NCBI RefSeq assembly: GCF_003997935.1
Contig: NZ_RZQL01000014.1
Coordinates: forward strand, 1-54,643
Length of the DNA stretch: 54,643 nucleotides
Direction: 5' to 3'
From: Mesorhizobium sp. M7A.F.Ca.US.006.01.1.1
Lineage (GTDB): Bacteria; Pseudomonadota; Alphaproteobacteria; Rhizobiales; Rhizobiaceae
The position numbers and the translations under genes are program-made. Below, one piece after another: positions 1 to 54,643 of the stretch (positions are counted from its first letter, which is position 1; every line of letters begins with the position of its first letter). The notes beneath the pieces are model-generated. The model saw nothing but the letters and a program-made list of their open reading frames with translations. It did no database searches and was not told where the DNA came from.

Positions 1-50
1 CTCCGCAACCCCTCGCCCTCTCCCCGGCCTTCCCGCGGCCGGATTCGAAC

Positions 51-88
51 CCTGGAACAAATCACGGGGCCTGGAACCAAATCACGGG
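51..88. repeat. 18-19 bp direct repeat, two copies
   Basis: Two adjacent copies of CCTGGAACAAATCACGGG (51-68 and 70-88, the second with one extra C) lie upstream of the first gene. The rest of bases 1-164 shows no gene. The function is unknown; it could be a small regulatory repeat or slippage. Confidence 0.7.
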
Positions 89-164
89 CGAGACTGTTCA
101 GTTGTAACTTTGATCCCACGCTGACATCCGGCCGGCAAAGCGGCGACATTGAGGAGTTCTCACC

Positions 165-605
165 ATGAAGATTTCATCCGGATTTCGTTCCATCGCGGTT
201 GCCGCCATCGCCACCGCGAGCATCGGCTTTGCCAGCGCCGCGCATGCCGACAGCGGCACGATCCGCTTCGCCGTCTACAAGGCGGCCTTCTTCGTCGGCG
301 GCTCCGGAGGCGAAGGCACATTCACCTTCCATGGCCGCACCTACCCGATCTCGGTCGGCGCCGTCTCGGGCGGCCTCGCCTTCGGCGTTTCCAAGACCTA
401 TTTCCGAGGTACCGTGCGCCACATCAAACGCGCGCGGGATGTGACCGGGGTCTATGGCGCGGCGGGCGGCGGCGGCGCGCTTGGCAAAGGGGCTCAGGTG
501 ATCGTCATGACCAACGACAAGGGCGCCCGGCTCGAATTGACGGGCAGGCAGGTCGGCCTGCAGGTCAACGCCGACCTCAGTGGCATGAGCATCTCGCTGC
601 GGTAA
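165..605 (+). CDS. Secreted hypothetical protein
   Basis: This 146-residue protein has a clear Sec signal peptide (basic start, hydrophobic core, AHA-D cleavage near residue 28), so it is probably periplasmic. The mature part is glycine-rich, with alternating beta-like segments and a conserved-looking C-terminal stretch (LTGRQVGLQVNADLSGMSIS). It resembles small uncharacterised rhizobial proteins I have seen, loosely EipA/SYLF-like, but I cannot name a family with confidence. The start at 165 follows GAGGAGTTCTCACC, a good ribosome binding site. It faces the convergent ABC-F gene with only a few bases between stops. Confidence 0.8.
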   Translation: MKISSGFRSIAVAAIATASIGFASAAHADSGTIRFAVYKAAFFVGGSGGEGTFTFHGRTYPISVGAVSGGLAFGVSKTYFRGTVRHIKRARDVTGVYGAAGGGGALGKGAQVIVMTNDKGARLELTGRQVGLQVNADLSGMSISLR

Positions 606-609
606 GGGC

Positions 610-2232
610 CTAGCTCCTCAATCCCGGCGCTTCCTGCCCGGTGCGCTCGACATATTCCGTATAGCCGCCGCCATAGGTGTGGATGCCTTCGGGCGTCAGT
701 TCCAGCACGCGGTTGGAAAGTGCTGCCAGGAAATGCCGGTCGTGCGAGACGAACAGCATGGTGCCCTCGTACTGCGACAGTGCCGTGATCAGCATCTCCT
801 TGGTGGCAATGTCGAGATGGTTGGTCGGCTCGTCCAGCACCAAAAGGTTGGGCGGGTCGAACAGCATCAGCGCCATCACCAGCCGCGCCTTCTCGCCGCC
901 TGACAGCACGCGGCATTTCTTCTCGATCTCGTCGCCGGAAAAACCGAAGCAGCCGGCAAGTGCCCTGAGCGGCGCCTGGCCGGCCTGGGGGAACGCGTCC
1001 TCCAGTGTCTGAAACACGGTGCGCTCGCCTTCCAGCACCTCCATGGCGTGCTGGGCGAAATAACCCATCTTGACACTTGGGCCCCGCGCGACCGTGCCGG
1101 TGTCGGGCTCGGAAGCGCCGGCGACCAGCTTCAGAAGCGTCGATTTGCCGGCGCCGTTGACGCCCATGATGCACCAGCGCTCGCGGCGGCGGACCTGGAA
1201 GTCGAGCCCCTCATAGATTGTGCGGCTGCCATAGCCCTTGTGGACGTTCTTCAGCGTCACGACATCCTCGCCGCAGCGCGGCGCCGGCAGGAAATCGAAG
1301 GACACGGTCTGGCGGCGCTTCGGCGGCTCGACGCGGTCGATCTTGTCCAGCTTCTTCACCCGGCTCTGCACCTGTGCGGCGTGCGACGCCCGCGCCTTGA
1401 AGCGCTCGATGAAGGCGATCTCCTTGGCCAACATCGCCTGCTGGCGCTCGAACTGTGCCTGCTGCTGCTTGTCGGCGATCGCCCGCTGCTGCTGGTAGAA
1501 TTCGTAGTTTCCGGAGTAAGCGGTCAGCGAACCGGCGTCGATCTCGACCACCTTGTTGACGATGCGGTTCATGAACTCGCGATCGTGCGAGGTCATCAGC
1601 AGCGCGCCGTCATAGCCCTTCAGGAAGGATTCCAGCCAGATCAGGCTTTCCAGGTCGAGATGGTTCGATGGCTCATCGAGCAGCATGGCGTCGGGCCGCA
1701 TCAGCAGGATGCGGGCCAGCGCCACGCGCATCTTCCAGCCGCCGGACAGCTTTCCGACATCGCCGTCCATCATCTCCTGCGAAAAGCCGAGACCGTCCAG
1801 CACTTCTCGGGCGCGGCCATCCAGCGCATAACCGTCGAGTTCCTCGAAGCGGTGCTGCGCCTCGCCATATTTTTCGATGATCTCGTCCATCTGGTCGGCC
1901 TGCTCGGGATCGGCCATGGCCGCCTCGAGGGCTGCCATTTCGGCCGCGACTTCGCTGACAGGACCGGCGCCGTTCATCACTTCGGCCACAGCGCTGTGGC
2001 CTTCCATGTCGCCGACATCCTGGCTGAAATAGCCGATGGTGACGCCGCGATCGACCTGCACCTGGCCTTCGTCGGGCTGCTCCTGGCCGGTGATCATGCG
2101 AAACAGCGTCGTCTTGCCGGCGCCGTTCGGCCCGACGAGGCCGACCTTCTCGCCCTTCTGCAGGGACGCCGACGCTTCGATGAAGACAAGCTGACGGCCG
2201 TTCTGCTTGCTGATGCTTTCAAGTCTGATCAT
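610..2232 (-). CDS. ABC-F family ATP-binding protein
   Basis: This 540-residue soluble protein has two ABC ATPase domains and no membrane segment, as in ABC-F proteins that act on ribosomes (Uup/EttA/YbiT type). Domain 1 has Walker A GPNGAGKTT (about residue 37), signature LSGGW and Walker B LLDEPSNHLD. Domain 2 has GVNGAGKST, LSGGEKAR and LVLDEPTNHLD followed by the switch histidine in FVSHDRHF. A charged linker of about 80 residues (rich in Q, R, K and E) separates them. The start at 2232 (MIRLES) fits the family N-terminus; an upstream in-frame extension to 2313 looks non-coding. Which ABC-F subfamily it belongs to cannot be settled here. Confidence 0.93.
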   Translation of the reverse strand: MIRLESISKQNGRQLVFIEASASLQKGEKVGLVGPNGAGKTTLFRMITGQEQPDEGQVQVDRGVTIGYFSQDVGDMEGHSAVAEVMNGAGPVSEVAAEMAALEAAMADPEQADQMDEIIEKYGEAQHRFEELDGYALDGRAREVLDGLGFSQEMMDGDVGKLSGGWKMRVALARILLMRPDAMLLDEPSNHLDLESLIWLESFLKGYDGALLMTSHDREFMNRIVNKVVEIDAGSLTAYSGNYEFYQQQRAIADKQQQAQFERQQAMLAKEIAFIERFKARASHAAQVQSRVKKLDKIDRVEPPKRRQTVSFDFLPAPRCGEDVVTLKNVHKGYGSRTIYEGLDFQVRRRERWCIMGVNGAGKSTLLKLVAGASEPDTGTVARGPSVKMGYFAQHAMEVLEGERTVFQTLEDAFPQAGQAPLRALAGCFGFSGDEIEKKCRVLSGGEKARLVMALMLFDPPNLLVLDEPTNHLDIATKEMLITALSQYEGTMLFVSHDRHFLAALSNRVLELTPEGIHTYGGGYTEYVERTGQEAPGLRS

Positions 2233-2324
2233 GCGGTGTCCGGGGAATATGCTTGCGTGAAAGGATTTGCCCGGCGCCTTACGCGAAGGATGGCTGCAAA
2301 GGAAGAGGCGCAAGCGCCGCAGCG

Positions 2325-2420
2325 CTCACCCTCCCCCTTGTGGGGAGGGTCGACGAACCGGCGTTGCGCAGCAACGCCGGTGAGACGGGGTGGGGAGCAG
2401 CGCTGAGACGGGATGGGGGC
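2325..2420. repeat. Intergenic palindromic repeat
   Basis: A GC-rich mosaic of hairpins lies upstream of the ABC-F gene. It contains CCCTCCCCC/GGGGAGGG and a perfect 11-bp stem ACCGGCGTTGC / GCAACGCCGGT (2357-2367 and 2371-2381, loop GCA). Similar CTCCCC/GGGGAG elements recur at 20039-20197 and 51980-52208. It resembles short intergenic repeats common in Mesorhizobium; it has no coding capacity. Confidence 0.7.
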
Positions 2421-2521
2421 GCTAGACAAAACGAGGCGCGGGAGCCCCCGGCCACCACCTTCCATCCCACATATGAGAGAGATCTAAGCCAGATCTGGCG
2501 CCGACATCATGATGAACGGGC

Positions 2522-2556
2522 AGAGCCGGCTCGCGCTGGCGCGAGCCGGCTCTTTT
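2522..2556. terminator. Strong hairpin terminator
   Basis: A perfect 14-bp stem (2522-2535 pairing with 2540-2553, loop CTGG) is followed by TTTT on the plus strand and by a mirrored A/T tract on the minus side. It lies 14 bp beyond the stop codon of the outer-membrane protein gene on the minus strand and is the likely end of that transcript, possibly bidirectional. Confidence 0.75.
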
Positions 2557-2569
2557 CAAAGGGTTCTGT

Positions 2570-3283
2570 TCAGAACCGGTAATTCAGCCCGACGAGCACC
2601 TGCTGCACAGTGAGTTTCGTCGAAACGACGTCAGGCACACCAACGGCCGTCGGCCCCAAGTTATAGCTCACATCGTGCTTGCCGAAATCCATGTAATTGT
2701 ATTCGCCGAATACCGACCAGTTGCTGGCGAATTTCCACTCGGCGCCGACACCGACGGTCCAGCCCAGCCGGTCATAGTCAGCGCTTTCCGACAGGAAGGA
2801 CGAGCCGTAGACGGCGCTATCCACATGAGCCCAGGCGCCACCGGCCTTGACGTAACCCAGCACTGCCGGATCAAAGAGATAACCTGCCCGGCCGGTAACC
2901 GTGAAGAGATCCTTGACCTTGTCTTCCAGATCGAAGGCCGGGAAAGCGGTAAGGGCGTGACTGCTCTTGATGTCGCCGAAATCGAACATGCCCTGGACGC
3001 CGAATACCCAACGATCCATCTGATAGTCACAGCCGAGCTGCGCGCCGCCAATGAAACCGCTGCCGCTGCCGGATCCATAATCGTTGTTCACGATCGTACC
3101 GTCGACCTTGCCAACCTGCGTCTGATCGACATGAGACCAGCCGCCACCGACATTGCCGCCGATATAACAGCCTGTCCAGGATGCGACCGGCGCTTCGGCC
3201 ATCGGGGCCAATGCATCGGCTGCCCAAGCCGATGAGCCACCAAGCGTGAAGACCGCAAAAGACGTAAGCAACAAGCTTTTCAT
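2570..3283 (-). CDS. Outer-membrane beta-barrel protein (Omp25/31-like)
   Basis: This 237-residue protein has a signal peptide ending AWA-ADAL and the typical family opening after it: SWTGCYIGGNVGGGWSHVD. The body alternates aromatic and glycine residues (AGYLFDPAVLGYVKAGGAW, GAEWKFASNWSVFGEYNYMD). It ends in a C-terminal phenylalanine motif (VLVGLNYRF) recognised by the Bam machinery. This is the rhizobial/Brucella Omp25/Omp31 porin-like family (OMP_b-brl) with eight predicted strands. The start was set at 3283 (MKSLLL), 10 residues inside the longest open frame, because the signal peptide begins there. It is probably monocistronic, ending in the hairpin at 2522-2556. Confidence 0.92.
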   Translation of the reverse strand: MKSLLLTSFAVFTLGGSSAWAADALAPMAEAPVASWTGCYIGGNVGGGWSHVDQTQVGKVDGTIVNNDYGSGSGSGFIGGAQLGCDYQMDRWVFGVQGMFDFGDIKSSHALTAFPAFDLEDKVKDLFTVTGRAGYLFDPAVLGYVKAGGAWAHVDSAVYGSSFLSESADYDRLGWTVGVGAEWKFASNWSVFGEYNYMDFGKHDVSYNLGPTAVGVPDVVSTKLTVQQVLVGLNYRF

Positions 3284-3524
3284 GTGAATGCCCCCATTCA
3301 GCGAATTCACCAATACGTGGCAATATACTCCGCCTGCCTACTTTAGATGTACCAAATAGGCCACAGATAGCGGAATTGCACCGCAAGCGCCAAAGCAAGC
3401 GGCGTATCTCCCCCCAGACACACGCCGGAAACAACATTCAACACTCCAGAAAAACTCGCGAAAACATCGCCTGCCATAACCACCCTCGCGGCGGCCAAGC
3501 GGCCTGCGGCACAACGCGAAGAAA

Positions 3525-3848
3525 ATGGTCCCGAAAATGCAACGACGTTCGACCGGATGGATCGGTGCCCTCGCAGGCATTTCGCTCGCCATGCTTGCGG
3601 CCGTACAATCGGGTGCGGAAGCAGCGGTCACCCGGAGCGAATATTGCAGCCAGCTCGGCCTGCAGCTCGACGGGGCTATCCAGACGAAGGCCACCCCAGG
3701 CACCCGCGCAAGCCAGATCGCCGAAGCCACCGCGCTTCAGGACAAGGCGAACCGGTTTTGTGCCGAGCGCAAACAGGCCCAAGGCATCAGAACCTACGCC
3801 AACGCCCTGAAACTCCTTGGCGTGACACCGGTCGACCTGAACCAGTGA
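3525..3848 (+). CDS. Small secreted hypothetical protein
   Basis: This 107-residue protein (103 if the ATG at 3537 is used) has an N-terminal signal peptide ending near GAEA-AVT. The mature part is helical with two cysteines (EYCSQ and NRFCAER) that could form a disulfide in the periplasm. The C-terminal half (KQAQGIRTYANALKLLGV) is amphipathic. I do not recognise a named family. It stands alone between two minus-strand genes. Confidence 0.7.
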   Translation: MVPKMQRRSTGWIGALAGISLAMLAAVQSGAEAAVTRSEYCSQLGLQLDGAIQTKATPGTRASQIAEATALQDKANRFCAERKQAQGIRTYANALKLLGVTPVDLNQ

Positions 3849-3937
3849 CAGCAACCAATCCTTGAAAGACAGGCCACCTCTCTCGCAGAGCGAGGGCGGG
3901 TTTTCCAGCGCATCGCACCGCGGAAGTTCCTGCCGGA

Positions 3938-5071
3938 CTACTTCTCGCCCAGATACTGGAAGACGGCCTGCTTCCACCAATCGCTTTCGATGGTCTGCAG
4001 GAGGGCGACATCGAGAGACTTGCGCAACGGGCTGCCGAGCGGCAGCGCCATGGCATATTGCTGCTGGTCGAAGGTCGCGTCGAGAACCTGCAGGCTCGTC
4101 GCGTAGTTCTGCCCGACCAGCCAGCCAAGCAGCGGCTTGTCGTGCACCAGCGCATCGATCTTGCCGGCACGCAGCGCATCGAGGCCTTCCTTGACCGAGG
4201 CAAAGTCCTGATGACGAATCTTCGTCGAATCCAGATAGGACGCAGTCGGCGAACCCTGCACCGCGCCGACCCTGACCGCGGCGAGATCGCTTTCGCCCTG
4301 CACCATTCCTTCCATCTGCGTCACCGTCAGCACCGATGTGACGCCCGCGGTGAACACCGCGATCGCAATGATCGATCCCATCATCCAGAGCGCGGCCAGC
4401 ACGCGCCCCGGCACGGTTCGCGGGCCGAAATCACCGGTGCTAGCCTGCGTCGCGGCGATGGTCGACCACCACATGCTGGAAAACAGTCCCTTGGCTACGC
4501 TGCCGCCGAAATCGTCATTGTGCCGACGTTCGAACATCCAGATCAGGACGCCGACCACCACCGATATGATGACCAGCGCCAGCACCGCCTGCAGGAAGCC
4601 GAACGATGTCAGGGCATGCAGCACCGGCCGCCATGACGGCTGGTTGTTGAGCGGCGTCGCGATACCGAGCCCGGTCGTGAAGAAGGGCTGCGTGAAGTCG
4701 ACGGCCTTTTCGCGGTCGGCCGTGACCGTGATCGCGGCCATCGCCGCATCGAACCTGCCGCTAACGACACCATCGATCTGGTCCTGCACGGCAGGCACTT
4801 CGACATAGCGGAAGCGAAGGTTGAGCCGCCCGGCCATTTTCTGCCAGAGGTCGATGCTCAATCCCGACCAACTGCCGTCCTGCAGCTTGAACGCAAAAGG
4901 CGGCGCCTGCTTGATCCCGACCGAGATCTCTTTTGCCGGCGAGGCCGAGGGGGAAGCCAGGTCGGGAGAAATCTGATCTGGCGAAGTCTGGGCAAGCGTG
5001 GCGCCGGCTCCGACACACGCGACGATGACAATGAGACCCAGCGCCATCGTCCACGAAGCAACTCTTCTCAA
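3938..5071 (-). CDS. Prokaryotic ionotropic glutamate receptor-like channel
   Basis: This 377-residue protein (from a TTG at 5071 with GGGAG nine bases upstream; ATG at 5047 is the alternative) is built like GluR0. A signal peptide is followed by lobe 1 of a periplasmic solute-binding fold (ISVGIKQAPPFAFK ... FDAAMAAITVTADREKAVDF). Then comes a pore unit inserted in the fold: M1 (AVLALVIISVVVGVLIWMF), re-entrant P-loop and M3 (MMGSIIAIAVFTAGVTSVLTV). Lobe 2 follows (VGAVQGSPTASYL ... IDALVHDKPLLGWLV). The P-loop reads WWSTIAATQASTGDFGPRT, where potassium-selective relatives have TVGYGD, so potassium selectivity is doubtful. The ligand is unknown. It is probably a homotetrameric inner-membrane channel gated by a small ligand. 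Confidence 0.85.
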   Translation of the reverse strand: MRRVASWTMALGLIVIVACVGAGATLAQTSPDQISPDLASPSASPAKEISVGIKQAPPFAFKLQDGSWSGLSIDLWQKMAGRLNLRFRYVEVPAVQDQIDGVVSGRFDAAMAAITVTADREKAVDFTQPFFTTGLGIATPLNNQPSWRPVLHALTSFGFLQAVLALVIISVVVGVLIWMFERRHNDDFGGSVAKGLFSSMWWSTIAATQASTGDFGPRTVPGRVLAALWMMGSIIAIAVFTAGVTSVLTVTQMEGMVQGESDLAAVRVGAVQGSPTASYLDSTKIRHQDFASVKEGLDALRAGKIDALVHDKPLLGWLVGQNYATSLQVLDATFDQQQYAMALPLGSPLRKSLDVALLQTIESDWWKQAVFQYLGEK

Positions 5072-5314
5072 CAGCAACGACTCCCAGCGACCAGTCCGCC
5101 GCTCGGTCGTCGCGGCTTTCGAAGGGTAACCGCCGTGCCCTCCGTCGTCCACCGGCGATGTCGTTGCTGAAGAGGCCGCGCCACGGGCCGACCACCGAAT
5201 TGCACAAAAACAAGCAGTTGGAACAATTTCACGATTCAGATCCTGAAGCGCTTCGCGCAACGCCCGATCCCGTGACGACAGGCTTGCCGTACCGAAGACG
5301 AATTCGCGCCAACC

Positions 5315-5914
5315 TCACTTCTTGCCTTGCGGATGGATCGTCTCGCCACGCTTCAGCATTGCCACAAACGCCTCGATCTTCTTCTTGCGCCCGGCCTCGG
5401 TCTTCATGTTGTGGGTGCGGAAGGCGAGCGCGAAGCGGTTTTGCGCGCTGAGTTTTTCAAGCATGGCCTTGGCAGCGGGTTCGGCGTCTATGGCTGCTTG
5501 CAAATCATCGGGAATTTTCATCTCCTTGCCGCTGCCATAGGCGCGCGCCCAGCGCCCGTCGGCCTTGGCCGCCTCGACCTGTTTGAGCCCATGCTCGGTC
5601 ATGCGGCCCTCCTCGACCAGCCGCGCCACATTGTCGATGTTGATCAGGCTCCAGATACTCTTCCTGCCGCGCGGCGTGTAGCGCTGCAGGAAGCTCTTGT
5701 CGTCCAACCCCTTGCGCACGGCGTCGATCCAGCCGAAGCACAGCACGACGTCGATGGCTTGCTTGGGGGTGATCGACTTCAGTCCGGACCCTACCTTGTG
5801 AATCTTGATCCACACTTCGGTTTCCGTGGCGTGGTGCTTGCCGAGCCACGCGTAGAAACTGGCAGGATCCGGAAACTCGTGCACCTTGTCGGGATCGACC
5901 CTGACCGGCGCCAT
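5315..5914 (-). CDS. YdeI/OmpD-associated family protein
   Basis: This 199-residue cytoplasmic protein matches the YdeI family. The N-terminal part reads FYAWLGKHHATETEVWIKIHK. The central block DVVLCFGWIDAVRKGLDD precedes YTPRGRKSIWSLINIDNVARL. The C-terminal helical DUF1905-like tail (LSAQNRFALAFRTHNMKTEA, then GRKKKIEAFVAML) is where ‘TEAGRKKKI’-type basic motifs occur in the family. The molecular role is not established; members have been linked to bacteriocin or antimicrobial tolerance. It is a single gene with no obvious operon partner. Confidence 0.88.
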   Translation of the reverse strand: MAPVRVDPDKVHEFPDPASFYAWLGKHHATETEVWIKIHKVGSGLKSITPKQAIDVVLCFGWIDAVRKGLDDKSFLQRYTPRGRKSIWSLINIDNVARLVEEGRMTEHGLKQVEAAKADGRWARAYGSGKEMKIPDDLQAAIDAEPAAKAMLEKLSAQNRFALAFRTHNMKTEAGRKKKIEAFVAMLKRGETIHPQGKK

Positions 5915-6166
5915 CAGTCGGCCTGTCCATTCGGTGTCGCTCGCGCCATCATAGTTCCCTCTCTGTCATCCCTGGCATTGCCCATCGTCATCGACCAGAA
6001 TGGCACGAGTCGCTGTCAGTTTCCGGCAGCAAACTTGGCAGGCGCGTACGGCGTTCCTTCGCGCCCTCGACCTGAACATTTTTCTCCCGGCCCCGCTGTA
6101 TAAAATCTCGGAATACCTGCCATGCTCTTGCTCGGGCACGCCATCTCGCTCCCTGGGGAATACGCC

Positions 6167-6778
6167 ATGAAATCTCTGTTGCTCGCGCTTGCGTTTTTGC
6201 TACCCACAATGGCACTCGCCGAGCCGATCGAGACCCGGAAGATCATCACGGCTGTGACCGGCGACTTCAACGGCGATAGCGCCGTCGATCTTGCCATGGT
6301 GGTAGAGACTGAGCCCGGCCATCCGATGGACGTCCATTTCTTCCTCCGGGACAAGGAGCACAATTACCTCAAACCCGTCGAGATCGTGCGCGGGCAGATC
6401 CGCGGCGAATGGAACGGCTACGACCGCCCGGGTTACAACAACTCCGACACCGAGCCGGAACTGACGATGCTGCCCAACGGCTCGATCAAATTCTACCAGC
6501 CAGCGATGCCGGTCGGCAGCGAACGGACCGACATGACGCTGACCATCGCCTGGCGCAATGATGCCTTCGTCGTCGCCGGCTTCGCCTATGACCACTATGA
6601 CTATTTGAAGGACAATGCCGAAAGCGCCTGCGAGTACAATGTCCTGACCGGCAAAGGCACCAGCAGCGAAAAGCAGCCGGACGGCAGCACCAAGCACAAG
6701 ACCGTCTCGGTCGAAGGCCACACCATCGCCTTCAAGGACTGGAACCCGGGTACCACCTTCAGCGCTTGCGGCGAGTGA
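6167..6778 (+). CDS. Secreted FG-GAP/VCBS-like hypothetical protein
   Basis: This 203-residue protein has a Sec signal peptide (MKSLLLALAFLLPTMALA-EP) and is probably periplasmic. A single FG-GAP-like calcium-binding element, GDFNGDSAVDLAMVV, lies near residue 30; such motifs usually occur in propellers but only one copy is visible. The C-terminal part has two cysteines that may pair (SACEY, FSACGE). The start at 6167 follows GGGGAA; the longer frame from 6122 is unlikely. The function is unknown. Confidence 0.8.
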   Translation: MKSLLLALAFLLPTMALAEPIETRKIITAVTGDFNGDSAVDLAMVVETEPGHPMDVHFFLRDKEHNYLKPVEIVRGQIRGEWNGYDRPGYNNSDTEPELTMLPNGSIKFYQPAMPVGSERTDMTLTIAWRNDAFVVAGFAYDHYDYLKDNAESACEYNVLTGKGTSSEKQPDGSTKHKTVSVEGHTIAFKDWNPGTTFSACGE

Positions 6779-6799
6779 CCGGCGCCTCTTCGACCGACT

Positions 6800-7273
6800 T
6801 CAGCTTGGCGGCGGCGCTGCAGGCGTCAGCCCGTGGCGGCGCATGATGTCCATCATCCCAGCCTTGTCCGGCGGACCGCCGGCTGCGGCGTTGAGCAAGC
6901 CGAAAGCCTCGCGGAAATAGTCCGGACCGATCGCCGCCGGTGTGATGACGCACAGCGCCTTCGCATCCGCGCTGCCATTGTTGTCGAAGCGATGGACTGC
7001 GCCACGCGGAATGCACAGCGCCTCTCCGGGTCCGACCTCGATCGGCTTGCCGTCGACGGTCCAGGTCAGCACCCCGTCAATGCCATAGATCGTCTCTTCA
7101 TAGTGGTCGTGGCTGTGGGCCGGCGCCGGCAGGCGCTGCGCGCCTGGCACCATCAGCTCGAAGGCAGCAACGCTGCCATTCGAATTGTCGCCCGTCACCA
7201 GGAAGCGAACCGACAGACCCGTGGTGCCGATGATTTCATTGGCTGGATTGACCTGAAGATTCATGACTGACAT
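6800..7273 (-). CDS. Cupin-domain protein
   Basis: This 157-residue single-domain cupin is likely a small metal-dependent enzyme or binding protein. Cupin motif 1 is visible as HSHDHYEETIYGIDGVL (metal ligands H-x-H ... E) and motif 2 as CIPRGAVHRFDNNG with the final histidine. A C-terminal helical extension with DIMRRHGL is typical of cupins found next to MarR or AraC regulators. It is transcribed divergently from the MarR gene at 7339 across a 65-bp gap containing nested palindromes, so it is probably the main target of that regulator. Confidence 0.9.
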   Translation of the reverse strand: MSVMNLQVNPANEIIGTTGLSVRFLVTGDNSNGSVAAFELMVPGAQRLPAPAHSHDHYEETIYGIDGVLTWTVDGKPIEVGPGEALCIPRGAVHRFDNNGSADAKALCVITPAAIGPDYFREAFGLLNAAAGGPPDKAGMMDIMRRHGLTPAAPPPS

Positions 7274-7286
7274 TGCGCAAACCCCT

Positions 7287-7331
7287 CCGGTAAATTACAT
7301 TTACTAGCTATCAGTAAACTCAATTTACCGG
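7287..7331. promoter_or_regulatory. Nested palindromic operator between cupin and marR
   Basis: An outer perfect inverted repeat CCGGTAAATT (7287-7296) / AATTTACCGG (7322-7331) encloses an inner one, TTTACT (7300-7305) / AGTAAA (7313-7318). TTTAC therefore occurs in both orientations. The pair fills the divergent promoter region and is the expected binding site of the adjacent MarR-family regulator. Confidence 0.75.
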
Positions 7332-7338
7332 ATCGTCA

Positions 7339-7800
7339 ATGGCCGCCTCAGCGGAAGTTCTGCAGACCAAGACCGAGAACCTGCTGATCGGCGCCCTGCT
7401 GCGCGTGCCGGCACAAGCGATCCAGCGGCGGCTGATCAAGGAGCTCAACGCCGCCGGTTTCGACGAATTGCGCCTGCCGCACATGGCGGTGTTGCAGTTT
7501 CCCGGACCGGACGGCGCGCGGCCCGGCACCATCGCCGAGCGTGCCGGCATGAGCAAACAGGCCATCAACCAGCTGCTCAGCAGTCTCGAAGGATACGGCT
7601 ATCTGGTCCGCTCCGACATTCCTGGCGACGGCGGTGCGCGCGTCGTGCGGTCCACGGAACGCGGCCATGCCGCGTTCTGGAAAATGGTCGATATCCTGCG
7701 CGACATCGAGGAGGAATGGCGCATCGAACTTGGGCCGGAGCGCTTTGCCCAGCTGAAAGCTTTGCTGTTCGTCGTCTGGGAAAGTCCGCTGGTGCGCTGA
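7339..7800 (+). CDS. MarR-family transcriptional regulator
   Basis: This 153-residue winged-helix protein has the MarR layout: an N-terminal dimer helix (QTKTENLLIGALLRVPAQAI), a helix-turn-helix (TIAERAGMSKQAINQLLSSL), a wing (SDIPGDGGARVVRSTERG with the usual R..R..L-like basic turn) and a C-terminal dimerisation helix (IEEEWRIELGPERFAQLKAL). It is divergent from the cupin gene and likely represses both through the nested palindrome between them. Its ligand is unknown. Confidence 0.9.
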   Translation: MAASAEVLQTKTENLLIGALLRVPAQAIQRRLIKELNAAGFDELRLPHMAVLQFPGPDGARPGTIAERAGMSKQAINQLLSSLEGYGYLVRSDIPGDGGARVVRSTERGHAAFWKMVDILRDIEEEWRIELGPERFAQLKALLFVVWESPLVR

Positions 7801-7929
7801 GCCAGAGACGGCGCTCGTCCGCCCTGCTCCATCCGCCTTTCCGATGGCACTATCGGTTTCTTCCGTTTCCTTCTGTCGCGCCGAACTGCCAATTCCTGCC
7901 CTTGTCCATCCAAGCAAAGGCAGAGCGAA

Positions 7930-8658
7930 ATGAGCATTTCAAATCAGAAAATCCTGATCGTCGGCGGCGGTTCCGGCATGGGTCTGGCACTGGCCAGGCG
8001 CTGCGTCGAGGCCGGCGCCGAGGTGATCATCGCCGGCCGCGGCGAGAACCGGCTGCGGCAGGCGCGCGAGGCGCTTGGCAATCCCGCCGGGCTGGAGACG
8101 GCCGTCGTCGACATCACCCGCGAAGACCAGGTCGCGGCTCTGTTCGCAGGGATCGGCGACGTCAATCACATCGTCAGCACCGCAGCCGACATCGAAGGCG
8201 CCTACCAGCTGCTGCCGGCGCTTGACCTGAAGGCGGCGCAAAAGGTGGTTGAGAGCAAGCTCTACGGTCCGCTGCTGCTTGCCAAGCACGGCGCACCGCG
8301 GCTGGCGGTGACCGGCTCGATGACCTTCGTTTCCGGCATTGCCGCCTACCGACCGGCCGCGCGCGGCTCTGTCGTTGCCGCTGTCAACGCAGCGCTCGAA
8401 GGCCTCGTGCGGGCGCTGGCGGTCGAGTTGGCGCCGATCCGCGTCAATGCCGTGTCACCCGGCTGGGTCGACACCACGATCTGGACGCAGGTGGCCGGCG
8501 ATCGCAAGAACGAGACCTTGGCCGCGATGGCCGAGCGGCTGCCGGTCGGGCGGATCGGCCAACCCGAGGACATCGCCGACGCCATCGCCTTCCTGATCGG
8601 CAATGGCTTTACCACGGGAACGACGCTGCATGTCGAAGGCGGCCACCGGTTGATCTAG
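7930..8658 (+). CDS. SDR-family oxidoreductase
   Basis: This 242-residue short-chain dehydrogenase/reductase has a cofactor loop GGGSGMGLALARR (about residues 12-24) followed by AGRGENRL. An arginine after the second strand suggests NADP(H). The active site is less standard: the usual S and YxxxK positions fall in TFVSGIAAYRPAARGSVVAA, where Y is present but the lysine four residues on appears as A/R. Relatives with this sequence style are annotated as plain SDR oxidoreductases. The C-terminus (TGTTLHVEGGHRLI) is typical. It is convergent with the LysR gene at 8675. Confidence 0.88.
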   Translation: MSISNQKILIVGGGSGMGLALARRCVEAGAEVIIAGRGENRLRQAREALGNPAGLETAVVDITREDQVAALFAGIGDVNHIVSTAADIEGAYQLLPALDLKAAQKVVESKLYGPLLLAKHGAPRLAVTGSMTFVSGIAAYRPAARGSVVAAVNAALEGLVRALAVELAPIRVNAVSPGWVDTTIWTQVAGDRKNETLAAMAERLPVGRIGQPEDIADAIAFLIGNGFTTGTTLHVEGGHRLI

Positions 8659-8674
8659 ACCGCCGCTGTCTCCG

Positions 8675-9649
8675 TCAGGAGTTGTTTGCAAACAAGGCTT
8701 TGGAGCGGTTCGCCGATTCAAGTCCTGAACCAGCCCTGTCGGGCGACGCAACCGGCACCAGCGTGTCGCGCGCGGCAGTGAGAAATTGCTTGAGCGCCGG
8801 CGGCTGGACGCGGCGGCGGCGCCAGATCATCGCCAGCGGCGCCGTCAGCGCTTGGCCGGGCCATGGCATTTCGACGAGATCGCCATGCGCCAGCGCATCG
8901 CCGACGGCAAGGCGCGGAACGAGGCCCAGCCCCGCACCGGCCGCCACCAGCCGCGCAATGGCGCCGATGCTGCCAACCTCGGCCGCAAGTTTTGGCGCGG
9001 CAACGCCCGCCTCGGCAAAGGACGTGTCGAACATGTGCCGGTAGATGCATCCGGGCTCCGTCGCCACGAAGGAGAGCGTGGCAAGGGCGGCCAGGTCATG
9101 CCTTGCGCTGCCCTGCCCCGCAGCGGCGACCAGCACCAGCGGTTCGGCTGCTATCGTGCGGCTGGCGAAGCGTTCATCGGCGGCGTTCTTCGCGAAATCA
9201 CGGCGGTCGAAGCAGAACGCGACATCGATCTCGCCATCCTCCAACTGACGCAGCAGCACGCCGCTGCCCGCCACCTTCATCCGCACAATGATGTCGGGAT
9301 GGCCGGCCTGGAACCCAGGCAGCCAAGGCGCCAGCCTGGCCGACGCGATCGTCTCCAGCGCGCCGATCGTCAGCTGCCCGCTTGTCGAACCCGCCGCCGC
9401 CTGCACGGCCGCGCGCGCCTCGCCATCGAGCCGCAACAAATCCTCGGCGATCGGCTTCAGCGCCAGCCCCGCCGGCGTCAGCTCGAGACCGGACTTCGCG
9501 CGCGAGAACAGGGGAGCGCCAAGCTCCGTCTCGAGCGCCAGAATTTGGTCGCTGACGCTCGATTGCGCGAGATGGACCACTTCTGCGGCACGCGTGATGT
9601 TGCGGCTCCGCGCCACCGCCAGGAAGGTTTTGAGCAGCCTTGGATGCAT
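8675..9649 (-). CDS. LysR-family transcriptional regulator
   Basis: This 324-residue regulator starts with the LysR winged helix-turn-helix (LKTFLAVARSRNITRAAEVV, then SSVSDQILALETELGAPLF). The effector-binding domain begins near residue 90 (GQLTIGALETIASARLAPWL) with the usual two alpha/beta lobes. It lies 16 bp downstream of the DegP-like gene on the same strand, so the two may be co-transcribed, and it converges on the SDR gene. The effector is unknown. Confidence 0.92.
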   Translation of the reverse strand: MHPRLLKTFLAVARSRNITRAAEVVHLAQSSVSDQILALETELGAPLFSRAKSGLELTPAGLALKPIAEDLLRLDGEARAAVQAAAGSTSGQLTIGALETIASARLAPWLPGFQAGHPDIIVRMKVAGSGVLLRQLEDGEIDVAFCFDRRDFAKNAADERFASRTIAAEPLVLVAAAGQGSARHDLAALATLSFVATEPGCIYRHMFDTSFAEAGVAAPKLAAEVGSIGAIARLVAAGAGLGLVPRLAVGDALAHGDLVEMPWPGQALTAPLAMIWRRRRVQPPALKQFLTAARDTLVPVASPDRAGSGLESANRSKALFANNS

Positions 9650-9665
9650 CGCGTGGTTGACGCGC

Positions 9666-10601
9666 CTACTGCAGCTGCGGCTTTTTCAGAAAGCTGCCGC
9701 GGTCGGCCGATTTGACGCGCAGCCAGGTTTCGCGGCCGTCGCGCAGCACCCGCATCGGGATCTCGGCACCGGCCGAGCCGCTCTCCCACAGCTTGCGATA
9801 GAAATCAGCCAGCCCATCGACAGCGCCGTCGCGGATGTCCGAGATGATGTCGCCCTGGCGCAGGCCAGCCTTGGCCGCCGGACCGCCTTCGGTCACGCTC
9901 ATCACCACCACTCTGCCATCGCTTTCGGCCGACAGCGCGCCGAGCCATGGCCGCGGCGGCTTGGCCACCTGGCCGCGTGTCAGGAGGTCGTCGAGAATGG
10001 GCGGCAACAGATCGATCGGCACCACCATGTTGATGTCGGCCACCTCGCCGTTGCGGCTCATCTGCAGGCGCAGGGAACCGATGCCGAGCAGCGAGCCGTC
10101 GGCGCCGAACAGCCCCGCACCGCCCCAGGACGGATGCGCCGGCGCAATGAAGATCGCCTCGTCGAGCAGATATTCCCAATAGCCGGCGAATTCTTGCTTG
10201 GTGACGATCCTGGCCTGCACCGACTGGCCGATACCGTCGGCCAGCACCACGGCGTCGCCGATCCTCGCCTTGCCGGCATCGCCCAGCGCCACCGCCGGCA
10301 GGCCGAGCGGCGCCAGCGCCTGCACCAGGCCGAAGCCCGATTCCTGGTCATAGGCGAGCGCGTGCGCGGGGATGACGCGGCCGTCATGGCTGGTCAGCCA
10401 GACCTCTTCCGCTTCGGTGATGAGATAGCCGATGGTCAGCACCAGCCCGTCATTGCGAATGACGACGCCGCTGCCTTCCCTGAGCGTGCCGAGCGCCCCG
10501 GCCGTAAAGGCATCTTCGGGAACAGTGGCCCGCACGGCAACGACCGAGCGCGGATTGGGATTGATGCTCATGCTTTTGTCCTGGGTGGGCTTTGGCGACA
10601 T
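9666..10601 (-). CDS. DegP/HtrA-like S1C protein lacking the catalytic triad, with PDZ domain
   Basis: This 311-residue protein (or 301 from ATG 10571) has a trypsin-like S1C fold and a C-terminal PDZ domain (GGPAAKAGLRQGDIISDI). Aligned by eye with HtrA proteases, all three catalytic positions are replaced. The His block LTNNHVV reads LTIGYLI, the Asp block (D-L-A-V) reads GFGLV, and the Ser block GNSGGPLF reads PSWGGAGLF. No signal peptide is visible, unlike periplasmic HtrA. It is therefore probably a cytoplasmic, non-proteolytic scaffold or peptide-binding protein. It may form an operon with the LysR gene downstream. Confidence 0.85.
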   Translation of the reverse strand: MSPKPTQDKSMSINPNPRSVVAVRATVPEDAFTAGALGTLREGSGVVIRNDGLVLTIGYLITEAEEVWLTSHDGRVIPAHALAYDQESGFGLVQALAPLGLPAVALGDAGKARIGDAVVLADGIGQSVQARIVTKQEFAGYWEYLLDEAIFIAPAHPSWGGAGLFGADGSLLGIGSLRLQMSRNGEVADINMVVPIDLLPPILDDLLTRGQVAKPPRPWLGALSAESDGRVVVMSVTEGGPAAKAGLRQGDIISDIRDGAVDGLADFYRKLWESGSAGAEIPMRVLRDGRETWLRVKSADRGSFLKKPQLQ

Positions 10602-10686
10602 CTTCTATAGGTATGCCACGCAGGAGAAGGCGCAAGGGTAAGGAAGAGCCCAATTGCCGATGTCGGCCCTGCGGGCATCGATTATA

Positions 10687-10704
10687 GTTCAACGCAAGTT
10701 GAAC
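10687..10704. promoter_or_regulatory. Perfect inverted repeat upstream of yghU
   Basis: GTTCAAC (10687-10693) and GTTGAAC (10698-10704) flank the 4-base centre GCAA. The site lies between the divergent DegP-like and YghU-type genes, 63 bp before the latter's start. It is a plausible operator; the regulator is not known. Confidence 0.55.
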
Positions 10705-10766
10705 TTACACATCCGCAGCCCTAGTTTATGGCGACCCGCCATCCTTCCCCGACACGAGGCCACGAA

Positions 10767-11633
10767 ATGACCGACTACACACCGCCGAAAGTATGGACCT
10801 GGAACAAGCCGAGCGGCGGAGCCTTTGCCAGCATCAACCGGCCGATCGCCGGGCCGACGCATGACAAGGAACTGCCCGTCGGCGAGCATCCGCTGCAGCT
10901 CTATTCGCTGGCGACGCCGAACGGCGTCAAGGTCACCGTCATGCTGGAAGAGCTTCTGGCGCGCGGCCACAAGGGTGCCGAATACGATGCCTGGCTGATC
11001 CGGATCAACGATGGCGACCAGTTCGGCAGCGGCTTCGTCGAGGTCAATCCAAACTCCAAGATTCCGGCCCTGATGGACCGCAGTGGCGCCACACCGGTGC
11101 GCATCTTCGAATCCGGCTCGATCCTAGTCTATCTCGCCGAAAAATTCGGCGAATTCCTTCCGACCGAACAGCCGGCCCGCGCGGAGGTGCTGTCCTGGCT
11201 GTTCTGGCAGATGGGCTCGGCGCCGTATCTGGGCGGCGGCTTCGGCCACTTTTATGCCTATGCGCCGGAAAAATTCGAATACGCCATCGATCGCTTCTCG
11301 ATGGAGGTGAAACGCCAGATGGATGTGCTCGACCGCCGGCTGGCCGAGACTGAATATCTCGGCGGCAAGGACTATTCCATCGCCGACATGGCAGTGTGGC
11401 CATGGTACGGCGGGCTGGCACTCGGCCGCATGTACAATGATTCCGCCGAGTTCCTGTCGGTGCAGGAGTACAAGCATGTGCAGCGTTGGGCCAAGGCGAT
11501 CGACGCCCGCCCGGCGGTCAAGCGCGGCCGCATGGTCAACCGCGCTTTCGGCGAGCCTGCCATGCAACTGCATGAACGCCACGACGCCGGCGATTTCGAG
11601 ACGAAGACGCAGGACCGGCTGGCGGCCGAATAG
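10767..11633 (+). CDS. yghU: YghU-type glutathione transferase / disulfide-bond oxidoreductase
   Basis: This 288-residue protein closely follows E. coli YghU: VWTWNKPSGGAFASINRP near the start, then LYSLATPNGVKVTVMLEELL, the glutathione-site block NPNSKIPAL, ESGSILVYLAEKFG, GGGFGHFYAYAPEKFEYA, and the C-terminal LHERHDAGDFET. YghU is a thioredoxin-fold GST that binds two glutathiones and reduces organic peroxides and disulfides. The start at 10767 (MTDYTPP) was chosen because it matches the family N-terminus. It ends in a strong terminator at 11657. Confidence 0.93.
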   Translation: MTDYTPPKVWTWNKPSGGAFASINRPIAGPTHDKELPVGEHPLQLYSLATPNGVKVTVMLEELLARGHKGAEYDAWLIRINDGDQFGSGFVEVNPNSKIPALMDRSGATPVRIFESGSILVYLAEKFGEFLPTEQPARAEVLSWLFWQMGSAPYLGGGFGHFYAYAPEKFEYAIDRFSMEVKRQMDVLDRRLAETEYLGGKDYSIADMAVWPWYGGLALGRMYNDSAEFLSVQEYKHVQRWAKAIDARPAVKRGRMVNRAFGEPAMQLHERHDAGDFETKTQDRLAAE

Positions 11634-11656
11634 GCCATCACGGGTAGCGGCAGAGG

Positions 11657-11692
11657 AAACCCGCCACCGACGCGACGTCGGGGCGGGTTTTT
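11657..11692. terminator. Rho-independent terminator after yghU
   Basis: The stem ACCCGCC-A-CCGACG pairs with CGTCGG-G-GCGGGT around a CGA loop, followed by five T residues. It lies 24 bp after the yghU stop and between two convergent genes, so it can serve both. Confidence 0.75.
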
Positions 11693-11699
11693 CCCAAGG

Positions 11700-11733
11700 T
11701 CGGGAACGCCCTTAGTTCGGGAACGCCCTTAGT
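11700..11733. repeat. 17-bp exact tandem repeat at a stop codon
   Basis: TCGGGAACGCCCTTAGT occurs twice back to back (11700-11716 and 11717-11733). The stop codon of the minus-strand DUF1236 gene (TTA at 11729-11731) lies in the second copy. Confidence 0.8.
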
Positions 11734-12031
11734 GCAAGACTTCGACGATCTGGCGGGTCTCGGGATCGACCAGGACAGTCTGGTCGTTGATCACCGCGAC
11801 GCGATATTTGACGTCGGGCACTTCACGCAGTTCGACAGTGTCCGGCACCGAGGAGCCGAGCTTGAGCTCGACTCCCAGAAGGTTCACCGAGGCAAGCGGT
11901 TCCCTCTTGATGTATTCGCGAACGACCGTCTCCTGCTCCGGCTGGACGACGACGACGTTTTCCGCCAGCGCCGCACCAATGCCACCCATCAGGACGACGG
12001 CGGCCGCCGCACTCGTAAGATGAAGTTTCAT
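11729..12031 (-). CDS. DUF1236 secreted protein (copy 1)
   Basis: This 100-residue protein has a signal peptide (MKLHLTSAAAAVVLMGGIGAA-LAE). A DUF1236 domain follows, with VVREYIKREPLASV, a G-V-E-L-K-L-G-S-S-V-P-D-T-V-E-L core, then VPDVKYRVAV and the family ending VLVDPETRQIVEVL. The function is unknown; the family is abundant in Rhizobiales envelopes. The start at 12031 is preferred over 12037 because AGGAGA then sits at the correct distance. A close paralogue is at 14933-15232 on the other strand. Confidence 0.9.
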   Translation of the reverse strand: MKLHLTSAAAAVVLMGGIGAALAENVVVVQPEQETVVREYIKREPLASVNLLGVELKLGSSVPDTVELREVPDVKYRVAVINDQTVLVDPETRQIVEVLH

Positions 12032-12584
12032 GACCATTCTCCTGGTGATAACTGAATTCCGCCCTCCATAAAAACTCCATCGCTGCCATGCGGTTCCATC
12101 ACCACTTCAGAATTGAAGATGTTACGATTTCGGTCCGGATATTAATTTGTTGCTGATCAAACGCTCGGCAGACAGCGTTGAAAAGCTTGAAAATTCGCAC
12201 AAATATGTGGGGATATTTAGGGGTGAAGAATTCTATCTGCAGCCGGATTGGCGAGCAATCGGCCCCGCATCCCTCCGTCTGGACGGTGTGAACGGCTTCG
12301 GCACGAAAAAGGCTCGCCCCGCCGGGAGCAGAGCGAACCATGACAGTATCGATGGAGGTGGCAACCTCATCGGTACTGCCAGAGAACGCGAAGCATCAGC
12401 ACTTGTTCCAAGCCTGGCGGCCTGAGCACGATGCGAAGCCGGTCGCGCATGCATCATGTTCCCATGATGGCTGTGCCGAATCTCCAGCAGGGATATGCTC
12501 AGACGGCGCCGTGTCTCAGTGACCAAACACCTTGGACAGCTTGGTATAGAAACGCCATTCCTGATCGGTCCCGGTTATCCGGTC
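12032..12584. other. 553-bp gap without a convincing gene
   Basis: The stretch contains an AT-richer segment (about 12110-12230), probably upstream regulatory DNA of the DUF1236 gene. Short open frames on both strands lack ribosome sites and recognisable composition. I see no RNA gene or repeat. Confidence 0.5.
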
Positions 12585-12830
12585 TCAAAGCTGGACACCG
12601 TCGCGATGCAGTGGCGGGAAGGCGTCTACCGGATCCTGGCTCGGCGCGATATCGTGTGCGCGCCTGAAGATCAGCCTCACGATCAGGACGAAGTAGCCGA
12701 CCTGCAGGACAAGCAGCGTTGCTATCGTCCAGGCAAATGCCTCCCAGAAGGATCCGGTGGCCATATAGGTCCAGGCCGCGACGATGATGGCCGTGGCTGA
12801 CATTCCTACGAGAAACTGTCCAAAATACAT
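12585..12830 (-). CDS. exoX: ExoX-type exopolysaccharide production repressor
   Basis: This 81-residue inner-membrane protein begins MYFGQFLVGMSATAIIVAAW and has two hydrophobic segments (about residues 5-27 and 34-56), followed by a short basic/polar tail. This is the layout and opening sequence of rhizobial ExoX/PsiA-like proteins, which lower exopolysaccharide output post-transcriptionally by acting on ExoY-type priming transferases. The start at 12830 was chosen from this homology; the frame extends to 12896. A polysaccharide locus lies 13 kb away, but no ExoY is visible in the window. Confidence 0.8.
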   Translation of the reverse strand: MYFGQFLVGMSATAIIVAAWTYMATGSFWEAFAWTIATLLVLQVGYFVLIVRLIFRRAHDIAPSQDPVDAFPPLHRDGVQL

Positions 12831-13109
12831 GGTTTCCAAAACCGTCGAAACCGCGGCGGCTCCGATCAGTCCCTGCCTCATTCCTGCGGATAACATTTCA
12901 TTATTTTAGCAACTTCGCAAGTAAGAGACCGATCGCCGCTACGGCTCTCCATTGCGCGGGGACTTGGCAACGGTGGCGATCCGGCGGGCTGGGCTGACGC
13001 GCCAGCCGTCGACAATCCAGAAGCACGCCCGCTCTTTGCACTTCGAGCACGGAACAAACACCGACACGCCGAGTTTCGCCTCCAGTTTTCTCAGGGAAAG
13101 GAGGCCAGC

Positions 13110-13397
13110 ATGGCACCGCGCAACAAACCAGGCGCCGACATCGAAGATGACGCACCGCAGGCGGATGGGCCTACCATCGAGCAGCAGGATTGGGATGCGA
13201 TCAAGGGCGGCGAGATCCTGCCAGAGTCCGTGCTGGAAAACGGCGACATACGCTACGGCATCGAAAAAGACGGCGATCTGCCCGACGAGGACGACGATAT
13301 CGCGTACCAGGACAGCGACGACGCCCTCCCCGATGATGAGGAAGAAGCCGCAATCACGCGCGATCAGACCCGCGAGGGCCGATTCGACGAGACGTGA
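13110..13397 (+). CDS. Acidic hypothetical protein
   Basis: This 95-residue, strongly acidic protein (runs such as DLPDEDDDIAYQDSDD and DDEEEAA) has no signal peptide or membrane segment. A near-ideal ribosome site, AGGAAAGGAGG, sits before the ATG. It is probably cytoplasmic and partly disordered. I recognise no family, although similar short acidic proteins are common in rhizobia. Confidence 0.72.
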   Translation: MAPRNKPGADIEDDAPQADGPTIEQQDWDAIKGGEILPESVLENGDIRYGIEKDGDLPDEDDDIAYQDSDDALPDDEEEAAITRDQTREGRFDET

Positions 13398-13724
13398 GCC
13401 GTTCGTCGGCCGAGACTGTTGTTGAACTTGCCAAAGCCACATTTTCCCTGCCCGGTTCGCGGGCAAATCTGGTTGGCCGGCTAAGTTTTCCGCCTAGGCA
13501 CTATATCAGATTTACCTAAAATAGCGGAACATCCAAGGGACATTATCGGAACTGAACAAGGCCCCTTGGACTTTTGCGCACGCCAGATAAGACCTTGGTC
13601 CTACAGGAAAAAGCAAAAGCCCGAAGTGACCGATTGAGCCTTCCAACGAGGGAACATCGGGCCTTGCTTGTCGTTTCTCGCGAACACTCGGCACAGCCGG
13701 GTGCCATGCCTGGAGAATAGCGCG
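13398..13724. other. 327-bp gap without a convincing gene
   Basis: I see only leader sequence here: AT-rich patches near 13495-13525 and no open frame with a ribosome site. No repeat or RNA structure stands out. Confidence 0.4.
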
Positions 13725-13952
13725 ATGCCTTACCGATCCACCATCATCAAGACAGGCTATGGCCCAGGCACGGCGATCGCCGTGCTCATGGTTGGATTGA
13801 CGGTGGTGGGCATCGTGTTCCTCATTCTCGGCAGTTCGCTTTACTTCAGCGAGCAGCCTGCGGATCAACGGGCCTTGTCTTCGCCGCCCGCTCGATCGAT
13901 ACACGCTGCCGATAGCAAAGCGGCAACTGAACGAGCAACTGCTGAGCGATAG
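13725..13952 (+). CDS. Small single-span membrane protein, hypothetical
   Basis: This 75-residue protein starts MPYRSTIIKTGYGPGT and continues into one transmembrane helix (AIAVLMVGLTVVGIVFLILG), then a short polar, disordered tail. The start at 13725 has GGAG nine bases upstream; the longer frame from 13668 is less likely. No family is recognised. Confidence 0.5.
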   Translation: MPYRSTIIKTGYGPGTAIAVLMVGLTVVGIVFLILGSSLYFSEQPADQRALSSPPARSIHAADSKAATERATAER

Positions 13953-14121
13953 CGAGATTGCCGCCGCGCGGGCTCTCCAGGCTCCTCGAGGAAGAACCGC
14001 CATTGCCGCTGTTTGCAGCACTGCAGCCTCGGCAAACAGCCTTCGGCTCGGCAGCCGCAGGAAAGATGCGGATGCCGAGCCGATCGCACTGATCAAATCG
14101 CTAGGACGTGCAGGCTAGCTG

Positions 14122-14482
14122 CTAAAATCGAAGGATGACCGAAGGACCGCGTCTGCGATAGCACCGGACGCGACGGCGACCATGCCGCCAATAACTGCGG
14201 CAGACCCGTCTCCAACGCCGCCCGTGCCGGCGCCGGCGCCAGCCCCGATCCCGATCCCAACCCCGGTCCCAGTTCCGATCCCACCTTCGATGATCGACCG
14301 GCTGCACCTCCGCATGTCCACCTTCGTCGTCGAAGGCCTCTGTTTGTGATGCCTCGATTTCATCGAGAATCGTTTCCGGCGCCTGGAACACCGGCCGCTG
14401 CCTCGATCGGGCGAATTGCCCCTGCAAGGGCCGCTGCCCCGGCAATGCCAAACATCGCTGTCAAGAAGGATCGCCGATCCAT
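14122..14482 (-). pseudogene. Frameshifted Tat-signal, Arg/Trp-rich secreted protein
   Basis: The 5' frame starts at 14482 with a twin-arginine signal (MDRRSFLTAMFGIAGAAALA ... EAAAGVPGAGN), then hits a stop after 40 residues. The neighbouring frame continues exactly where it breaks off: ILDEIEASQTEAFDDEGG, then a basic, Trp/Arg-rich tail (WRRRRHGRRWRRVCRSYWRH) ending at 14122. Rhizobial relatives that I recall have this layout in a single frame, so one base appears to be missing near 14366-14372. It is either a recent frameshift mutation or a sequencing error. The intact product would be a small exported basic protein of unknown role. Confidence 0.62.
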
Positions 14483-14637
14483 AGTAACCTCCCAACATTT
14501 CATAAGCTGAACATAGCGCTTGCTTGCCGAATGAGCAGGCCCGCGCATGGTGAAAATAGAGGATTCGCCAGCCGCCGAAGCGGCTTGCGAATCCTATCAG
14601 CGCAGGAAGGGACGTTGCTGCGCCGATCGACGAGATG

Positions 14638-14730
14638 TCAGCCAAGGACTATCCCCATCACCAGAAAGGTGACGGCTGTCGCGAAAATCGGTGCGAGCAA
14701 CCAGCGCGCTTGGCCAACACTTTTGTCCAT
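14638..14730 (-). CDS. 30-residue single-span membrane peptide
   Basis: The open frame MDKSVGQARWLLAPIFATAV ... TFLVMGIVLG starts at 14730 and stops at 14638. GGAG sits six bases before the ATG. About 20 of its 30 residues form one hydrophobic helix with a basic N-terminal flank (inside), typical of small bacterial membrane proteins. No family is recognised. Confidence 0.5.
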   Translation of the reverse strand: MDKSVGQARWLLAPIFATAVTFLVMGIVLG

Positions 14731-14932
14731 CTGTCTCTCCGAATTCCGGGAGACAAACAGCCGTGAACAGAGAGCCGTTCCCGTCGGTAAGACCAATGCG
14801 GTCGCGGACCAGACTTAAGTCGCACATCTTATCCGACCGAAGCCCCAGCGGAGGAACATTTTCATTTGGCTCAAGTTCAGTTGCCGTCAGCGTTGGACAA
14901 TCTTGTCATGCTGACTCGCAAGGAGAAACGGT

Positions 14933-15232
14933 ATGAAAATGCACCTAACGGGCGCCGCAGCGGCGCTATTGCTGTTGGCCGGAGTCGGGGCCGTTGCCGC
15001 TCAGGACGTTGTCATTCAGCCTGAACAGGACACGGTCATCCGCGAGTATGTGAAGAAGCAGCCCCTCGCTTCGGTCAAGGTTCCCGGTGTGGAACTGAAT
15101 ATTGGCAGCGCGTTGCCGGACACGGTCGAGCTTCATGAGATCCCCGATGTCAAATACCGCTACGTAGTCGTCGACAACCGCACCGTCCTTGTGGATCCCA
15201 GCACCCGCAAGATCGTCAAGGTATACGACTGA
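14933..15232 (+). CDS. DUF1236 secreted protein (copy 2)
   Basis: This 99-residue protein is a clear paralogue of the protein at 11729-12031. It has a signal peptide ending AVAA-QDV, then VIREYVKKQPLASVKVPGVE, LPDTVELHEIPDVKYRYVV and VLVDPSTRKIVKVYD. A good ribosome site (AAGGAGAAACGGT) precedes the ATG. The function is unknown; it is probably periplasmic. The transcript ends at the hairpin at 15249-15276. Confidence 0.9.
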   Translation: MKMHLTGAAAALLLLAGVGAVAAQDVVIQPEQDTVIREYVKKQPLASVKVPGVELNIGSALPDTVELHEIPDVKYRYVVVDNRTVLVDPSTRKIVKVYD

Positions 15233-15248
15233 ATTTCGAACTGTTCCA

Positions 15249-15276
15249 AACCCGCCGCCAACCATGGCGGCGGGTT
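15249..15276 (+). terminator. Hairpin terminator after DUF1236 copy 2
   Basis: A perfect 11-bp stem AACCCGCCGCC / GGCGGCGGGTT surrounds the loop AACCAT, 17 bp past the stop codon. No long T tract follows, so it may be a weak terminator or a transcript-end stabiliser. Confidence 0.6.
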
Positions 15277-15309
15277 GCCCATGTCAGTTTCCAATCAGGA
15301 CGAGTGAAG

Positions 15310-15549
15310 ATGACAAGCAAAGCTGTGACATCCCCTGCCTTGGGCGTTCGCCTGGCCGATCTCCAAGCCAGGATGCGCGATGCGCGGGTGACGGATGCCG
15401 AAATGAAAACCTTTCAAAAGGTCGCGGCCATCATGGAAGATCGTCACGGCCGGATCGATGGCGACGACCTGATTGCGGCGTCGTTCCTCGCCGATCCGGT
15501 GCAGACCGGCAAACGCCCTGAGCGACATGCCGACAACCAGCAGACTTGA
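15310..15549 (+). CDS. Small cytoplasmic hypothetical protein
   Basis: This 79-residue protein (81 if the GTG at 15304 is used) has predicted helices: LGVRLADLQARMRDARVTDA and EMKTFQKVAAIMEDRHG. It has no signal peptide. AGGACGAG lies upstream of the ATG. No family is recognised. It follows the DUF1236 gene but is separated from it by a hairpin. Confidence 0.6.
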   Translation: MTSKAVTSPALGVRLADLQARMRDARVTDAEMKTFQKVAAIMEDRHGRIDGDDLIAASFLADPVQTGKRPERHADNQQT

Positions 15550-15826
15550 TTCCCGTACCGGGAAAGCGCGCCGAAAGTCTCAGCCGAATCTGCACTTTTT
15601 CTCCGGCCTATTCCGCTTTCGCGGAAGTTTCGAGCAGCCTGCAATGTGCAATGTTGCTAATGCGGCGGTACGAGCCGCCCTGGTTGACGCGGGCGCCCGA
15701 GCCATCCCAACAATGCGCCCCCCCGTCCGCGTCGACCACGGCAGCCGCCCGGCGCTGTCTTTCCTCGCGAACTCCTCAAGCCGGCGTGCCTGATAGTGCA
15801 ACCAGCGGCGACGTTCATCACAGGCT

Positions 15827-16378
15827 TCAGCCGCCGACAAGCGCCTTTGTGGTCACCAGATTGACGCCGGCCTCGGCGAATTCGCCATTGTGCCTGATGA
15901 TGACCTGCTCGGCACTCTCACTGGCATTGTCCAGCGTGCTGTGCGCATCGGACACCACGGTCACGCCGAGCCCTCTGGCGATCGCGCCCTTGACCGTCGC
16001 GGCCACGCAGAAATCGGTCTGTGCACCCAAGAGCACGACAGCACCCGCACCCTGCCCGGCAACCCAGTCACCGAAGGCAGGATTGCTGAAAGCATCGCGC
16101 ACGGATTTGGCAAAGGTCGGCTCGTCCGCCGCTTGGCCAAGTGCGGGCCACACCGGCCAGCCCGGTTCATCCGGTGCCAACGGATCGCCTTCGGGTCCGT
16201 CATGCCTGATAAAAGCGACCTTGCGCCCGCCGCGCCGCGCCCAGTCGATCACCGCCTTGGTGCGCTCGACAATATCAGGCGCATCATGGATCGGCGGTTC
16301 GTGCACCCCGTCGAACATACCGGTCTGGAGATCGATGACGATGAGCGGCGCGTTGTCTGGGAGGCTGGATGCTGGCAT
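15827..16378 (-). CDS. Isochorismatase-family cysteine hydrolase
   Basis: This 183-residue Rossmann-like hydrolase shows the family triad: Asp in LIVIDLQTGMF (about residue 16), Lys in FAKSVRDAF (about residue 90) and the nucleophilic Cys in GAQTDFCVAATVKGA (about residue 124), with the cis-peptide-type segment just before it. Members cleave amide or ester bonds in small molecules (nicotinamidase, N-carbamoylsarcosine amidase and similar); the substrate cannot be told from sequence. It is a single gene next to a decayed WD40 fragment. Confidence 0.92.
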   Translation of the reverse strand: MPASSLPDNAPLIVIDLQTGMFDGVHEPPIHDAPDIVERTKAVIDWARRGGRKVAFIRHDGPEGDPLAPDEPGWPVWPALGQAADEPTFAKSVRDAFSNPAFGDWVAGQGAGAVVLLGAQTDFCVAATVKGAIARGLGVTVVSDAHSTLDNASESAEQVIIRHNGEFAEAGVNLVTTKALVGG

Positions 16379-16408
16379 GAGCCTTACATAGCACGGCGGA
16401 CAAGGTGA

Positions 16409-16690
16409 TCAAGATTTCGCCCACTCCGGCGCACCGGCAAACAGCACCACGCCGTCGCCGCCGGTGGACGGCCAGTCTCGGATGGTGCGATCGTTGCCGC
16501 CGGTCGGCACCGTGCCGTCGGCGGCGAGGGCCACCGCATAGATCGCGCCGGGTCCGGCTGTCGAATAGCGCCCGATTGCCGGTGTCCCTGTCCCACAGCC
16601 GCGCCGTTCGGTCGAGTGAGCCGGAGACCAGGCGCTGGCCGCCAGCCGATAGCGCCAGGAAGCCCGCTGTCGGCGCCCGGCTTGGTTGAC
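16409..16690 (-). pseudogene. WD40-repeat gene remnant, frameshifted
   Basis: One minus-strand frame reads FLALSAGGQRLVSGSLDRTA RLWDRDTG (a WD40 blade with its W-D). The adjacent frame then continues GAIYAVALAADGTVPTGGND RTIRDW and ends with AGAPEWAKS at a stop at 16409. The two half-blades fit one protein interrupted by a frameshift near 16575-16590, and no start codon or other blades are visible. It is the 3' remnant of a propeller protein gene. It abuts the promoter of the peptide gene at 16739. Confidence 0.65.
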
Positions 16691-16691
16691 A
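16686..16691 (+). promoter_or_regulatory. TTGACA -35-like element of peptide gene 1
   Basis: TTGACA lies 53 nt before the ATG at 16739, within TGGTTGACA, a string shared with the next peptide gene. The expected -10 at 17-bp spacing is weak (ATTCTC). Confidence 0.55.
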
Positions 16692-16738
16692 CATGTCGCG
16701 CATCTGCCATTCTCGCCTAGCGATGAGGAGAGATCACG

Positions 16739-16828
16739 ATGAAGAAGACTTACGCGAAGCCGACCTTCGTCAAGAAGGGCAAGCTTTCAGCCGTCACGGC
16801 AAACGGCTCGACCAGCGCCACGCTTTAA
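16739..16828 (+). CDS. Tiny RiPP-like precursor peptide 1 (lasso-type leader)
   Basis: This 29-residue peptide starts MKKTYAKPTFVKKGKLS and follows the lasso-precursor leader spacing Y-x2-P-x-F-x3-G-x5-T exactly (Y5, P8, F10, G14, T20). T-A ends the putative leader and leaves a core of NGSTSATL. GAGGAGAGATCACG provides the ribosome site. At eight residues the core would be very short for a lasso peptide, which usually starts with Gly or Ala and needs an Asp/Glu at ring position 7-9. No such acid is present, so a true lasso product is doubtful. Four related genes occur in this window. Confidence 0.72.
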   Translation: MKKTYAKPTFVKKGKLSAVTANGSTSATL

Positions 16829-16983
16829 TCGCACTTGGGCGGAGATGCGCCTGGCGCTGAAGCAATTCCAGGAAAACATCGAAGGTTTCGATCCGGAATC
16901 GCGCAAAATAAAGAATTGGAGGGCGGGCACCTTGCCGCTCCTCCTTGGATTTATTGCAGTTTTACCGATTTCAGCCCGCGTGG

Positions 16984-16989
16984 TTGACA
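16984..16989 (+). promoter_or_regulatory. TTGACA -35-like element of peptide gene 2
   Basis: TTGACA within TGGTTGACA, 55 nt before the ATG at 17039. The sequence at 17-bp spacing is ATCATC, a poor -10. Confidence 0.55.
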
Positions 16990-17038
16990 GTTAGCCGCAG
17001 TCTGGCATCATCGGATCGGGATTTTAGGAGAGTCTGAT

Positions 17039-17140
17039 ATGAAAAAGATCTATGCGAAGCCAGTTTTCTTGAAAAAGGGCCGACTGTCGGCGGTCACAGC
17101 GTCAAACGGCGCCTCTATTATTATTAACGGCGCCGCGTAA
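17039..17140 (+). CDS. Tiny RiPP-like precursor peptide 2 (lasso-type leader)
   Basis: This 33-residue peptide starts MKKIYAKPVFLKKGRLS. Y5, P8, F10, G14 and T20 repeat the spacing of peptide 1, 300 bp upstream; the tail after T-A is SNGASIIINGAA. The ribosome site is TTAGGAGAG. The leader is nearly identical to peptide 1, while the tail is unrelated. This is the pattern of a duplicated precursor with a diversified core. No Asp or Glu is present in the tail. It ends in a hairpin at 17155-17180. Confidence 0.72.
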   Translation: MKKIYAKPVFLKKGRLSAVTASNGASIIINGAA

Positions 17141-17154
17141 ACGTAACCTGATTG

Positions 17155-17180
17155 AAGCGGAGCGAAATTTCGCCCCGCTT
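17155..17180. terminator. Hairpin between peptide 2 and the SdrD-like gene
   Basis: AAGCGG-A-GCGAAA pairs with TTTCGC-C-CCGCTT with a single mismatch. It lies between two convergent stops (17140 and 17196) and probably ends both transcripts. Confidence 0.6.
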
Positions 17181-17195
17181 TGGCGTACCCAAATC

Positions 17196-18392
17196 TCAGC
17201 GCGTCAGGACCAAATCGTCCACGACCATTTGCCAATAGTGTTTCGTCGACAGGCGAACACGCGTTACAGCTTTGAGCATCGGGGCGTAGTGCAACGGCGC
17301 GAGCGCCGACAGCGTGATCTGATCGCTTGAGATCAGTTGCTCGCCAAGCCAGCTTTCGATCAGCGCCACCTCCCCTTCCGACGCCAGCCAGGCGGCGCTC
17401 AGCATGACCGAGTGAAAGCCGAACGGCCGTTCGCGGCTGAATTCGGCCGGCAGCCCGCTGCTGGTGTAGAGCACATAGTCACCGGAGACATTGCCATTGA
17501 CATAGCCCTGGCTGTCCTTGGTGTAGTCGCGCGCCATCGCATTCAGGTTGCGCCACGCCAATCCGGCATGACCGGCCGGAATTTTCCTGAAGGGGCGCGA
17601 CGTCACATCGTCGAAACCGATCGTTTGGAGAGCGGCATCAGTGGCGATGCCGGCGCGTTGCGGCGACAGCAGGCCGAGATCCGCCGAGTAGGGCGACAGC
17701 GTCAGCCGCCGCTCCAGGCCGCCGCCACTGACGCTGACCGTGTCGGCTTCTTCAGCCAGGTCGAAGCTGAAGACGGCGCCCGGCGCCAGTGCCCGGTTCT
17801 CCAGGACGTGCCCATTCCCCGACACGGAGAGGGTCGCGGGGCCATCGCCGGCAACGCGCCCACTGACGCGGCGCGGCGGTGCCAGACCGACCGGCAGCAG
17901 CATTTCCTGCGATACCATCCCGGCCGGCGAACCCGGCAGCGGCTGGAAGGGTCGGGACTGAATGTCATTTTCGCTTTTCGCCTGCCAGCCGGGCGGCACC
18001 GAAACCACAAAGCGCCAGTTGCCCGGCTTGCGGATCACGGCCTTTCTGCTTTTCACCGACATGGGGAAATTGGCAAAGCCGGCATTGTTGGTACGCGCGG
18101 ACGCGGCGAGCTTGCCGGCTTCGTCATACAGCCGCACCATGATCCCGGCCATCGGCCGGTCTCCGGCGCCGTATTTGCCGTCGCGATCGACATCGAAATA
18201 GACGAAGGACGAGTAATTGAGCATACCCCCGCGGGCGTTCCAATCGGTACGGACGGCATAGTCGGCAGCTGGATTGGTCTGCCGCCGTCCCTTCCGACGG
18301 CTGCGCTTCCGCCACAGCCGCCAGGACACGACAGCAGCCGCAAGCACCACAATGGCGGCGGACAGTATCTCGACAGCGCCCAAGTCAGGCAT
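17196..18392 (-). CDS. Membrane-anchored SdrD/Cna-B-like hypothetical protein
   Basis: This 398-residue protein has an N-terminal transmembrane anchor (VEILSAAIVVLAAAVVSWRL) followed by a basic stop-transfer stretch (RKRSRRKGRRQ). An SdrD/Cna-B-like beta-sandwich is then recognisable from FVYFDVDRDGKYGAGDRPMA GIMVRLYDEAG, a calcium-loop-like D-x-D-x-D signature. The C-terminal 200 residues are unique and end in a predicted mixed domain with WQMVVDDLVL. The start at 18392 has GAGG upstream; a GTG at 18407 is possible. The function is unknown: possibly a surface or periplasmic binding protein. It faces the peptide genes convergently. Confidence 0.72.
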   Translation of the reverse strand: MPDLGAVEILSAAIVVLAAAVVSWRLWRKRSRRKGRRQTNPAADYAVRTDWNARGGMLNYSSFVYFDVDRDGKYGAGDRPMAGIMVRLYDEAGKLAASARTNNAGFANFPMSVKSRKAVIRKPGNWRFVVSVPPGWQAKSENDIQSRPFQPLPGSPAGMVSQEMLLPVGLAPPRRVSGRVAGDGPATLSVSGNGHVLENRALAPGAVFSFDLAEEADTVSVSGGGLERRLTLSPYSADLGLLSPQRAGIATDAALQTIGFDDVTSRPFRKIPAGHAGLAWRNLNAMARDYTKDSQGYVNGNVSGDYVLYTSSGLPAEFSRERPFGFHSVMLSAAWLASEGEVALIESWLGEQLISSDQITLSALAPLHYAPMLKAVTRVRLSTKHYWQMVVDDLVLTR

Positions 18393-18474
18393 GGAGCCTC
18401 GATTCACAAATCTCGTGGGGGATTGCGTTCATGGGCGATCCGGCTGCGTTGGAATACTTTGCCGACAGCTTATT

Positions 18475-18570
18475 GCACGTCGGCCAAAAACGAACCAGGA
18501 TTTGGGACAGCGACATGCATCAAGACAAAAGACTTAAAGCGCGTTGCATGGATCCGTTCAAGCGCGACGC
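18475..18570. repeat. Dispersed intergenic repeat, copy A
   Basis: The segment with GGCCAAAAA ... TTTGGGACAGCGACATGCAT and then TTAAAGCGCGTTGCATGGAT matches, with substitutions, a second copy at 44753-44854. Both contain a GCATGTCG-like arm facing CGACATGC. It lies between the SdrD-like and exonuclease genes, upstream of the former. Non-coding. Confidence 0.75.
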
Positions 18571-18585
18571 ATGAAAGCAGTCGCC

Positions 18586-19356
18586 CTACTTCAATTCCAC
18601 CCACACCGGCGCATGGTCGCTGGCACCGTCCTCGCCGCGCACGTCGCGGTCGATCCCGGCGGCGGTCAGGCGGCGTGCCGCTTTCTTCGACAGCAGGATG
18701 TGATCGAGCCGGAGGCCCGCATCGCGCGGCCAGCGGTTGCGGCGATAGTCCCAGAATGTGTAAAGCGTTTCCTTCGGATGCTTCTTGCGCAGGGCATCAA
18801 GCCAACCCTGGTCGAGCAGGCGCTGGAACGAAGCCCGGCTTTCCGGCTGCACCAGCGCGTTGTCGTCATAGGAGCGGGTGGCGTAGATATCGCGCGGCTC
18901 GGGCACGACGTTGTAGTCGCCGGCCAGCACCACCGGCAGGCCGGTGTCGAGCAACTGTTCGGCATGCGCCTCCAGCCGCGCATGCCATGCGAGCTTGTAG
19001 GCGAATTTCGGGCCGGGCTGGGGATTGCCGTTCGGCGCATAGAGGCAAGCGATGATAATGCCATTCACCGCCGCCTCGATGTAGCGGCTCTGCCTGTCGG
19101 CCTCGTCGCCGGGCAAGGCATCGCGGGTCAGCACTGGCTCGGCACCCCGCGCCAGAATGGCGACGCCGTTCCAGGTCGGCTCGCCCTTCCACACCGCGCC
19201 ATAGCCGGCCGCCGCCAATGCCGAGCGCGGAAACTGCATGTCGCGTGCCTTCAGCTCCTGCAGGCACACGACATCGGGCTTTGCCACAGCCAGCCATGCC
19301 AGCAGGTTTTCAAGCCGGCTGTTGATGTTGTTGATGTTGAAGGAGGCGATCTTCAT
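18586..19356 (-). CDS. xth: Exodeoxyribonuclease III (AP endonuclease)
   Basis: This 256-residue enzyme of the exonuclease/endonuclease/phosphatase fold carries the ExoIII signatures: KIASFNINNINSRL at the N-terminus, CLQELKA (metal-binding Glu), YAPNGNP, AGDYNVVPEPRDIY (catalytic Asp/Asn), LRLDHILLS and the final SDHAPVWVELK with the catalytic His. It removes 3' blocking groups and incises abasic sites in base-excision repair. The gene is followed, 4 bp upstream on the same strand, by an alpha/beta hydrolase, so the two probably share a transcript. Confidence 0.95.
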   Translation of the reverse strand: MKIASFNINNINSRLENLLAWLAVAKPDVVCLQELKARDMQFPRSALAAAGYGAVWKGEPTWNGVAILARGAEPVLTRDALPGDEADRQSRYIEAAVNGIIIACLYAPNGNPQPGPKFAYKLAWHARLEAHAEQLLDTGLPVVLAGDYNVVPEPRDIYATRSYDDNALVQPESRASFQRLLDQGWLDALRKKHPKETLYTFWDYRRNRWPRDAGLRLDHILLSKKAARRLTAAGIDRDVRGEDGASDHAPVWVELK

Positions 19357-19360
19357 CGCT

Positions 19361-20005
19361 TCAGGAGGCGATCCGACCCGACCACGCCTTCACCGTCTCG
19401 GCCAGCGTCTTCAGATGGTCGGCGGTCGAAAATCCCGAAATGCTCTTGCGTGGCTTGAGATCATGGTCGCCATCTTCCAGCCAGATAATTTCGATACTGT
19501 CCGACAGCCCATAGCCGGCCACCTCGTCCCTGGTGCCGAACTCGTCGCGGGTGCCCTGGAAGATCAGCGTCGGCGTCTTCAGATCGGCGAGGTGTTTGGT
19601 GCGCAATTGCTCGGGCTTGGCCGGCGGATGGAAGGGATAGCCGAGGCAGACCAGCCCTGAAATCTCGCCCTTGGCAAACATCTCGTCGGCAACCATCGAG
19701 GCGACGCGTCCGCCCATCGACTTGCCGCCGATGACGAGCGGGCCGGTCACGCCCTTCGCCCTGAGGTCGGCTATCGCCTTGATATATTCCGGATTTACCG
19801 TCTCGGCCCGCGGCGGTGGCTTGCGGTGGCCGTAGCGGCGCGCGGCCATGTAGTGGAATTCAAAGCGCGCAACCTGTAAGCCGGCCGCGGCCAGCGCCTT
19901 GGCGGTGGCGGTCATCGACGCCGAGTCCATCGGCGCGCCGGCGCCGTGGGCGAGCAGGATGGTGATGGGGGCGGTGTCGTGGCCATCGAAGAGGAAGGTG
20001 GTCAT
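19361..20005 (-). CDS. Alpha/beta hydrolase (dienelactone-hydrolase/KANL3-Tex30 type)
   Basis: This 214-residue hydrolase has an oxyanion segment LLAHGAGAPMDSASM, the nucleophile elbow GGKSMGGRVAS (Ser about residue 95), the Asp region FQGTRDEFG and the catalytic His in EDGDHDLKPRK. The layout fits small KANL3/Tex30-type hydrolases, whose substrates are unknown. It is probably co-transcribed with xth, which starts 4 bp after its stop. Confidence 0.88.
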   Translation of the reverse strand: MTTFLFDGHDTAPITILLAHGAGAPMDSASMTATAKALAAAGLQVARFEFHYMAARRYGHRKPPPRAETVNPEYIKAIADLRAKGVTGPLVIGGKSMGGRVASMVADEMFAKGEISGLVCLGYPFHPPAKPEQLRTKHLADLKTPTLIFQGTRDEFGTRDEVAGYGLSDSIEIIWLEDGDHDLKPRKSISGFSTADHLKTLAETVKAWSGRIAS

Positions 20006-20038
20006 AGGGCGGTCTCGCTGGAGAGGTCGAGTTCCGTC

Positions 20039-20197
20039 ACACCCCCCTCTGTCCTGCCGGACATCTCCCCCGCAAGGGGGGAGATTGCGCGCTCAACCGC
20101 TTTCGCCAATCTCCCACTTTGCAAGAAGGAGCGGGACGCCCAAGCTTCCGATCTCCCCCCTTGCGGGGGAGATGGCCGGCAGGCCAGAGGGGGGTGT
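20039..20197. repeat. 159-bp intergenic repeat with inverted ends
   Basis: Outer arms ACACCCCCCTCT (20039-20050) and AGAGGGGGGTGT (20186-20197) are perfect inverse complements. Inside are two further CTCCCC/GGGGAG hairpins and a CGGCAGG/CCTGCCG pair. It belongs to the same type as the elements at 2325 and 51980, a non-autonomous repeat-like sequence between genes. Confidence 0.8.
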
Positions 20198-20214
20198 TCA
20201 AGCGCCAGCATCCC

Positions 20215-21336
20215 TCACTCCGCCGTCCGCGCCAACTGCAAATCCACGAACTGCACCCCCTTAGTCGCCACCCGCGCCCATTCCGAATCCGCATCGAGCT
20301 CGAGATACCGCACCCACAACCGCCGCGCCTCCAGCAGATTGCCGGCGTCGAACTCCAGCCTCGCCAGGTTGAACACCGGATCGGCATAGCTCTTGTCGAG
20401 CGCAATCGCCTTCTGCAGGTGCCTTCGCGCCGAAGCTTCGCGGCCTTGCTCGCTCATCAGCCCGGCGAGGTTGAACCAGGCCTCGACGAAGGCCGGGTCG
20501 AGTTTTATCGCGCTGATATAGGCATGCGCGGCGTCCGCCGCGTGGCCGCCGGCGCGTAGGCAGTTGGCACGGTTGAAGGCGGCTATCGCATCGCTCGGGT
20601 CGATGGCCAGGCAGCGCTGGTAGAGCGCGGCAGCACCTTCATGGTCGCCGCCCTCCTCCGCTGCTTCCGCCTCAGCGAACAGCTCTTCCAGCGTGTCGTC
20701 GCCCTCTGCCCCGGCTGTTCCGAGATCGAAGAGCAACTGCCCGTCGAGTTCGCTCTGACCGCCCTCGAGATAGATCGCGTCGGCGCGCCCATGCTGCGAG
20801 CCGACGTTGAGCGACTTGGCGGTCAGCGACGCCACCGGGCCGGAGCGGTGGACGGAGCGCGCGATCGCCCCCCATGTCGCGCCGCCGGCGATGAGCCCGG
20901 CATATTTGCGCGCCAGGATCAAGTCGCGGAAGGAATAGGGTTCTGCGTCATGCTCGAACGCATCGAACAGCGACAAAAGATCGAGGTCGGCGCCAGATAG
21001 CCGCGATTGCTCGATCAGCGATTGCCGCGAGAGCGAAGACGCCTCCGGCGCCTTCATCAGCCCGAGAAGGCGCAGGAAACCATTCTCGCTGAGGAGCTTG
21101 TGCCCGGCCGCGCGCTCGGCGGCGACACGGCGCTCGATATCGGCGTCGCCGTTCCTGGAAAGCCTGGCCTTGGCGAGCAGAGCGCGGCCGAAGACAACAT
21201 GCGTGGTGCGCCTGGTGATGCCGCGCCGCAGCTGACCGTGCTGACGCTCGGCCTCACGCGCCGCCAGCCTGAGTGGAAACGCCGCCAGCGCGCCGATGGT
21301 ACCGAAGACAGCCCCCGGGACCGCTTGTGCCGTCAT
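20215..21336 (-). CDS. TPR-repeat protein coupled to ku
   Basis: This 373-residue protein has an N-terminal 200-residue unknown region and three or four C-terminal TPR motifs (EEGGDHEGAAALYQRCLAID, then AFNRANCLRAGGHAADAAHA, AWFNLAGLMSEQGREASARR, VFNLARLEFDAGNLLEARRL). The N-terminal part includes MerR-like/helical segments (FRDLILARKYAGLIAGGATW GAIARSVH) that could bind DNA. Its start codon overlaps the ku stop (ATGA, 21333-21336), indicating translational coupling with the NHEJ factor Ku. Its role there is not established. Confidence 0.85.
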   Translation of the reverse strand: MTAQAVPGAVFGTIGALAAFPLRLAAREAERQHGQLRRGITRRTTHVVFGRALLAKARLSRNGDADIERRVAAERAAGHKLLSENGFLRLLGLMKAPEASSLSRQSLIEQSRLSGADLDLLSLFDAFEHDAEPYSFRDLILARKYAGLIAGGATWGAIARSVHRSGPVASLTAKSLNVGSQHGRADAIYLEGGQSELDGQLLFDLGTAGAEGDDTLEELFAEAEAAEEGGDHEGAAALYQRCLAIDPSDAIAAFNRANCLRAGGHAADAAHAYISAIKLDPAFVEAWFNLAGLMSEQGREASARRHLQKAIALDKSYADPVFNLARLEFDAGNLLEARRLWVRYLELDADSEWARVATKGVQFVDLQLARTAE

Positions 21337-22238
21337 TTCTTGCTCTTGCCGACCGCCTTCAGCAGATTGGCCTTCAGCGGATTTTCAGCAGCACCACCCC
21401 CTGCCACCTTCTTCGCGGCGGGTTTGGCGACCTCGTCGGCCTTGCTCTTCGACTTGGCCGGCGGCTTCGGTTGCGACAGGCTCGCCTTGAGCGCATCCAT
21501 CAGGTTGATGACATTGCCGCGCTCGGGGGCTGCCGCGATGATCGGCTTGTGGCCTTTCAGCTTCTCGCGGATCATCGTCATGAGTGCCGCCTCGTAGCGG
21601 TCCTCATAGTTCTTCGGATCGAAGGTGGTTTCCTTCTGCTTGATCAGCGCCTCGGCGAGCTGCAGCATTTCGGGGTCGGGCTTGCCGGCCGGGATGTTGC
21701 CGAAATATTCAGCCGTCCCGCGGACTTCGTTCGGGTTCCTCAAGGTGCACACGAACATGCCGTTCTCGCGCGCACCGATCGTCACCACGCGCTCGCGGCT
21801 GGACAGCACCAGGCGGGCGATCGCCAGCTTGCCGGATTTGCGCATCGCTTCGCGCAGCACGGCGAAGGTCTCTTCCGCCATCGCGCCGTCGGGCGCCATG
21901 TAATAGGGCGCATCCTGATAGATGACATCGACCTCGTCCTCGTCGACGAAGGCCTCGATGTTCATCGTGTGATTGGATTCGATGCGCACCGCATCGAGAT
22001 CGGCATCATCGATGATGATGTACTGCTTGTCCTCGTATTCGTAACCCTTGACCAGATCAGCACGCTCGACGAGCCCTAGTTCGGGGTCGACCGGCTTCAT
22101 GTTGATGCGGTTATGGGTCTTCTTATGCAGCTGGTTGAAGCTGATGCGCTCGCTGGCGCTGGTGGCGGGATATAGCCGCACCGGACAGCTGACGAGGCTG
22201 AGTTTGAGGTAACCTTTCCAACTTGCCCTGGGCGCCAT
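21333..22238 (-). CDS. ku: Ku protein, non-homologous end joining
   Basis: This 301-residue bacterial Ku has the ring-forming core seen in MAPRASWKGYLKLSLVSCPV, FNQLHKKTHNRINMKPV and VKGYEYEDKQYIIID, then the C-terminal lysine-rich tail (KPPAKSKSKADEV ... KAVGKSKK) that modulates DNA binding. The homodimer holds double-strand ends and recruits LigD, encoded 270 bp upstream on the same strand. The start MAPRASWKGY is standard for rhizobial Ku. Confidence 0.95.
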   Translation of the reverse strand: MAPRASWKGYLKLSLVSCPVRLYPATSASERISFNQLHKKTHNRINMKPVDPELGLVERADLVKGYEYEDKQYIIIDDADLDAVRIESNHTMNIEAFVDEDEVDVIYQDAPYYMAPDGAMAEETFAVLREAMRKSGKLAIARLVLSSRERVVTIGARENGMFVCTLRNPNEVRGTAEYFGNIPAGKPDPEMLQLAEALIKQKETTFDPKNYEDRYEAALMTMIREKLKGHKPIIAAAPERGNVINLMDALKASLSQPKPPAKSKSKADEVAKPAAKKVAGGGAAENPLKANLLKAVGKSKK

Positions 22239-22277
22239 GAAACACTCCTACGCGGCCATGCACTGACATTTTAGCTT

Positions 22278-22326
22278 GAGCATGATCTTATCCGAAAACC
22301 GGTTCCCACTTTTCGGGATCATGCTC
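22278..22326. repeat. Mesorhizobium-type palindromic repeat
   Basis: Perfect arms GAGCATGATC (22278-22287) and GATCATGCTC (22317-22326) enclose a core TTATCCGAAAACCGGTTCCC followed by ACTTTTCGG. This is a very common intergenic repeat of mesorhizobia as I remember it. It lies between ligD and ku. Confidence 0.85.
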
Positions 22327-22511
22327 TCTGCAGCGCTTTTCGTCCGAAGGACGATTGGCGACGCGCAAATCCTACACCGACCCCACACGATACAGGCAAA
22401 TCCCTGACGAAATCTTTTAGGGCGCCTGAGGGGTCGCAGGCTAAGGATAATTCAAATTGTATGAAGCGTCGATGGACTTGGATTCCTCGCCCCCGAGTGG
22501 AGGCGAGGAAC

Positions 22512-24995
22512 CTAGTTCTTCAAGGTCGGCAAATCCCGCGCGAACTCGTCGATCTCGGCCCATGGATCGCCCGACGTCGCCAGCAGCCCCGGCAGGGAGG
22601 AATAGTTCAGATCCTGCGGCGCATCGATGGATTCCAGATCGCTCCAGCTCACCGGGGTCGAGGCCGGCAGATTGGTGCGGGCGCGCAGCGAGTAAGGAGC
22701 TGCGGAGGTGTGGCCGCGCGCATTGCGGTGATAATCGATGAAGATGCGCTTCTTGCGGTTGTCCTTGCCCATGGTGGTGGTGAAAGTATCAGGCGCCGTT
22801 GTCGCCAGATGCGTGGCTATCGCGCTGGTCGCCTGGTGCAGTTTCTTCCAGTTCTGCTTGCCCGTCACCGGCACGGTGATGTGGATGCCGCTGCCACCGG
22901 AGGTCTTGGCGAACGGCACCAGCCCCAGGCGCTCCAATTCGCCCTTGATGTGCACGGCAGCCTCGACCACCTCGCGCCAGGCGATCCCTTCTCCCGGATC
23001 GAGGTCGAGGACGATCTGGTCGGGTCTGTCGAGGCTGGTGCGGTGGGTGCCCCAGGTGTGGAACTCGACGACGCCGAACTGCGCCAGCGCCAGATACCCT
23101 TTCGCGCCTTCGACCGAGAGATAGGATTTGGTCTCGCCCTCGGAATTCGTCGCCTCGAACGTCACCACCGAGGGCGGCATGCCGGTGAAGGCGTGGCGCT
23201 GGAAGAAGCAGTCCTTCGGCAGGCCGGTCGGGCAGCGCACCAGCGACACCGGCCGGCCGAGAATGTGCGGCAGCATGAAATCGCCGACCAGCGCGTAATA
23301 GACCGCGATGTCGAGCTTGGTCGGGCCGGTCTTGCCGAACAACCGGCGCGTCGGGTTGGTCACCCAGATGGTGGCAAGGTCGGCCTCGGCGATCAGCCGC
23401 TTGCGCTTGGACGAAACCGGAGTCGACAGGCCGACATCCCTCAAACCGCGGAAGACGCCGTGGCGCAGTGCATTGTCCGAGGTGCGGTTAGCGTAATGGA
23501 TGCGCGCCGACAGCAGCGGCCGCACCCAGTTCATCTCGCGCATGATTTCGCGCGGGACACCCTCGGGCGCGGTGGCGCCTTCCCGCAACGGCTCCAGCCT
23601 GGCGAGCAATTCACCGACGGTGGCGGCATCGAAACCGGTGCCGACTTTGCCGCGATAATGCAATTCACCACCCTCGAACTCTGCCATGCCGAGCGCCGCC
23701 AACCCTTCGGCCGCATCGGAAATGGTGAAGCCGGCGATGACGAAGTCGCCCGACTGCAGCGCCTTGGTCTTGGTCCAGCTTTTGCTTCGGCCGCTCTGAT
23801 AGACGGCCGTGGCGCGCTTTGAGACGACACCCTCCAGCCCAAGTTCCGACGCCTGGTCGTAGAGCCCCTGCCCCGAGCCCTCGACATGGTCGGAGAACTG
23901 GATGGCGGAATTGGCGCCGAGGCCCGACAGCATCTGCGCCAGCAGCGCCTTGCGCCGGACCAGCGGCGCCTTGGTCAGGTCCCAGCCGTCGAGATGGAGA
24001 AGATCGAAGGCGTAAAAATGGAGCTTGCTGCCGGCGCCCTCGGCCAGCGCATCCTGCAGCAGCGCGAAGCGGCTGATGCCCTTGGCGTCAAGCACGACGA
24101 TCTCGCCATCGATGATGGCATCGCGGCACGGCAGCTTCGCGAAGGCATGCGGCAGGTCGCCATAGCGCTTCGTCCAGTCGATGCCGCCACGGGTGATCAG
24201 CTTGACCGCGCCGTCAGTGAGATGCGCCATGGTGCGGTAACCGTCGAATTTGATCTCATGCAGCCAGACTTCCCTCGTGTCCTCGCCATCCGGTGGTTTT
24301 GGCACCTGCGTCGCCAGTTGCGGCTCGATACGGGCAAGCATGAGGGCCTTGAATGCGCCCGGCAGTGTGCCGGGCTTCAGCGATCCCTGTCTGAGCGCGG
24401 GTCTGGCGGCGGGCTTTGCCGGCGCCGCCAGCTCCTCGATGCGCAATCCGGATTTGACGCTTTCCGGCCGCGCCGTGAGGATGTCAAGCGCGGTGTCGGC
24501 GGCGAGGTCACGCTCCTTGAAGAGCAGCCAGTTCTTCTTGTTTTCGTCTTCGCCGGGTTTCGGCTTCAGCCGGGTCAGCATCCAGCCGCCATTGAGCTTG
24601 TCGCCGGCCAGCCGGAACTTGAAGGCGCCGGTGCGCAAGCTCTTTTCGACATCGTCCATCGGCGCCCAGGTGCCAGTGTCCCAGACGATCATCGGCCCGC
24701 CGCCATACTCGCCCTCGGGAATGACGCCCTCGAAGTCGATATATTCGAGCGGATGATCCTCGGTCTCGACCGCCAGCCTTTTGTCGGCCGGATTGAGCGA
24801 AGGCCCGCGCGGCACCGCCCAGCTCTTCAAGACATCGCCGACCTGCAGTCGCAGATCATAATGGTCTGCGGTGGCGTGGTGCTTGTGCACGACGAAGCGG
24901 TTGCCGTCGCTGCTGACGAGCCCGCCAGCCGGTTCCGGCGTCTTGGCGAATTCGCGTCTGGCGCGATAGGCTTTGAGCTTTGGTGGAGTGGTCAT
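22512..24995 (-). CDS. ligD: Multifunctional DNA ligase D
   Basis: This 827-residue NHEJ enzyme has, in order: a 3'-phosphoesterase domain (RFVVHKHHATADHYDLRL, about residues 30-180, with WAVPRGPSLNP); an ATP-dependent ligase domain (catalytic Lys in HEIKFDGYR, about residue 247, then GLEGVVSKRATAVYQSGRSK); and a C-terminal primase-polymerase domain (KLDIAVYYALVGDFMLPH ... IVLDLDPGEG with the metal-binding D-x-D, then SGGSGIHITVPV). The PE-LIG-POL order is common in Proteobacteria. It seals Ku-bound ends, filling gaps first. It is upstream of ku on the same strand. Confidence 0.96.
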   Translation of the reverse strand: MTTPPKLKAYRARREFAKTPEPAGGLVSSDGNRFVVHKHHATADHYDLRLQVGDVLKSWAVPRGPSLNPADKRLAVETEDHPLEYIDFEGVIPEGEYGGGPMIVWDTGTWAPMDDVEKSLRTGAFKFRLAGDKLNGGWMLTRLKPKPGEDENKKNWLLFKERDLAADTALDILTARPESVKSGLRIEELAAPAKPAARPALRQGSLKPGTLPGAFKALMLARIEPQLATQVPKPPDGEDTREVWLHEIKFDGYRTMAHLTDGAVKLITRGGIDWTKRYGDLPHAFAKLPCRDAIIDGEIVVLDAKGISRFALLQDALAEGAGSKLHFYAFDLLHLDGWDLTKAPLVRRKALLAQMLSGLGANSAIQFSDHVEGSGQGLYDQASELGLEGVVSKRATAVYQSGRSKSWTKTKALQSGDFVIAGFTISDAAEGLAALGMAEFEGGELHYRGKVGTGFDAATVGELLARLEPLREGATAPEGVPREIMREMNWVRPLLSARIHYANRTSDNALRHGVFRGLRDVGLSTPVSSKRKRLIAEADLATIWVTNPTRRLFGKTGPTKLDIAVYYALVGDFMLPHILGRPVSLVRCPTGLPKDCFFQRHAFTGMPPSVVTFEATNSEGETKSYLSVEGAKGYLALAQFGVVEFHTWGTHRTSLDRPDQIVLDLDPGEGIAWREVVEAAVHIKGELERLGLVPFAKTSGGSGIHITVPVTGKQNWKKLHQATSAIATHLATTAPDTFTTTMGKDNRKKRIFIDYHRNARGHTSAAPYSLRARTNLPASTPVSWSDLESIDAPQDLNYSSLPGLLATSGDPWAEIDEFARDLPTLKN

Positions 24996-25040
24996 GGCAA
25001 AGATCGGAGCGCGGAGGCCAGGAACAAGCCAGTCACGCCC

Positions 25041-25265
25041 TCAATCGTCAGCAGCCGGCGTCAACTCGAGCTCCGCCGGCGACAGCCCTTGCTGCAACTG
25101 GCTCAGCCGGAATTCGTCGACCCAATAGGCCTCGCCGTCGACCAGAACCCGGGCCTGGTAGGTGCCGGCCGAAAAACGCTGCGCGGTGATGTAGACCTTG
25201 TGACGATCAAGCGCCTTGCGCACTGCGGAGCGCTTGGAATTCTGACCTGTGACGGGACTGAACAT
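25041..25265 (-). CDS. Small hypothetical protein
   Basis: This 74-residue protein starts at the ATG 25265 (MFSPVTGQNSKRSAVRKALD), preceded by GAGGG at good spacing; a longer TTG-started version reaches 25331. The middle (VYITAQRFSAGTYQARVLVD GEAYWVDEFRLSQLQ) suggests a small beta-rich domain. No family is recognised. It lies immediately before ligD on the same strand and might be its first gene partner. Confidence 0.6.
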   Translation of the reverse strand: MFSPVTGQNSKRSAVRKALDRHKVYITAQRFSAGTYQARVLVDGEAYWVDEFRLSQLQQGLSPAELELTPAADD

Positions 25266-25442
25266 GACACTGCCCTCGGTCGCCCTGACACGCAACGCGG
25301 CCGCTGCCGGCAGCCTGACGACTGAGGTCAAAGATGGCGGAGACGCTCCGTCCTGTCAATTTGGAAGCACACAACCTGATCATGCACGGTGGCGCGGTGC
25401 CGTCCGCCACCATCCTGCCGCCGGAACATGTCGGGTTACCCG

Positions 25443-25535
25443 TCAGCTTGGCGATGACGACAGGATCGTTATCGCCGTGACGCTGGTGAGTTGCTGGCGC
25501 TTGTTAAGCGTCGGCTTTTCGTAAATCTTTTTCAT
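25443..25535 (-). CDS. Tiny RiPP-like precursor peptide 3 (lasso-type leader)
   Basis: This 30-residue peptide starts MKKIYEKPTLNKRQQLTS. Y5, P8, L10 and T20 are at the lasso-leader spacing, with Q in place of the usual G14; the tail after T-A is ITILSSSPS. GGGGATTTTA precedes the ATG. It lies at the left edge of the polysaccharide locus. The gene lies inside a longer meaningless frame that runs up to 25889. No ring-closing Asp/Glu is present. Confidence 0.7.
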   Translation of the reverse strand: MKKIYEKPTLNKRQQLTSVTAITILSSSPS

Positions 25536-25589
25536 TAAAATCCCCAAAGCCCCGAATGGCCGCGCCAAGTGGGGCACCCACCAGCGCTT

Positions 25590-25595
25590 TGTCAA
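25590..25595 (-). promoter_or_regulatory. TTGACA -35-like element of peptide gene 3
   Basis: On the minus strand CGCTTGACAAAGCGC places CTTGAC, the alphaproteobacterial -35, 60 nt before the start at 25535. The hexamer 17 bp on (CCACTT) is weak. Confidence 0.55.
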
Positions 25596-25698
25596 GCGAA
25601 CGCTGAAATACCTTCGGCGGAAAACCTCCTCGCGCACGCGCGCACATGCTACCGCGTCAGCGGGGATGCTTCGCGAGGACTGCCGACCGACTGCCGCC

Positions 25699-26814
25699 CT
25701 ACGTGGCAGGCATGCCCGAATGAGCAGATTTTTGAACTTCCGTGCCGATGAGATCGAGTGTCGCCGCCGCGACATCGGCAACCTGAAGCCGCTGGACGCA
25801 GTAGACCCCACCGGGGTTATTTTCTTTACACAAACCCGGAGCGATGCATGGGCAAGGCATGGGCGGCTGGAGCGTTCGGCTGGGGACACCGAACGGGCCC
25901 CATTGCTCAGGCGACGTCAGACCGTACAGCCCCACCGCTGGAGTTCCGACAGATGCCGCGATGTGCATCGGGCCGCTCTCATTGCCAAGAAAAATCGACG
26001 CTTCGGCCAACAATGCCGTCAGAACCTCAAGCGAGGCTTTTCCGACGACACTTGCGACCGGCGACGCTGCCCCTTCAAGGATCCTTTGCGCGGCAAGCCC
26101 TTCATCCGGCCCACCAACGAGCAGGGATCGCAGCCCGGTTTTGGCGTATACCTCGTCGATGACCGCCGCAAAATGTTGCGGCGGCCAACAACGTCCTTCG
26201 AACCTCGCGCCGGCATGCACGGCCACATATGACTTCTTCGCCAAAGCGTTTCCCGCAAGAAGCCTGGCACATTCTTCCTGGGCAGTCTTGGTCGGCTGCA
26301 GCCGAGGCGTTGGGTCCTGACAATCCAACCCAAGGGCGCGGAGTGGAGACAGGTTCCTGTAGAGATAATGCGGTCCGCCATCTCCGAAGGTCGCGGCGAG
26401 AACGTTTGCAAGCTGGATTTCCCAGAACTTCATCGGATGCTCGGGAGGATCGAAGCCGACGCGAAGTGGAGCTCCAATCAAACGATGCATGATCCGCGAG
26501 GTTTTCGAATCGGTAAGGTCGATGCTAAGATCGAATCTTCGACGCCGCAGATCAGAGATGACGCCACGATAGTCGCTCAAACGCTTGCCCAGAGTCCTTC
26601 CTCTGCCACGGGATTCAAAGCCAACGGCAACATCGGCGATCCCTTGCGCGACAATGAACTGCTTGAGACCCGGCGCACAAAGCATGGTTACCGATGCTTG
26701 TGGATAAGAAAGACGCAGATTGCGAACCAAAGCAGATGTCAGAACGACATCTCCAATGTACTTTGTTTGAATAATGAGGATGGAACGAATCCCATCTCCT
26801 AAACTTGCATTCAT
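25699..26814 (-). CDS. GT9 heptosyltransferase-like glycosyltransferase (copy A)
   Basis: This 371-residue GT-B enzyme of family 9 (ADP-heptose:LPS heptosyltransferase type) has the N-terminal RSILIIQTKYIGDVVLTSAL, the mid-protein KKSYVAVHAGARFEGRCWPP (a nucleotide-sugar-side W-P motif) and the C-terminal ASIFLGNESGPMHIAASVGT PAVGLYG. A cysteine-rich tail (MPCPCIAPGLCKENNP ... VYCVQ) resembles that of heptosyltransferases. It probably adds a sugar in the polysaccharide or LPS pathway. It is a paralogue of the next upstream gene, with about 84% identity over the first 175 residues counted by eye. Confidence 0.9.
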   Translation of the reverse strand: MNASLGDGIRSILIIQTKYIGDVVLTSALVRNLRLSYPQASVTMLCAPGLKQFIVAQGIADVAVGFESRGRGRTLGKRLSDYRGVISDLRRRRFDLSIDLTDSKTSRIMHRLIGAPLRVGFDPPEHPMKFWEIQLANVLAATFGDGGPHYLYRNLSPLRALGLDCQDPTPRLQPTKTAQEECARLLAGNALAKKSYVAVHAGARFEGRCWPPQHFAAVIDEVYAKTGLRSLLVGGPDEGLAAQRILEGAASPVASVVGKASLEVLTALLAEASIFLGNESGPMHIAASVGTPAVGLYGLTSPEQWGPFGVPSRTLQPPMPCPCIAPGLCKENNPGGVYCVQRLQVADVAAATLDLIGTEVQKSAHSGMPAT

Positions 26815-26893
26815 CGAGATGATCTGCCGAAAACGCTAACTTAAAAAAATCTGCCGAGGACACTCACTTCTGAACGTCAAGCGGCGCTTTCAA

Positions 26894-26922
26894 ATATAGA
26901 GCCAACCAACCCTGTCAACAAG
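26894..26922 (-). promoter_or_regulatory. Promoter of GT9 copy A
   Basis: On the minus strand CTTGTT (26922-26917) and CTATAT (26899-26894) are spaced by exactly 17 bp, close to the alphaproteobacterial CTTGAC-N17-CTATAT consensus. The same pair is conserved at 28271-28299 in the duplicated unit. Confidence 0.65.
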
Positions 26923-27076
26923 CTTGCCGTGCCTTGGTGCCTCTTTGCATCGGTCGTTGGCGACCGGCAAACGCTTGTCCTAATCCTTCAATCGCCGCCG
27001 CAAGCGGCGCGTCACACCCGACCGGCCTTGAGCAGCCCCGGATGGAGCACACGCGCAGCTTCGTTCGGTCGCCAGC

Positions 27077-28192
27077 CTACGAAGCGGCCGGCATGCCCGA
27101 ATGAGCGGATTTTCGAACCTCCCCGATGAGATCGAGTGTCGCTTCTGCGACTTCAGCAACCTGAAGCCGTTGAACACAATAGACTGCACCTGGGTTGTAT
27201 TCTTTACAAACACCTGGAGCTATACATGGACAAGGCAGGGATGGCCGGAGCGTTTTGTTGGGAACAACAAACGGACCCCATAGATCAGGAGACTGCATAC
27301 CGAACAATCCCACCGCCGGAGTTCCAACAGACGCTGCAACGTGCATCGGGCCGCTGTCATTGCCAAGGAAAATTGCCGCTTCTGCCAACGACGCGACAAG
27401 GACTTCAAGCGAGGCCTTTCCGACCACAGAGGCCACCGGGGACGTTGCCGTTTCAACTATGCTTTGCGCAACGGGCCTTTCATCAGGCCCACCGACGAGC
27501 AGGGATCGCAGCCCGGTTTTGGCGTATACCTCGTCGATGACCGCAGCAAAATGTTGCGGCGGCCAACAGCGCCCCTCAGACCCCGCGCCTGCATGCACGG
27601 CCACATACGACTTCTTTGCCAAGCCGCTTTGCGAAAGAAGCCTGGCACACTCCTCTTGAGCAATCTTGGTTGGCTGCAGTCGAGGGGTTGGATCTTGAAC
27701 CGCTAACCCAAGGGCGCCCAGTGGAGACAGGTACCTGTAGAGATAATGGGACCCACCATGGCCGAAGGGCGCCGCGAGAACGTTTGCCATCTGGATTTCC
27801 CAGAACTTAAACGGACGCTCGGGAGGATCGAAGCCAACGCGAAGTGGGGCGCCGGTCAAACGATGCATGATCCGTGAGGTTTTTGTATCGGTAAGTTCGA
27901 TGCTGAGATCGAATTTTTGACCCCGCAGAGCAGAAATGACGGCATAATAGTCGGTCAAACGCTTGCCCAGAGTCCTTCCTCTGCCACCGGATTGAAAGCC
28001 AATAGCAACATCGGCGATCCCTTGCGCGACAATGAACTGCTTGAGACCGGGCGCACAAAGCATGGTTACCGATGCTTGTGGATAAGCAAGACGCAGATTG
28101 CGAGTCAAAGCAGATGTCAGAGTGACATCTCCAATGTACTTCATTTGAATAATGAGGATGGAACGAATCCCATATCCTAAACTTGCATTCAT
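27077..28192 (-). CDS. GT9 heptosyltransferase-like glycosyltransferase (copy B)
   Basis: This 371-residue protein is a paralogue of the GT9 at 25699. It has RSILIIQMKYIGDVTLTSAL, KKSYVAVHAGAGSEGRCWPP, IFLGNDSGPMHVAASVGTPA VGLFG and the Cys-rich CPCIAPGVCKEYNPGAVYC tail. Substitutions are spread over the whole length with no frame disruption, so both copies look functional. The start at 28192 matches copy A; the frame is open further upstream to 28240. Its own promoter is at 28271-28299. Confidence 0.9.
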   Translation of the reverse strand: MNASLGYGIRSILIIQMKYIGDVTLTSALTRNLRLAYPQASVTMLCAPGLKQFIVAQGIADVAIGFQSGGRGRTLGKRLTDYYAVISALRGQKFDLSIELTDTKTSRIMHRLTGAPLRVGFDPPERPFKFWEIQMANVLAAPFGHGGSHYLYRYLSPLGALGLAVQDPTPRLQPTKIAQEECARLLSQSGLAKKSYVAVHAGAGSEGRCWPPQHFAAVIDEVYAKTGLRSLLVGGPDERPVAQSIVETATSPVASVVGKASLEVLVASLAEAAIFLGNDSGPMHVAASVGTPAVGLFGMQSPDLWGPFVVPNKTLRPSLPCPCIAPGVCKEYNPGAVYCVQRLQVAEVAEATLDLIGEVRKSAHSGMPAAS

Positions 28193-28270
28193 CGAGATGA
28201 TCTGCCGAAAACGCCAAATTAAAAAATCCGCTGGGGACACTCATTTCTGAACGTCAAGCGGCGCTTTGAA

Positions 28271-28299
28271 ATATAGAGCTAACCAACCCTGTCAACAAG
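28271..28299 (-). promoter_or_regulatory. Promoter of GT9 copy B
   Basis: CTTGTT (28299-28294) and CTATAT (28276-28271), 17 bp apart on the minus strand, as in the other copy. Confidence 0.65.
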
Positions 28300-28359
28300 C
28301 TTGCCGTGCCTTGGTGTCTCTTTGCATCGGTCGTCGGCAGGACCGGCAAACGCTTGTCC

Positions 28360-29583
28360 TCAGTCCTTCAATCGCCGCAAGCGGCGCGTCAGGCCCTGGA
28401 CGGCCTTGAGCAGCCAAGGACGTGACCGAGTCATGCCTTCGACCCGGCTGCGCAGCAAAATGGCTGCGTTGGCAGCCCTGCCCCGCACCGTCACCGGTTC
28501 GCAGATCTCGGCCAGAACCGAGCTCGCGGCGCCGATATGTTGCTTGTAGCCCTGGCCGCCGACCGACAGGTCGAAATAGTCGAAGCCCCGCTCGCATCCC
28601 CACATCATCAACTTGCCCATCGTCGTCAGGCCGGGTGAGACATTGGCGACCGCATTCTGGTCGATGCCGAGCAGGAGGGCGTGAAGTGTGCCTTTTCTGA
28701 CCAGCACATAGATGGAGGCGAGCCAGGCTTCACCGACGCGTAGCCCGAAGAGCCGCACCGATCCATTGGACAGGCCTTGCAGCGCCGCTGCGCGGTAGAA
28801 ATCGACGACCGGGGCCTGCGTCAGGAGGTCGAAACGCCCGAGCTCGCGAAAACGCTTCAGCCGCAGTTCCAGCAGCACATCCAGGAGCTCCTCGGTCAGA
28901 TCAGGCGTATCGGCCGCGACCAGAGCGAGGCCACCAAGCTGTTCGAAGCCGCGGCAATGTTTGCGGAAGGCCTTGGCGAAGGACGGCTTGCAGATCCGCT
29001 TGATGAGCGTCTCCGGGTCGCCATGCAGCACGAGGCCGGAGGTGACCTGGATGGAGTCGCGCGCCACCGAAAGCAATGCCAGCGGATTGACCACGCCGTG
29101 GATCTGCTGCGGGATTCCCGCGATATGGATGCGATCCGCCGGTGGCAGCACGGCACGGACCGCCGCCCACATGGCGTCGGCACTCTGCCTGGTCCACGCT
29201 CTCCCATCGGCCAGCAGCGGCACCGAGTAGTCGCACACGCGGCAACTCAGCCATTCGATCACGTGGTGGCCGAAGGCCCGGCGCCGCATCAGCGGCAGCA
29301 GCATGGCCGGCGCGCCGGTCACGGCGTCACTCACCTCGACGAAGACCAGGTCCGCGTCTTTGGGCATCAGCCGTGCGGCGATTCCTTCGACCCAGGCATA
29401 GTGCTGATGGGCAGTGCAGACGCCGTGCGCCTCAAGGAGCAGCCATAGCAGCCTTACGGTGTCGAAACTGGTGTGCAGCCGAGCCGTGAAGTGCTCGGTT
29501 GCATCAGCATTGGCAACAGTCGGGGAAAACAGCCCACCGGGCAAATCCGTGGTCGGAGTCGTTCGCGTCGCGTAGCTTGCCAC
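28360..29583 (-). CDS. CelD/BcsL-like GNAT acyltransferase 1
   Basis: This 407-residue protein of the FemAB/CelD-type acetyltransferase group (Acetyltransf_6) probably acylates the polysaccharide or its precursors. Recognisable parts are FVEVSDAVTGAPAMLLPLMR, KRFRELGRFDLLTQAPVVDF YR, and the acetyl-CoA-site segment ASIYVLVRKGTLHALLLGID followed by ANVSPGLTTMGKLM and GFDYFDLSVGGQGYKQHIGA. The start is a GTG at 29583 with GGGAG six bases upstream. A close paralogue precedes it on the same strand; the genes are separated by 12 bp. Confidence 0.85.
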   Translation of the reverse strand: MASYATRTTPTTDLPGGLFSPTVANADATEHFTARLHTSFDTVRLLWLLLEAHGVCTAHQHYAWVEGIAARLMPKDADLVFVEVSDAVTGAPAMLLPLMRRRAFGHHVIEWLSCRVCDYSVPLLADGRAWTRQSADAMWAAVRAVLPPADRIHIAGIPQQIHGVVNPLALLSVARDSIQVTSGLVLHGDPETLIKRICKPSFAKAFRKHCRGFEQLGGLALVAADTPDLTEELLDVLLELRLKRFRELGRFDLLTQAPVVDFYRAAALQGLSNGSVRLFGLRVGEAWLASIYVLVRKGTLHALLLGIDQNAVANVSPGLTTMGKLMMWGCERGFDYFDLSVGGQGYKQHIGAASSVLAEICEPVTVRGRAANAAILLRSRVEGMTRSRPWLLKAVQGLTRRLRRLKD

Positions 29584-29595
29584 ATGCTTCTCCCG

Positions 29596-30825
29596 TCATT
29601 CTGATCCCCCACGCAGGCGCCGCAAATCCCGCATCAGTCCCTGGAGCCTCTTCAGCAGCCGAGGTTTGGAGCGCACGAACACCTCGGTCCGGTTGCGGAC
29701 CTCGATGGCTGCGCTCACGAGGCCGCCTCGCACCGTAATCCCGTGGCAAAGCTCGCGCAGGCCCGAACCCACGGCACCCATATGTTCCTTATAACTCTGG
29801 TTGCCTACTGACAGGTCGAAATAATCGAAACCGCGGCCGCGCGCCCAGCTCATCAACTTGCCCATGATCAGAAGTCCCGGTGAGACATTGGGCACCGCGC
29901 CCTGATCGATTGAGATCAGCAGAGCATGAACGGTGACTTGATGGATCAGCAGGTATTGTACCGCGATCAGAGCTTCACCAACACGCAACCCGAAGAGCCG
30001 CACCGACCCATCCGACAGACCCTCGAGAGCGGCGTTTCGATAGAAGTCGACAACCGTCGCCTGCGTCAGCAGATCGAAGCGGCCCAGTTCGCGAAAGCGG
30101 CTGAGCCGCATCCGGACCAGGCCGCCGAAGATAACCTCCACCAGGGCCGGTGTGTTGGCTTCGACGAGTTCCACGTCGCCAAGCCGTTCGAGGCGGCGCC
30201 AGTCCTTGTTGAAGGCCTTGACGAAGGATGGCCGGCATAGGCGCTTGAGGACGGTTTCCGGGTCGCCGTCGATGGCGAGGCCGAAGCTGGTATGCAGGGA
30301 ATCGCGCGTGGCCGCGAGCAAGGCCAGCGGATTGGCGACGCCGCTGATCGATTGCGGAATTCCCGTGATCTGGATCCGGTCCGCCGGCGGCAGCACGGAA
30401 CGCACCGCGGCCCACGCGGCCTGCGCCGATTGCGTCGTCCACGGGCTGGCATCGGCCAGCAGCGGTGCCGAATAGTCGCAAACGCCACAGCTCAGCCATT
30501 CGATCACCCGATGGCGGAAGGCCGGCCGCCGTATCAATGGCACCAGCATTCGCGGCGCGCCCGTCACCGCATCGTTTACCTCCACGATGAGCAGTTCTGC
30601 ACCTTCCGGCATCAGCCGCGCGACGATCCCCTCGGCCCAGGCATAATTCTGGTGGGCGGTGCACACACCGTCCGCCTGAAGGCGCAGCCAGAGCGGCCTC
30701 ACCGCTTCCAGGTTGGTGTGGAGCCGCGCCGTGTAGGCATCGATGGCCACGACGGTGGCCGGATGCGAGGACTGGCCATCGGGCGAGCCGGTCACCGCAG
30801 CAATTTGCACCGCCTGGACTGCCAT
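29596..30825 (-). CDS. CelD/BcsL-like GNAT acyltransferase 2
   Basis: This 409-residue paralogue of the neighbouring acyltransferase has the same landmarks: VEVNDAVTGAPRMLVPLIRR, SRFRELGRFDLLTQATVVDF YRNAAL, QYLLIHQVTVHALLISIDQG, NVSPGLLIMGKLMSWARGRG FDYFDLSVGNQSYKEHMGA. The start at 30825 has AGGAA just upstream; the frame continues to 30873 but overlaps the flippase gene. It is part of the 33313-to-27077 minus-strand operon. Two diverged acyltransferases side by side suggest two different decoration sites or acyl groups. Confidence 0.85.
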   Translation of the reverse strand: MAVQAVQIAAVTGSPDGQSSHPATVVAIDAYTARLHTNLEAVRPLWLRLQADGVCTAHQNYAWAEGIVARLMPEGAELLIVEVNDAVTGAPRMLVPLIRRPAFRHRVIEWLSCGVCDYSAPLLADASPWTTQSAQAAWAAVRSVLPPADRIQITGIPQSISGVANPLALLAATRDSLHTSFGLAIDGDPETVLKRLCRPSFVKAFNKDWRRLERLGDVELVEANTPALVEVIFGGLVRMRLSRFRELGRFDLLTQATVVDFYRNAALEGLSDGSVRLFGLRVGEALIAVQYLLIHQVTVHALLISIDQGAVPNVSPGLLIMGKLMSWARGRGFDYFDLSVGNQSYKEHMGAVGSGLRELCHGITVRGGLVSAAIEVRNRTEVFVRSKPRLLKRLQGLMRDLRRLRGGSE

Positions 30826-30833
30826 GTTTTTTC

Positions 30834-32147
30834 CTATCGCTTTGCCGTAGCGAACGGCAGCGTCCGCCGCCACACGCCCAACCGGCTGTCGCGCGCCTCA
30901 TCGGGATGCTCGATATTCCACATGCGGTGATGCGCGAAATACCATGATGCCACGAGCACGAACATCTCTGAGACGGCGGAACCCAACAACGCCCACGGCG
31001 GAGACGCGATTGCCAGCAGGGCCGCGATCAGCGCCAGCCCGACGACCGCGCCGCCCGTCGTGATGAACGCGACGATCCGAAAATCGCCGAGTATCTCAAG
31101 CACGATGCGGGGCATGATATAGAGCATGATCGGGACAAAATTCGCGATCACGAAAAGTCCGATGAACCAGGTCGAAGCGTCCTGGAGAGCCTGGGATCTT
31201 ATCATCGGCAGGACGAACATGATCGCACATCCATAAGCAAGGCCGCCGAGCCCCATGACGAGCGCCCAGATCTTGGCCTGCGTCCAGACACGGCCTGTTT
31301 CATTGTTCCGCATCAGCCTGGCGAGATCCGGCTGCGTCATGTTGACGAATGCAAGGCTGATGATGCGCAGCGGAGCAAACAGCACCAGAACCGCCGCCAG
31401 CGGTGCGTAGGCGGCTGGCCCGGCAATGCCGGCGACCAGCAGCGCCAGACATTGACCCTGGATGTTGGTGGTGGTCGCGCTGAATGCCGACCAGCGCAGC
31501 TGGGGCCAGAGCCTGACATAGCGTCGCCGCGTCGGCATGCGGAAGCTGATGCGAAGCGAGCGCCGGGCCAGCCGGACCAGGACGAAAATGCCGAACACAT
31601 TTGCCGCGGCGAGTGCATAGAACACGGTCTGCAGCGGATCTTGGACCAACCAGACCGACAGCCCGGTCAGGACACAGCCGGCGACTGTAAAAGCGCCATC
31701 GCTGATGGAGACGACAACCTGCTGGCGCCGTGCGAAGAAAGCCGTGCGCATATGGCTGCGCAGCGACCAGGCACCGACGAAGCAGCCCGCGGCAATTCCG
31801 CTCGGATCGCCAAGGACATGCATCAGAACAGCCGTGCCGACGGCCATCAGCAACGCCACGATCAGCGCCGCCGTTCCGAACGCCACGTCATAGGTATCGA
31901 CGCCGGCGCTGTTGGTGCTCTTGCTCATCCAGATGCTGGCGGGAACGGCGGTGAGCGACCTGATATAGGACAGGCCGACACCGCCCATCACCATGCCGAT
32001 GGCGAAGAGGCCGTAGCCCTGCGCCGACAGCATGTGCAACAGCATGATGTTGAGGGCAAAATGAAAGCCGCTCTGCATCGCCTCGCCGCCGATCATCAGC
32101 ACGAGGCGTCGAACCAGATGGCTCGGAAACGATAACTTCACGGCCAT
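30834..32147 (-). CDS. Polysaccharide flippase-like membrane protein (Wzx/MATE)
   Basis: This 437-residue protein has about 12 predicted transmembrane helices, including GYGLFAIGMVMGGVGLSYIR, TAALIVALLMAVGTAVLMHV, AAYAPLAAVLVLFAPLRIIS and GGAVVGLALIAALLAIASPP. The N-terminal opening (LVLMIGGEAMQSGFHFALNI MLLHMLSAQGYGLFAIG) is that of the O-antigen flippase-like superfamily. It probably flips lipid-linked repeat units across the inner membrane. It overlaps the GT4 gene upstream by 10 bp, so the two are translationally linked. Confidence 0.88.
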   Translation of the reverse strand: MAVKLSFPSHLVRRLVLMIGGEAMQSGFHFALNIMLLHMLSAQGYGLFAIGMVMGGVGLSYIRSLTAVPASIWMSKSTNSAGVDTYDVAFGTAALIVALLMAVGTAVLMHVLGDPSGIAAGCFVGAWSLRSHMRTAFFARRQQVVVSISDGAFTVAGCVLTGLSVWLVQDPLQTVFYALAAANVFGIFVLVRLARRSLRISFRMPTRRRYVRLWPQLRWSAFSATTTNIQGQCLALLVAGIAGPAAYAPLAAVLVLFAPLRIISLAFVNMTQPDLARLMRNNETGRVWTQAKIWALVMGLGGLAYGCAIMFVLPMIRSQALQDASTWFIGLFVIANFVPIMLYIMPRIVLEILGDFRIVAFITTGGAVVGLALIAALLAIASPPWALLGSAVSEMFVLVASWYFAHHRMWNIEHPDEARDSRLGVWRRTLPFATAKR

Positions 32148-33313
32148 GTCTCCGCTTCGCGGGCAGCAGGCGCCTTGCCCGGCCGCGCGATGGTCGTCTT
32201 CAGCTTGTCGGCGGCGATCGCGGTGATCGCCGCGGCCGCGACCGGCTCGCTGAAGATCGCCTCGTAGCGCGCGCGCCCGGCAGCGACAAACCCGCGCCAG
32301 GCCTCAGGGGCGAGGATGATCTCCTGCAATTTCGCGCCAAGAGCTGCTGCGTCGCCGGGCGGGACATGCCAGCCGGTCTCCCCGTCGCTGACCACTTCCA
32401 CCAGCCCGCCGATCGCCGACACAAGCGGCGGCCGGCCATAAGCCATCGCTTCGATGGCCACGCGGCCCAGCGATTCCGGACGCCGCGACGGCACGGTGAC
32501 GATGTCGGCCCAGCGATAATGCTCCGAGGGGTCGGGAATGAAAGGCAGGACTCCGACGCGCCCGGCAAGCCCCATGGTTTCGACCAGTTCGGCAAGCGCA
32601 CGCTCGCGCTCGGTGCTTTCGAAGGCGCCGCCGACCAGCCGCACCTCGACCCTCGCCTGGAGTTCTGCCGGCATCGAGGCGATCGCCTCCAGCAGGACCT
32701 CCTGCCCCTTGATCCGGTTGATGCGGCCGAGCAGCAGCACCCGCAATGGGCGCTTGCCGTCATACGTCATCGGTTCGACCGCCGCCGGCCCGGCAACGCC
32801 GTTGTAGACGACATACGCGCGTGCCGCCTGGGGATCGCCAAACGCGGCGCGTGTCGCGCGCGAATTGAAGATCAGATCCGCATGGCTCCAGTGCATCAGG
32901 CCGACAAGTACCCTGCGCATGGCGCCTTCGGGGATCTCGTGGATATGCAGGACGGCCTTGTGAGGCAGCAACCGCGCGGCCAGCGCATAGTCGGCCACGA
33001 TCGAGGTGTTGACATAGACGAGGTCGCAAGATTTGAGGCGTCGCCACGCCCTGAACACGGCAACCGGCAGTCGCGCCATCTCGACTGTCGCAAGGCGCGC
33101 AATGGCCTGGCGCCTCAGCACCCAGAGCGGTTCGAAGACGATCCGGCTGGCATGCGCTTCCAGAATCTGCACGATCGGCCCGCTGCGCGGCAAGACCACT
33201 TCGATGTCGGCCGACGGAAACGCGGCGCGCAGCGCAGCAACGCTCTCCGCGAAGCTGCGGTCAGAACCATAGAGTTCATAACCCTGATGAACGCAGGCAA
33301 TCCGCATCTTCAT
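32138..33313 (-). CDS. GT4-family glycosyltransferase
   Basis: This 391-residue GT-B glycosyltransferase has an N-terminal domain starting MKMRIACVHQGYELYGSDRS (a glycine-rich G-S-D-R-S loop) and a C-terminal nucleotide-sugar domain with RPLRVLLLGRINRIKGQEVL and the E-x7-E-type region PSRRPESLGRVAIEAMAYGR. The frame extends far upstream (to 34156), but the 280 extra residues are non-coding and antisense to the neighbouring GT gene. It is the first gene of the minus-strand operon and is divergent from the plus-strand GT at 33647. Confidence 0.9.
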   Translation of the reverse strand: MKMRIACVHQGYELYGSDRSFAESVAALRAAFPSADIEVVLPRSGPIVQILEAHASRIVFEPLWVLRRQAIARLATVEMARLPVAVFRAWRRLKSCDLVYVNTSIVADYALAARLLPHKAVLHIHEIPEGAMRRVLVGLMHWSHADLIFNSRATRAAFGDPQAARAYVVYNGVAGPAAVEPMTYDGKRPLRVLLLGRINRIKGQEVLLEAIASMPAELQARVEVRLVGGAFESTERERALAELVETMGLAGRVGVLPFIPDPSEHYRWADIVTVPSRRPESLGRVAIEAMAYGRPPLVSAIGGLVEVVSDGETGWHVPPGDAAALGAKLQEIILAPEAWRGFVAAGRARYEAIFSEPVAAAAITAIAADKLKTTIARPGKAPAAREAETWP

Positions 33314-33381
33314 ATCCCGCCGGGTGCTACCACCATCGCGCTGGGCAATTGTGGCAGAAGCCCGTCCGCAAGAATCATGCC

Positions 33382-33444
33382 CGGTTCGATATGTCCGACT
33401 ATCGGTTCGATATGTCCGACTGTCGGTTCGATACGTCCGACTCC
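33382..33444. repeat. 21-bp tandem repeat, three copies, in divergent promoter region
   Basis: CGGTTCGATATGTCCGACTAT (one change per copy) occurs at 33382-33402, 33403-33423 and 33424-33444, followed by a partial CGG. Copies 1 and 2 differ by one base and copy 3 by a few. The array occupies the 333-bp gap between the two divergent glycosyltransferase genes (33313 minus and 33647 plus). The 21-bp period is two helical turns, as for stacked regulator sites. There are no spacers, so it is not CRISPR. Confidence 0.85.
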
Positions 33445-33646
33445 CGGCCGCACGCCCCTGGCATTGCTTCGCTTCGATACAACTACGCACAGAAGGGTTG
33501 ACCGAGAATGAAACAACCACCGGGTTCAACACCGTTTTTTTACAACCCAGCGCGATGATCCCCTCCCAGGATGCCGAAATCGGGAGATGGCACGGAAGTT
33601 GCCGTCCCCTCCTATAAATTAAGCAATACCTAATATATAGAGATAT

Positions 33647-34834
33647 GTGAAAGTGCCGCCGGCCATGAAACCAGAAACGCCCGCCATTCTGATCCTGGGG
33701 ACCCGCGGCATACCCGCGGCCCATGGCGGCTTTGAAACCTTTGCCGAAAAACTGGCGCTGTTTCTTGTCGGGCGCGGTTGGAAGGTCAGCGTCTATTGCC
33801 AGGATGAGGTCGAGCGGATCGATCAGCGGGTGCGCAGCGAAACCTGGCGCGGCATCGAGCTCATTCACATCCAGGTCGCCTCCAAAGCACCGCGCGCGAC
33901 CCTGGAATTCGACTGGCAGTGCGCCCGCGACGCCGCCCGGCGACCGGGCGTTTGCCTGGTGCTCGGCTACAATGGCGCGATCTTCCTGACCTGGCTCAGG
34001 CTGAAGCGACGCAAGATATTCACCAACATGGACGGCATCGAGTGGCGCCGCCCAAAATGGGGAATGGCGGCGCGAACCTGGTTCTGGCTCAACGAATGGA
34101 TCGGCGCATGGGCCTCGCATCGGCTGGTCGCCGATCATCCCGCCATCGCAGATCACCTGGCGACACGGCGGCCGCGCAGCGCCATCGCCACCATCGCCTA
34201 TGGCGCCGATCCGGTGACATCAGCGCCCGAGGCGCCGGTCCGGGCGCTCGGCCTCGAGCCCGGGCGCTATCTCATCTCGATCGCGCGCATCGAACCCGAC
34301 AACAACATCCTGCCGGTCGTCGAAGCCTTTTGCTCCGCCAAGCGCGACATGAAGCTGGTGGTGTTGGGAACGTTGTCCGACGACATTCCCTACCATGCCG
34401 CCATCCGCAAGGCGGCGAACGGCTCGGTGGTCCTGCCGGGCGCCATTTACGACCAGGCAACGGTGAAGGCACTGCGCTTCCACGCCCGCGCGTATCTGCA
34501 TGGCCATACGGTCGGCGGCACCAACCCGTCGCTGGTCGAGGCGCTGGCGGCCGGCAACATGGTGATCGCGCACGACAATCCCTACAACAGGTGGACCGCG
34601 GGGGCTGCGGCGATCTACTTCACCGACAAGGACAGTTGCGCCGAGCGGATGCAGCAGGCGCTGGACGATGATGCCCTGGTCAAGGCCTGCGGCGTTGCGG
34701 CCAGGGCGCGCGCCCGCGACGCCTTTCGCTGGGACGATGTCCTGCTCGCCTATGAAAATGAGGCCTATCATTTGCTCGGCGTGACCACCGCCAAGACCAC
34801 CGCGATGGACCACGCATCGCCAGGAACCGTATGA
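33647..34834 (+). CDS. DUF1972-containing GT4 glycosyltransferase
   Basis: This 395-residue protein has an N-terminal DUF1972 domain (AILILGTRGIPAAHGGFETF AEKLA) and a C-terminal GT4 domain (YLISIARIEPDNNILPVVEA, ARAYLHGHTVGGTNPSLVEA LAAGNMVIAHDN). DUF1972 GTs are often rhamnosyltransferases in exopolysaccharide clusters. The start is uncertain: GTG at 33647 or ATG at 33665. The last four bases (ATGA) overlap the start of the next gene, so it is the first of a two-gene operon. Confidence 0.9.
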   Translation: MKVPPAMKPETPAILILGTRGIPAAHGGFETFAEKLALFLVGRGWKVSVYCQDEVERIDQRVRSETWRGIELIHIQVASKAPRATLEFDWQCARDAARRPGVCLVLGYNGAIFLTWLRLKRRKIFTNMDGIEWRRPKWGMAARTWFWLNEWIGAWASHRLVADHPAIADHLATRRPRSAIATIAYGADPVTSAPEAPVRALGLEPGRYLISIARIEPDNNILPVVEAFCSAKRDMKLVVLGTLSDDIPYHAAIRKAANGSVVLPGAIYDQATVKALRFHARAYLHGHTVGGTNPSLVEALAAGNMVIAHDNPYNRWTAGAAAIYFTDKDSCAERMQQALDDDALVKACGVAARARARDAFRWDDVLLAYENEAYHLLGVTTAKTTAMDHASPGTV

Positions 34835-36084
34835 CAGGCTGGTCGCGTCGGCGGGTGCTGCGGACGGCGCTTTCCACTGCGGCGGCTCTCGGCTCGCTCC
34901 CGGTCGCTCGCGCCGCCGCCGGGCCGCGGTTTCGGCGCGGCGTCAACGCCTGGCCCTGGTTCTCGCTGACGCGCGAATTTCCCGCCCCCCGCACCGACTA
35001 TGGCTGGCCGCCCTTCCAGTCGCAACGGCCGGTGCCGACACCGGACGACCTGCGCCGGCTGCGCGAGACCGGGCTCGATTTCATCCGTCTGCCCGTCGAT
35101 CCCGGCCCTTTCCTGGCCGCCGACGCCAAGACGCGCAGTCAGTTGCTGGACATGCTGGACGCGGCTGTCACCGCCACCCTCGACGCCGGTCTCGGCATCA
35201 TCCTCAACATCCAGGCCAATGCCGCCACCCATTACTGGAACCCCGACCGCATGGTCTCCAGCACCGTGGCACCCGCCTTCGATCTCTATCGCGGGCTGGT
35301 CGGCGAGCTTGCCGGCAGGCTGGCGCGGTTCCAGCCCGGCAGGGTGGCGCTCGAGCCGGTCAACGAACCGGCGCAGGCCTGCGCGTCGAACGTCTGGTTG
35401 CAAATTCAGCTCGCGCTTCTGACCGCGGCAAGGGCATCGGCAGCGACCCTGCCGCTGGTCCTCACCGGAGGCTGCGGCTCGATGGTGAGCGGGCTGACCG
35501 CGCTCGATCCGGCACCGCTGTCGCCCTTCGAGCCGATCCTGTTCACCTTCCACTTCTATGAGCCCTATCTGTTCAGCCATCAGGGCGCGCCCTGGATGCG
35601 CGAGCCCGTCTACCGGTCGCTCAACAATGTGCCGTGGCCGGCATCCGCCGGCTCGCTGCAACAGACGCTGGCATCGGTCAGGGCGCGCATGGCGCAGGAC
35701 ACCGAAACCTCTGCAGATGCCAAGCAAGCCGCCTATGCCGAGACCGAGCGTGTGCTGAAAGTCTATTTCGACGCCCAGCCCGACCGCTGGTTTGTCGACA
35801 AATATCTTCGCCAGGTTCGCGATTGGGCCGACGGCCATAGCCTTGCGCCGGAACGCATCATCATGGGCGAGTTCGGCGCGCTGCGCACCGACGCCCGCTA
35901 TGTCGCCGCGCCCAACCCGGATCGCGGGCGCTACATCGCCGATGTCAGGCGGAGCGCCGAGGAACTCGGCTTCGCCTGGGCACTGTGGGATCTCTTCGAT
36001 GGTATGGGCATGATGGACGACACCACCCGGGCGCTGGACCCCGAAATCATCGCGGCGCTTGGCCTGACCATGCCGGCGGACTGA
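34831..36084 (+). CDS. Tat-exported GH5-like glycoside hydrolase
   Basis: This 417-residue protein has a twin-arginine signal peptide (MTGWSRRRVLRTALSTAAAL, ending ARA-AAG). A TIM-barrel follows with the GH5 acid/base Glu in VALEPVNEPAQACA (about residue 182), the catalytic-fold FHFYEPYLFSHQG and the nucleophile Glu in IIMGEFGALRTDA (about residue 349). It could trim or process the polysaccharide in the periplasm. Its start overlaps the GT gene by ATGA and its end overlaps the convergent polymerase gene by 38 bp. Confidence 0.88.
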   Translation: MTGWSRRRVLRTALSTAAALGSLPVARAAAGPRFRRGVNAWPWFSLTREFPAPRTDYGWPPFQSQRPVPTPDDLRRLRETGLDFIRLPVDPGPFLAADAKTRSQLLDMLDAAVTATLDAGLGIILNIQANAATHYWNPDRMVSSTVAPAFDLYRGLVGELAGRLARFQPGRVALEPVNEPAQACASNVWLQIQLALLTAARASAATLPLVLTGGCGSMVSGLTALDPAPLSPFEPILFTFHFYEPYLFSHQGAPWMREPVYRSLNNVPWPASAGSLQQTLASVRARMAQDTETSADAKQAAYAETERVLKVYFDAQPDRWFVDKYLRQVRDWADGHSLAPERIIMGEFGALRTDARYVAAPNPDRGRYIADVRRSAEELGFAWALWDLFDGMGMMDDTTRALDPEIIAALGLTMPAD

Positions 36085-37378
36085 CCGGCCTGAACGCTGC
36101 CTGCGCCGGCCGGTAGAGCACCAATGCCAGCACCACGAATTTGGTCAGCAGCGTCGTCTTCGACGCGACGCTTTCCGAGGTGTTGATCAGGATGACCCAG
36201 CCCAGCATCGGCAGCCAGATGCCGGGATGGCAGCGGCGCGCCACCTCGAACAGGAACAGCACGAAGCCGAACGTCAGCAAAAGGGTGAAGAAGGCGCCCT
36301 GATAGAGGACCGTGCGGATGATCGGATTCTCGATGCCCTGTTCGAGACCGTTGATGCGACGCAGACTGTCGATCAGCTCGACATCCGGCCCCACGATCAG
36401 ATCGTGCAATTCCAGGTGCTTGAAGAGCTCGAACATCTCGACGCGGGCATTGGCGCTGCCGCTGTCCGACACGAAGCGCTCCAGCAGCGCGTCGAAAAAG
36501 CCATAGTATGCCGCCACGATGATGACGACCGGCAGCAGCGCGGCAAGCATGAAGCCGAGTGCCGCACCCAGGAGATTGACGCGGCCCTGGCGCAATCTGG
36601 TGATGCCCTGAAAAAGCAGGTAGCAGCCGCCGAGCACCACCGTCGTCACCATCGCGGTGCGGCCGCCGAAGGCGACGAGTGCCGCGCATTGCAGGCCGAT
36701 CAACCCTATCCGCACAGGCATCGACAGGGATCTGGCACCGGAGAGCAGCGCAAGCACATAGATCGACGTCACCATGGCATTGGCAAGCGGATGCCCCTGC
36801 AGCGCGCTCGAGCGCAGATCGGTGGTAAACGCCACGCCGTCCAGGCGATAGGGGAAGATAAGCGTCTTGGTGGCGAACTCGAAAAGGGCAAGCAGCGCAT
36901 TCGCCGTCATGACCACGTGAACGACGGTCTGCAGCCCGGCGAAGGTCCGTTCGTCGTCCTCGCTGAGCATCAGCACCAGAAGTGCCGCAGCGACGAACGT
37001 ATCGATCATGCCGGCCATGCCGGGCCGCTGCCTGGCGATGACGACGAACAGAAGCACGATCGATATGGCGGCCATCAGCGCGCTGGCCGGCCGCCTGTCG
37101 GCGAGATGGACGATATGGCCGGCCGGATTGCCTGATGCGCAGGAGCGCCAGGCAAACAGGAGGACGATGAGATAGGTGGACGGGTGGATCTTGGTCGCCG
37201 GGTTGCCGAACAGGCCATCATAATTGTAGCCGACCAGCCACAGCATGCCGCCCGAGATGCTGAACAGCACCGCTACCGCCGAGATCAGTCCGAAGCGCGT
37301 CAGCGCATCGACCGACGTGCCGGCGCGAGGCGCGGCGGCACCATGGTTCGAAGCGCTTGCGCTCCAACTGGCCGCCAT
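36047..37378 (-). CDS. VpsF-like polysaccharide polymerase (Wzy/O-antigen ligase type)
   Basis: This 443-residue protein has about 10-11 transmembrane helices, for example GLISAVAVLFSISGGMLWLV, LMAAISIVLLFVVIARQRPG and LLGAALGFMLAALLPVVIIV. A large periplasmic loop near the C-terminus carries ALLERFVSDSGSANARVEMF and the polar HDLIVGPDVELID. The N-terminal NYDGLFGNPATKIHPSTYL is typical of VpsF-like polymerases. It probably polymerises the repeat unit. It starts 1 nt after the stop of the Wzc-like gene, so the two are coupled, and its end overlaps the GH5 gene on the other strand. Confidence 0.82.
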   Translation of the reverse strand: MAASWSASASNHGAAAPRAGTSVDALTRFGLISAVAVLFSISGGMLWLVGYNYDGLFGNPATKIHPSTYLIVLLFAWRSCASGNPAGHIVHLADRRPASALMAAISIVLLFVVIARQRPGMAGMIDTFVAAALLVLMLSEDDERTFAGLQTVVHVVMTANALLALFEFATKTLIFPYRLDGVAFTTDLRSSALQGHPLANAMVTSIYVLALLSGARSLSMPVRIGLIGLQCAALVAFGGRTAMVTTVVLGGCYLLFQGITRLRQGRVNLLGAALGFMLAALLPVVIIVAAYYGFFDALLERFVSDSGSANARVEMFELFKHLELHDLIVGPDVELIDSLRRINGLEQGIENPIIRTVLYQGAFFTLLLTFGFVLFLFEVARRCHPGIWLPMLGWVILINTSESVASKTTLLTKFVVLALVLYRPAQAAFRPVSPPAWSGQAPR

Positions 37379-37379
37379 A

Positions 37380-39482
37380 TCAGGCGGCCTCGTCGACCAG
37401 CAAGGCGGCTGTCGGCAGGCGCCCCATGACGGAAACCGCCTGCGAAGTCGTCGTGACGTCGCGCATCGGGGTGGCGTTCAGCGTGGCGACGAGCACGATC
37501 TCGTCGGCCATGGCGACCAGCGGCGAGGCATTGAGATTGTCGGCCAGCGCGCCACCGTCGATGACGACGAGCTCGAAGCTCCGGCTGGCCCGGGCCAACA
37601 TCTGTTGCGCAAAATAGATGCCATGCGCTTCCTGGAAGACCGCCTTTGAGCGGCCCCTGCCCAGCACGGCAACGTTGCTGCCGGCGGCGTAATGGCTGAC
37701 GGCCTCGAAGGCGTACTCGCCGCGCAGCACATCGAGAATTCCCGGCTGCGGATCCTTCTGGTCGCCGCCGCCGGCATTGGCATCGATGAACAGCACACGG
37801 CTGCCCCTGGATGCCGCGGCATTGGCCAGCAGCCGCGCCACCCGGCTGCGCTGCGCGCCCTCGCCCGGCGACGATGTCACCAGGATGGAAGGCACCAGCG
37901 GCCAGTCCGCCGGACGCTGGCCTGAACTGAACATGCGCCTCAGCGCAAGGCCGACGACGGCGTCGGTCTTCTGGCTGGAGCCGGCGGCGCGCGCCCCGCC
38001 GAAAGGCCACCAGCGCCGGCCGGTGTCTGACTTTGCCGGCACCACGCCCAGCACCGGCGCGTCGATGGCCGACTGCATCTGGGCGCTGGAAAGCACTGTC
38101 GGCGAGGAATATTCGGCGATCAGCGCCAGACCGGTGCCGAGCCCAAGGCCGCCGAATATCGCGCCCAGCAACAGCAGCGGCAAAGGCGGCCAGCTCTTCT
38201 TCAAGGCGGGCATGGCGTTGGAGATGATGCGCGCATTGGTGCTGTCGACATTGATCTGCTCGCGCGTCTCCTGGGCGCGCTGGAGATAGTTCGAGTAGAC
38301 GGAACGCAGCGCCTCGAGATCGCGCTGCAATTCGCGCAGCCGCACCGAGGCCTGGTCGGTGTCGAGCGACTTGCTCTTCATGCCCGCGACCTTGGCTTCC
38401 AGCGCCTGCTGGTTGGCCAGCGCCCGTTCGTAGTCGGTCTCGGTGGCGGTGGCGATACGGCCGAGTTCGCGTGCGATCAGCTGGCGCGTGTCGCGCAGCT
38501 GCTGCTGGGCGGCGATCAGCGAGGGATGACGCGGCCCCAGCTCCGTGCCGAGCTGCGAGACCTGGTCGACCAGCGTCGCCTCTTGCGCCCGCAGGCTGGA
38601 GATCACCGCCGAGCGCATTGCTTCCGAAGTTGCGTCCGCCGTGCCGCTCTGCCGGCGCATCTGGTCGACCTGCGCCTTCAGCGCCGCGGTGCGGCTTTGC
38701 GCCGCCGAAAGCTGCGTGTTGATCTCGGTCAGTTCCTGGTCGCTGACCAGATTGCCCGCCGCCATCACCATGTTGTTGGCGGACTTGTAGGCCTCGACGG
38801 CATTCTCGGCCTGCTGGACGCGTTTGCGCTGTTCGTCCAGCCGCGCGGTGATCGACTCGGAGGCGTCCTTGGCCATTTTCGCGCGCGCGCTCGCCTGGTC
38901 GACCAGGTAGGCCTGCGCGATGGCGTTGGCCAGGAGGGCGGCCTTGTCGGCGCTCTTGGCGGTGACGATGACGTCGAGGACCAGGACCTTGTCGGCCCGC
39001 TTCACCGCCAGGCGACGGCGCAGCGCGTCGAGTGTCTGCACCGACCTGTCGCCTTCGGCTGATGCCGAACCGAGCAGGCGCGACAGCAAGCCTTGCCCAT
39101 TGAATTCCGGATCCTGCGTCAGGTTTGTCGCCGCGATCGCCCGCATCAGCACGCCTGTCGACTGGACCACGCTGACCTGGCTCTCGACCTGCGTGATGCC
39201 GCCATCGGGTGAGATACGGCTGGGATTGACGTCGTTGGTGACCACCTGCAGGTCCTGCGGGTCGATGAGGATTTCCGCCGCCGAACTGTAGAGCGCGGGC
39301 GTGAAAAGGCCGTAGAGCAGGGCGGCCAGCGTCAGCAGTGCGACGGTACCGAAGATCCAGAACCGGCGGCGCACCAGGATGCGCTTCAGATCGCCCAGTT
39401 CGACAGTGGAGGCTGCGTATGATCCCGCGCGTGCCGCATCCGGGGAGTGTTGCTGAGGAACCATGGGCAGGGATGATTGCAT
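37380..39482 (-). CDS. Wzc/GumC-like polysaccharide co-polymerase with degenerate kinase domain
   Basis: This 700-residue protein starts at 39482 (GGAGG upstream; the frame reaches 39515). It has an N-terminal Wzz domain: TM1 FWIFGTVALLTLAALLYGLF, then LYSSAAEILIDPQDLQVVTN. A long coiled coil (about residues 180-430) and TM2 (LPLLLLGAIFGGLGLGTGLA) follow. The C-terminal BY-kinase-like domain is decayed: the Walker A position reads SSPGEGAQRSRVA without the P-loop Lys, although the Walker A' VLFIDANAGGG and the B-like LVVIDGG remain. No C-terminal tyrosine cluster is seen. It probably controls chain length and export without kinase activity. Confidence 0.88.
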   Translation of the reverse strand: MQSSLPMVPQQHSPDAARAGSYAASTVELGDLKRILVRRRFWIFGTVALLTLAALLYGLFTPALYSSAAEILIDPQDLQVVTNDVNPSRISPDGGITQVESQVSVVQSTGVLMRAIAATNLTQDPEFNGQGLLSRLLGSASAEGDRSVQTLDALRRRLAVKRADKVLVLDVIVTAKSADKAALLANAIAQAYLVDQASARAKMAKDASESITARLDEQRKRVQQAENAVEAYKSANNMVMAAGNLVSDQELTEINTQLSAAQSRTAALKAQVDQMRRQSGTADATSEAMRSAVISSLRAQEATLVDQVSQLGTELGPRHPSLIAAQQQLRDTRQLIARELGRIATATETDYERALANQQALEAKVAGMKSKSLDTDQASVRLRELQRDLEALRSVYSNYLQRAQETREQINVDSTNARIISNAMPALKKSWPPLPLLLLGAIFGGLGLGTGLALIAEYSSPTVLSSAQMQSAIDAPVLGVVPAKSDTGRRWWPFGGARAAGSSQKTDAVVGLALRRMFSSGQRPADWPLVPSILVTSSPGEGAQRSRVARLLANAAASRGSRVLFIDANAGGGDQKDPQPGILDVLRGEYAFEAVSHYAAGSNVAVLGRGRSKAVFQEAHGIYFAQQMLARASRSFELVVIDGGALADNLNASPLVAMADEIVLVATLNATPMRDVTTTSQAVSVMGRLPTAALLVDEAA

Positions 39483-39593
39483 GGCTGCCTCCGACAATAC
39501 TCCATATGCCGGCAAGATCAGTTTGCGGCACTAACCTAGCTATTCCTCCAACTGTTAAAACATTGTTAATTATGTTGAGAGGTGACGTGAATT

Positions 39594-39610
39594 TTGGCAC
39601 GCGGTTTGCT
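39594..39610 (+). promoter_or_regulatory. Sigma-54 (RpoN) promoter
   Basis: TTGGCACG-CGGT-TTGCT matches the -24/-12 consensus (YTGGCACG-N4-TTGCW) throughout, with GG (39596-97) and GC (39608-09) separated by exactly 10 bp. It is 122 bp before the start of the GINT1-like gene at 39732 and on the same strand. Transcription would start near 39621. No NifA-type TGT-N10-ACA site was seen upstream, so the activator is unknown. Confidence 0.75.
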
Positions 39611-39731
39611 TAAAAATATACATATCGAGATGTTGGCTACGTAGCGAGCGGAGACGGATGCAGATGGGGCTACAATTTGACCGGACCGGCCTGGCCGGCA
39701 AGGCCGGGCACTGCCTTTTCGGACCTCCAAC

Positions 39732-41228
39732 ATGCAGATAAGCCTACGCCTGGACGGCGACTGCGTCCGCGCCTTTCACGTCACGCTGCTGGAGCGCCTC
39801 GCCGCGCTCAACGACGTCGAACTGTCCGTCGATGTCAGGCCGGCGGGCGGCGGCATTCCGCGCAGCGCCGCGGCCCTGTTTCAACTCGAAACGGCGATCC
39901 ACGGACTGTCTCATGATGGACTGGCCAAGCGTGTGCCGCTTTCGGCGCTCGCGCCCTACCGGCAATCCCCCGCTTCGCCTGACCTGGTCGTCGACCTCTG
40001 CGGCGACGTCAGGCTGGAAAGCACACGGGTCTGGCGCGTCACCTATGACGGCGCCAGCGGCGAAGCGGCCTTGCTGGCCCTTGTCCTCGCCGGCCGCACG
40101 CCGCTTGCCCGCATAGAGGAGAACGGCGTTGCGATCGCCGCCGGACGTCTGGGCACCGAATATGGCGGCATCGCGCTGGCGTCCTTCCAGGATATGCTGG
40201 CGCGCACAGCAAGCCTGATCATAGCTGCCATGTCAGGCGCTGCAAAATCGGCGCCTGATCTGCCCGAGCCGGCGCAGGCAGGCAGCCCGCCGCCAATGCC
40301 CTCGGCCGGCAAGCTTGGGGTCAGAGCCGGCAAGGCGCTGGCGCGGCGGATCGTTCAGAAGATCTATCACCTTTGCTACAACGCGCCGCACTGGAAGGTC
40401 GGCTGGCGGCAAACCGGAGGCCGCGATCTGTTCGACCTGCGCGCGCATCCGGCGTCGGGTTGGCAAGATCTGCCGGACGATGGCAGTCGCTTCTACGCCG
40501 ACCCGTTCCCTATCCTCTACCGGGGCCAGCTGACCCTGTTCGTCGAGGACTATATCCATCGGCTCGGCAAAGCCATCATCTCCGCCGTTCCCTTCGGCCC
40601 GGCAGGCCCGCTCGGAAGGCCTGAACCGGTGCTGGAGCTGCCCTACCATCTCTCCTACCCCTTCGTCTTCGAGCGCGACGGCGAGGTCTGGATGGTGCCG
40701 GAAAGCTGCGCCAACGGCACGGTCGATCTCTACCGGGCCACTGCCTTCCCCGGCGGATGGGTCAAGGAAACGACGCTCCTGTCCGATGTCGTCGCCAGCG
40801 ACGCCACGCTTGTCGAGCATGGCGGCGCCTGGTGGCTGTTCGCCACTGTCCGCGACGGCGGCGGCGCCTTCTCCGACGCGCTGCATCTGTGGTCGGCGCC
40901 GGATTTTCGCGGCCCCTGGACGCCGCACCCCAAAAATCCCGTGCTGATCGACATCGCCTCGGCGCGGCCGGCCGGCCGCATGGTCAGGCGCGGCAACGAC
41001 CTGCTGCGCCCGGTCCAGGACTGCCGCAGGAGCTATGGCGCGGCGCTTGGCATCGCACGCATTTCTCACCTTGATTTGATCGGCATGGAACAGGTCGTTG
41101 AAACCATCTTAAATCCAGGTGCGCTATGGAGTGGGCGTAAACTTCACACGCTCAACGAGGCTGGCGGCTTTGAGTTCATCGATGGCTCGGCGATCGCACC
41201 GCGCTGGAAGCAGCGGACCCGCGATTAA
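39732..41228 (+). CDS. GINT1-like glycosyltransferase/beta-propeller protein
   Basis: This 498-residue protein has an N-terminal 180-residue region of unknown fold (LSVDVRPAGGGIPRSAAALF; VVDLCGDVRLESTRVWRVTY). A five-bladed propeller-like part follows with SRFYADPFPILYRGQLTLFV EDY, WMVPESCANGTVDLYRA, VASDATLVEHGGAWWLFATV and GNDLLRPVQDCRRSYGAALG. The propeller blocks resemble the glucosamine-inositolphosphorylceramide transferase-like domain found next to formyltransferase or exopolysaccharide genes. It probably transfers a sugar or acyl group in this locus. It is the first gene after the sigma-54 promoter and is followed by the FAD enzyme. Confidence 0.75.
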   Translation: MQISLRLDGDCVRAFHVTLLERLAALNDVELSVDVRPAGGGIPRSAAALFQLETAIHGLSHDGLAKRVPLSALAPYRQSPASPDLVVDLCGDVRLESTRVWRVTYDGASGEAALLALVLAGRTPLARIEENGVAIAAGRLGTEYGGIALASFQDMLARTASLIIAAMSGAAKSAPDLPEPAQAGSPPPMPSAGKLGVRAGKALARRIVQKIYHLCYNAPHWKVGWRQTGGRDLFDLRAHPASGWQDLPDDGSRFYADPFPILYRGQLTLFVEDYIHRLGKAIISAVPFGPAGPLGRPEPVLELPYHLSYPFVFERDGEVWMVPESCANGTVDLYRATAFPGGWVKETTLLSDVVASDATLVEHGGAWWLFATVRDGGGAFSDALHLWSAPDFRGPWTPHPKNPVLIDIASARPAGRMVRRGNDLLRPVQDCRRSYGAALGIARISHLDLIGMEQVVETILNPGALWSGRKLHTLNEAGGFEFIDGSAIAPRWKQRTRD

Positions 41229-41346
41229 CCTAAACATTGGTTACTACCAGGCACGCGCCCCGGTTGCTTGCGGTTGATTTGGGTCCGGAAGATATTTTCT
41301 ACCGGAGATTGTGAAACGTGCAGTTGCCACCAGAAAGGGCAGCAAA

Positions 41347-42537
41347 ATGAGCATCTCAGAGGCCGGCCCGGCCGAAGTCGACGTGGCGATCGTCGGTGCC
41401 GGAATGGCTGGGACCACCTTGGCCATGCTGTTGGGAAAAGCCGGGCGCAAGGTGGCGCTGATCGACCCGCACCGCGTCCACCACGAAGAATTCCGGGCCG
41501 AGAAGATCGGCATGGATCAGATGCTGCTGTTCGAAAAGCTCGGCCTCGATGCAACACTCAAGCGTCTCGTCACCTCGACGACCGACACGCATATCTTTCG
41601 CCTCGGCCAGTTCTTCGCGCATGAGAAGAAGGCTGAATTCACATTCTCCTACGGCGCGCTGATCAATGGCCTGCGCGATGCCTTGCCTGCGCAAGTACCG
41701 CTGACTGTCGGCAAGGTAACCGAGGTCTCGACTGGACCGGACCGGCAGCGGCTTGTGCTGGCCGACGGCACCGTCATCGATGCCCGCCTGTTGGTGGTGG
41801 CAACCGGTCACGGCGAGGCGGTGCGGCGCGCCGTCGGGGTCGAGCGTATCGAACATTCGAAGGCGCATTCGCTGTCGATGGGATTCGACCTCGCCATCTC
41901 GCCCAGCGATTTCGGTCATCAGTCCGTCACCTGCTACAGCAGGCGGGCTGCCGACCGTATCGCCTACATCAGCATCTTTCCCCTCGGCGACAAGATGCGG
42001 GCGAACATGTTCCTCTATCGCAATGTGGCCGAAGCGTGGACGCGGGCGTTCCGCCAGGAGCCGCAAAAGATGCTCTGCGAACTGATGCCCGAAATAGCAG
42101 CGCGATGCGGCAACTTCGAAGTCGCAAGTCCTGTCGAGGTCAGGCAGATCAGTCTGAGCACCACGCAAGGCCATCGCCGCGACGGGGTCATCTTCGTCGG
42201 CGATGCTTTCTGCACGACGTGTCCAACGCCGGGCGTCGGCATCGGGCGTGTGATGACCGATGTCGATCAGCTCCATTCGGTTCACATTCCACGCTGGCTC
42301 GCAACACCAGGCATGGCGGCCGACAAGATCAACGCCTTCTATGACGATCCGGTCAAGGTGGCTGCCGATGAGGATGGCATGCGGGTGAGCTACTATGCCA
42401 AGTCGATTACCGCCGACACCGGACTGGAATGGCGCGTAAGGCGCCTGCGCAACAACACCGCACGCCGGCTGATGATCATCGGCCGCAAGGTCCGGCATCT
42501 GGGACAACGGCGGGCACCCGTGGCCAATATGCGATAG
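41347..42537 (+). CDS. FAD-dependent monooxygenase/oxidoreductase
   Basis: This 396-residue flavoenzyme of the PHBH fold has the dinucleotide site VDVAIVGAGMAGTTLAMLLG KAGRKVALIDP (about residues 10-40), the middle ARLLVVATGHGEAVRRAVG and the second FAD motif GVIFVGDAFCTTCPTPGVGI GRVMTDV. Such proteins are hydroxylases, halogenases or reductases; the substrate is not evident. The start at 41347 (MSISEAG) follows AAAGGGC; a GTG at 41311 is the frame limit. It lies 118 bp after the GINT1-like gene, so both may run from the sigma-54 promoter. Confidence 0.85.
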   Translation: MSISEAGPAEVDVAIVGAGMAGTTLAMLLGKAGRKVALIDPHRVHHEEFRAEKIGMDQMLLFEKLGLDATLKRLVTSTTDTHIFRLGQFFAHEKKAEFTFSYGALINGLRDALPAQVPLTVGKVTEVSTGPDRQRLVLADGTVIDARLLVVATGHGEAVRRAVGVERIEHSKAHSLSMGFDLAISPSDFGHQSVTCYSRRAADRIAYISIFPLGDKMRANMFLYRNVAEAWTRAFRQEPQKMLCELMPEIAARCGNFEVASPVEVRQISLSTTQGHRRDGVIFVGDAFCTTCPTPGVGIGRVMTDVDQLHSVHIPRWLATPGMAADKINAFYDDPVKVAADEDGMRVSYYAKSITADTGLEWRVRRLRNNTARRLMIIGRKVRHLGQRRAPVANMR

Positions 42538-42606
42538 GGCACGATCAGCCGCGTCCTATCGCCGATATTGATTGCTTATAGCGCGAATGCGTCAGCCGCC
42601 AACCGC

Positions 42607-42705
42607 TCAGGTTGCCGTCGACGAAGGTGTCGAGGGGATAGTCTGTGCCGTGACGCCCGAAAGCCTGTCGCGCTTCTGCAAGGTTGGTTTCTCGTATTTC
42701 TTCAC
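42607..42705 (-). CDS. Tiny RiPP-like precursor peptide 4 (lasso-type leader, GTG start)
   Basis: This 32-residue peptide starts at a GTG (42705) after GGAGGGCATTTTACA, a strong ribosome site. It reads MKKYEKPTLQKRDRLSGVTA, then QTIPSTPSSTAT. Y4, P7, L9 and T19 have the lasso-leader spacing, with D in the Gly position. The tail is Thr/Ser/Pro-rich with no acidic residue. It sits in the gap between the FAD enzyme and the 2-hydroxyacid dehydrogenase, at the right edge of the polysaccharide locus, on the opposite strand to both. Confidence 0.68.
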   Translation of the reverse strand: MKKYEKPTLQKRDRLSGVTAQTIPSTPSSTAT

Positions 42706-42759
42706 TGTAAAATGCCCTCCAAATTGATACGACGCCAGCAGAACCAATTCCCTGCCCCG

Positions 42760-42765
42760 TGTCAA
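42760..42765 (-). promoter_or_regulatory. TTGACA -35-like element of peptide gene 4
   Basis: On the minus strand AATTGACACGG places TTGACA 60 nt before the GTG at 42705. No good -10 at 17-bp spacing. Confidence 0.5.
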
Positions 42766-42961
42766 TTGTGTCATTACTGGTCCTTACGTCGTTTCCGCGT
42801 CATCGTGGTCAAACGATTATTCACTGTTGCATTGCCGGCACATATCAGCTCCGACAGGGCACCTCATCGCAGCGCCAATCGCGCTCTCCTTGCCTCTCTG
42901 CGCGATGTTGTAAATCGTTTCATCCAAGGTATTTTGGCCATCGGGAACAGAGGGAACAGTC

Positions 42962-43993
42962 ATGTCCAACAGCGCCTTGCCGCTGGTCATCAGTGCGCCG
43001 GAACCACGCACGCTCGACCTGATCTTCACAGCCCAGCAGCTGGCGCGGCTCAAGGCGCACTATCGGATCGTCGAGACGACCGCTGACGGCGTCGCGAAAC
43101 TGCCGGCCGACGTGCTGGCCGAGGCGCGCTACATCATCGGCCAGCCGCCCATATCGTCCGAAACGCTCGACCGGATGAAAGCGCTGCGCTGCGTCTTCAA
43201 TGTCGAGACCAACCTCATCAACAACATGCCCTACGAGACCTTGTTCGCGCGCGGCATCCATGTCGTCACCACCGGCCTGGTGTTCGCCGAACCGGTCGCC
43301 GAGCTTGGGCTTGCCATGGCGCTTAACCTCGCCCGCGACATCGTCGATGCCGACCTCGCCTTCCGCCAGGGACAGGAACTGTGGGGCGGCGATGGCAACC
43401 AGAGGGCGCGGCTCTTGTCCGGCGCCGATGTCGGCATCATCGGTTTCGGCGATCTCGGCCGGGCGCTTAACCGGCTGCTGTCGGGTTTCCGCACCCGCAC
43501 CAAAGTCTTTGATCCCTGGCTGCCGCCATCGATCCTCATGGACAATGGCGTCGAGCCGGCCTCTCTCGACGAGGTGCTGTCGACCAGCGACTTCATCTTC
43601 GTCGTTGCCTCGGTAACCAGCGAGAACCAGGGTTTTCTCGGCGCCGACGCGTTTGCCGGCATGCGCAAGGGCGCCGCCTTCATCCTGCTCAGCCGCGCTG
43701 GCGTGGTGGACTTCCCGGCGCTGATGGCGGCGGTGAAGAGCGGCCACGTCGCCGCCGCCAGCGACGTTTTCCCCGAAGAACCGCTGGCGCGGGACCATCC
43801 GGTGCGCACCCTGCCCGGCTTCCTGCGCTCGGCTCACCGCGCCGGCGCGCTCGACATCGCCTTCAAGCGCATGGGCGATATGGTGCTGGAGGACATGGAC
43901 CTGATCGACCGCGGTCTGCCGCCGCTGCGCTCCAAGCGCGCCGAGCGCGAGACGGTTTCGCGCATGCGTTCCAAGCCGGCCGACAGGAATTGA
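42962..43993 (+). CDS. D-isomer-specific 2-hydroxyacid dehydrogenase
   Basis: This 343-residue NAD(P)-binding protein of the phosphoglycerate-dehydrogenase superfamily has the dinucleotide loop DVGIIGFGDLGRALNRL (about residues 157-173). The catalytic Arg is in ILLSRAGVVDFPAL, the Glu in SDVFPEEPLARDHPV and the His in FLRSAHRAGALDIAF. Its substrate is unknown; the N-terminal region (RYIIGQPPISSETLDRMKAL) is family-like. The gene lies 104 bp before the peptide gene at 44097 on the same strand and may be regulated with it. Confidence 0.9.
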   Translation: MSNSALPLVISAPEPRTLDLIFTAQQLARLKAHYRIVETTADGVAKLPADVLAEARYIIGQPPISSETLDRMKALRCVFNVETNLINNMPYETLFARGIHVVTTGLVFAEPVAELGLAMALNLARDIVDADLAFRQGQELWGGDGNQRARLLSGADVGIIGFGDLGRALNRLLSGFRTRTKVFDPWLPPSILMDNGVEPASLDEVLSTSDFIFVVASVTSENQGFLGADAFAGMRKGAAFILLSRAGVVDFPALMAAVKSGHVAAASDVFPEEPLARDHPVRTLPGFLRSAHRAGALDIAFKRMGDMVLEDMDLIDRGLPPLRSKRAERETVSRMRSKPADRN

Positions 43994-44038
43994 GGCGTGG
44001 GTTTTCGTCCCGGTCGGCCGACCCTCGACAAGGTCGGC

Positions 44039-44044
44039 TTGACA
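44039..44044 (+). promoter_or_regulatory. TTGACA -35-like element of peptide gene 5
   Basis: GGCTTGACAAGAG contains CTTGACA 58 nt before the ATG at 44097. The hexamer at 17-bp spacing is GACGCT, a poor -10. Confidence 0.55.
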
Positions 44045-44096
44045 AGAGCGCGGCCGGCGATGACGCTGCCGCAATCGAACCTTGCGGAGGGAAGCC

Positions 44097-44219
44097 ATGA
44101 ACATGAAGAAGATCTATGAAAAACCGATGCTGCTCAAACGGCAGAAACTCTCCGCCGTGACGGCGCAGCAAGCCGCTTCAGGAGTGACAGGGCCGACTGG
44201 CCCGACTGGCCCGGCATGA
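44097..44219 (+). CDS. Tiny RiPP-like precursor peptide 5 with GPT-repeat tail
   Basis: This 40-residue peptide starts MNMKKIYEKPMLLKRQKLSA. Y7, P10, L12 and T22 have the same spacing as the others (Q in the Gly position). The tail after T-A is QQAASGVTGPTGPTGPA, a collagen-like G-P-T repeat. GGAGGG precedes the ATG; the second Met at 44103 is the other start. It is the only family member with a repetitive tail. It follows the 2-hydroxyacid dehydrogenase on the same strand. Confidence 0.72.
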   Translation: MNMKKIYEKPMLLKRQKLSAVTAQQAASGVTGPTGPTGPA

Positions 44220-44295
44220 CACCTCGCGCCGTCCAATGAAGCGCTGGACGCGCCCGTGGGTCGGCGGCGAGACGGCAGTCGCTCCAGGCGCAGCT

Positions 44296-44505
44296 TCAGG
44301 GTCCACGGCTGCTCTTCGCTCTGCGCGCGACCGCTTCCATAAAAGAGCGGGCGGCAGCGTCACAAGCCGTTCTGGACGGTCCGTTCGCGGACAGCACGAC
44401 CTCTGCGGCCTTCCGCGACATGCCGTATTTGCGGGCGAAGACCGCAGCGTCGTAAGGTTCGTTTTCCGCTGCGGGTGCCGCGGACGTGATCCTCGCCTTG
44501 GTCAT
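44296..44505 (-). CDS. DUF3606-like small protein
   Basis: This 69-residue protein has a central helical motif PYDAAVFARKYGMSRKAAEV VLSANGPSRTACDAAARSF, matching my memory of short rhizobial DUF3606-type proteins. It has no signal peptide. Its ATG overlaps the stop of the preceding gene (ATGA, 44502-44505), so the two are coupled. The function is unknown. Confidence 0.68.
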   Translation of the reverse strand: MTKARITSAAPAAENEPYDAAVFARKYGMSRKAAEVVLSANGPSRTACDAAARSFMEAVARRAKSSRGP

Positions 44506-44717
44506 TGGCGGGTCCGCCTGAAACTCTCAAGCAACTCGCCTTCATTGCGGCAGCCATCCTGGAACAGTGAAAACACCGTGGCTGCCAGACGCAGCACGTC
44601 CGACTCCTCCGACATGCGATCGAGTTTGCGCTCCAGGCAGACCCGATCGAAGACGCGCTGGCACAGCTGCAGATCGGAAGGATAGAAACCGGGATTGCGC
44701 TTATGAAGGCTCGGCAT
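44502..44717 (-). CDS. Small conserved-looking hypothetical protein
   Basis: This 71-residue protein starts at 44717 (MPSLHKRNPGFYPSDLQLCQ) after AAAGGGG; the frame extends to 44795 into a repeat. The remainder (RVFDRVCLERKLDRMSEESD VLRLAATVFSLFQDG) is helical. It overlaps the DUF3606-like gene by ATGA, making a two-gene unit. No function is known. Confidence 0.68.
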   Translation of the reverse strand: MPSLHKRNPGFYPSDLQLCQRVFDRVCLERKLDRMSEESDVLRLAATVFSLFQDGCRNEGELLESFRRTRQ

Positions 44718-44752
44718 AAGAAGCCCCTTTCGGAGCAGCGACCACTTCCTAA

Positions 44753-44854
44753 TGCATGTCGCCCAAAAGTTACCTCGGTTTTGGGAGAACGACATGCATG
44801 GACAAAGACCCTAAAGCGCATCGCATGAATCCGATCAAACGCGATGCGCTTTAG
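44753..44854. repeat. Dispersed intergenic repeat, copy B
   Basis: The second copy of the element at 18475-18570. GCATGTCGCCCAAAAG faces TTTTGGGAGAACGACATGC, followed by AGCGCATCGC ... GCGATGCGCT, two stem-loops. It lies upstream of the minus-strand pair at 44296-44717. Confidence 0.78.
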
Positions 44855-45023
44855 ACGCTGTGGGTCAAAAATGAAATCGGGCTGAGCAAGAGTCAACATC
44901 GGCCTTCATCACAGTAAGTATCGTACAATTCTCCCGCCGGTCCGCCCCCTTTTTTCGAACGGCTCTCGGGCTCAGCGCGACATGGCCTTTGTCATCAGCC
45001 GGCGGGATTTTATCGACCTCACC

Positions 45024-45069
45024 GTGATCCGGCGCTCTCAAGAAACGTGATCCGGCGCTCTCAAGAAAT
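45024..45069. repeat. 23-bp tandem direct repeat
   Basis: GTGATCCGGCGCTCTCAAGA (plus AAC or AAT) occurs twice back to back, at 45024-45046 and 45047-45069, differing only in the last base. Confidence 0.85.
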
Positions 45070-45080
45070 ATGTCGGTTTT

Positions 45081-45101
45081 GTACCAAGTGGCGCTTGGTA
45101 C
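45081..45101. promoter_or_regulatory. Perfect palindrome upstream of the Crp/Fnr gene
   Basis: GTACCAAG (45081-45088) and CTTGGTAC (45094-45101) flank TGGCG. It lies 12 bp after the 23-bp repeats and about 190 bp before the Crp/Fnr start. The symmetry suggests a dimeric regulator site. Confidence 0.6.
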
Positions 45102-45294
45102 GTTTCCGACACTAACATTCAGGCCGATCTTTTCATATGCGAACGAGCGTTGGGGGGCGCCGTGCTTCGAATTTCATATCGCATTGATATCTTTCTGCGT
45201 TCAGACCCCCTATACATAGGCGATCGTCCGTACGTTTTTACGGGCACGGACGGCTGGGAGATTGGATGGCTCTTGCCCTGCATTGGGCCACGCC

Positions 45295-46020
45295 ATGTCT
45301 GATCTCACCAAAAACCATCAATACCGAAATCAGCTGCTGCAGCGCATGCCCGCGGCCGACTTAGCGTTGCTCGAGCCGCATATGCAGCGCTGCGACTTGC
45401 CGCTACGCATGATGCTTGTGACCCCGAATATTCCGATCGAGGCCGTCTACTTCATCGAACAGGGCATCGGTTCGGTGGTCGCCAGCACGGCGAGCGGCCA
45501 AGAGGCCGAAGTGGGCTTCATCGGCTTCGAAGGCATGACGGGATACTCCCTGGTGATGGGCGACGACCGGGCGCCGCATGCCTGTTATGTCCAACTCGAA
45601 GGCGAGGCGATTCGCATCGAAGCCGGCGCTTTCAAGGCAGCATTGGCGGCAAGTGCGACCTTGCGCATGTTCCTGCTACGCTTCGTCAACGCGCTACAAA
45701 CCCAGGCCGGCTGCACCGCGCTCGTCAACGCGCGGCTGAAGCTCGAGGAGCGGCTGGCGCGATGGCTGCTCATGTGCGACGACCGCGTGCCCGGCGAACA
45801 TCTCGCCATCACCCACGAATTCCTGGCCATCATGCTTGGTGTCAGGCGGCCAGGCGTCACCGTCGCCCTTCAATTGCTCGAAGGCCGCGCGTTGATCCGC
45901 TCGCGGCGGGGCGAGATCGTCATTCGTGACCGCGCCGGGCTGCTGGAACTCGCCAATGGCAGTTACGGCGAAGCCGAGGCCGAATATGCAAGGCTGATCG
46001 GCGAGATCGGCGCGGCCTGA
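45295..46020 (+). CDS. Crp/Fnr-family transcriptional regulator
   Basis: This 241-residue protein (MSDLTKN start; a TTG at 45262 would add 11 residues) has a cyclic-nucleotide-like beta-roll (EAVYFIEQGIGSVVASTASG, VGFIGFEGMTGYSLVMGDDR, then APHACYVQLEGEAIRIEA), a long dimer helix and a C-terminal HTH (ITHEFLAIMLGVRRPGVTVA LQLLEGRALI). The cysteines are not in the FNR iron-sulfur arrangement, so oxygen sensing by an Fe-S cluster is unlikely. The repeats and palindrome in its upstream region suggest autoregulation or another regulator. Confidence 0.9.
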   Translation: MSDLTKNHQYRNQLLQRMPAADLALLEPHMQRCDLPLRMMLVTPNIPIEAVYFIEQGIGSVVASTASGQEAEVGFIGFEGMTGYSLVMGDDRAPHACYVQLEGEAIRIEAGAFKAALAASATLRMFLLRFVNALQTQAGCTALVNARLKLEERLARWLLMCDDRVPGEHLAITHEFLAIMLGVRRPGVTVALQLLEGRALIRSRRGEIVIRDRAGLLELANGSYGEAEAEYARLIGEIGAA

Positions 46021-46308
46021 TCAGGTGCGATTGCGGCCGGCATCCGGCTTGCCCGATGCCGCTTTGCCGGGCGGTGCTGCACCGCCATTCCCGTCGATCG
46101 GCCCATCCCTGCCTATTGGCAAGCCGGCGTGCTCCAGACTTGCAAGCTTGCACTTCGTCTGCTCGGCCGCCGCTCCGACAAGGCAGTCGATGGTGAACAT
46201 GGCACCGGCGTGCTCGCTTGCCGCGACCGCCTGGCGGATCTTCGTCAATTGCGCTTGCGTGTAGTCCAGAAGCTCGACCAGGCCGGTATGATCCAAACCG
46301 CCCTCCAT
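46021..46308 (-). CDS. Hypothetical protein, weak support
   Basis: This 95-residue frame immediately follows the Crp gene on the opposite strand. The N-terminal half (HTGLVELLDYTQAQLTKIRQ AVAASEHAGAMFTIDCLVGA) is helical and looks protein-like, while the C-terminal half is low-complexity Gly/Ala/Pro. There is no clear ribosome site. It could be real but is not certain. Confidence 0.4.
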   Translation of the reverse strand: MEGGLDHTGLVELLDYTQAQLTKIRQAVAASEHAGAMFTIDCLVGAAAEQTKCKLASLEHAGLPIGRDGPIDGNGGAAPPGKAASGKPDAGRNRT

Positions 46309-46526
46309 TGCAGGATGTCGAGAGGCCGATCTGAGGTCGCTCTTACCGACCGAAATACGCCCATTTACGCGGCTTGCATAGCCGGACTGTCAGAATCGTA
46401 CAGTCCACGCGCCACGGGGTCCCTGCCCTATTGGCCAAAGGTCCATCTTCGCAGCCTCGCTATGTCATGCAAGTGTATATAAGCTGTCGCTTGAATACTG
46501 GTCCGTACGTCTGCCGGGGAGATGTC

Positions 46527-47273
46527 GTGCCAATTCGCGAGAATCTTGCTGCCAATCTCAGGCGGCTGGTCCAACGCCACGCTTCCGTCAGCGCGGTGTG
46601 CCGTCAGCTTGGCATCAACCGCACCCAGTTCGAGCGCTATCTGCAAGGCAAGGCGGTTCCCAACAAGGCCACCGCCAGGCTGATCTGCGACTATTTCAAG
46701 ATCGACGAGGATGGGCTGTATCGCCAGCCAGCCGCCGCGGCAGCCAAGGGCGACGGCAATGCAACGCTGCGCGAGGCACTGTACGAGAACATGGTGCGGC
46801 CGCCGTCGCCCGCCATCGCCGGAGGCACCTATTTCACCTATTTTTCGATCCCCGGCCGACCCGACTTTTTGATGCGCTCGGTCACCTTCGTGCGGCGTGA
46901 GGCCGATCTCGTCACCTTCAGGCGGGTGACGCGCTGGGCTCCGGGCGATGGCCAGGGTGGCTCAAGAATGCCCGGCAACCATTACGGCGTGGCGATCTCG
47001 CGCCTGAACTGGATCTATTTCACCGGCATCAACCGCCGCCAGACGAGCGAGCCCTCGATCATGACCGTACAGTGGGCTCCCATCTCCGAACCGGTTCTGG
47101 TCGGCAGGGCGATCGTCCTCACCGGATCGGGGCCGGCCTTTGTGTCGGTCATCATGCGGCAGGACGTCACCAGGATCAGCATGAGGCGAGCGCTGCAGAT
47201 GGCCCATATCGTCAGTCTCGACGATCCCAGCGTCGATCGGCTGGTGGTCAGTCTTGCCCGAGAGACCCGCTAA
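46527..47273 (+). CDS. XRE-like helix-turn-helix regulator with C-terminal sensor-like domain
   Basis: This 248-residue protein starts at a GTG (46527) with GGGGAG five bases upstream; the frame runs back to 46374. The N-terminal HTH reads ENLAANLRRLVQRHASVSAV CRQLGINRTQFERYLQGKA, ending with a conserved PNKATARLICDYF. The C-terminal 150 residues (TYFTYFSIPGRPDFLMRSVT FVRREADLVTFRR ...) look beta-rich and may sense a signal or bind a partner. The regulated genes are unknown. It is the first gene after a Crp/Fnr gene on the same strand, 500 bp away. Confidence 0.78.
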   Translation: MPIRENLAANLRRLVQRHASVSAVCRQLGINRTQFERYLQGKAVPNKATARLICDYFKIDEDGLYRQPAAAAAKGDGNATLREALYENMVRPPSPAIAGGTYFTYFSIPGRPDFLMRSVTFVRREADLVTFRRVTRWAPGDGQGGSRMPGNHYGVAISRLNWIYFTGINRRQTSEPSIMTVQWAPISEPVLVGRAIVLTGSGPAFVSVIMRQDVTRISMRRALQMAHIVSLDDPSVDRLVVSLARETR

Positions 47274-47437
47274 ACTCGCTTTTTACGGGAAAAATCGGGG
47301 AAAGTTTCAAGTTTTTCGACTATATTTTTCTTCGTTTCGGGATTTTTGCGCAAAAAATGCCGGAACTTTCACCCAAACCTGTCGTTTTCCAACTGATCGT
47401 TGCTTCGACGATCCCAAAGCAACAGGAGGAGTACGTC

Positions 47438-47743
47438 ATGAACATCAAGATGATCTGTTTCGGCGCGATGACGCTCTCGATGGTTGCCGGCTCGGCGCTT
47501 GCCGCAGGCAACACCGGCACGTCGGCTCTCGACGATCCGGCCAAGATGCAGCCCTTCTACACCGATAGCGGCATGAAGACGATGGTCAGCAATGACGACT
47601 TCGTGAAGGCCTGGAAGGCCCTTTCGCCGGACGACCAGACCGCGATGATGAAGGCCTGCGAGGACGAGGCGAAGGACGCCACTGCGGCCAACAGCCATCC
47701 CGAATTCTGCAGCAGCGTGAAAGCGAACGGCGGCAGCAAGTAG
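47438..47743 (+). CDS. Small secreted hypothetical protein
   Basis: This 101-residue protein has a signal peptide ending SALA-AGN, and an excellent AGGAGGA site. The mature part (PFYTDSGMKTMVSNDDFVKA WKALSPDDQTAMMKACEDEA) has a repeated D-x-F/D helical pattern and two cysteines. No family is recognised. It ends in a strong terminator 20 bp downstream. Confidence 0.78.
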   Translation: MNIKMICFGAMTLSMVAGSALAAGNTGTSALDDPAKMQPFYTDSGMKTMVSNDDFVKAWKALSPDDQTAMMKACEDEAKDATAANSHPEFCSSVKANGGSK

Positions 47744-47764
47744 CAGTCCAGCGACCCGATGAGA

Positions 47765-47789
47765 AACAGCCCCTTGGCGGGGCTGTTTT
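47765..47789 (+). terminator. Rho-independent terminator
   Basis: AACAGCCCC / GGGGCTGTT stem with loop TTGGC, followed by TTTT. It ends the secreted-protein gene at 47743. Confidence 0.85.
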
Positions 47790-47874
47790 GCGTCTGTCGC
47801 AAGGCGCGCGGACAAGCCAGCCACGCTAGGATCGAGCCCGGCCGGCGCGCCGGCCATTTCCCATTCCTGCCATG

Positions 47875-47930
47875 TTGCACTGCGACAAAATTGTACTATG
47901 TTGCAATGCGATAAATTTGTTGCATTGCAA
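47875..47930. promoter_or_regulatory. Inverted repeat upstream of the acyltransferase
   Basis: Perfect 9-bp arms TTGCAATGC (47901-47909) and GCATTGCAA (47922-47930), with a 12-bp centre ATAAATTTGTT-like. A third, imperfect half site TTGCACTGCGACAAAATTGT (47875-47894) repeats the first arm and centre. It covers the likely promoter of the acyltransferase gene 57 bp downstream and suggests a dimeric repressor. Confidence 0.65.
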
Positions 47931-47986
47931 TATCGGCCTGCCCTGCCGACACTGCACCGGGGCTGGGCTTGCACGAGGGAGCCGTC

Positions 47987-49957
47987 GTGGCAGCATCGTT
48001 CCGGCCGGACATACAAGGATTGCGCGCGCTCGCCGTCGGCGGCGTCGTCGCCTACCATTTCGGCCTCACCGCGCTCCGCGGCGGCTTTGCCGGCGTCGAC
48101 ATCTTCTTCGTCATCTCGGGCTGGCTGATATCGACCCACCTCATGCAGGAGATCGGCGAGACCGGCCGGCTCGACCTCTGGCGCTTCTATGCCAGGCGCG
48201 CGCGGCGCCTTCTGCCGGCAGCTTTGTTCGTCATACTGGTCACGCTGGCCGCCGGCTACTTCATCCTGGCGCCGCAGGAACAGGCGCTCTATTCGCGCGG
48301 CGCCATGTTCGCCTCTGCCTATGCCATCAATCTGTGGCTGCTGCGCTGGTCGTTCGACTATTTCGCCGCCGACGCCACCAGCAATCCCTTCATCCACTTC
48401 TGGTCGCTATCCGTGGAGGAGCAGTTCTATCTGGCCTGGCCTGCGCTGCTTCTGCTGGCGGCCTGGCTGCGGCCGGGCCGGCGAACGGCCGCAGCCGTGA
48501 TCGGCGTGGTCGGCCTCACCTCCTTCGCCGCCTGCCTGTGGCTGACCAGCGCAGCACCCGCCTGGGCCTTCTATTTCTCGCCGCTGCGCGCCTGGGAGTT
48601 CGCTGCCGGCGGCCTGGCGACGCTGGTCCCCATGGCTTTGCTGCAGCATCGCATCTGGCTGCGGGCCGCACTTGGCTGGCTCGGCCTGGCGCTGATCGCG
48701 GCCGCCTATCTCCTGTTGAGCGAGGATCTGCCCTTCCCCGGTTGGTATGCGTTGCTGCCGGTGGCGGGCACCGTGCTGGTGCTGCTAAGCGGCGTCGGCG
48801 AGGAGCAGACCAACGGGCGGACCGGCTGGCACACCCTTGGACCGGCCACCGCCTTGTCGATGCCGCCCTTGCAATGGATCGGCACGCTCTCCTATTCGCT
48901 CTATCTCTGGCACTGGCCGGTCATCGTCTATGCCGGGATGCTGGCGCCCGATCTTACCGTACCGCAGCGGCTGGGCTGCGGCGTGCTGGCGCTGGCGCTG
49001 TCGGTGCTCACCTATCACCTCGTCGAGAACCCGGCGCGGCGCGGGGCCTGGCTGACGGTGGGCGCCCGCGCGCTCGCTCCGGCGCTCGCCCTGACCTGTG
49101 CCGGCGTGGCGGTCGCCTATGCCAATGCGCATCTGGCCACGCGCAACATCGGCCCCGAGCAGCGCGGCATCGAGCAGGCGGTCGAAAAACCCTCCATCGC
49201 GCGGGCCGTCGACAAGAACTGCCTGGCCGACTTCCAAACGGTGACGCCGAAACCCTGTATGTTCGGCCCGGCCGACGCCAGCCGCACCATCGTGCTGTTC
49301 GGCGATTCGCACGCCGACCACTGGTCGACGCCGCTGATCGAAGCAGCCAGGCGCAACGACACCAAGGTGGTCACCTATCTCAAAGCATCGTGCCGCGCCT
49401 CGCGGCTCTCCACCTTCAACGCGGTGCTGAAGCGCGACTACACCGAATGCGACGCCTGGCGCGAGCAGGCCATATCGGAGATCATCCGCCGCAAGCCGCA
49501 CCTGGTGGTGATCTCCGAATTTTCCATCGGCAATCTGACCCGCGACCTGTCCGCGGCCGAACGCACTGCCGAAGTAGCGCGCTGGCAGGCCGGCCTGCGC
49601 TCGACCTTGCAGGCCTTCAGCCGGGCCGGTGTCGAGACGGCTGTTATCCGCGACACGCCGATCAATGCCAGCTTCGCCGGCTCCTGCGTGGCGCGCACCC
49701 TGTGGTGGCGCGAAGCCCCCTCGCCGCACTGCGATACGCCGAGGGCGGACGCCGCCAACGACAGCACCGCCGCCGCCGAGCGCGCCGCGGTGACCAGCGT
49801 ACCCGACACCCGCTACATCGACCTCACCAACCAATTCTGCGGTCCGACCACCTGCCACGTCGTCATATCAGGCAAGCTGGCGTTTCGTGACAGGCACCAT
49901 TTGGCAACGGGCTTTGCCGAGACGCTCGCGGGGCCACTGGAGAGGGCGCTGTTTTAG
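47987..49957 (+). CDS. OafA/YrhL-type acyltransferase with SGNH domain
   Basis: This 656-residue protein has an N-terminal acyltransferase-3 membrane domain (FRPDIQGLRALAVGGVVAYH FG with the conserved R-A-L; FFVISGWLIS; SVEEQFYLAWPALL), about 10 transmembrane helices. A C-terminal SGNH-like esterase domain follows (IVLFGDSHADHWSTPLIEAA with G-D-S; block V DRHHLATGF with the catalytic Asp-x2-His). It acetylates or removes acetyl groups from LPS, exopolysaccharide or peptidoglycan. The start is a GTG (47987) with GAGGGAG five bases upstream; a TTG at 47969 is the frame limit. A palindromic operator lies upstream. Confidence 0.9.
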   Translation: MAASFRPDIQGLRALAVGGVVAYHFGLTALRGGFAGVDIFFVISGWLISTHLMQEIGETGRLDLWRFYARRARRLLPAALFVILVTLAAGYFILAPQEQALYSRGAMFASAYAINLWLLRWSFDYFAADATSNPFIHFWSLSVEEQFYLAWPALLLLAAWLRPGRRTAAAVIGVVGLTSFAACLWLTSAAPAWAFYFSPLRAWEFAAGGLATLVPMALLQHRIWLRAALGWLGLALIAAAYLLLSEDLPFPGWYALLPVAGTVLVLLSGVGEEQTNGRTGWHTLGPATALSMPPLQWIGTLSYSLYLWHWPVIVYAGMLAPDLTVPQRLGCGVLALALSVLTYHLVENPARRGAWLTVGARALAPALALTCAGVAVAYANAHLATRNIGPEQRGIEQAVEKPSIARAVDKNCLADFQTVTPKPCMFGPADASRTIVLFGDSHADHWSTPLIEAARRNDTKVVTYLKASCRASRLSTFNAVLKRDYTECDAWREQAISEIIRRKPHLVVISEFSIGNLTRDLSAAERTAEVARWQAGLRSTLQAFSRAGVETAVIRDTPINASFAGSCVARTLWWREAPSPHCDTPRADAANDSTAAAERAAVTSVPDTRYIDLTNQFCGPTTCHVVISGKLAFRDRHHLATGFAETLAGPLERALF

Positions 49958-50068
49958 GGGCCTGGGTATCTGCGCCCCGTTTCGCAATGTCCATCACATC
50001 TTACGAATCTGTGGAACGGGGCCGCAGCTCGGGGGTTATATTAGCCTAACCTTGAAAAGGAGGCAGCT

Positions 50069-50374
50069 ATGAAAAAGCTCCTGCTTGTTTCGGTTATCGC
50101 CATTGCTTCGGCGGCGGCGATGATCGCCCCCGCCGACGCCCGCAGCCGTATCAGTATCGGCATTGGCGGCTATGCAGACGACTATTACGGCGACGATTAT
50201 TACAATGGTTACGACTATGGCGATCGCTACTATCGCCCTTATTACCAGTACGATGCCTATGACAACGGCTACAGGCCGCGCTATTACCACCGTCACCACC
50301 GTTGCCACATCGCGCTGGTCAAGCACTGGCGCCACCACCACAGGATCGTCGAGGAAATCCGCGTCTGCCGATAA
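50069..50374 (+). CDS. Secreted Tyr/His/Asp-rich low-complexity protein
   Basis: This 101-residue protein has a signal peptide (MKKLLLVSVIAIASAAAMIA PADA-RS). The mature part is a run of tyrosines and aspartates (DDYYGDDYYNGYDYGDRYYR, YYQYDAYDNGYRPRYY) turning into a His/Arg tail with two cysteines (YHRHHRCHIALVKHWRHHHR ... VCR). A strong AGGAGGCAGCT precedes the ATG. This suggests a periplasmic metal-binding or structural protein; no family is known to me. It has its own terminator. Confidence 0.75.
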   Translation: MKKLLLVSVIAIASAAAMIAPADARSRISIGIGGYADDYYGDDYYNGYDYGDRYYRPYYQYDAYDNGYRPRYYHRHHRCHIALVKHWRHHHRIVEEIRVCR

Positions 50375-50393
50375 TCTGATCCTGTGAAAAATG

Positions 50394-50418
50394 ATCCAGC
50401 CGGCTTCGTCGGCTGGAT
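50394..50418 (+). terminator. Hairpin terminator
   Basis: ATCCAGCCG / CGGCTGGAT (9-bp stem, loop GCTTCGT) followed by ATTTG. It is 20 bp after the Tyr-rich protein gene and before the convergent DUF6456 gene. Confidence 0.7.
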
Positions 50419-50429
50419 ATTTGCGCCGC

Positions 50430-51032
50430 TCACCCCACCCGTCGCTCCATCATCATCCCATAATGCACCGCCAGCAGATCGAGCCCCACCTTCAGCAGCT
50501 TCGTCACCACGTTCCGGCCCTCGCCGCTCTGCTCGGACAGGCGCTTGAGGGAACCGTCCGCGCAGCAGACTTGTCGTACCACGGCGGCCACCTCCCAATG
50601 GCCTAGCGCTCTTGTGGCGGCGGCATAGGCCCGGCCGGCGTCGAGAACGCTGTCGGCGACGACGCCGCCCTCGCGGCCGCCGTCGACGCGCTCGGTCCAG
50701 CGCATCGGCTTGACATCAGCCTGCTGGCTGCAGCGGAAATCCTCGCGGTAGCGCAGGCCGGCCTCGCGCTGCTGGCGCGACAGCGAGGTGATGCCGATGA
50801 GCGCATCGATGGCGCGCACCCGCACGATGCCGCCGGTGGCGGCGTAGCCGTCATTCGACACTTCGTAGACACGGGCGGCCTCCAGCGTGCCCGCCGCCAG
50901 CCGCTTGCGGCCGAAGGCGTCATCCCTGAGCGCGAAATCATGGCCGATCTCGCGGCGTATGCGCACCTGCTCGGCCTCGCCCTTCGGCAATTTCGGCGCC
51001 TGCGGTTTTGCGGGTCTGGTCTTTTTGCTCAT
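50430..51032 (-). CDS. DUF6456-type helix-turn-helix protein
   Basis: This 200-residue protein has an N-terminal basic stretch and middle region (ARVYEVSNDGYAATGGIVRV RAIDALIGITSLSRQQREAG LRYREDF). A C-terminal segment (ALGHWEVAAVVRQVCCADGS LKRLSEQSGEGRNVVTKLLK VGLDLLAVHYG) matches the DUF6456 end I remember (L-A-L-D-x-L-A-x-H-Y-G). Such proteins are DNA-binding regulators, sometimes phage-linked. The start is at MSKKTRPAKPQ; the frame begins there. It converges with the Tyr-rich gene. Confidence 0.72.
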   Translation of the reverse strand: MSKKTRPAKPQAPKLPKGEAEQVRIRREIGHDFALRDDAFGRKRLAAGTLEAARVYEVSNDGYAATGGIVRVRAIDALIGITSLSRQQREAGLRYREDFRCSQQADVKPMRWTERVDGGREGGVVADSVLDAGRAYAAATRALGHWEVAAVVRQVCCADGSLKRLSEQSGEGRNVVTKLLKVGLDLLAVHYGMMMERRVG

Positions 51033-51269
51033 GGGAGGCTCCTGGTTGGGATGGGTGGTGGGAGGCCGGCAAGTGGCGATCCTTCGCGCTGTTGGGCATC
51101 TCCCACATGGCCGGCAGGGCGGCGAGGGCCGCCGTTCGGTTGGCCTTCAATGAACCGGAGGTCGTCGCCTCTTCGCCGCTGCGCCAGCTTCCTTCCCGGT
51201 ATCCAGGCTGATGGAACCGGCGCGAGTTTTCGACGTTATGTCGCGTCCATGCCAAGGGGAGGTTCGCCG

Positions 51270-51551
51270 ATGACAGCCTTCATGCCGGTTACCGTGCGCT
51301 TTTGCGACAACAAAACCATGCTGGTCAGTTCGGTGGCCGGAGCCGCCGAGGCACTGCGCCACCAATGGCCCGACAAGACAGCACCTGGCTATGTCGAGGC
51401 CTCCCGGCTGGTTACGCTCGCCGTTGACGGCATCTGCAGCCAGCGCATCGCGTTCGACGCCTTCACCAGGGTGGCCGAGCAACAGAACATACTGGTGGCC
51501 AGGCCCAAAAGCCGCGCCCATGACTGGCTGGATGCGGTGGCCAGCCCGTGA
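51270..51551 (+). CDS. DUF982 protein (copy 1)
   Basis: This 93-residue cytoplasmic protein matches the DUF982 pattern: PVTVRFCDNKTMLVSSVAGA AEALRHQWPDKTAPGYVEAS RLVTLAVDGICSQRIAFDAF. These small proteins are expanded in rhizobia and have no known function. The start at 51270 has AGGGGAGG upstream. It is followed by a second, diverged DUF982 copy on the same strand. Confidence 0.85.
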   Translation: MTAFMPVTVRFCDNKTMLVSSVAGAAEALRHQWPDKTAPGYVEASRLVTLAVDGICSQRIAFDAFTRVAEQQNILVARPKSRAHDWLDAVASP

Positions 51552-51605
51552 GGAGCGGGCGCCGGCCGAAAAATTGATGCAACCCGTCGCCAGCGGGGCG
51601 CGTTT

Positions 51606-51968
51606 ATGGATGCGGTAGCTGCAGCCGCGCGCAAAGCGAAGGTGAACGCCGTGGGTACGATGAAAACCGGACTGCCGCTCAAAGTGCGGGTGGAAGATGA
51701 GATCGAAGAGATCGACAGCGTCAGCGAAGCCGCCGATTTTCTGCAGCGCTGGCCGCTGGAGCGGCGCGGCCATGTCTACCGCAGCGCGCTGAACGCCTGC
51801 AGCGCGGCGATCGCCGCGCAGATTTCCGAAGCCGACGCCATGAAAGTGTTTACCGGCTTTGCCCGGGTGACCGGCATATTGGTCGACGAAGGCAACCCGG
51901 CCATGGCGATGGAGGCGCGGAGCGTTCAGAGCCGCACGCCCAAGCAGAGCCGGCAGATGCCGAAATAG
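51606..51968 (+). CDS. DUF982 protein (copy 2)
   Basis: This 120-residue second member of the family has an N-terminal 20-residue extension before the domain (LPLKVRVEDEIEEIDSVSEA ADFLQRWPLERRGHVYRSAL NAC; then AAQISEADAMKVFTGFARVT GILVDE). It could start at the internal Met of the TMKTGLPLKVR segment (51660). It is tandem with copy 1. The function is unknown. Confidence 0.8.
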   Translation: MDAVAAAARKAKVNAVGTMKTGLPLKVRVEDEIEEIDSVSEAADFLQRWPLERRGHVYRSALNACSAAIAAQISEADAMKVFTGFARVTGILVDEGNPAMAMEARSVQSRTPKQSRQMPK

Positions 51969-51979
51969 GGTTTTGCTTC

Positions 51980-52208
51980 TTTCTCCCCGTTTACGGGGGT
52001 GAGGTGTGGTCCGCGCAGCGGACGAAAAGCCAATTGCTTGGCTTTTCGAACAACGAACGCCCGGCAGGGCAAGGAGGGGCGGCGCCAGCGCTTCGGTAAG
52101 TGGCATCTGAATCGGATGCTTGAATTTCATGTCAGCTTTCAATCCTGCCTCGTCAGCGCTGCCCCTCATCCGCCTGCCGGCACCTTCTCCCCGTGAACGG
52201 GGAAAAGA
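51980..52208. repeat. Intergenic repeat with inverted hairpin ends
   Basis: TTCTCCCCGT-TTACGGGG at one end and TTCTCCCCGT-GAACGGGG at the other, with an internal perfect stem AAAAGCCAAT / TTGGCTTTT around 52024-52046 (AAAAGCCAATTGCTTGGCTTTT region). It lies between DUF982 copy 2 and the convergent GcrA-like gene and belongs to the same class as 20039-20197 and 2325-2420. Confidence 0.75.
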
Positions 52209-52217
52209 GACCACGCC

Positions 52218-52886
52218 TCACCCCGTCGCCACAAATACGCGGCGCTGGAAGCGCGCCTGGTGGTAGGTGCAATAGCTTTTCAGCGCACTGGTGCGCATGC
52301 CGCAGCACAGCATGTCGGCGCCCGGCCGGCTGCCTGGCGCCCCCTCTTCGGCAATAGAAATGTCAGAAGCCTCCTCCACCGTCAGATCCAGCGGCGCGCG
52401 GCAGCGTGAAAACAGGCAATCGATGAAACGCATCGCCACGCCATGCGGCTGCCGGCCGATGGCCGCGCGGGGTAACGCCGGCACCTCCAGGCGATAAGCT
52501 ATGCCGTCGGCGATCAGCACGCCCGCCTCGCGCACGAACGAATGCGCTCGCCTGGGCCGGGCCGCTTCACGCGCATGGATGTCCTTGGCGGCAAGCGCGC
52601 CATGCGTCTTTCCGACGACACGCGTCGCATTCGCCGGCGCGCCACTCGCCCGCTTGCTTTCAGAGCGCTTGCTCACATCCTGTCTGGCTCGCGGCGGCCG
52701 CCCCTTGCCATTGGCAAAGCCGATCGCGCCCAGCATGGCGTTACGGTGCACGATGCCGATGATGGCGTCGCGTGACACCGGGCTGCCGCGCAGCGCGCTG
52801 AACGCGACTGCAATCCTGGAGGCTGAAAGCCCGTCCTTCAGCCAGCGGGCGATCTCGTGCAATTCCGCGTCGCTATAGCTTGCCAT
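52218..52886 (-). CDS. GcrA-family regulator-like protein
   Basis: This 222-residue protein starts at 52886 (MASYSDAELHEIARWLKDGL) with GGAG six bases upstream; the frame runs to 52973. The N-terminal HTH (SASRIAVAFSALRGSPVSRD AIIGIVHR) and the C-terminal cysteine-rich block (IDCLFSRCRAPLDL and GADMLCCGMRTSALKSYCTY HQARFQR) are the two parts of GcrA proteins, which bind methylated DNA and act with sigma-70 in Caulobacter. The long Arg/Ala linker (RARQDVSKRSESKRAS ...) is unusual. GcrA-like genes also occur in prophages. It is one of several regulators clustered here. Confidence 0.82.
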   Translation of the reverse strand: MASYSDAELHEIARWLKDGLSASRIAVAFSALRGSPVSRDAIIGIVHRNAMLGAIGFANGKGRPPRARQDVSKRSESKRASGAPANATRVVGKTHGALAAKDIHAREAARPRRAHSFVREAGVLIADGIAYRLEVPALPRAAIGRQPHGVAMRFIDCLFSRCRAPLDLTVEEASDISIAEEGAPGSRPGADMLCCGMRTSALKSYCTYHQARFQRRVFVATG

Positions 52887-52997
52887 ATCCAGCTCCATCC
52901 AAAGTTCGGCCGCGCCACCGGGCAGCGTCAAGGTTCGACCCGGTGGCCGGGCCGCAGTCAGGTTGTTTTTCAAGAGCCGGCTGTCAGCCGACCAGCC

Positions 52998-53402
52998 TCA
53001 GCCGGATTGGGCCGATTTCCCGCCGGCAAGGTGCAAAAGCCGCGCCTCGGCCGTGTTTCTGTCCAGGGCGGAAACCGCCCTGCCCGTTAGCCTGTCGAAC
53101 ATGATGACGGTGCCGTCCTCGGTGCGGATGCAGGATCGGCCAGCCGGAAAACCAGTGCCGGCGCCATGCCGGCCGAATTGGGGGCCGGAGCCGCTGGGAG
53201 CGGCGTCTCCGGCCGTTCCGGTCGCCGGAGACGGGCGGGCCGGACCCGAGGCCGGTGCGGTCAAGCACCGAGCCTCGGGGTTCATCCCAGCCGGGGAGGA
53301 GGACGGCCGGGATGAAAGGGGATGGGCGGCGGTGACGACCGCCGGATGCGCCTCGCGTGAGGCCAGCGACTCGGCGCCATCAAAGCTGGACAGGTTTTGC
53401 AT
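52998..53402 (-). CDS. Hypothetical protein with a possibly leaderless start
   Basis: This 134-residue frame, divergent from the S24 repressor, has a good promoter placed so that the mRNA would begin at or beside its ATG (see 53409-53437). The N-terminal half is low-complexity; the C-terminal part (GRSCIRTEDGTVIMFDRLTG RAVSALDRNTAEARLLHLAG G) looks like a real folded segment. There is no ribosome site and no family is recognised. Confidence 0.45.
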   Translation of the reverse strand: MQNLSSFDGAESLASREAHPAVVTAAHPLSSRPSSSPAGMNPEARCLTAPASGPARPSPATGTAGDAAPSGSGPQFGRHGAGTGFPAGRSCIRTEDGTVIMFDRLTGRAVSALDRNTAEARLLHLAGGKSAQSG

Positions 53403-53408
53403 GACCAG

Positions 53409-53437
53409 ATATAAGCATAACTCACAAATTGATGCAA
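53409..53437 (-). promoter_or_regulatory. Promoter for 53402, leaderless arrangement
   Basis: On the minus strand TTGCAT (53437-53432) and TTATAT (53414-53409) are spaced by 17 bp. Six bases (CTGGTC) then lead to the ATG at 53402, so transcription should start at the A of ATG. The same region is the probable control zone of the divergent S24 repressor. Confidence 0.6.
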
Positions 53438-53476
53438 GTCATTCTTTCATAGACGAGAGCCGCTTTCATCACTCAC

Positions 53477-54181
53477 ATGGGCGCCATGGCAAGAACGGAA
53501 CTGTCGATCAAGGTCGGGGCGGCGATCCGCAAGGCGCGCAAGCAGCGCGGCCTGGTCATGCGCCACATCGCCGAGCACAACGACACCGATGTCGCCGCCG
53601 TCGGCAACTGGGAAACCGGCCGCAATCTGCCCAAGACCGAGAACCTCCTGAAGACCGCCGCCTTCCTGCGCGTCGACCCGGTGGCGCTGGGCCAAGGGCA
53701 GGTGGTGTTTCTCGACGATGCCGGACCGGTCGCCGATGCGGAGATCGTCACCGATGCTGGTCCGCTACCCGCCGGATCGATGGATATCGAGGTGCTGGGC
53801 GCGGCCGTCGGCGGCGACGATGGCGATTTCACCTTCAACGGCGAGCCGGCGGGTTACGTCCAGCGCCCGCCGGGCGTGCGCAACCTGCCGAAGGTGTTCG
53901 CCCTGCACGTGCTCTCGGATTCCATGGTGCCGCGTTACGAGCCCGGCGACCTGATCTATTGCGGCGGCCGCGACGCCATACCGGGCGACCATGTGGTGAT
54001 CGAGACCTTCCCGGAGGAAAACGAGCGCAACGGCAAGGCCTTCATCAAGAAGCTGGTCAAGCGCACGGCGGGTGAGCTGGTGGTCGAGCAGTACAACCCG
54101 CCGAAGACGCTGACCTTCAACCGCTACGCCATCAAACATGTCTGGCGCGTGATTCCGCTGAAGGAATTGCTGGGGTATTAG
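53477..54181 (+). CDS. XRE/S24 LexA-like repressor (phage CI type)
   Basis: This 234-residue protein has an N-terminal XRE helix-turn-helix (VGAAIRKARKQRGLVMRHIA EHNDTDVAAVGNWETGRN) and a C-terminal S24 protease domain with a possible self-cleavage Ala-Gly in GEPAGYVQRP. The catalytic Ser is in ALHVLSDSMVPRYEPGDLIY and the Lys in NGKAFIKKLVKRTAGELV. Such repressors are inactivated by RecA-stimulated self-cleavage. The N-terminal Met is at 53477 or 53486. It is divergent from the gene at 53402, the classical lysogeny-switch layout, although no other phage genes are visible. Confidence 0.88.
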   Translation: MGAMARTELSIKVGAAIRKARKQRGLVMRHIAEHNDTDVAAVGNWETGRNLPKTENLLKTAAFLRVDPVALGQGQVVFLDDAGPVADAEIVTDAGPLPAGSMDIEVLGAAVGGDDGDFTFNGEPAGYVQRPPGVRNLPKVFALHVLSDSMVPRYEPGDLIYCGGRDAIPGDHVVIETFPEENERNGKAFIKKLVKRTAGELVVEQYNPPKTLTFNRYAIKHVWRVIPLKELLGY

Positions 54182-54233
54182 CGCCTTTTTCTTTCCCCTG
54201 GCGGGAGAAGGGAACCAGCGCCAACCCATCCCC

Positions 54234-54536
54234 TTACGCCCGCCGCGATCCCTCCAGCGGCGTCTCGCGGTCGCTCAGCATTCGCGCTTCACTGCGCACG
54301 CGCTGGCGCTCGTCGATGAATGCCGCCTGGATTGTAACGGTCGCCCCCGGCAGTCCGTCGGCGCGGCAGGCCGAACAGACGATGCGGCCCGACAGAGCGG
54401 ACAGCGGCGTATTCCCCGTCACCCCGAACCGCTTCAACTGATCGGGTCGCCACCACCTGTTGCGGCCGCAATCCGCGCACTCGACCGAGATCGAAGCGAC
54501 ATGTGCGATTGTTGGTTCCCTGCCCGGTAATGCCAT
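54234..54536 (-). CDS. Hypothetical protein with a four-Cys zinc-ribbon-like motif
   Basis: This 100-residue protein starts at 54536 (MALPGREPTIAHVASISVEC) with GAGG upstream; the frame reaches 54614. Two CxxC pairs (CADCGRNRWW and CSACRADG) about 35 residues apart suggest a small zinc ribbon, the linker being RPDQLKRFGVTGNTPLSALS. Similar small proteins are familiar from mesorhizobia, but I know no function for them. The window ends 29 bp beyond the possible upstream start. Confidence 0.68.
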   Translation of the reverse strand: MALPGREPTIAHVASISVECADCGRNRWWRPDQLKRFGVTGNTPLSALSGRIVCSACRADGLPGATVTIQAAFIDERQRVRSEARMLSDRETPLEGSRRA

Positions 54537-54643
54537 CGCCCCTGCCTCGTCTTTGTTCCTTATTTGTTCGCATATTCCTGTGTTTTGCGCTGGGAGTCGA
54601 GTCGCAGTTTTCAAACAGTCCCAAAAGTTTTTCTTCTATATAT

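What the first reader, a model, noticed from the sequence alone, without database searches (positions are those of the whole stretch)
16739..44219. Dispersed family of five tiny peptides with a lasso-peptide-type leader and variable tails
Seen: five unannotatably short genes (16739-16828+, 17039-17140+, 25443-25535-, 42607-42705-, 44097-44219+) share MKK-[TI]-Y-[AE]-KP and a Y-x2-P-x-[LF]...T-A spacing. Two of the five keep the Gly at the lasso-leader position (Y-x2-P-x-L-x3-G-x5-T). After T-A the tails differ completely: NGSTSATL; SNGASIIINGAA; ITILSSSPS; QTIPSTPSSTAT; QQAASGVTGPTGPTGPA. All five have a ribosome site. Known: this leader motif is recognised by lasso-peptide RRE/peptidase proteins. 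Inferred: a conserved leader with diversified cores is the signature of RiPP precursors. But no tail has an Asp/Glu for a lasso ring, and no asparagine-synthase-like cyclase, transglutaminase-like protease or PqqD-like protein is in the window. Either the enzymes act in trans or the peptides have a different fate.
Basis: partly seen in the sequence, partly recalled or inferred. Interest (0 to 1): 0.85.

Follow-up and report, generated by a model that had tools for sequence, protein, structure and literature searches.

The report
Scattered mini-peptides share one distant factory
Many Mesorhizobium bacteria carry several scattered tiny genes whose peptides share a lasso-type leader and a conserved serine, and these peptides are likely trimmed and predicted to be phosphorylated by one distant set of enzymes that lacks the ring-closing lasso enzyme.

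Summary
The five tiny genes are real and belong to a larger family: ten copies in this genome, one degenerate, and copies in 83 of 119 genomes of the genus. Leader positions are those of lasso peptides: Tyr(-17), Pro(-14), Leu(-12), Thr(-2). The tails are not fully divergent: Ser at core position 5 occurs in all five and in 80 of 99 distinct peptides.

The enzymes missing from the window are on contig C466 of the same genome: PqqD-type RRE, B2 protease, HprK/PEPCK-fold kinase and PF14907 transferase, without lasso cyclase. This B2 occurs in 80 of 119 genomes, all with 3-20 peptides. Ten genomes with the lasso cyclase but no cassette have 0 or 1; four with the cassette but no cyclase have 6-7. 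In several other genera peptides lie beside the cassette, often in tandem.

Best reading: linear RiPPs made in trans, probably Ser-phosphorylated; a dispersed, B2-dependent alphaproteobacterial counterpart of the linear polyphosphorylated peptides (LPPs) described in Bacillota in 2026. Modification, product, export and function are untested.

The parts
16739..16828 (+). precursor peptide gene 1, leader MKKTYAKPTFVKKGKLSAVTA, core NGSTSATL
16686..16691 (+). TTGACA box, 47 bases before gene 1 (sigma-70 -35 consensus, recalled; promoter role inferred)
17039..17140 (+). precursor peptide gene 2, core SNGASIIINGAA
16984..16989 (+). TTGACA box, 49 bases before gene 2
25443..25535 (-). precursor peptide gene 3, core ITILSSSPS
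25590..25595 (-). TTGACA box, 54 bases before gene 3
42607..42705 (-). precursor peptide gene 4 (GTG start, leader one residue shorter), core QTIPSTPSSTAT
42760..42765 (-). TTGACA box, 54 bases before gene 4
44097..44219 (+). precursor peptide gene 5 (start 44097 or 44103), core QQAASGVTGPTGPTGPA
44039..44044 (+). TTGACA box, 52 bases before gene 5 (counted from 44097)

Best explanation
The five genes belong to a dispersed family of precursor peptides, mostly of 28-40 residues, that are likely processed in trans by one cyclase-less lasso-type cassette (RRE, B2 cysteine protease, HprK/PEPCK-fold kinase, PF14907 transferase), which would phosphorylate a conserved core serine and cut off the leader to give short linear peptides. 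Shown by sequence: the leader positions Y(-17), P(-14), L(-12), T(-2), A(-1); the conserved Ser near core +5; the cassette on contig C466 of the same genome; its co-occurrence with the family; its physical linkage to family members in other genomes. Inferred: the RRE binds the leader, the kinase acts on the Ser, the PF14907 protein adds a group (perhaps a sugar) to the phosphate, B2 cuts after T-A. Unknown: exporter, final structure, biological role.
Against: No expression, mass or biochemical data. The kinase is below curated cut-offs for HPr kinases (18.1 against 33.3 bits; HprK_rel_A 33.1 against 200), and the structure matches shown are PEP carboxykinases. The Ser could serve another modification, and its place drifts outside Mesorhizobium: S/T at 4-6 in 64 of 74, S at +5 in 34 of 74. 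G342 has the cassette but no peptide near it. Three genomes keep one peptide match without the cassette. No exporter was recognised beside the cassette (one query). Genomes of one genus are not independent, so the counts overstate; of the four cassette-without-cyclase genomes one is only 79% complete. The profile was trained in part on peptides from some of the loci it then searched.
Confidence: 0.7

Rival explanations
1. The peptides are substrates of the genome's ordinary lasso pathway on contig C124 and become lasso peptides.
For: The genome has a lasso cluster (cyclase NF033535, 788.5 bits, cut-off 525; B2; PqqD-type protein) whose own precursor has the same Y-x2-P-x-L-x3-G-x5-T leader. 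In relatives the lasso cyclase gene lies near the cassette: 26.4 kb in G179, 26.7 kb in G206, 33.0 kb in G159, 9.4 kb in G170.
Against: Four genomes lack the cyclase but hold 6-7 peptides; ten hold the cyclase without the cassette and have 0 or 1. D/E at core 7-9 in only 6 of 99, five of them with G/A/S/C at position 1. The C124 cluster has its own precursor.
Confidence: 0.06
2. The cassette only removes the leader and the peptides act as unmodified linear signals; kinase and PF14907 protein act on something else.
For: The leader up to T-A is the best conserved part; short G/S/P/A-rich cores.
Against: Kinase and PF14907 genes are in 79 and 78 of 80 cassette loci; the core Ser is conserved far above shuffled cores; related kinases act on the precursor in PMC10368454 and PMC13381572.
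Confidence: 0.15
3. The conserved serine carries a different main modification, such as a sugar, nucleotidyl or acyl group, with phosphate at most an intermediate.
For: PF14907 is conserved; an AMP-ligase and a carrier-protein gene lie by the cassette in some non-Mesorhizobium loci (carrier protein in 11 of 80 loci); the review PMC8498205 (passages) says that a lasso nucleotidyltransferase adds hexose to phosphorylated pseudomycoidin.
Against: No carrier-protein hit in the Mesorhizobium loci, where the AMP-ligase hits come from a neighbouring acyl-CoA-synthetase-like gene (my reading of position and sequence); deleting lppN changed nothing visible in PMC13381572.
Confidence: 0.25

Closest known systems
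Linear polyphosphorylated peptides (LPPs), Popov et al. 2026, PMC13381572 (sections 4, 6, 7, 12 and passages read)
   Same: Discrete RRE, HprK-like kinase and NTP transferase without lasso cyclase; YxxP leader; linear cores; Ser near the start of the core; co-exist with true lasso clusters.
   Different: LPPs use a signal-peptidase-like LppS and an MsbA-like transporter, have one to three precursors of 35-200 residues per cluster, and are called restricted to Bacillota. Here the peptidase gene in the cassette is a lasso-type B2, no exporter was recognised, precursors are mostly 28-40 residues, 3-20 per cassette-bearing Mesorhizobium genome, mostly dispersed, in Alphaproteobacteria, with Ser mostly at +5 rather than +3.
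Phosphorylated lasso peptides: paeninodin type and Bsf (PMC8498205, PMC10368454, passages read)
   Same: YxxPxL leader with Thr (or Ile/Val) at -2, B1, B2, kinase and nucleotidyltransferase; BsfK phosphorylates an internal Ser3 with RRE help.
   Different: No macrolactam cyclase in any of 80 cassette loci; cores lack the ring acid.
Prochlorosins (recalled, no call)
   Same: Many diverse precursors served in trans by one enzyme.
   Different: Lanthipeptides made by a ProcM synthetase; unrelated leader and chemistry.
NCBI name 'putative RiPP precursor'
   Same: Given to three close relatives of the 44097 peptide in Mesorhizobium.
   Different: A name only; the call gives no enzymes, modification or core motif. 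No NCBIfam family reached its cut-off with the five peptides.

Membership tests
lasso peptides | YxxPxL...T(-2) leader | tested here: met
   Y 97, P 99, L 83, T 81 of 99
lasso peptides | RRE (B1) and B2 protease | tested here: met
   B2 NF033537 73.8 bits, cut-off 33; RRE matches TfuB1 (E 9e-7) and TbiB1 (E 1e-4), but is below the NCBIfam lasso_PqqD cut-offs (39.2 against 70)
lasso peptides | macrolactam cyclase with the precursors | tested here: not met
   0 of 80 cassette loci; peptide presence dissociates from the C124-type cyclase
lasso peptides | core with G/A/S/C at 1 and D/E at 7-9 | tested here: not met
   only 5 of 99 have it
LPP (Popov et al. 2026) | RRE, HprK-like kinase and NTP transferase without cyclase | tested here: met
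   the kinase is below curated HPr-kinase cut-offs but has the PEPCK-type fold
LPP (Popov et al. 2026) | signal-peptidase-like LppS as leader peptidase | tested here: inconclusive
   the gene between RRE and kinase is a B2, not a signal peptidase; LppS homologues were not searched for elsewhere
LPP (Popov et al. 2026) | MsbA-like transporter in the cluster | tested here: inconclusive
   no hit of one ABC query at 1e-20 in 80 loci
LPP (Popov et al. 2026) | (poly)phosphorylated core serine | not testable with these tools
   a conserved Ser is present; the modification needs mass spectrometry

The most novel reading that the evidence does not exclude
A genome-wide, prochlorosin-style library of linear phospho(glyco)peptides in rhizobial symbionts: about eight independently promoted precursors per genome with a fixed lasso-type leader, a fixed serine and hypervariable flanks, all matured in trans by a single stripped-down lasso machine that has no cyclase and mostly coexists with a complete lasso pathway in the same cell.
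Probability: 0.5. Interest if true: 0.85.

Novelty: new variant of a known kind. Interest (0 to 1): 0.74.

Why it matters
It gives a likely enzyme set to peptides that NCBI names only 'putative RiPP precursor', and makes the pathway testable with four genes. It would extend linear phosphorylated RiPPs, described as restricted to Bacillota, to Alphaproteobacteria, with a different leader peptidase and a dispersed, many-substrate layout. RRE-Finder (PMC7470986, passages) reports almost 8,000 proteins best matched by its discrete lasso RRE model, of which only about 4,000 co-occur with peptidase and cyclase; cassettes of this kind may explain some of the rest. Two pathways with near-identical leaders in one cell are a natural test of how RREs keep substrates apart.

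Tried and rejected
Rejected: the peptides as substrates of the C124 lasso cyclase (dissociation; ring acid lacking). Rejected: a pathway inside the window; the long ORF 42920-44104(-) with no Pfam hit is antisense to a 2-hydroxyacid dehydrogenase at 42962-43993(+). Rejected: glycosyltransferases as cassette genes; the GT2 and GT4 genes of C466 were not among the ORFs conserved in at least 4 of 20 relatives. Rejected: an AMP-ligase as a cassette gene in Mesorhizobium; the hits there fit a neighbouring acyl-CoA-synthetase-like gene.

No help: Pfam and NCBIfam scans of the five peptides (all below cut-off); PDB sequence searches for B2 and kinase (best E 0.67 and 0.014, unrelated proteins). In the 50 rows shown for the kinase model all are PEP carboxykinases; no HPr kinase is among them. 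The PF14907 model (pLDDT 91.2) gave only weak matches, best E 0.03 to LnuA. No clear -10 box follows TTGACA. A class-wide B2 search found only the own genome among 385. Of the 80 loci L247 shows none of the other cassette genes and L180 no PF14907. The protein that I label GNAT-like in G131 had no Pfam match; that label is my reading.

Literature: searches listed no paper on this family; I saw the listings only (for example 15 of 23 papers, 10 of 21, 8 of 20, 6 of 554), and only openly licensed PMC papers are held.

Dropped rows: of 107 distinct peptides, one search kept 99, leaving out 7 with E above 1e-3 and 1 without the Y..P anchor. The 99 come from the best-scoring places fetched, not from all matches, include orthologues and members from a few other genera, and one is a copy of window gene 5 cut by a locus end. 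The 74 peptides share 7 with the 99. L256 was dropped from the kinase alignment (wrong frame), L188 and other rows from the B2 alignment (stop codons in my ranges). Not tested: RNA-seq, mass data, RRE-leader co-folding.
Full report
Observation. The five frames are where the finder put them and read as reported. A profile of the five finds them and five more places in the same genome: C528, C131, C144 and C556 are good members, C230 is degenerate. All nine good members have Ser in the same column. The genus is read as Mesorhizobium because one genome of the set, G179, has a contig of the same length (524477) as the named record behind L206, Mesorhizobium sp. M7A.F.Ca.US.008.03.1.1, and because three close relatives of the 44097 peptide are named from that genus. 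The own genome has no PF00733 match on the window's contig at E 1e-3 and no PF13471 match there at E 10. Twenty-five window proteins were scanned with Pfam (some of them antisense frames); none is a lasso enzyme.

Coding. Among 466 pairs of related leaders (Y to A, 1-12 base differences) the differences fall on codon positions 1, 2, 3 as 838, 749, 2356; in 39 close pairs of cores as 66, 77, 151. Leaders are 67% and cores 25% identical on average over 4278 pairs of 93 peptides; cores against shuffled cores give 19%.

Anatomy of the peptide. In 99 distinct peptides Y(-17) is kept in 97, P(-14) in 99, L(-12) in 83, T(-2) in 81 and A(-1) in 94. These are the lasso positions given in PMC10368454. 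The core has 7-15 residues in 92 of 99 and is rich in G, S, P, A. Ser at +5 occurs in 80 of 99, Ser at 4-6 in 93, Ser or Thr at 4-6 in 95; shuffled cores reach at most 28, 57 and 72 in 2000 runs. In 74 peptides from outside the genus, copied, Ser or Thr at 4-6 occurs in 64 and Ser at +5 in 34; that script allowed a one-residue shift of the anchor. TTGAC occurs 35-85 bases before 57 of 99 genes, against 5 of 99 in an equally long stretch further up; all five window genes have TTGACA. This is the sigma-70 -35 consensus (recalled); no clear -10 was seen.

Link between peptides and cassette. Genus, 119 genomes: peptides 83 (E 1e-3), cassette B2 80 (E 1e-5, one match each), both 80, neither 36; the three exceptions have one peptide match each. 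Control, the C124-type lasso cyclase: 86 of 119 at E 1e-60; ten of these lack the cassette and have 0 (7) or 1 (3) peptides, while four cassette genomes lack the cyclase and have 6-7. One of these four is 79% complete, so its lack may be an assembly gap. Family, 151 genomes: seven hits each, six shared. Order, 397 genomes: 14 peptide genomes, all among 17 B2 genomes. Two of the other three have five and four divergent tandem peptides beside the cassette, at profile scores of 11.8-25 for which no reversed-DNA control was run; G342 has none nearby. Class, 385 genomes: only the own genome at E 1e-10.

Linkage. In G131 four tandem peptides lie beside RRE, B2, kinase, AMP-ligase, an unassigned protein that I read as GNAT-like (no Pfam match), carrier protein and PF14907; in G025 one peptide directly precedes the RRE; in G038 peptides stand at both ends of the cassette. 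In G085 the four peptide matches lie far from the cassette, so dispersal is not limited to Mesorhizobium. PqqD is in 79, kinase in 79, PF14907 in 78, lasso cyclase in 0. Peptides of score 18 or more are in 42 of 80 loci, 78 in all; at 25 or more in 34 loci. Reversed DNA gives a best score of 13.3. The profile had been trained in part on peptides from some of these loci. In 18 Mesorhizobium loci one peptide sits just before the RRE gene, at the head of the cassette.

Mechanism. The RRE would bind YxxPxL and present the peptide; the kinase would phosphorylate the Ser near +5; the PF14907 protein may decorate the phosphate; B2 would cut after T-A. Published parallels: BsfB1, BsfK and BsfB2 (PMC10368454, passages), LppB and LppK (PMC13381572, sections 4, 6, 7, 12), and the hexose-adding nucleotidyltransferase of pseudomycoidin (PMC8498205, passages). 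The role is unknown. Window peptides 3, 4 and 5 flank a VpsF-type polysaccharide cluster, and PMC13381572 notes that LPPs often lie near capsule loci; this is a lead only.

Comparison and novelty. By feature tests it is not a lasso peptide (no cyclase, no ring acid). It works like an LPP but differs in peptidase gene, precursor size, copy number, dispersal and taxon. The RiPP label itself is not new. The link to the cassette, the conserved serine and the trans layout were not found in print in the searches named under Tried and rejected. I score it as a new variant of a known kind.

Noticed in passing
L042 (own genome C124) 424-6425: Lasso cluster with its own precursor, PqqD-type protein, B2, cyclase, HprK-like kinase and ABC transporter; in relatives the cyclase gene lies 9-33 kb from the cyclase-less cassette (four genomes compared).
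   Followed up: partly
window 25699-41228: VpsF-type polysaccharide cluster (two GT9, two Acetyltransf_6, GT4, VpsF, GINT1_N) flanked by peptide genes 3, 4 and 5.
   Followed up: partly
window 21333-24995: Ku and LigD genes of a bacterial end-joining system.
   Followed up: no
L159, L160, L162, L202, L224, L246: Outside Mesorhizobium the cassette is in some loci joined by an AMP-ligase and a carrier protein, in some also by an unassigned protein that I read as GNAT-like, suggesting an acyl modification.
   Followed up: partly
L178 9564-11350 (-): Ten tandem precursor genes, most with S or T near core 4-5, beside one cassette in a Rhizobiaceae MAG.
   Followed up: no
L051, L062, L065, L174, L309 peptides: A subgroup of cores carries two cysteines around the serine (for example ACTPSTCPV, IACPISQCGD), perhaps a disulfide.
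   Followed up: no
L049 2761-4583 (+): A GT2-like and a GT4-like gene lie between kinase and PF14907 gene in the own genome; not among the ORFs conserved in at least 4 of 20 relatives.
   Followed up: partly
L185: A short contig of a MAG named Candidatus Sedimenticola endophacoides carries the cassette and one peptide; a transfer outside the class or a contaminating contig.
   Followed up: no
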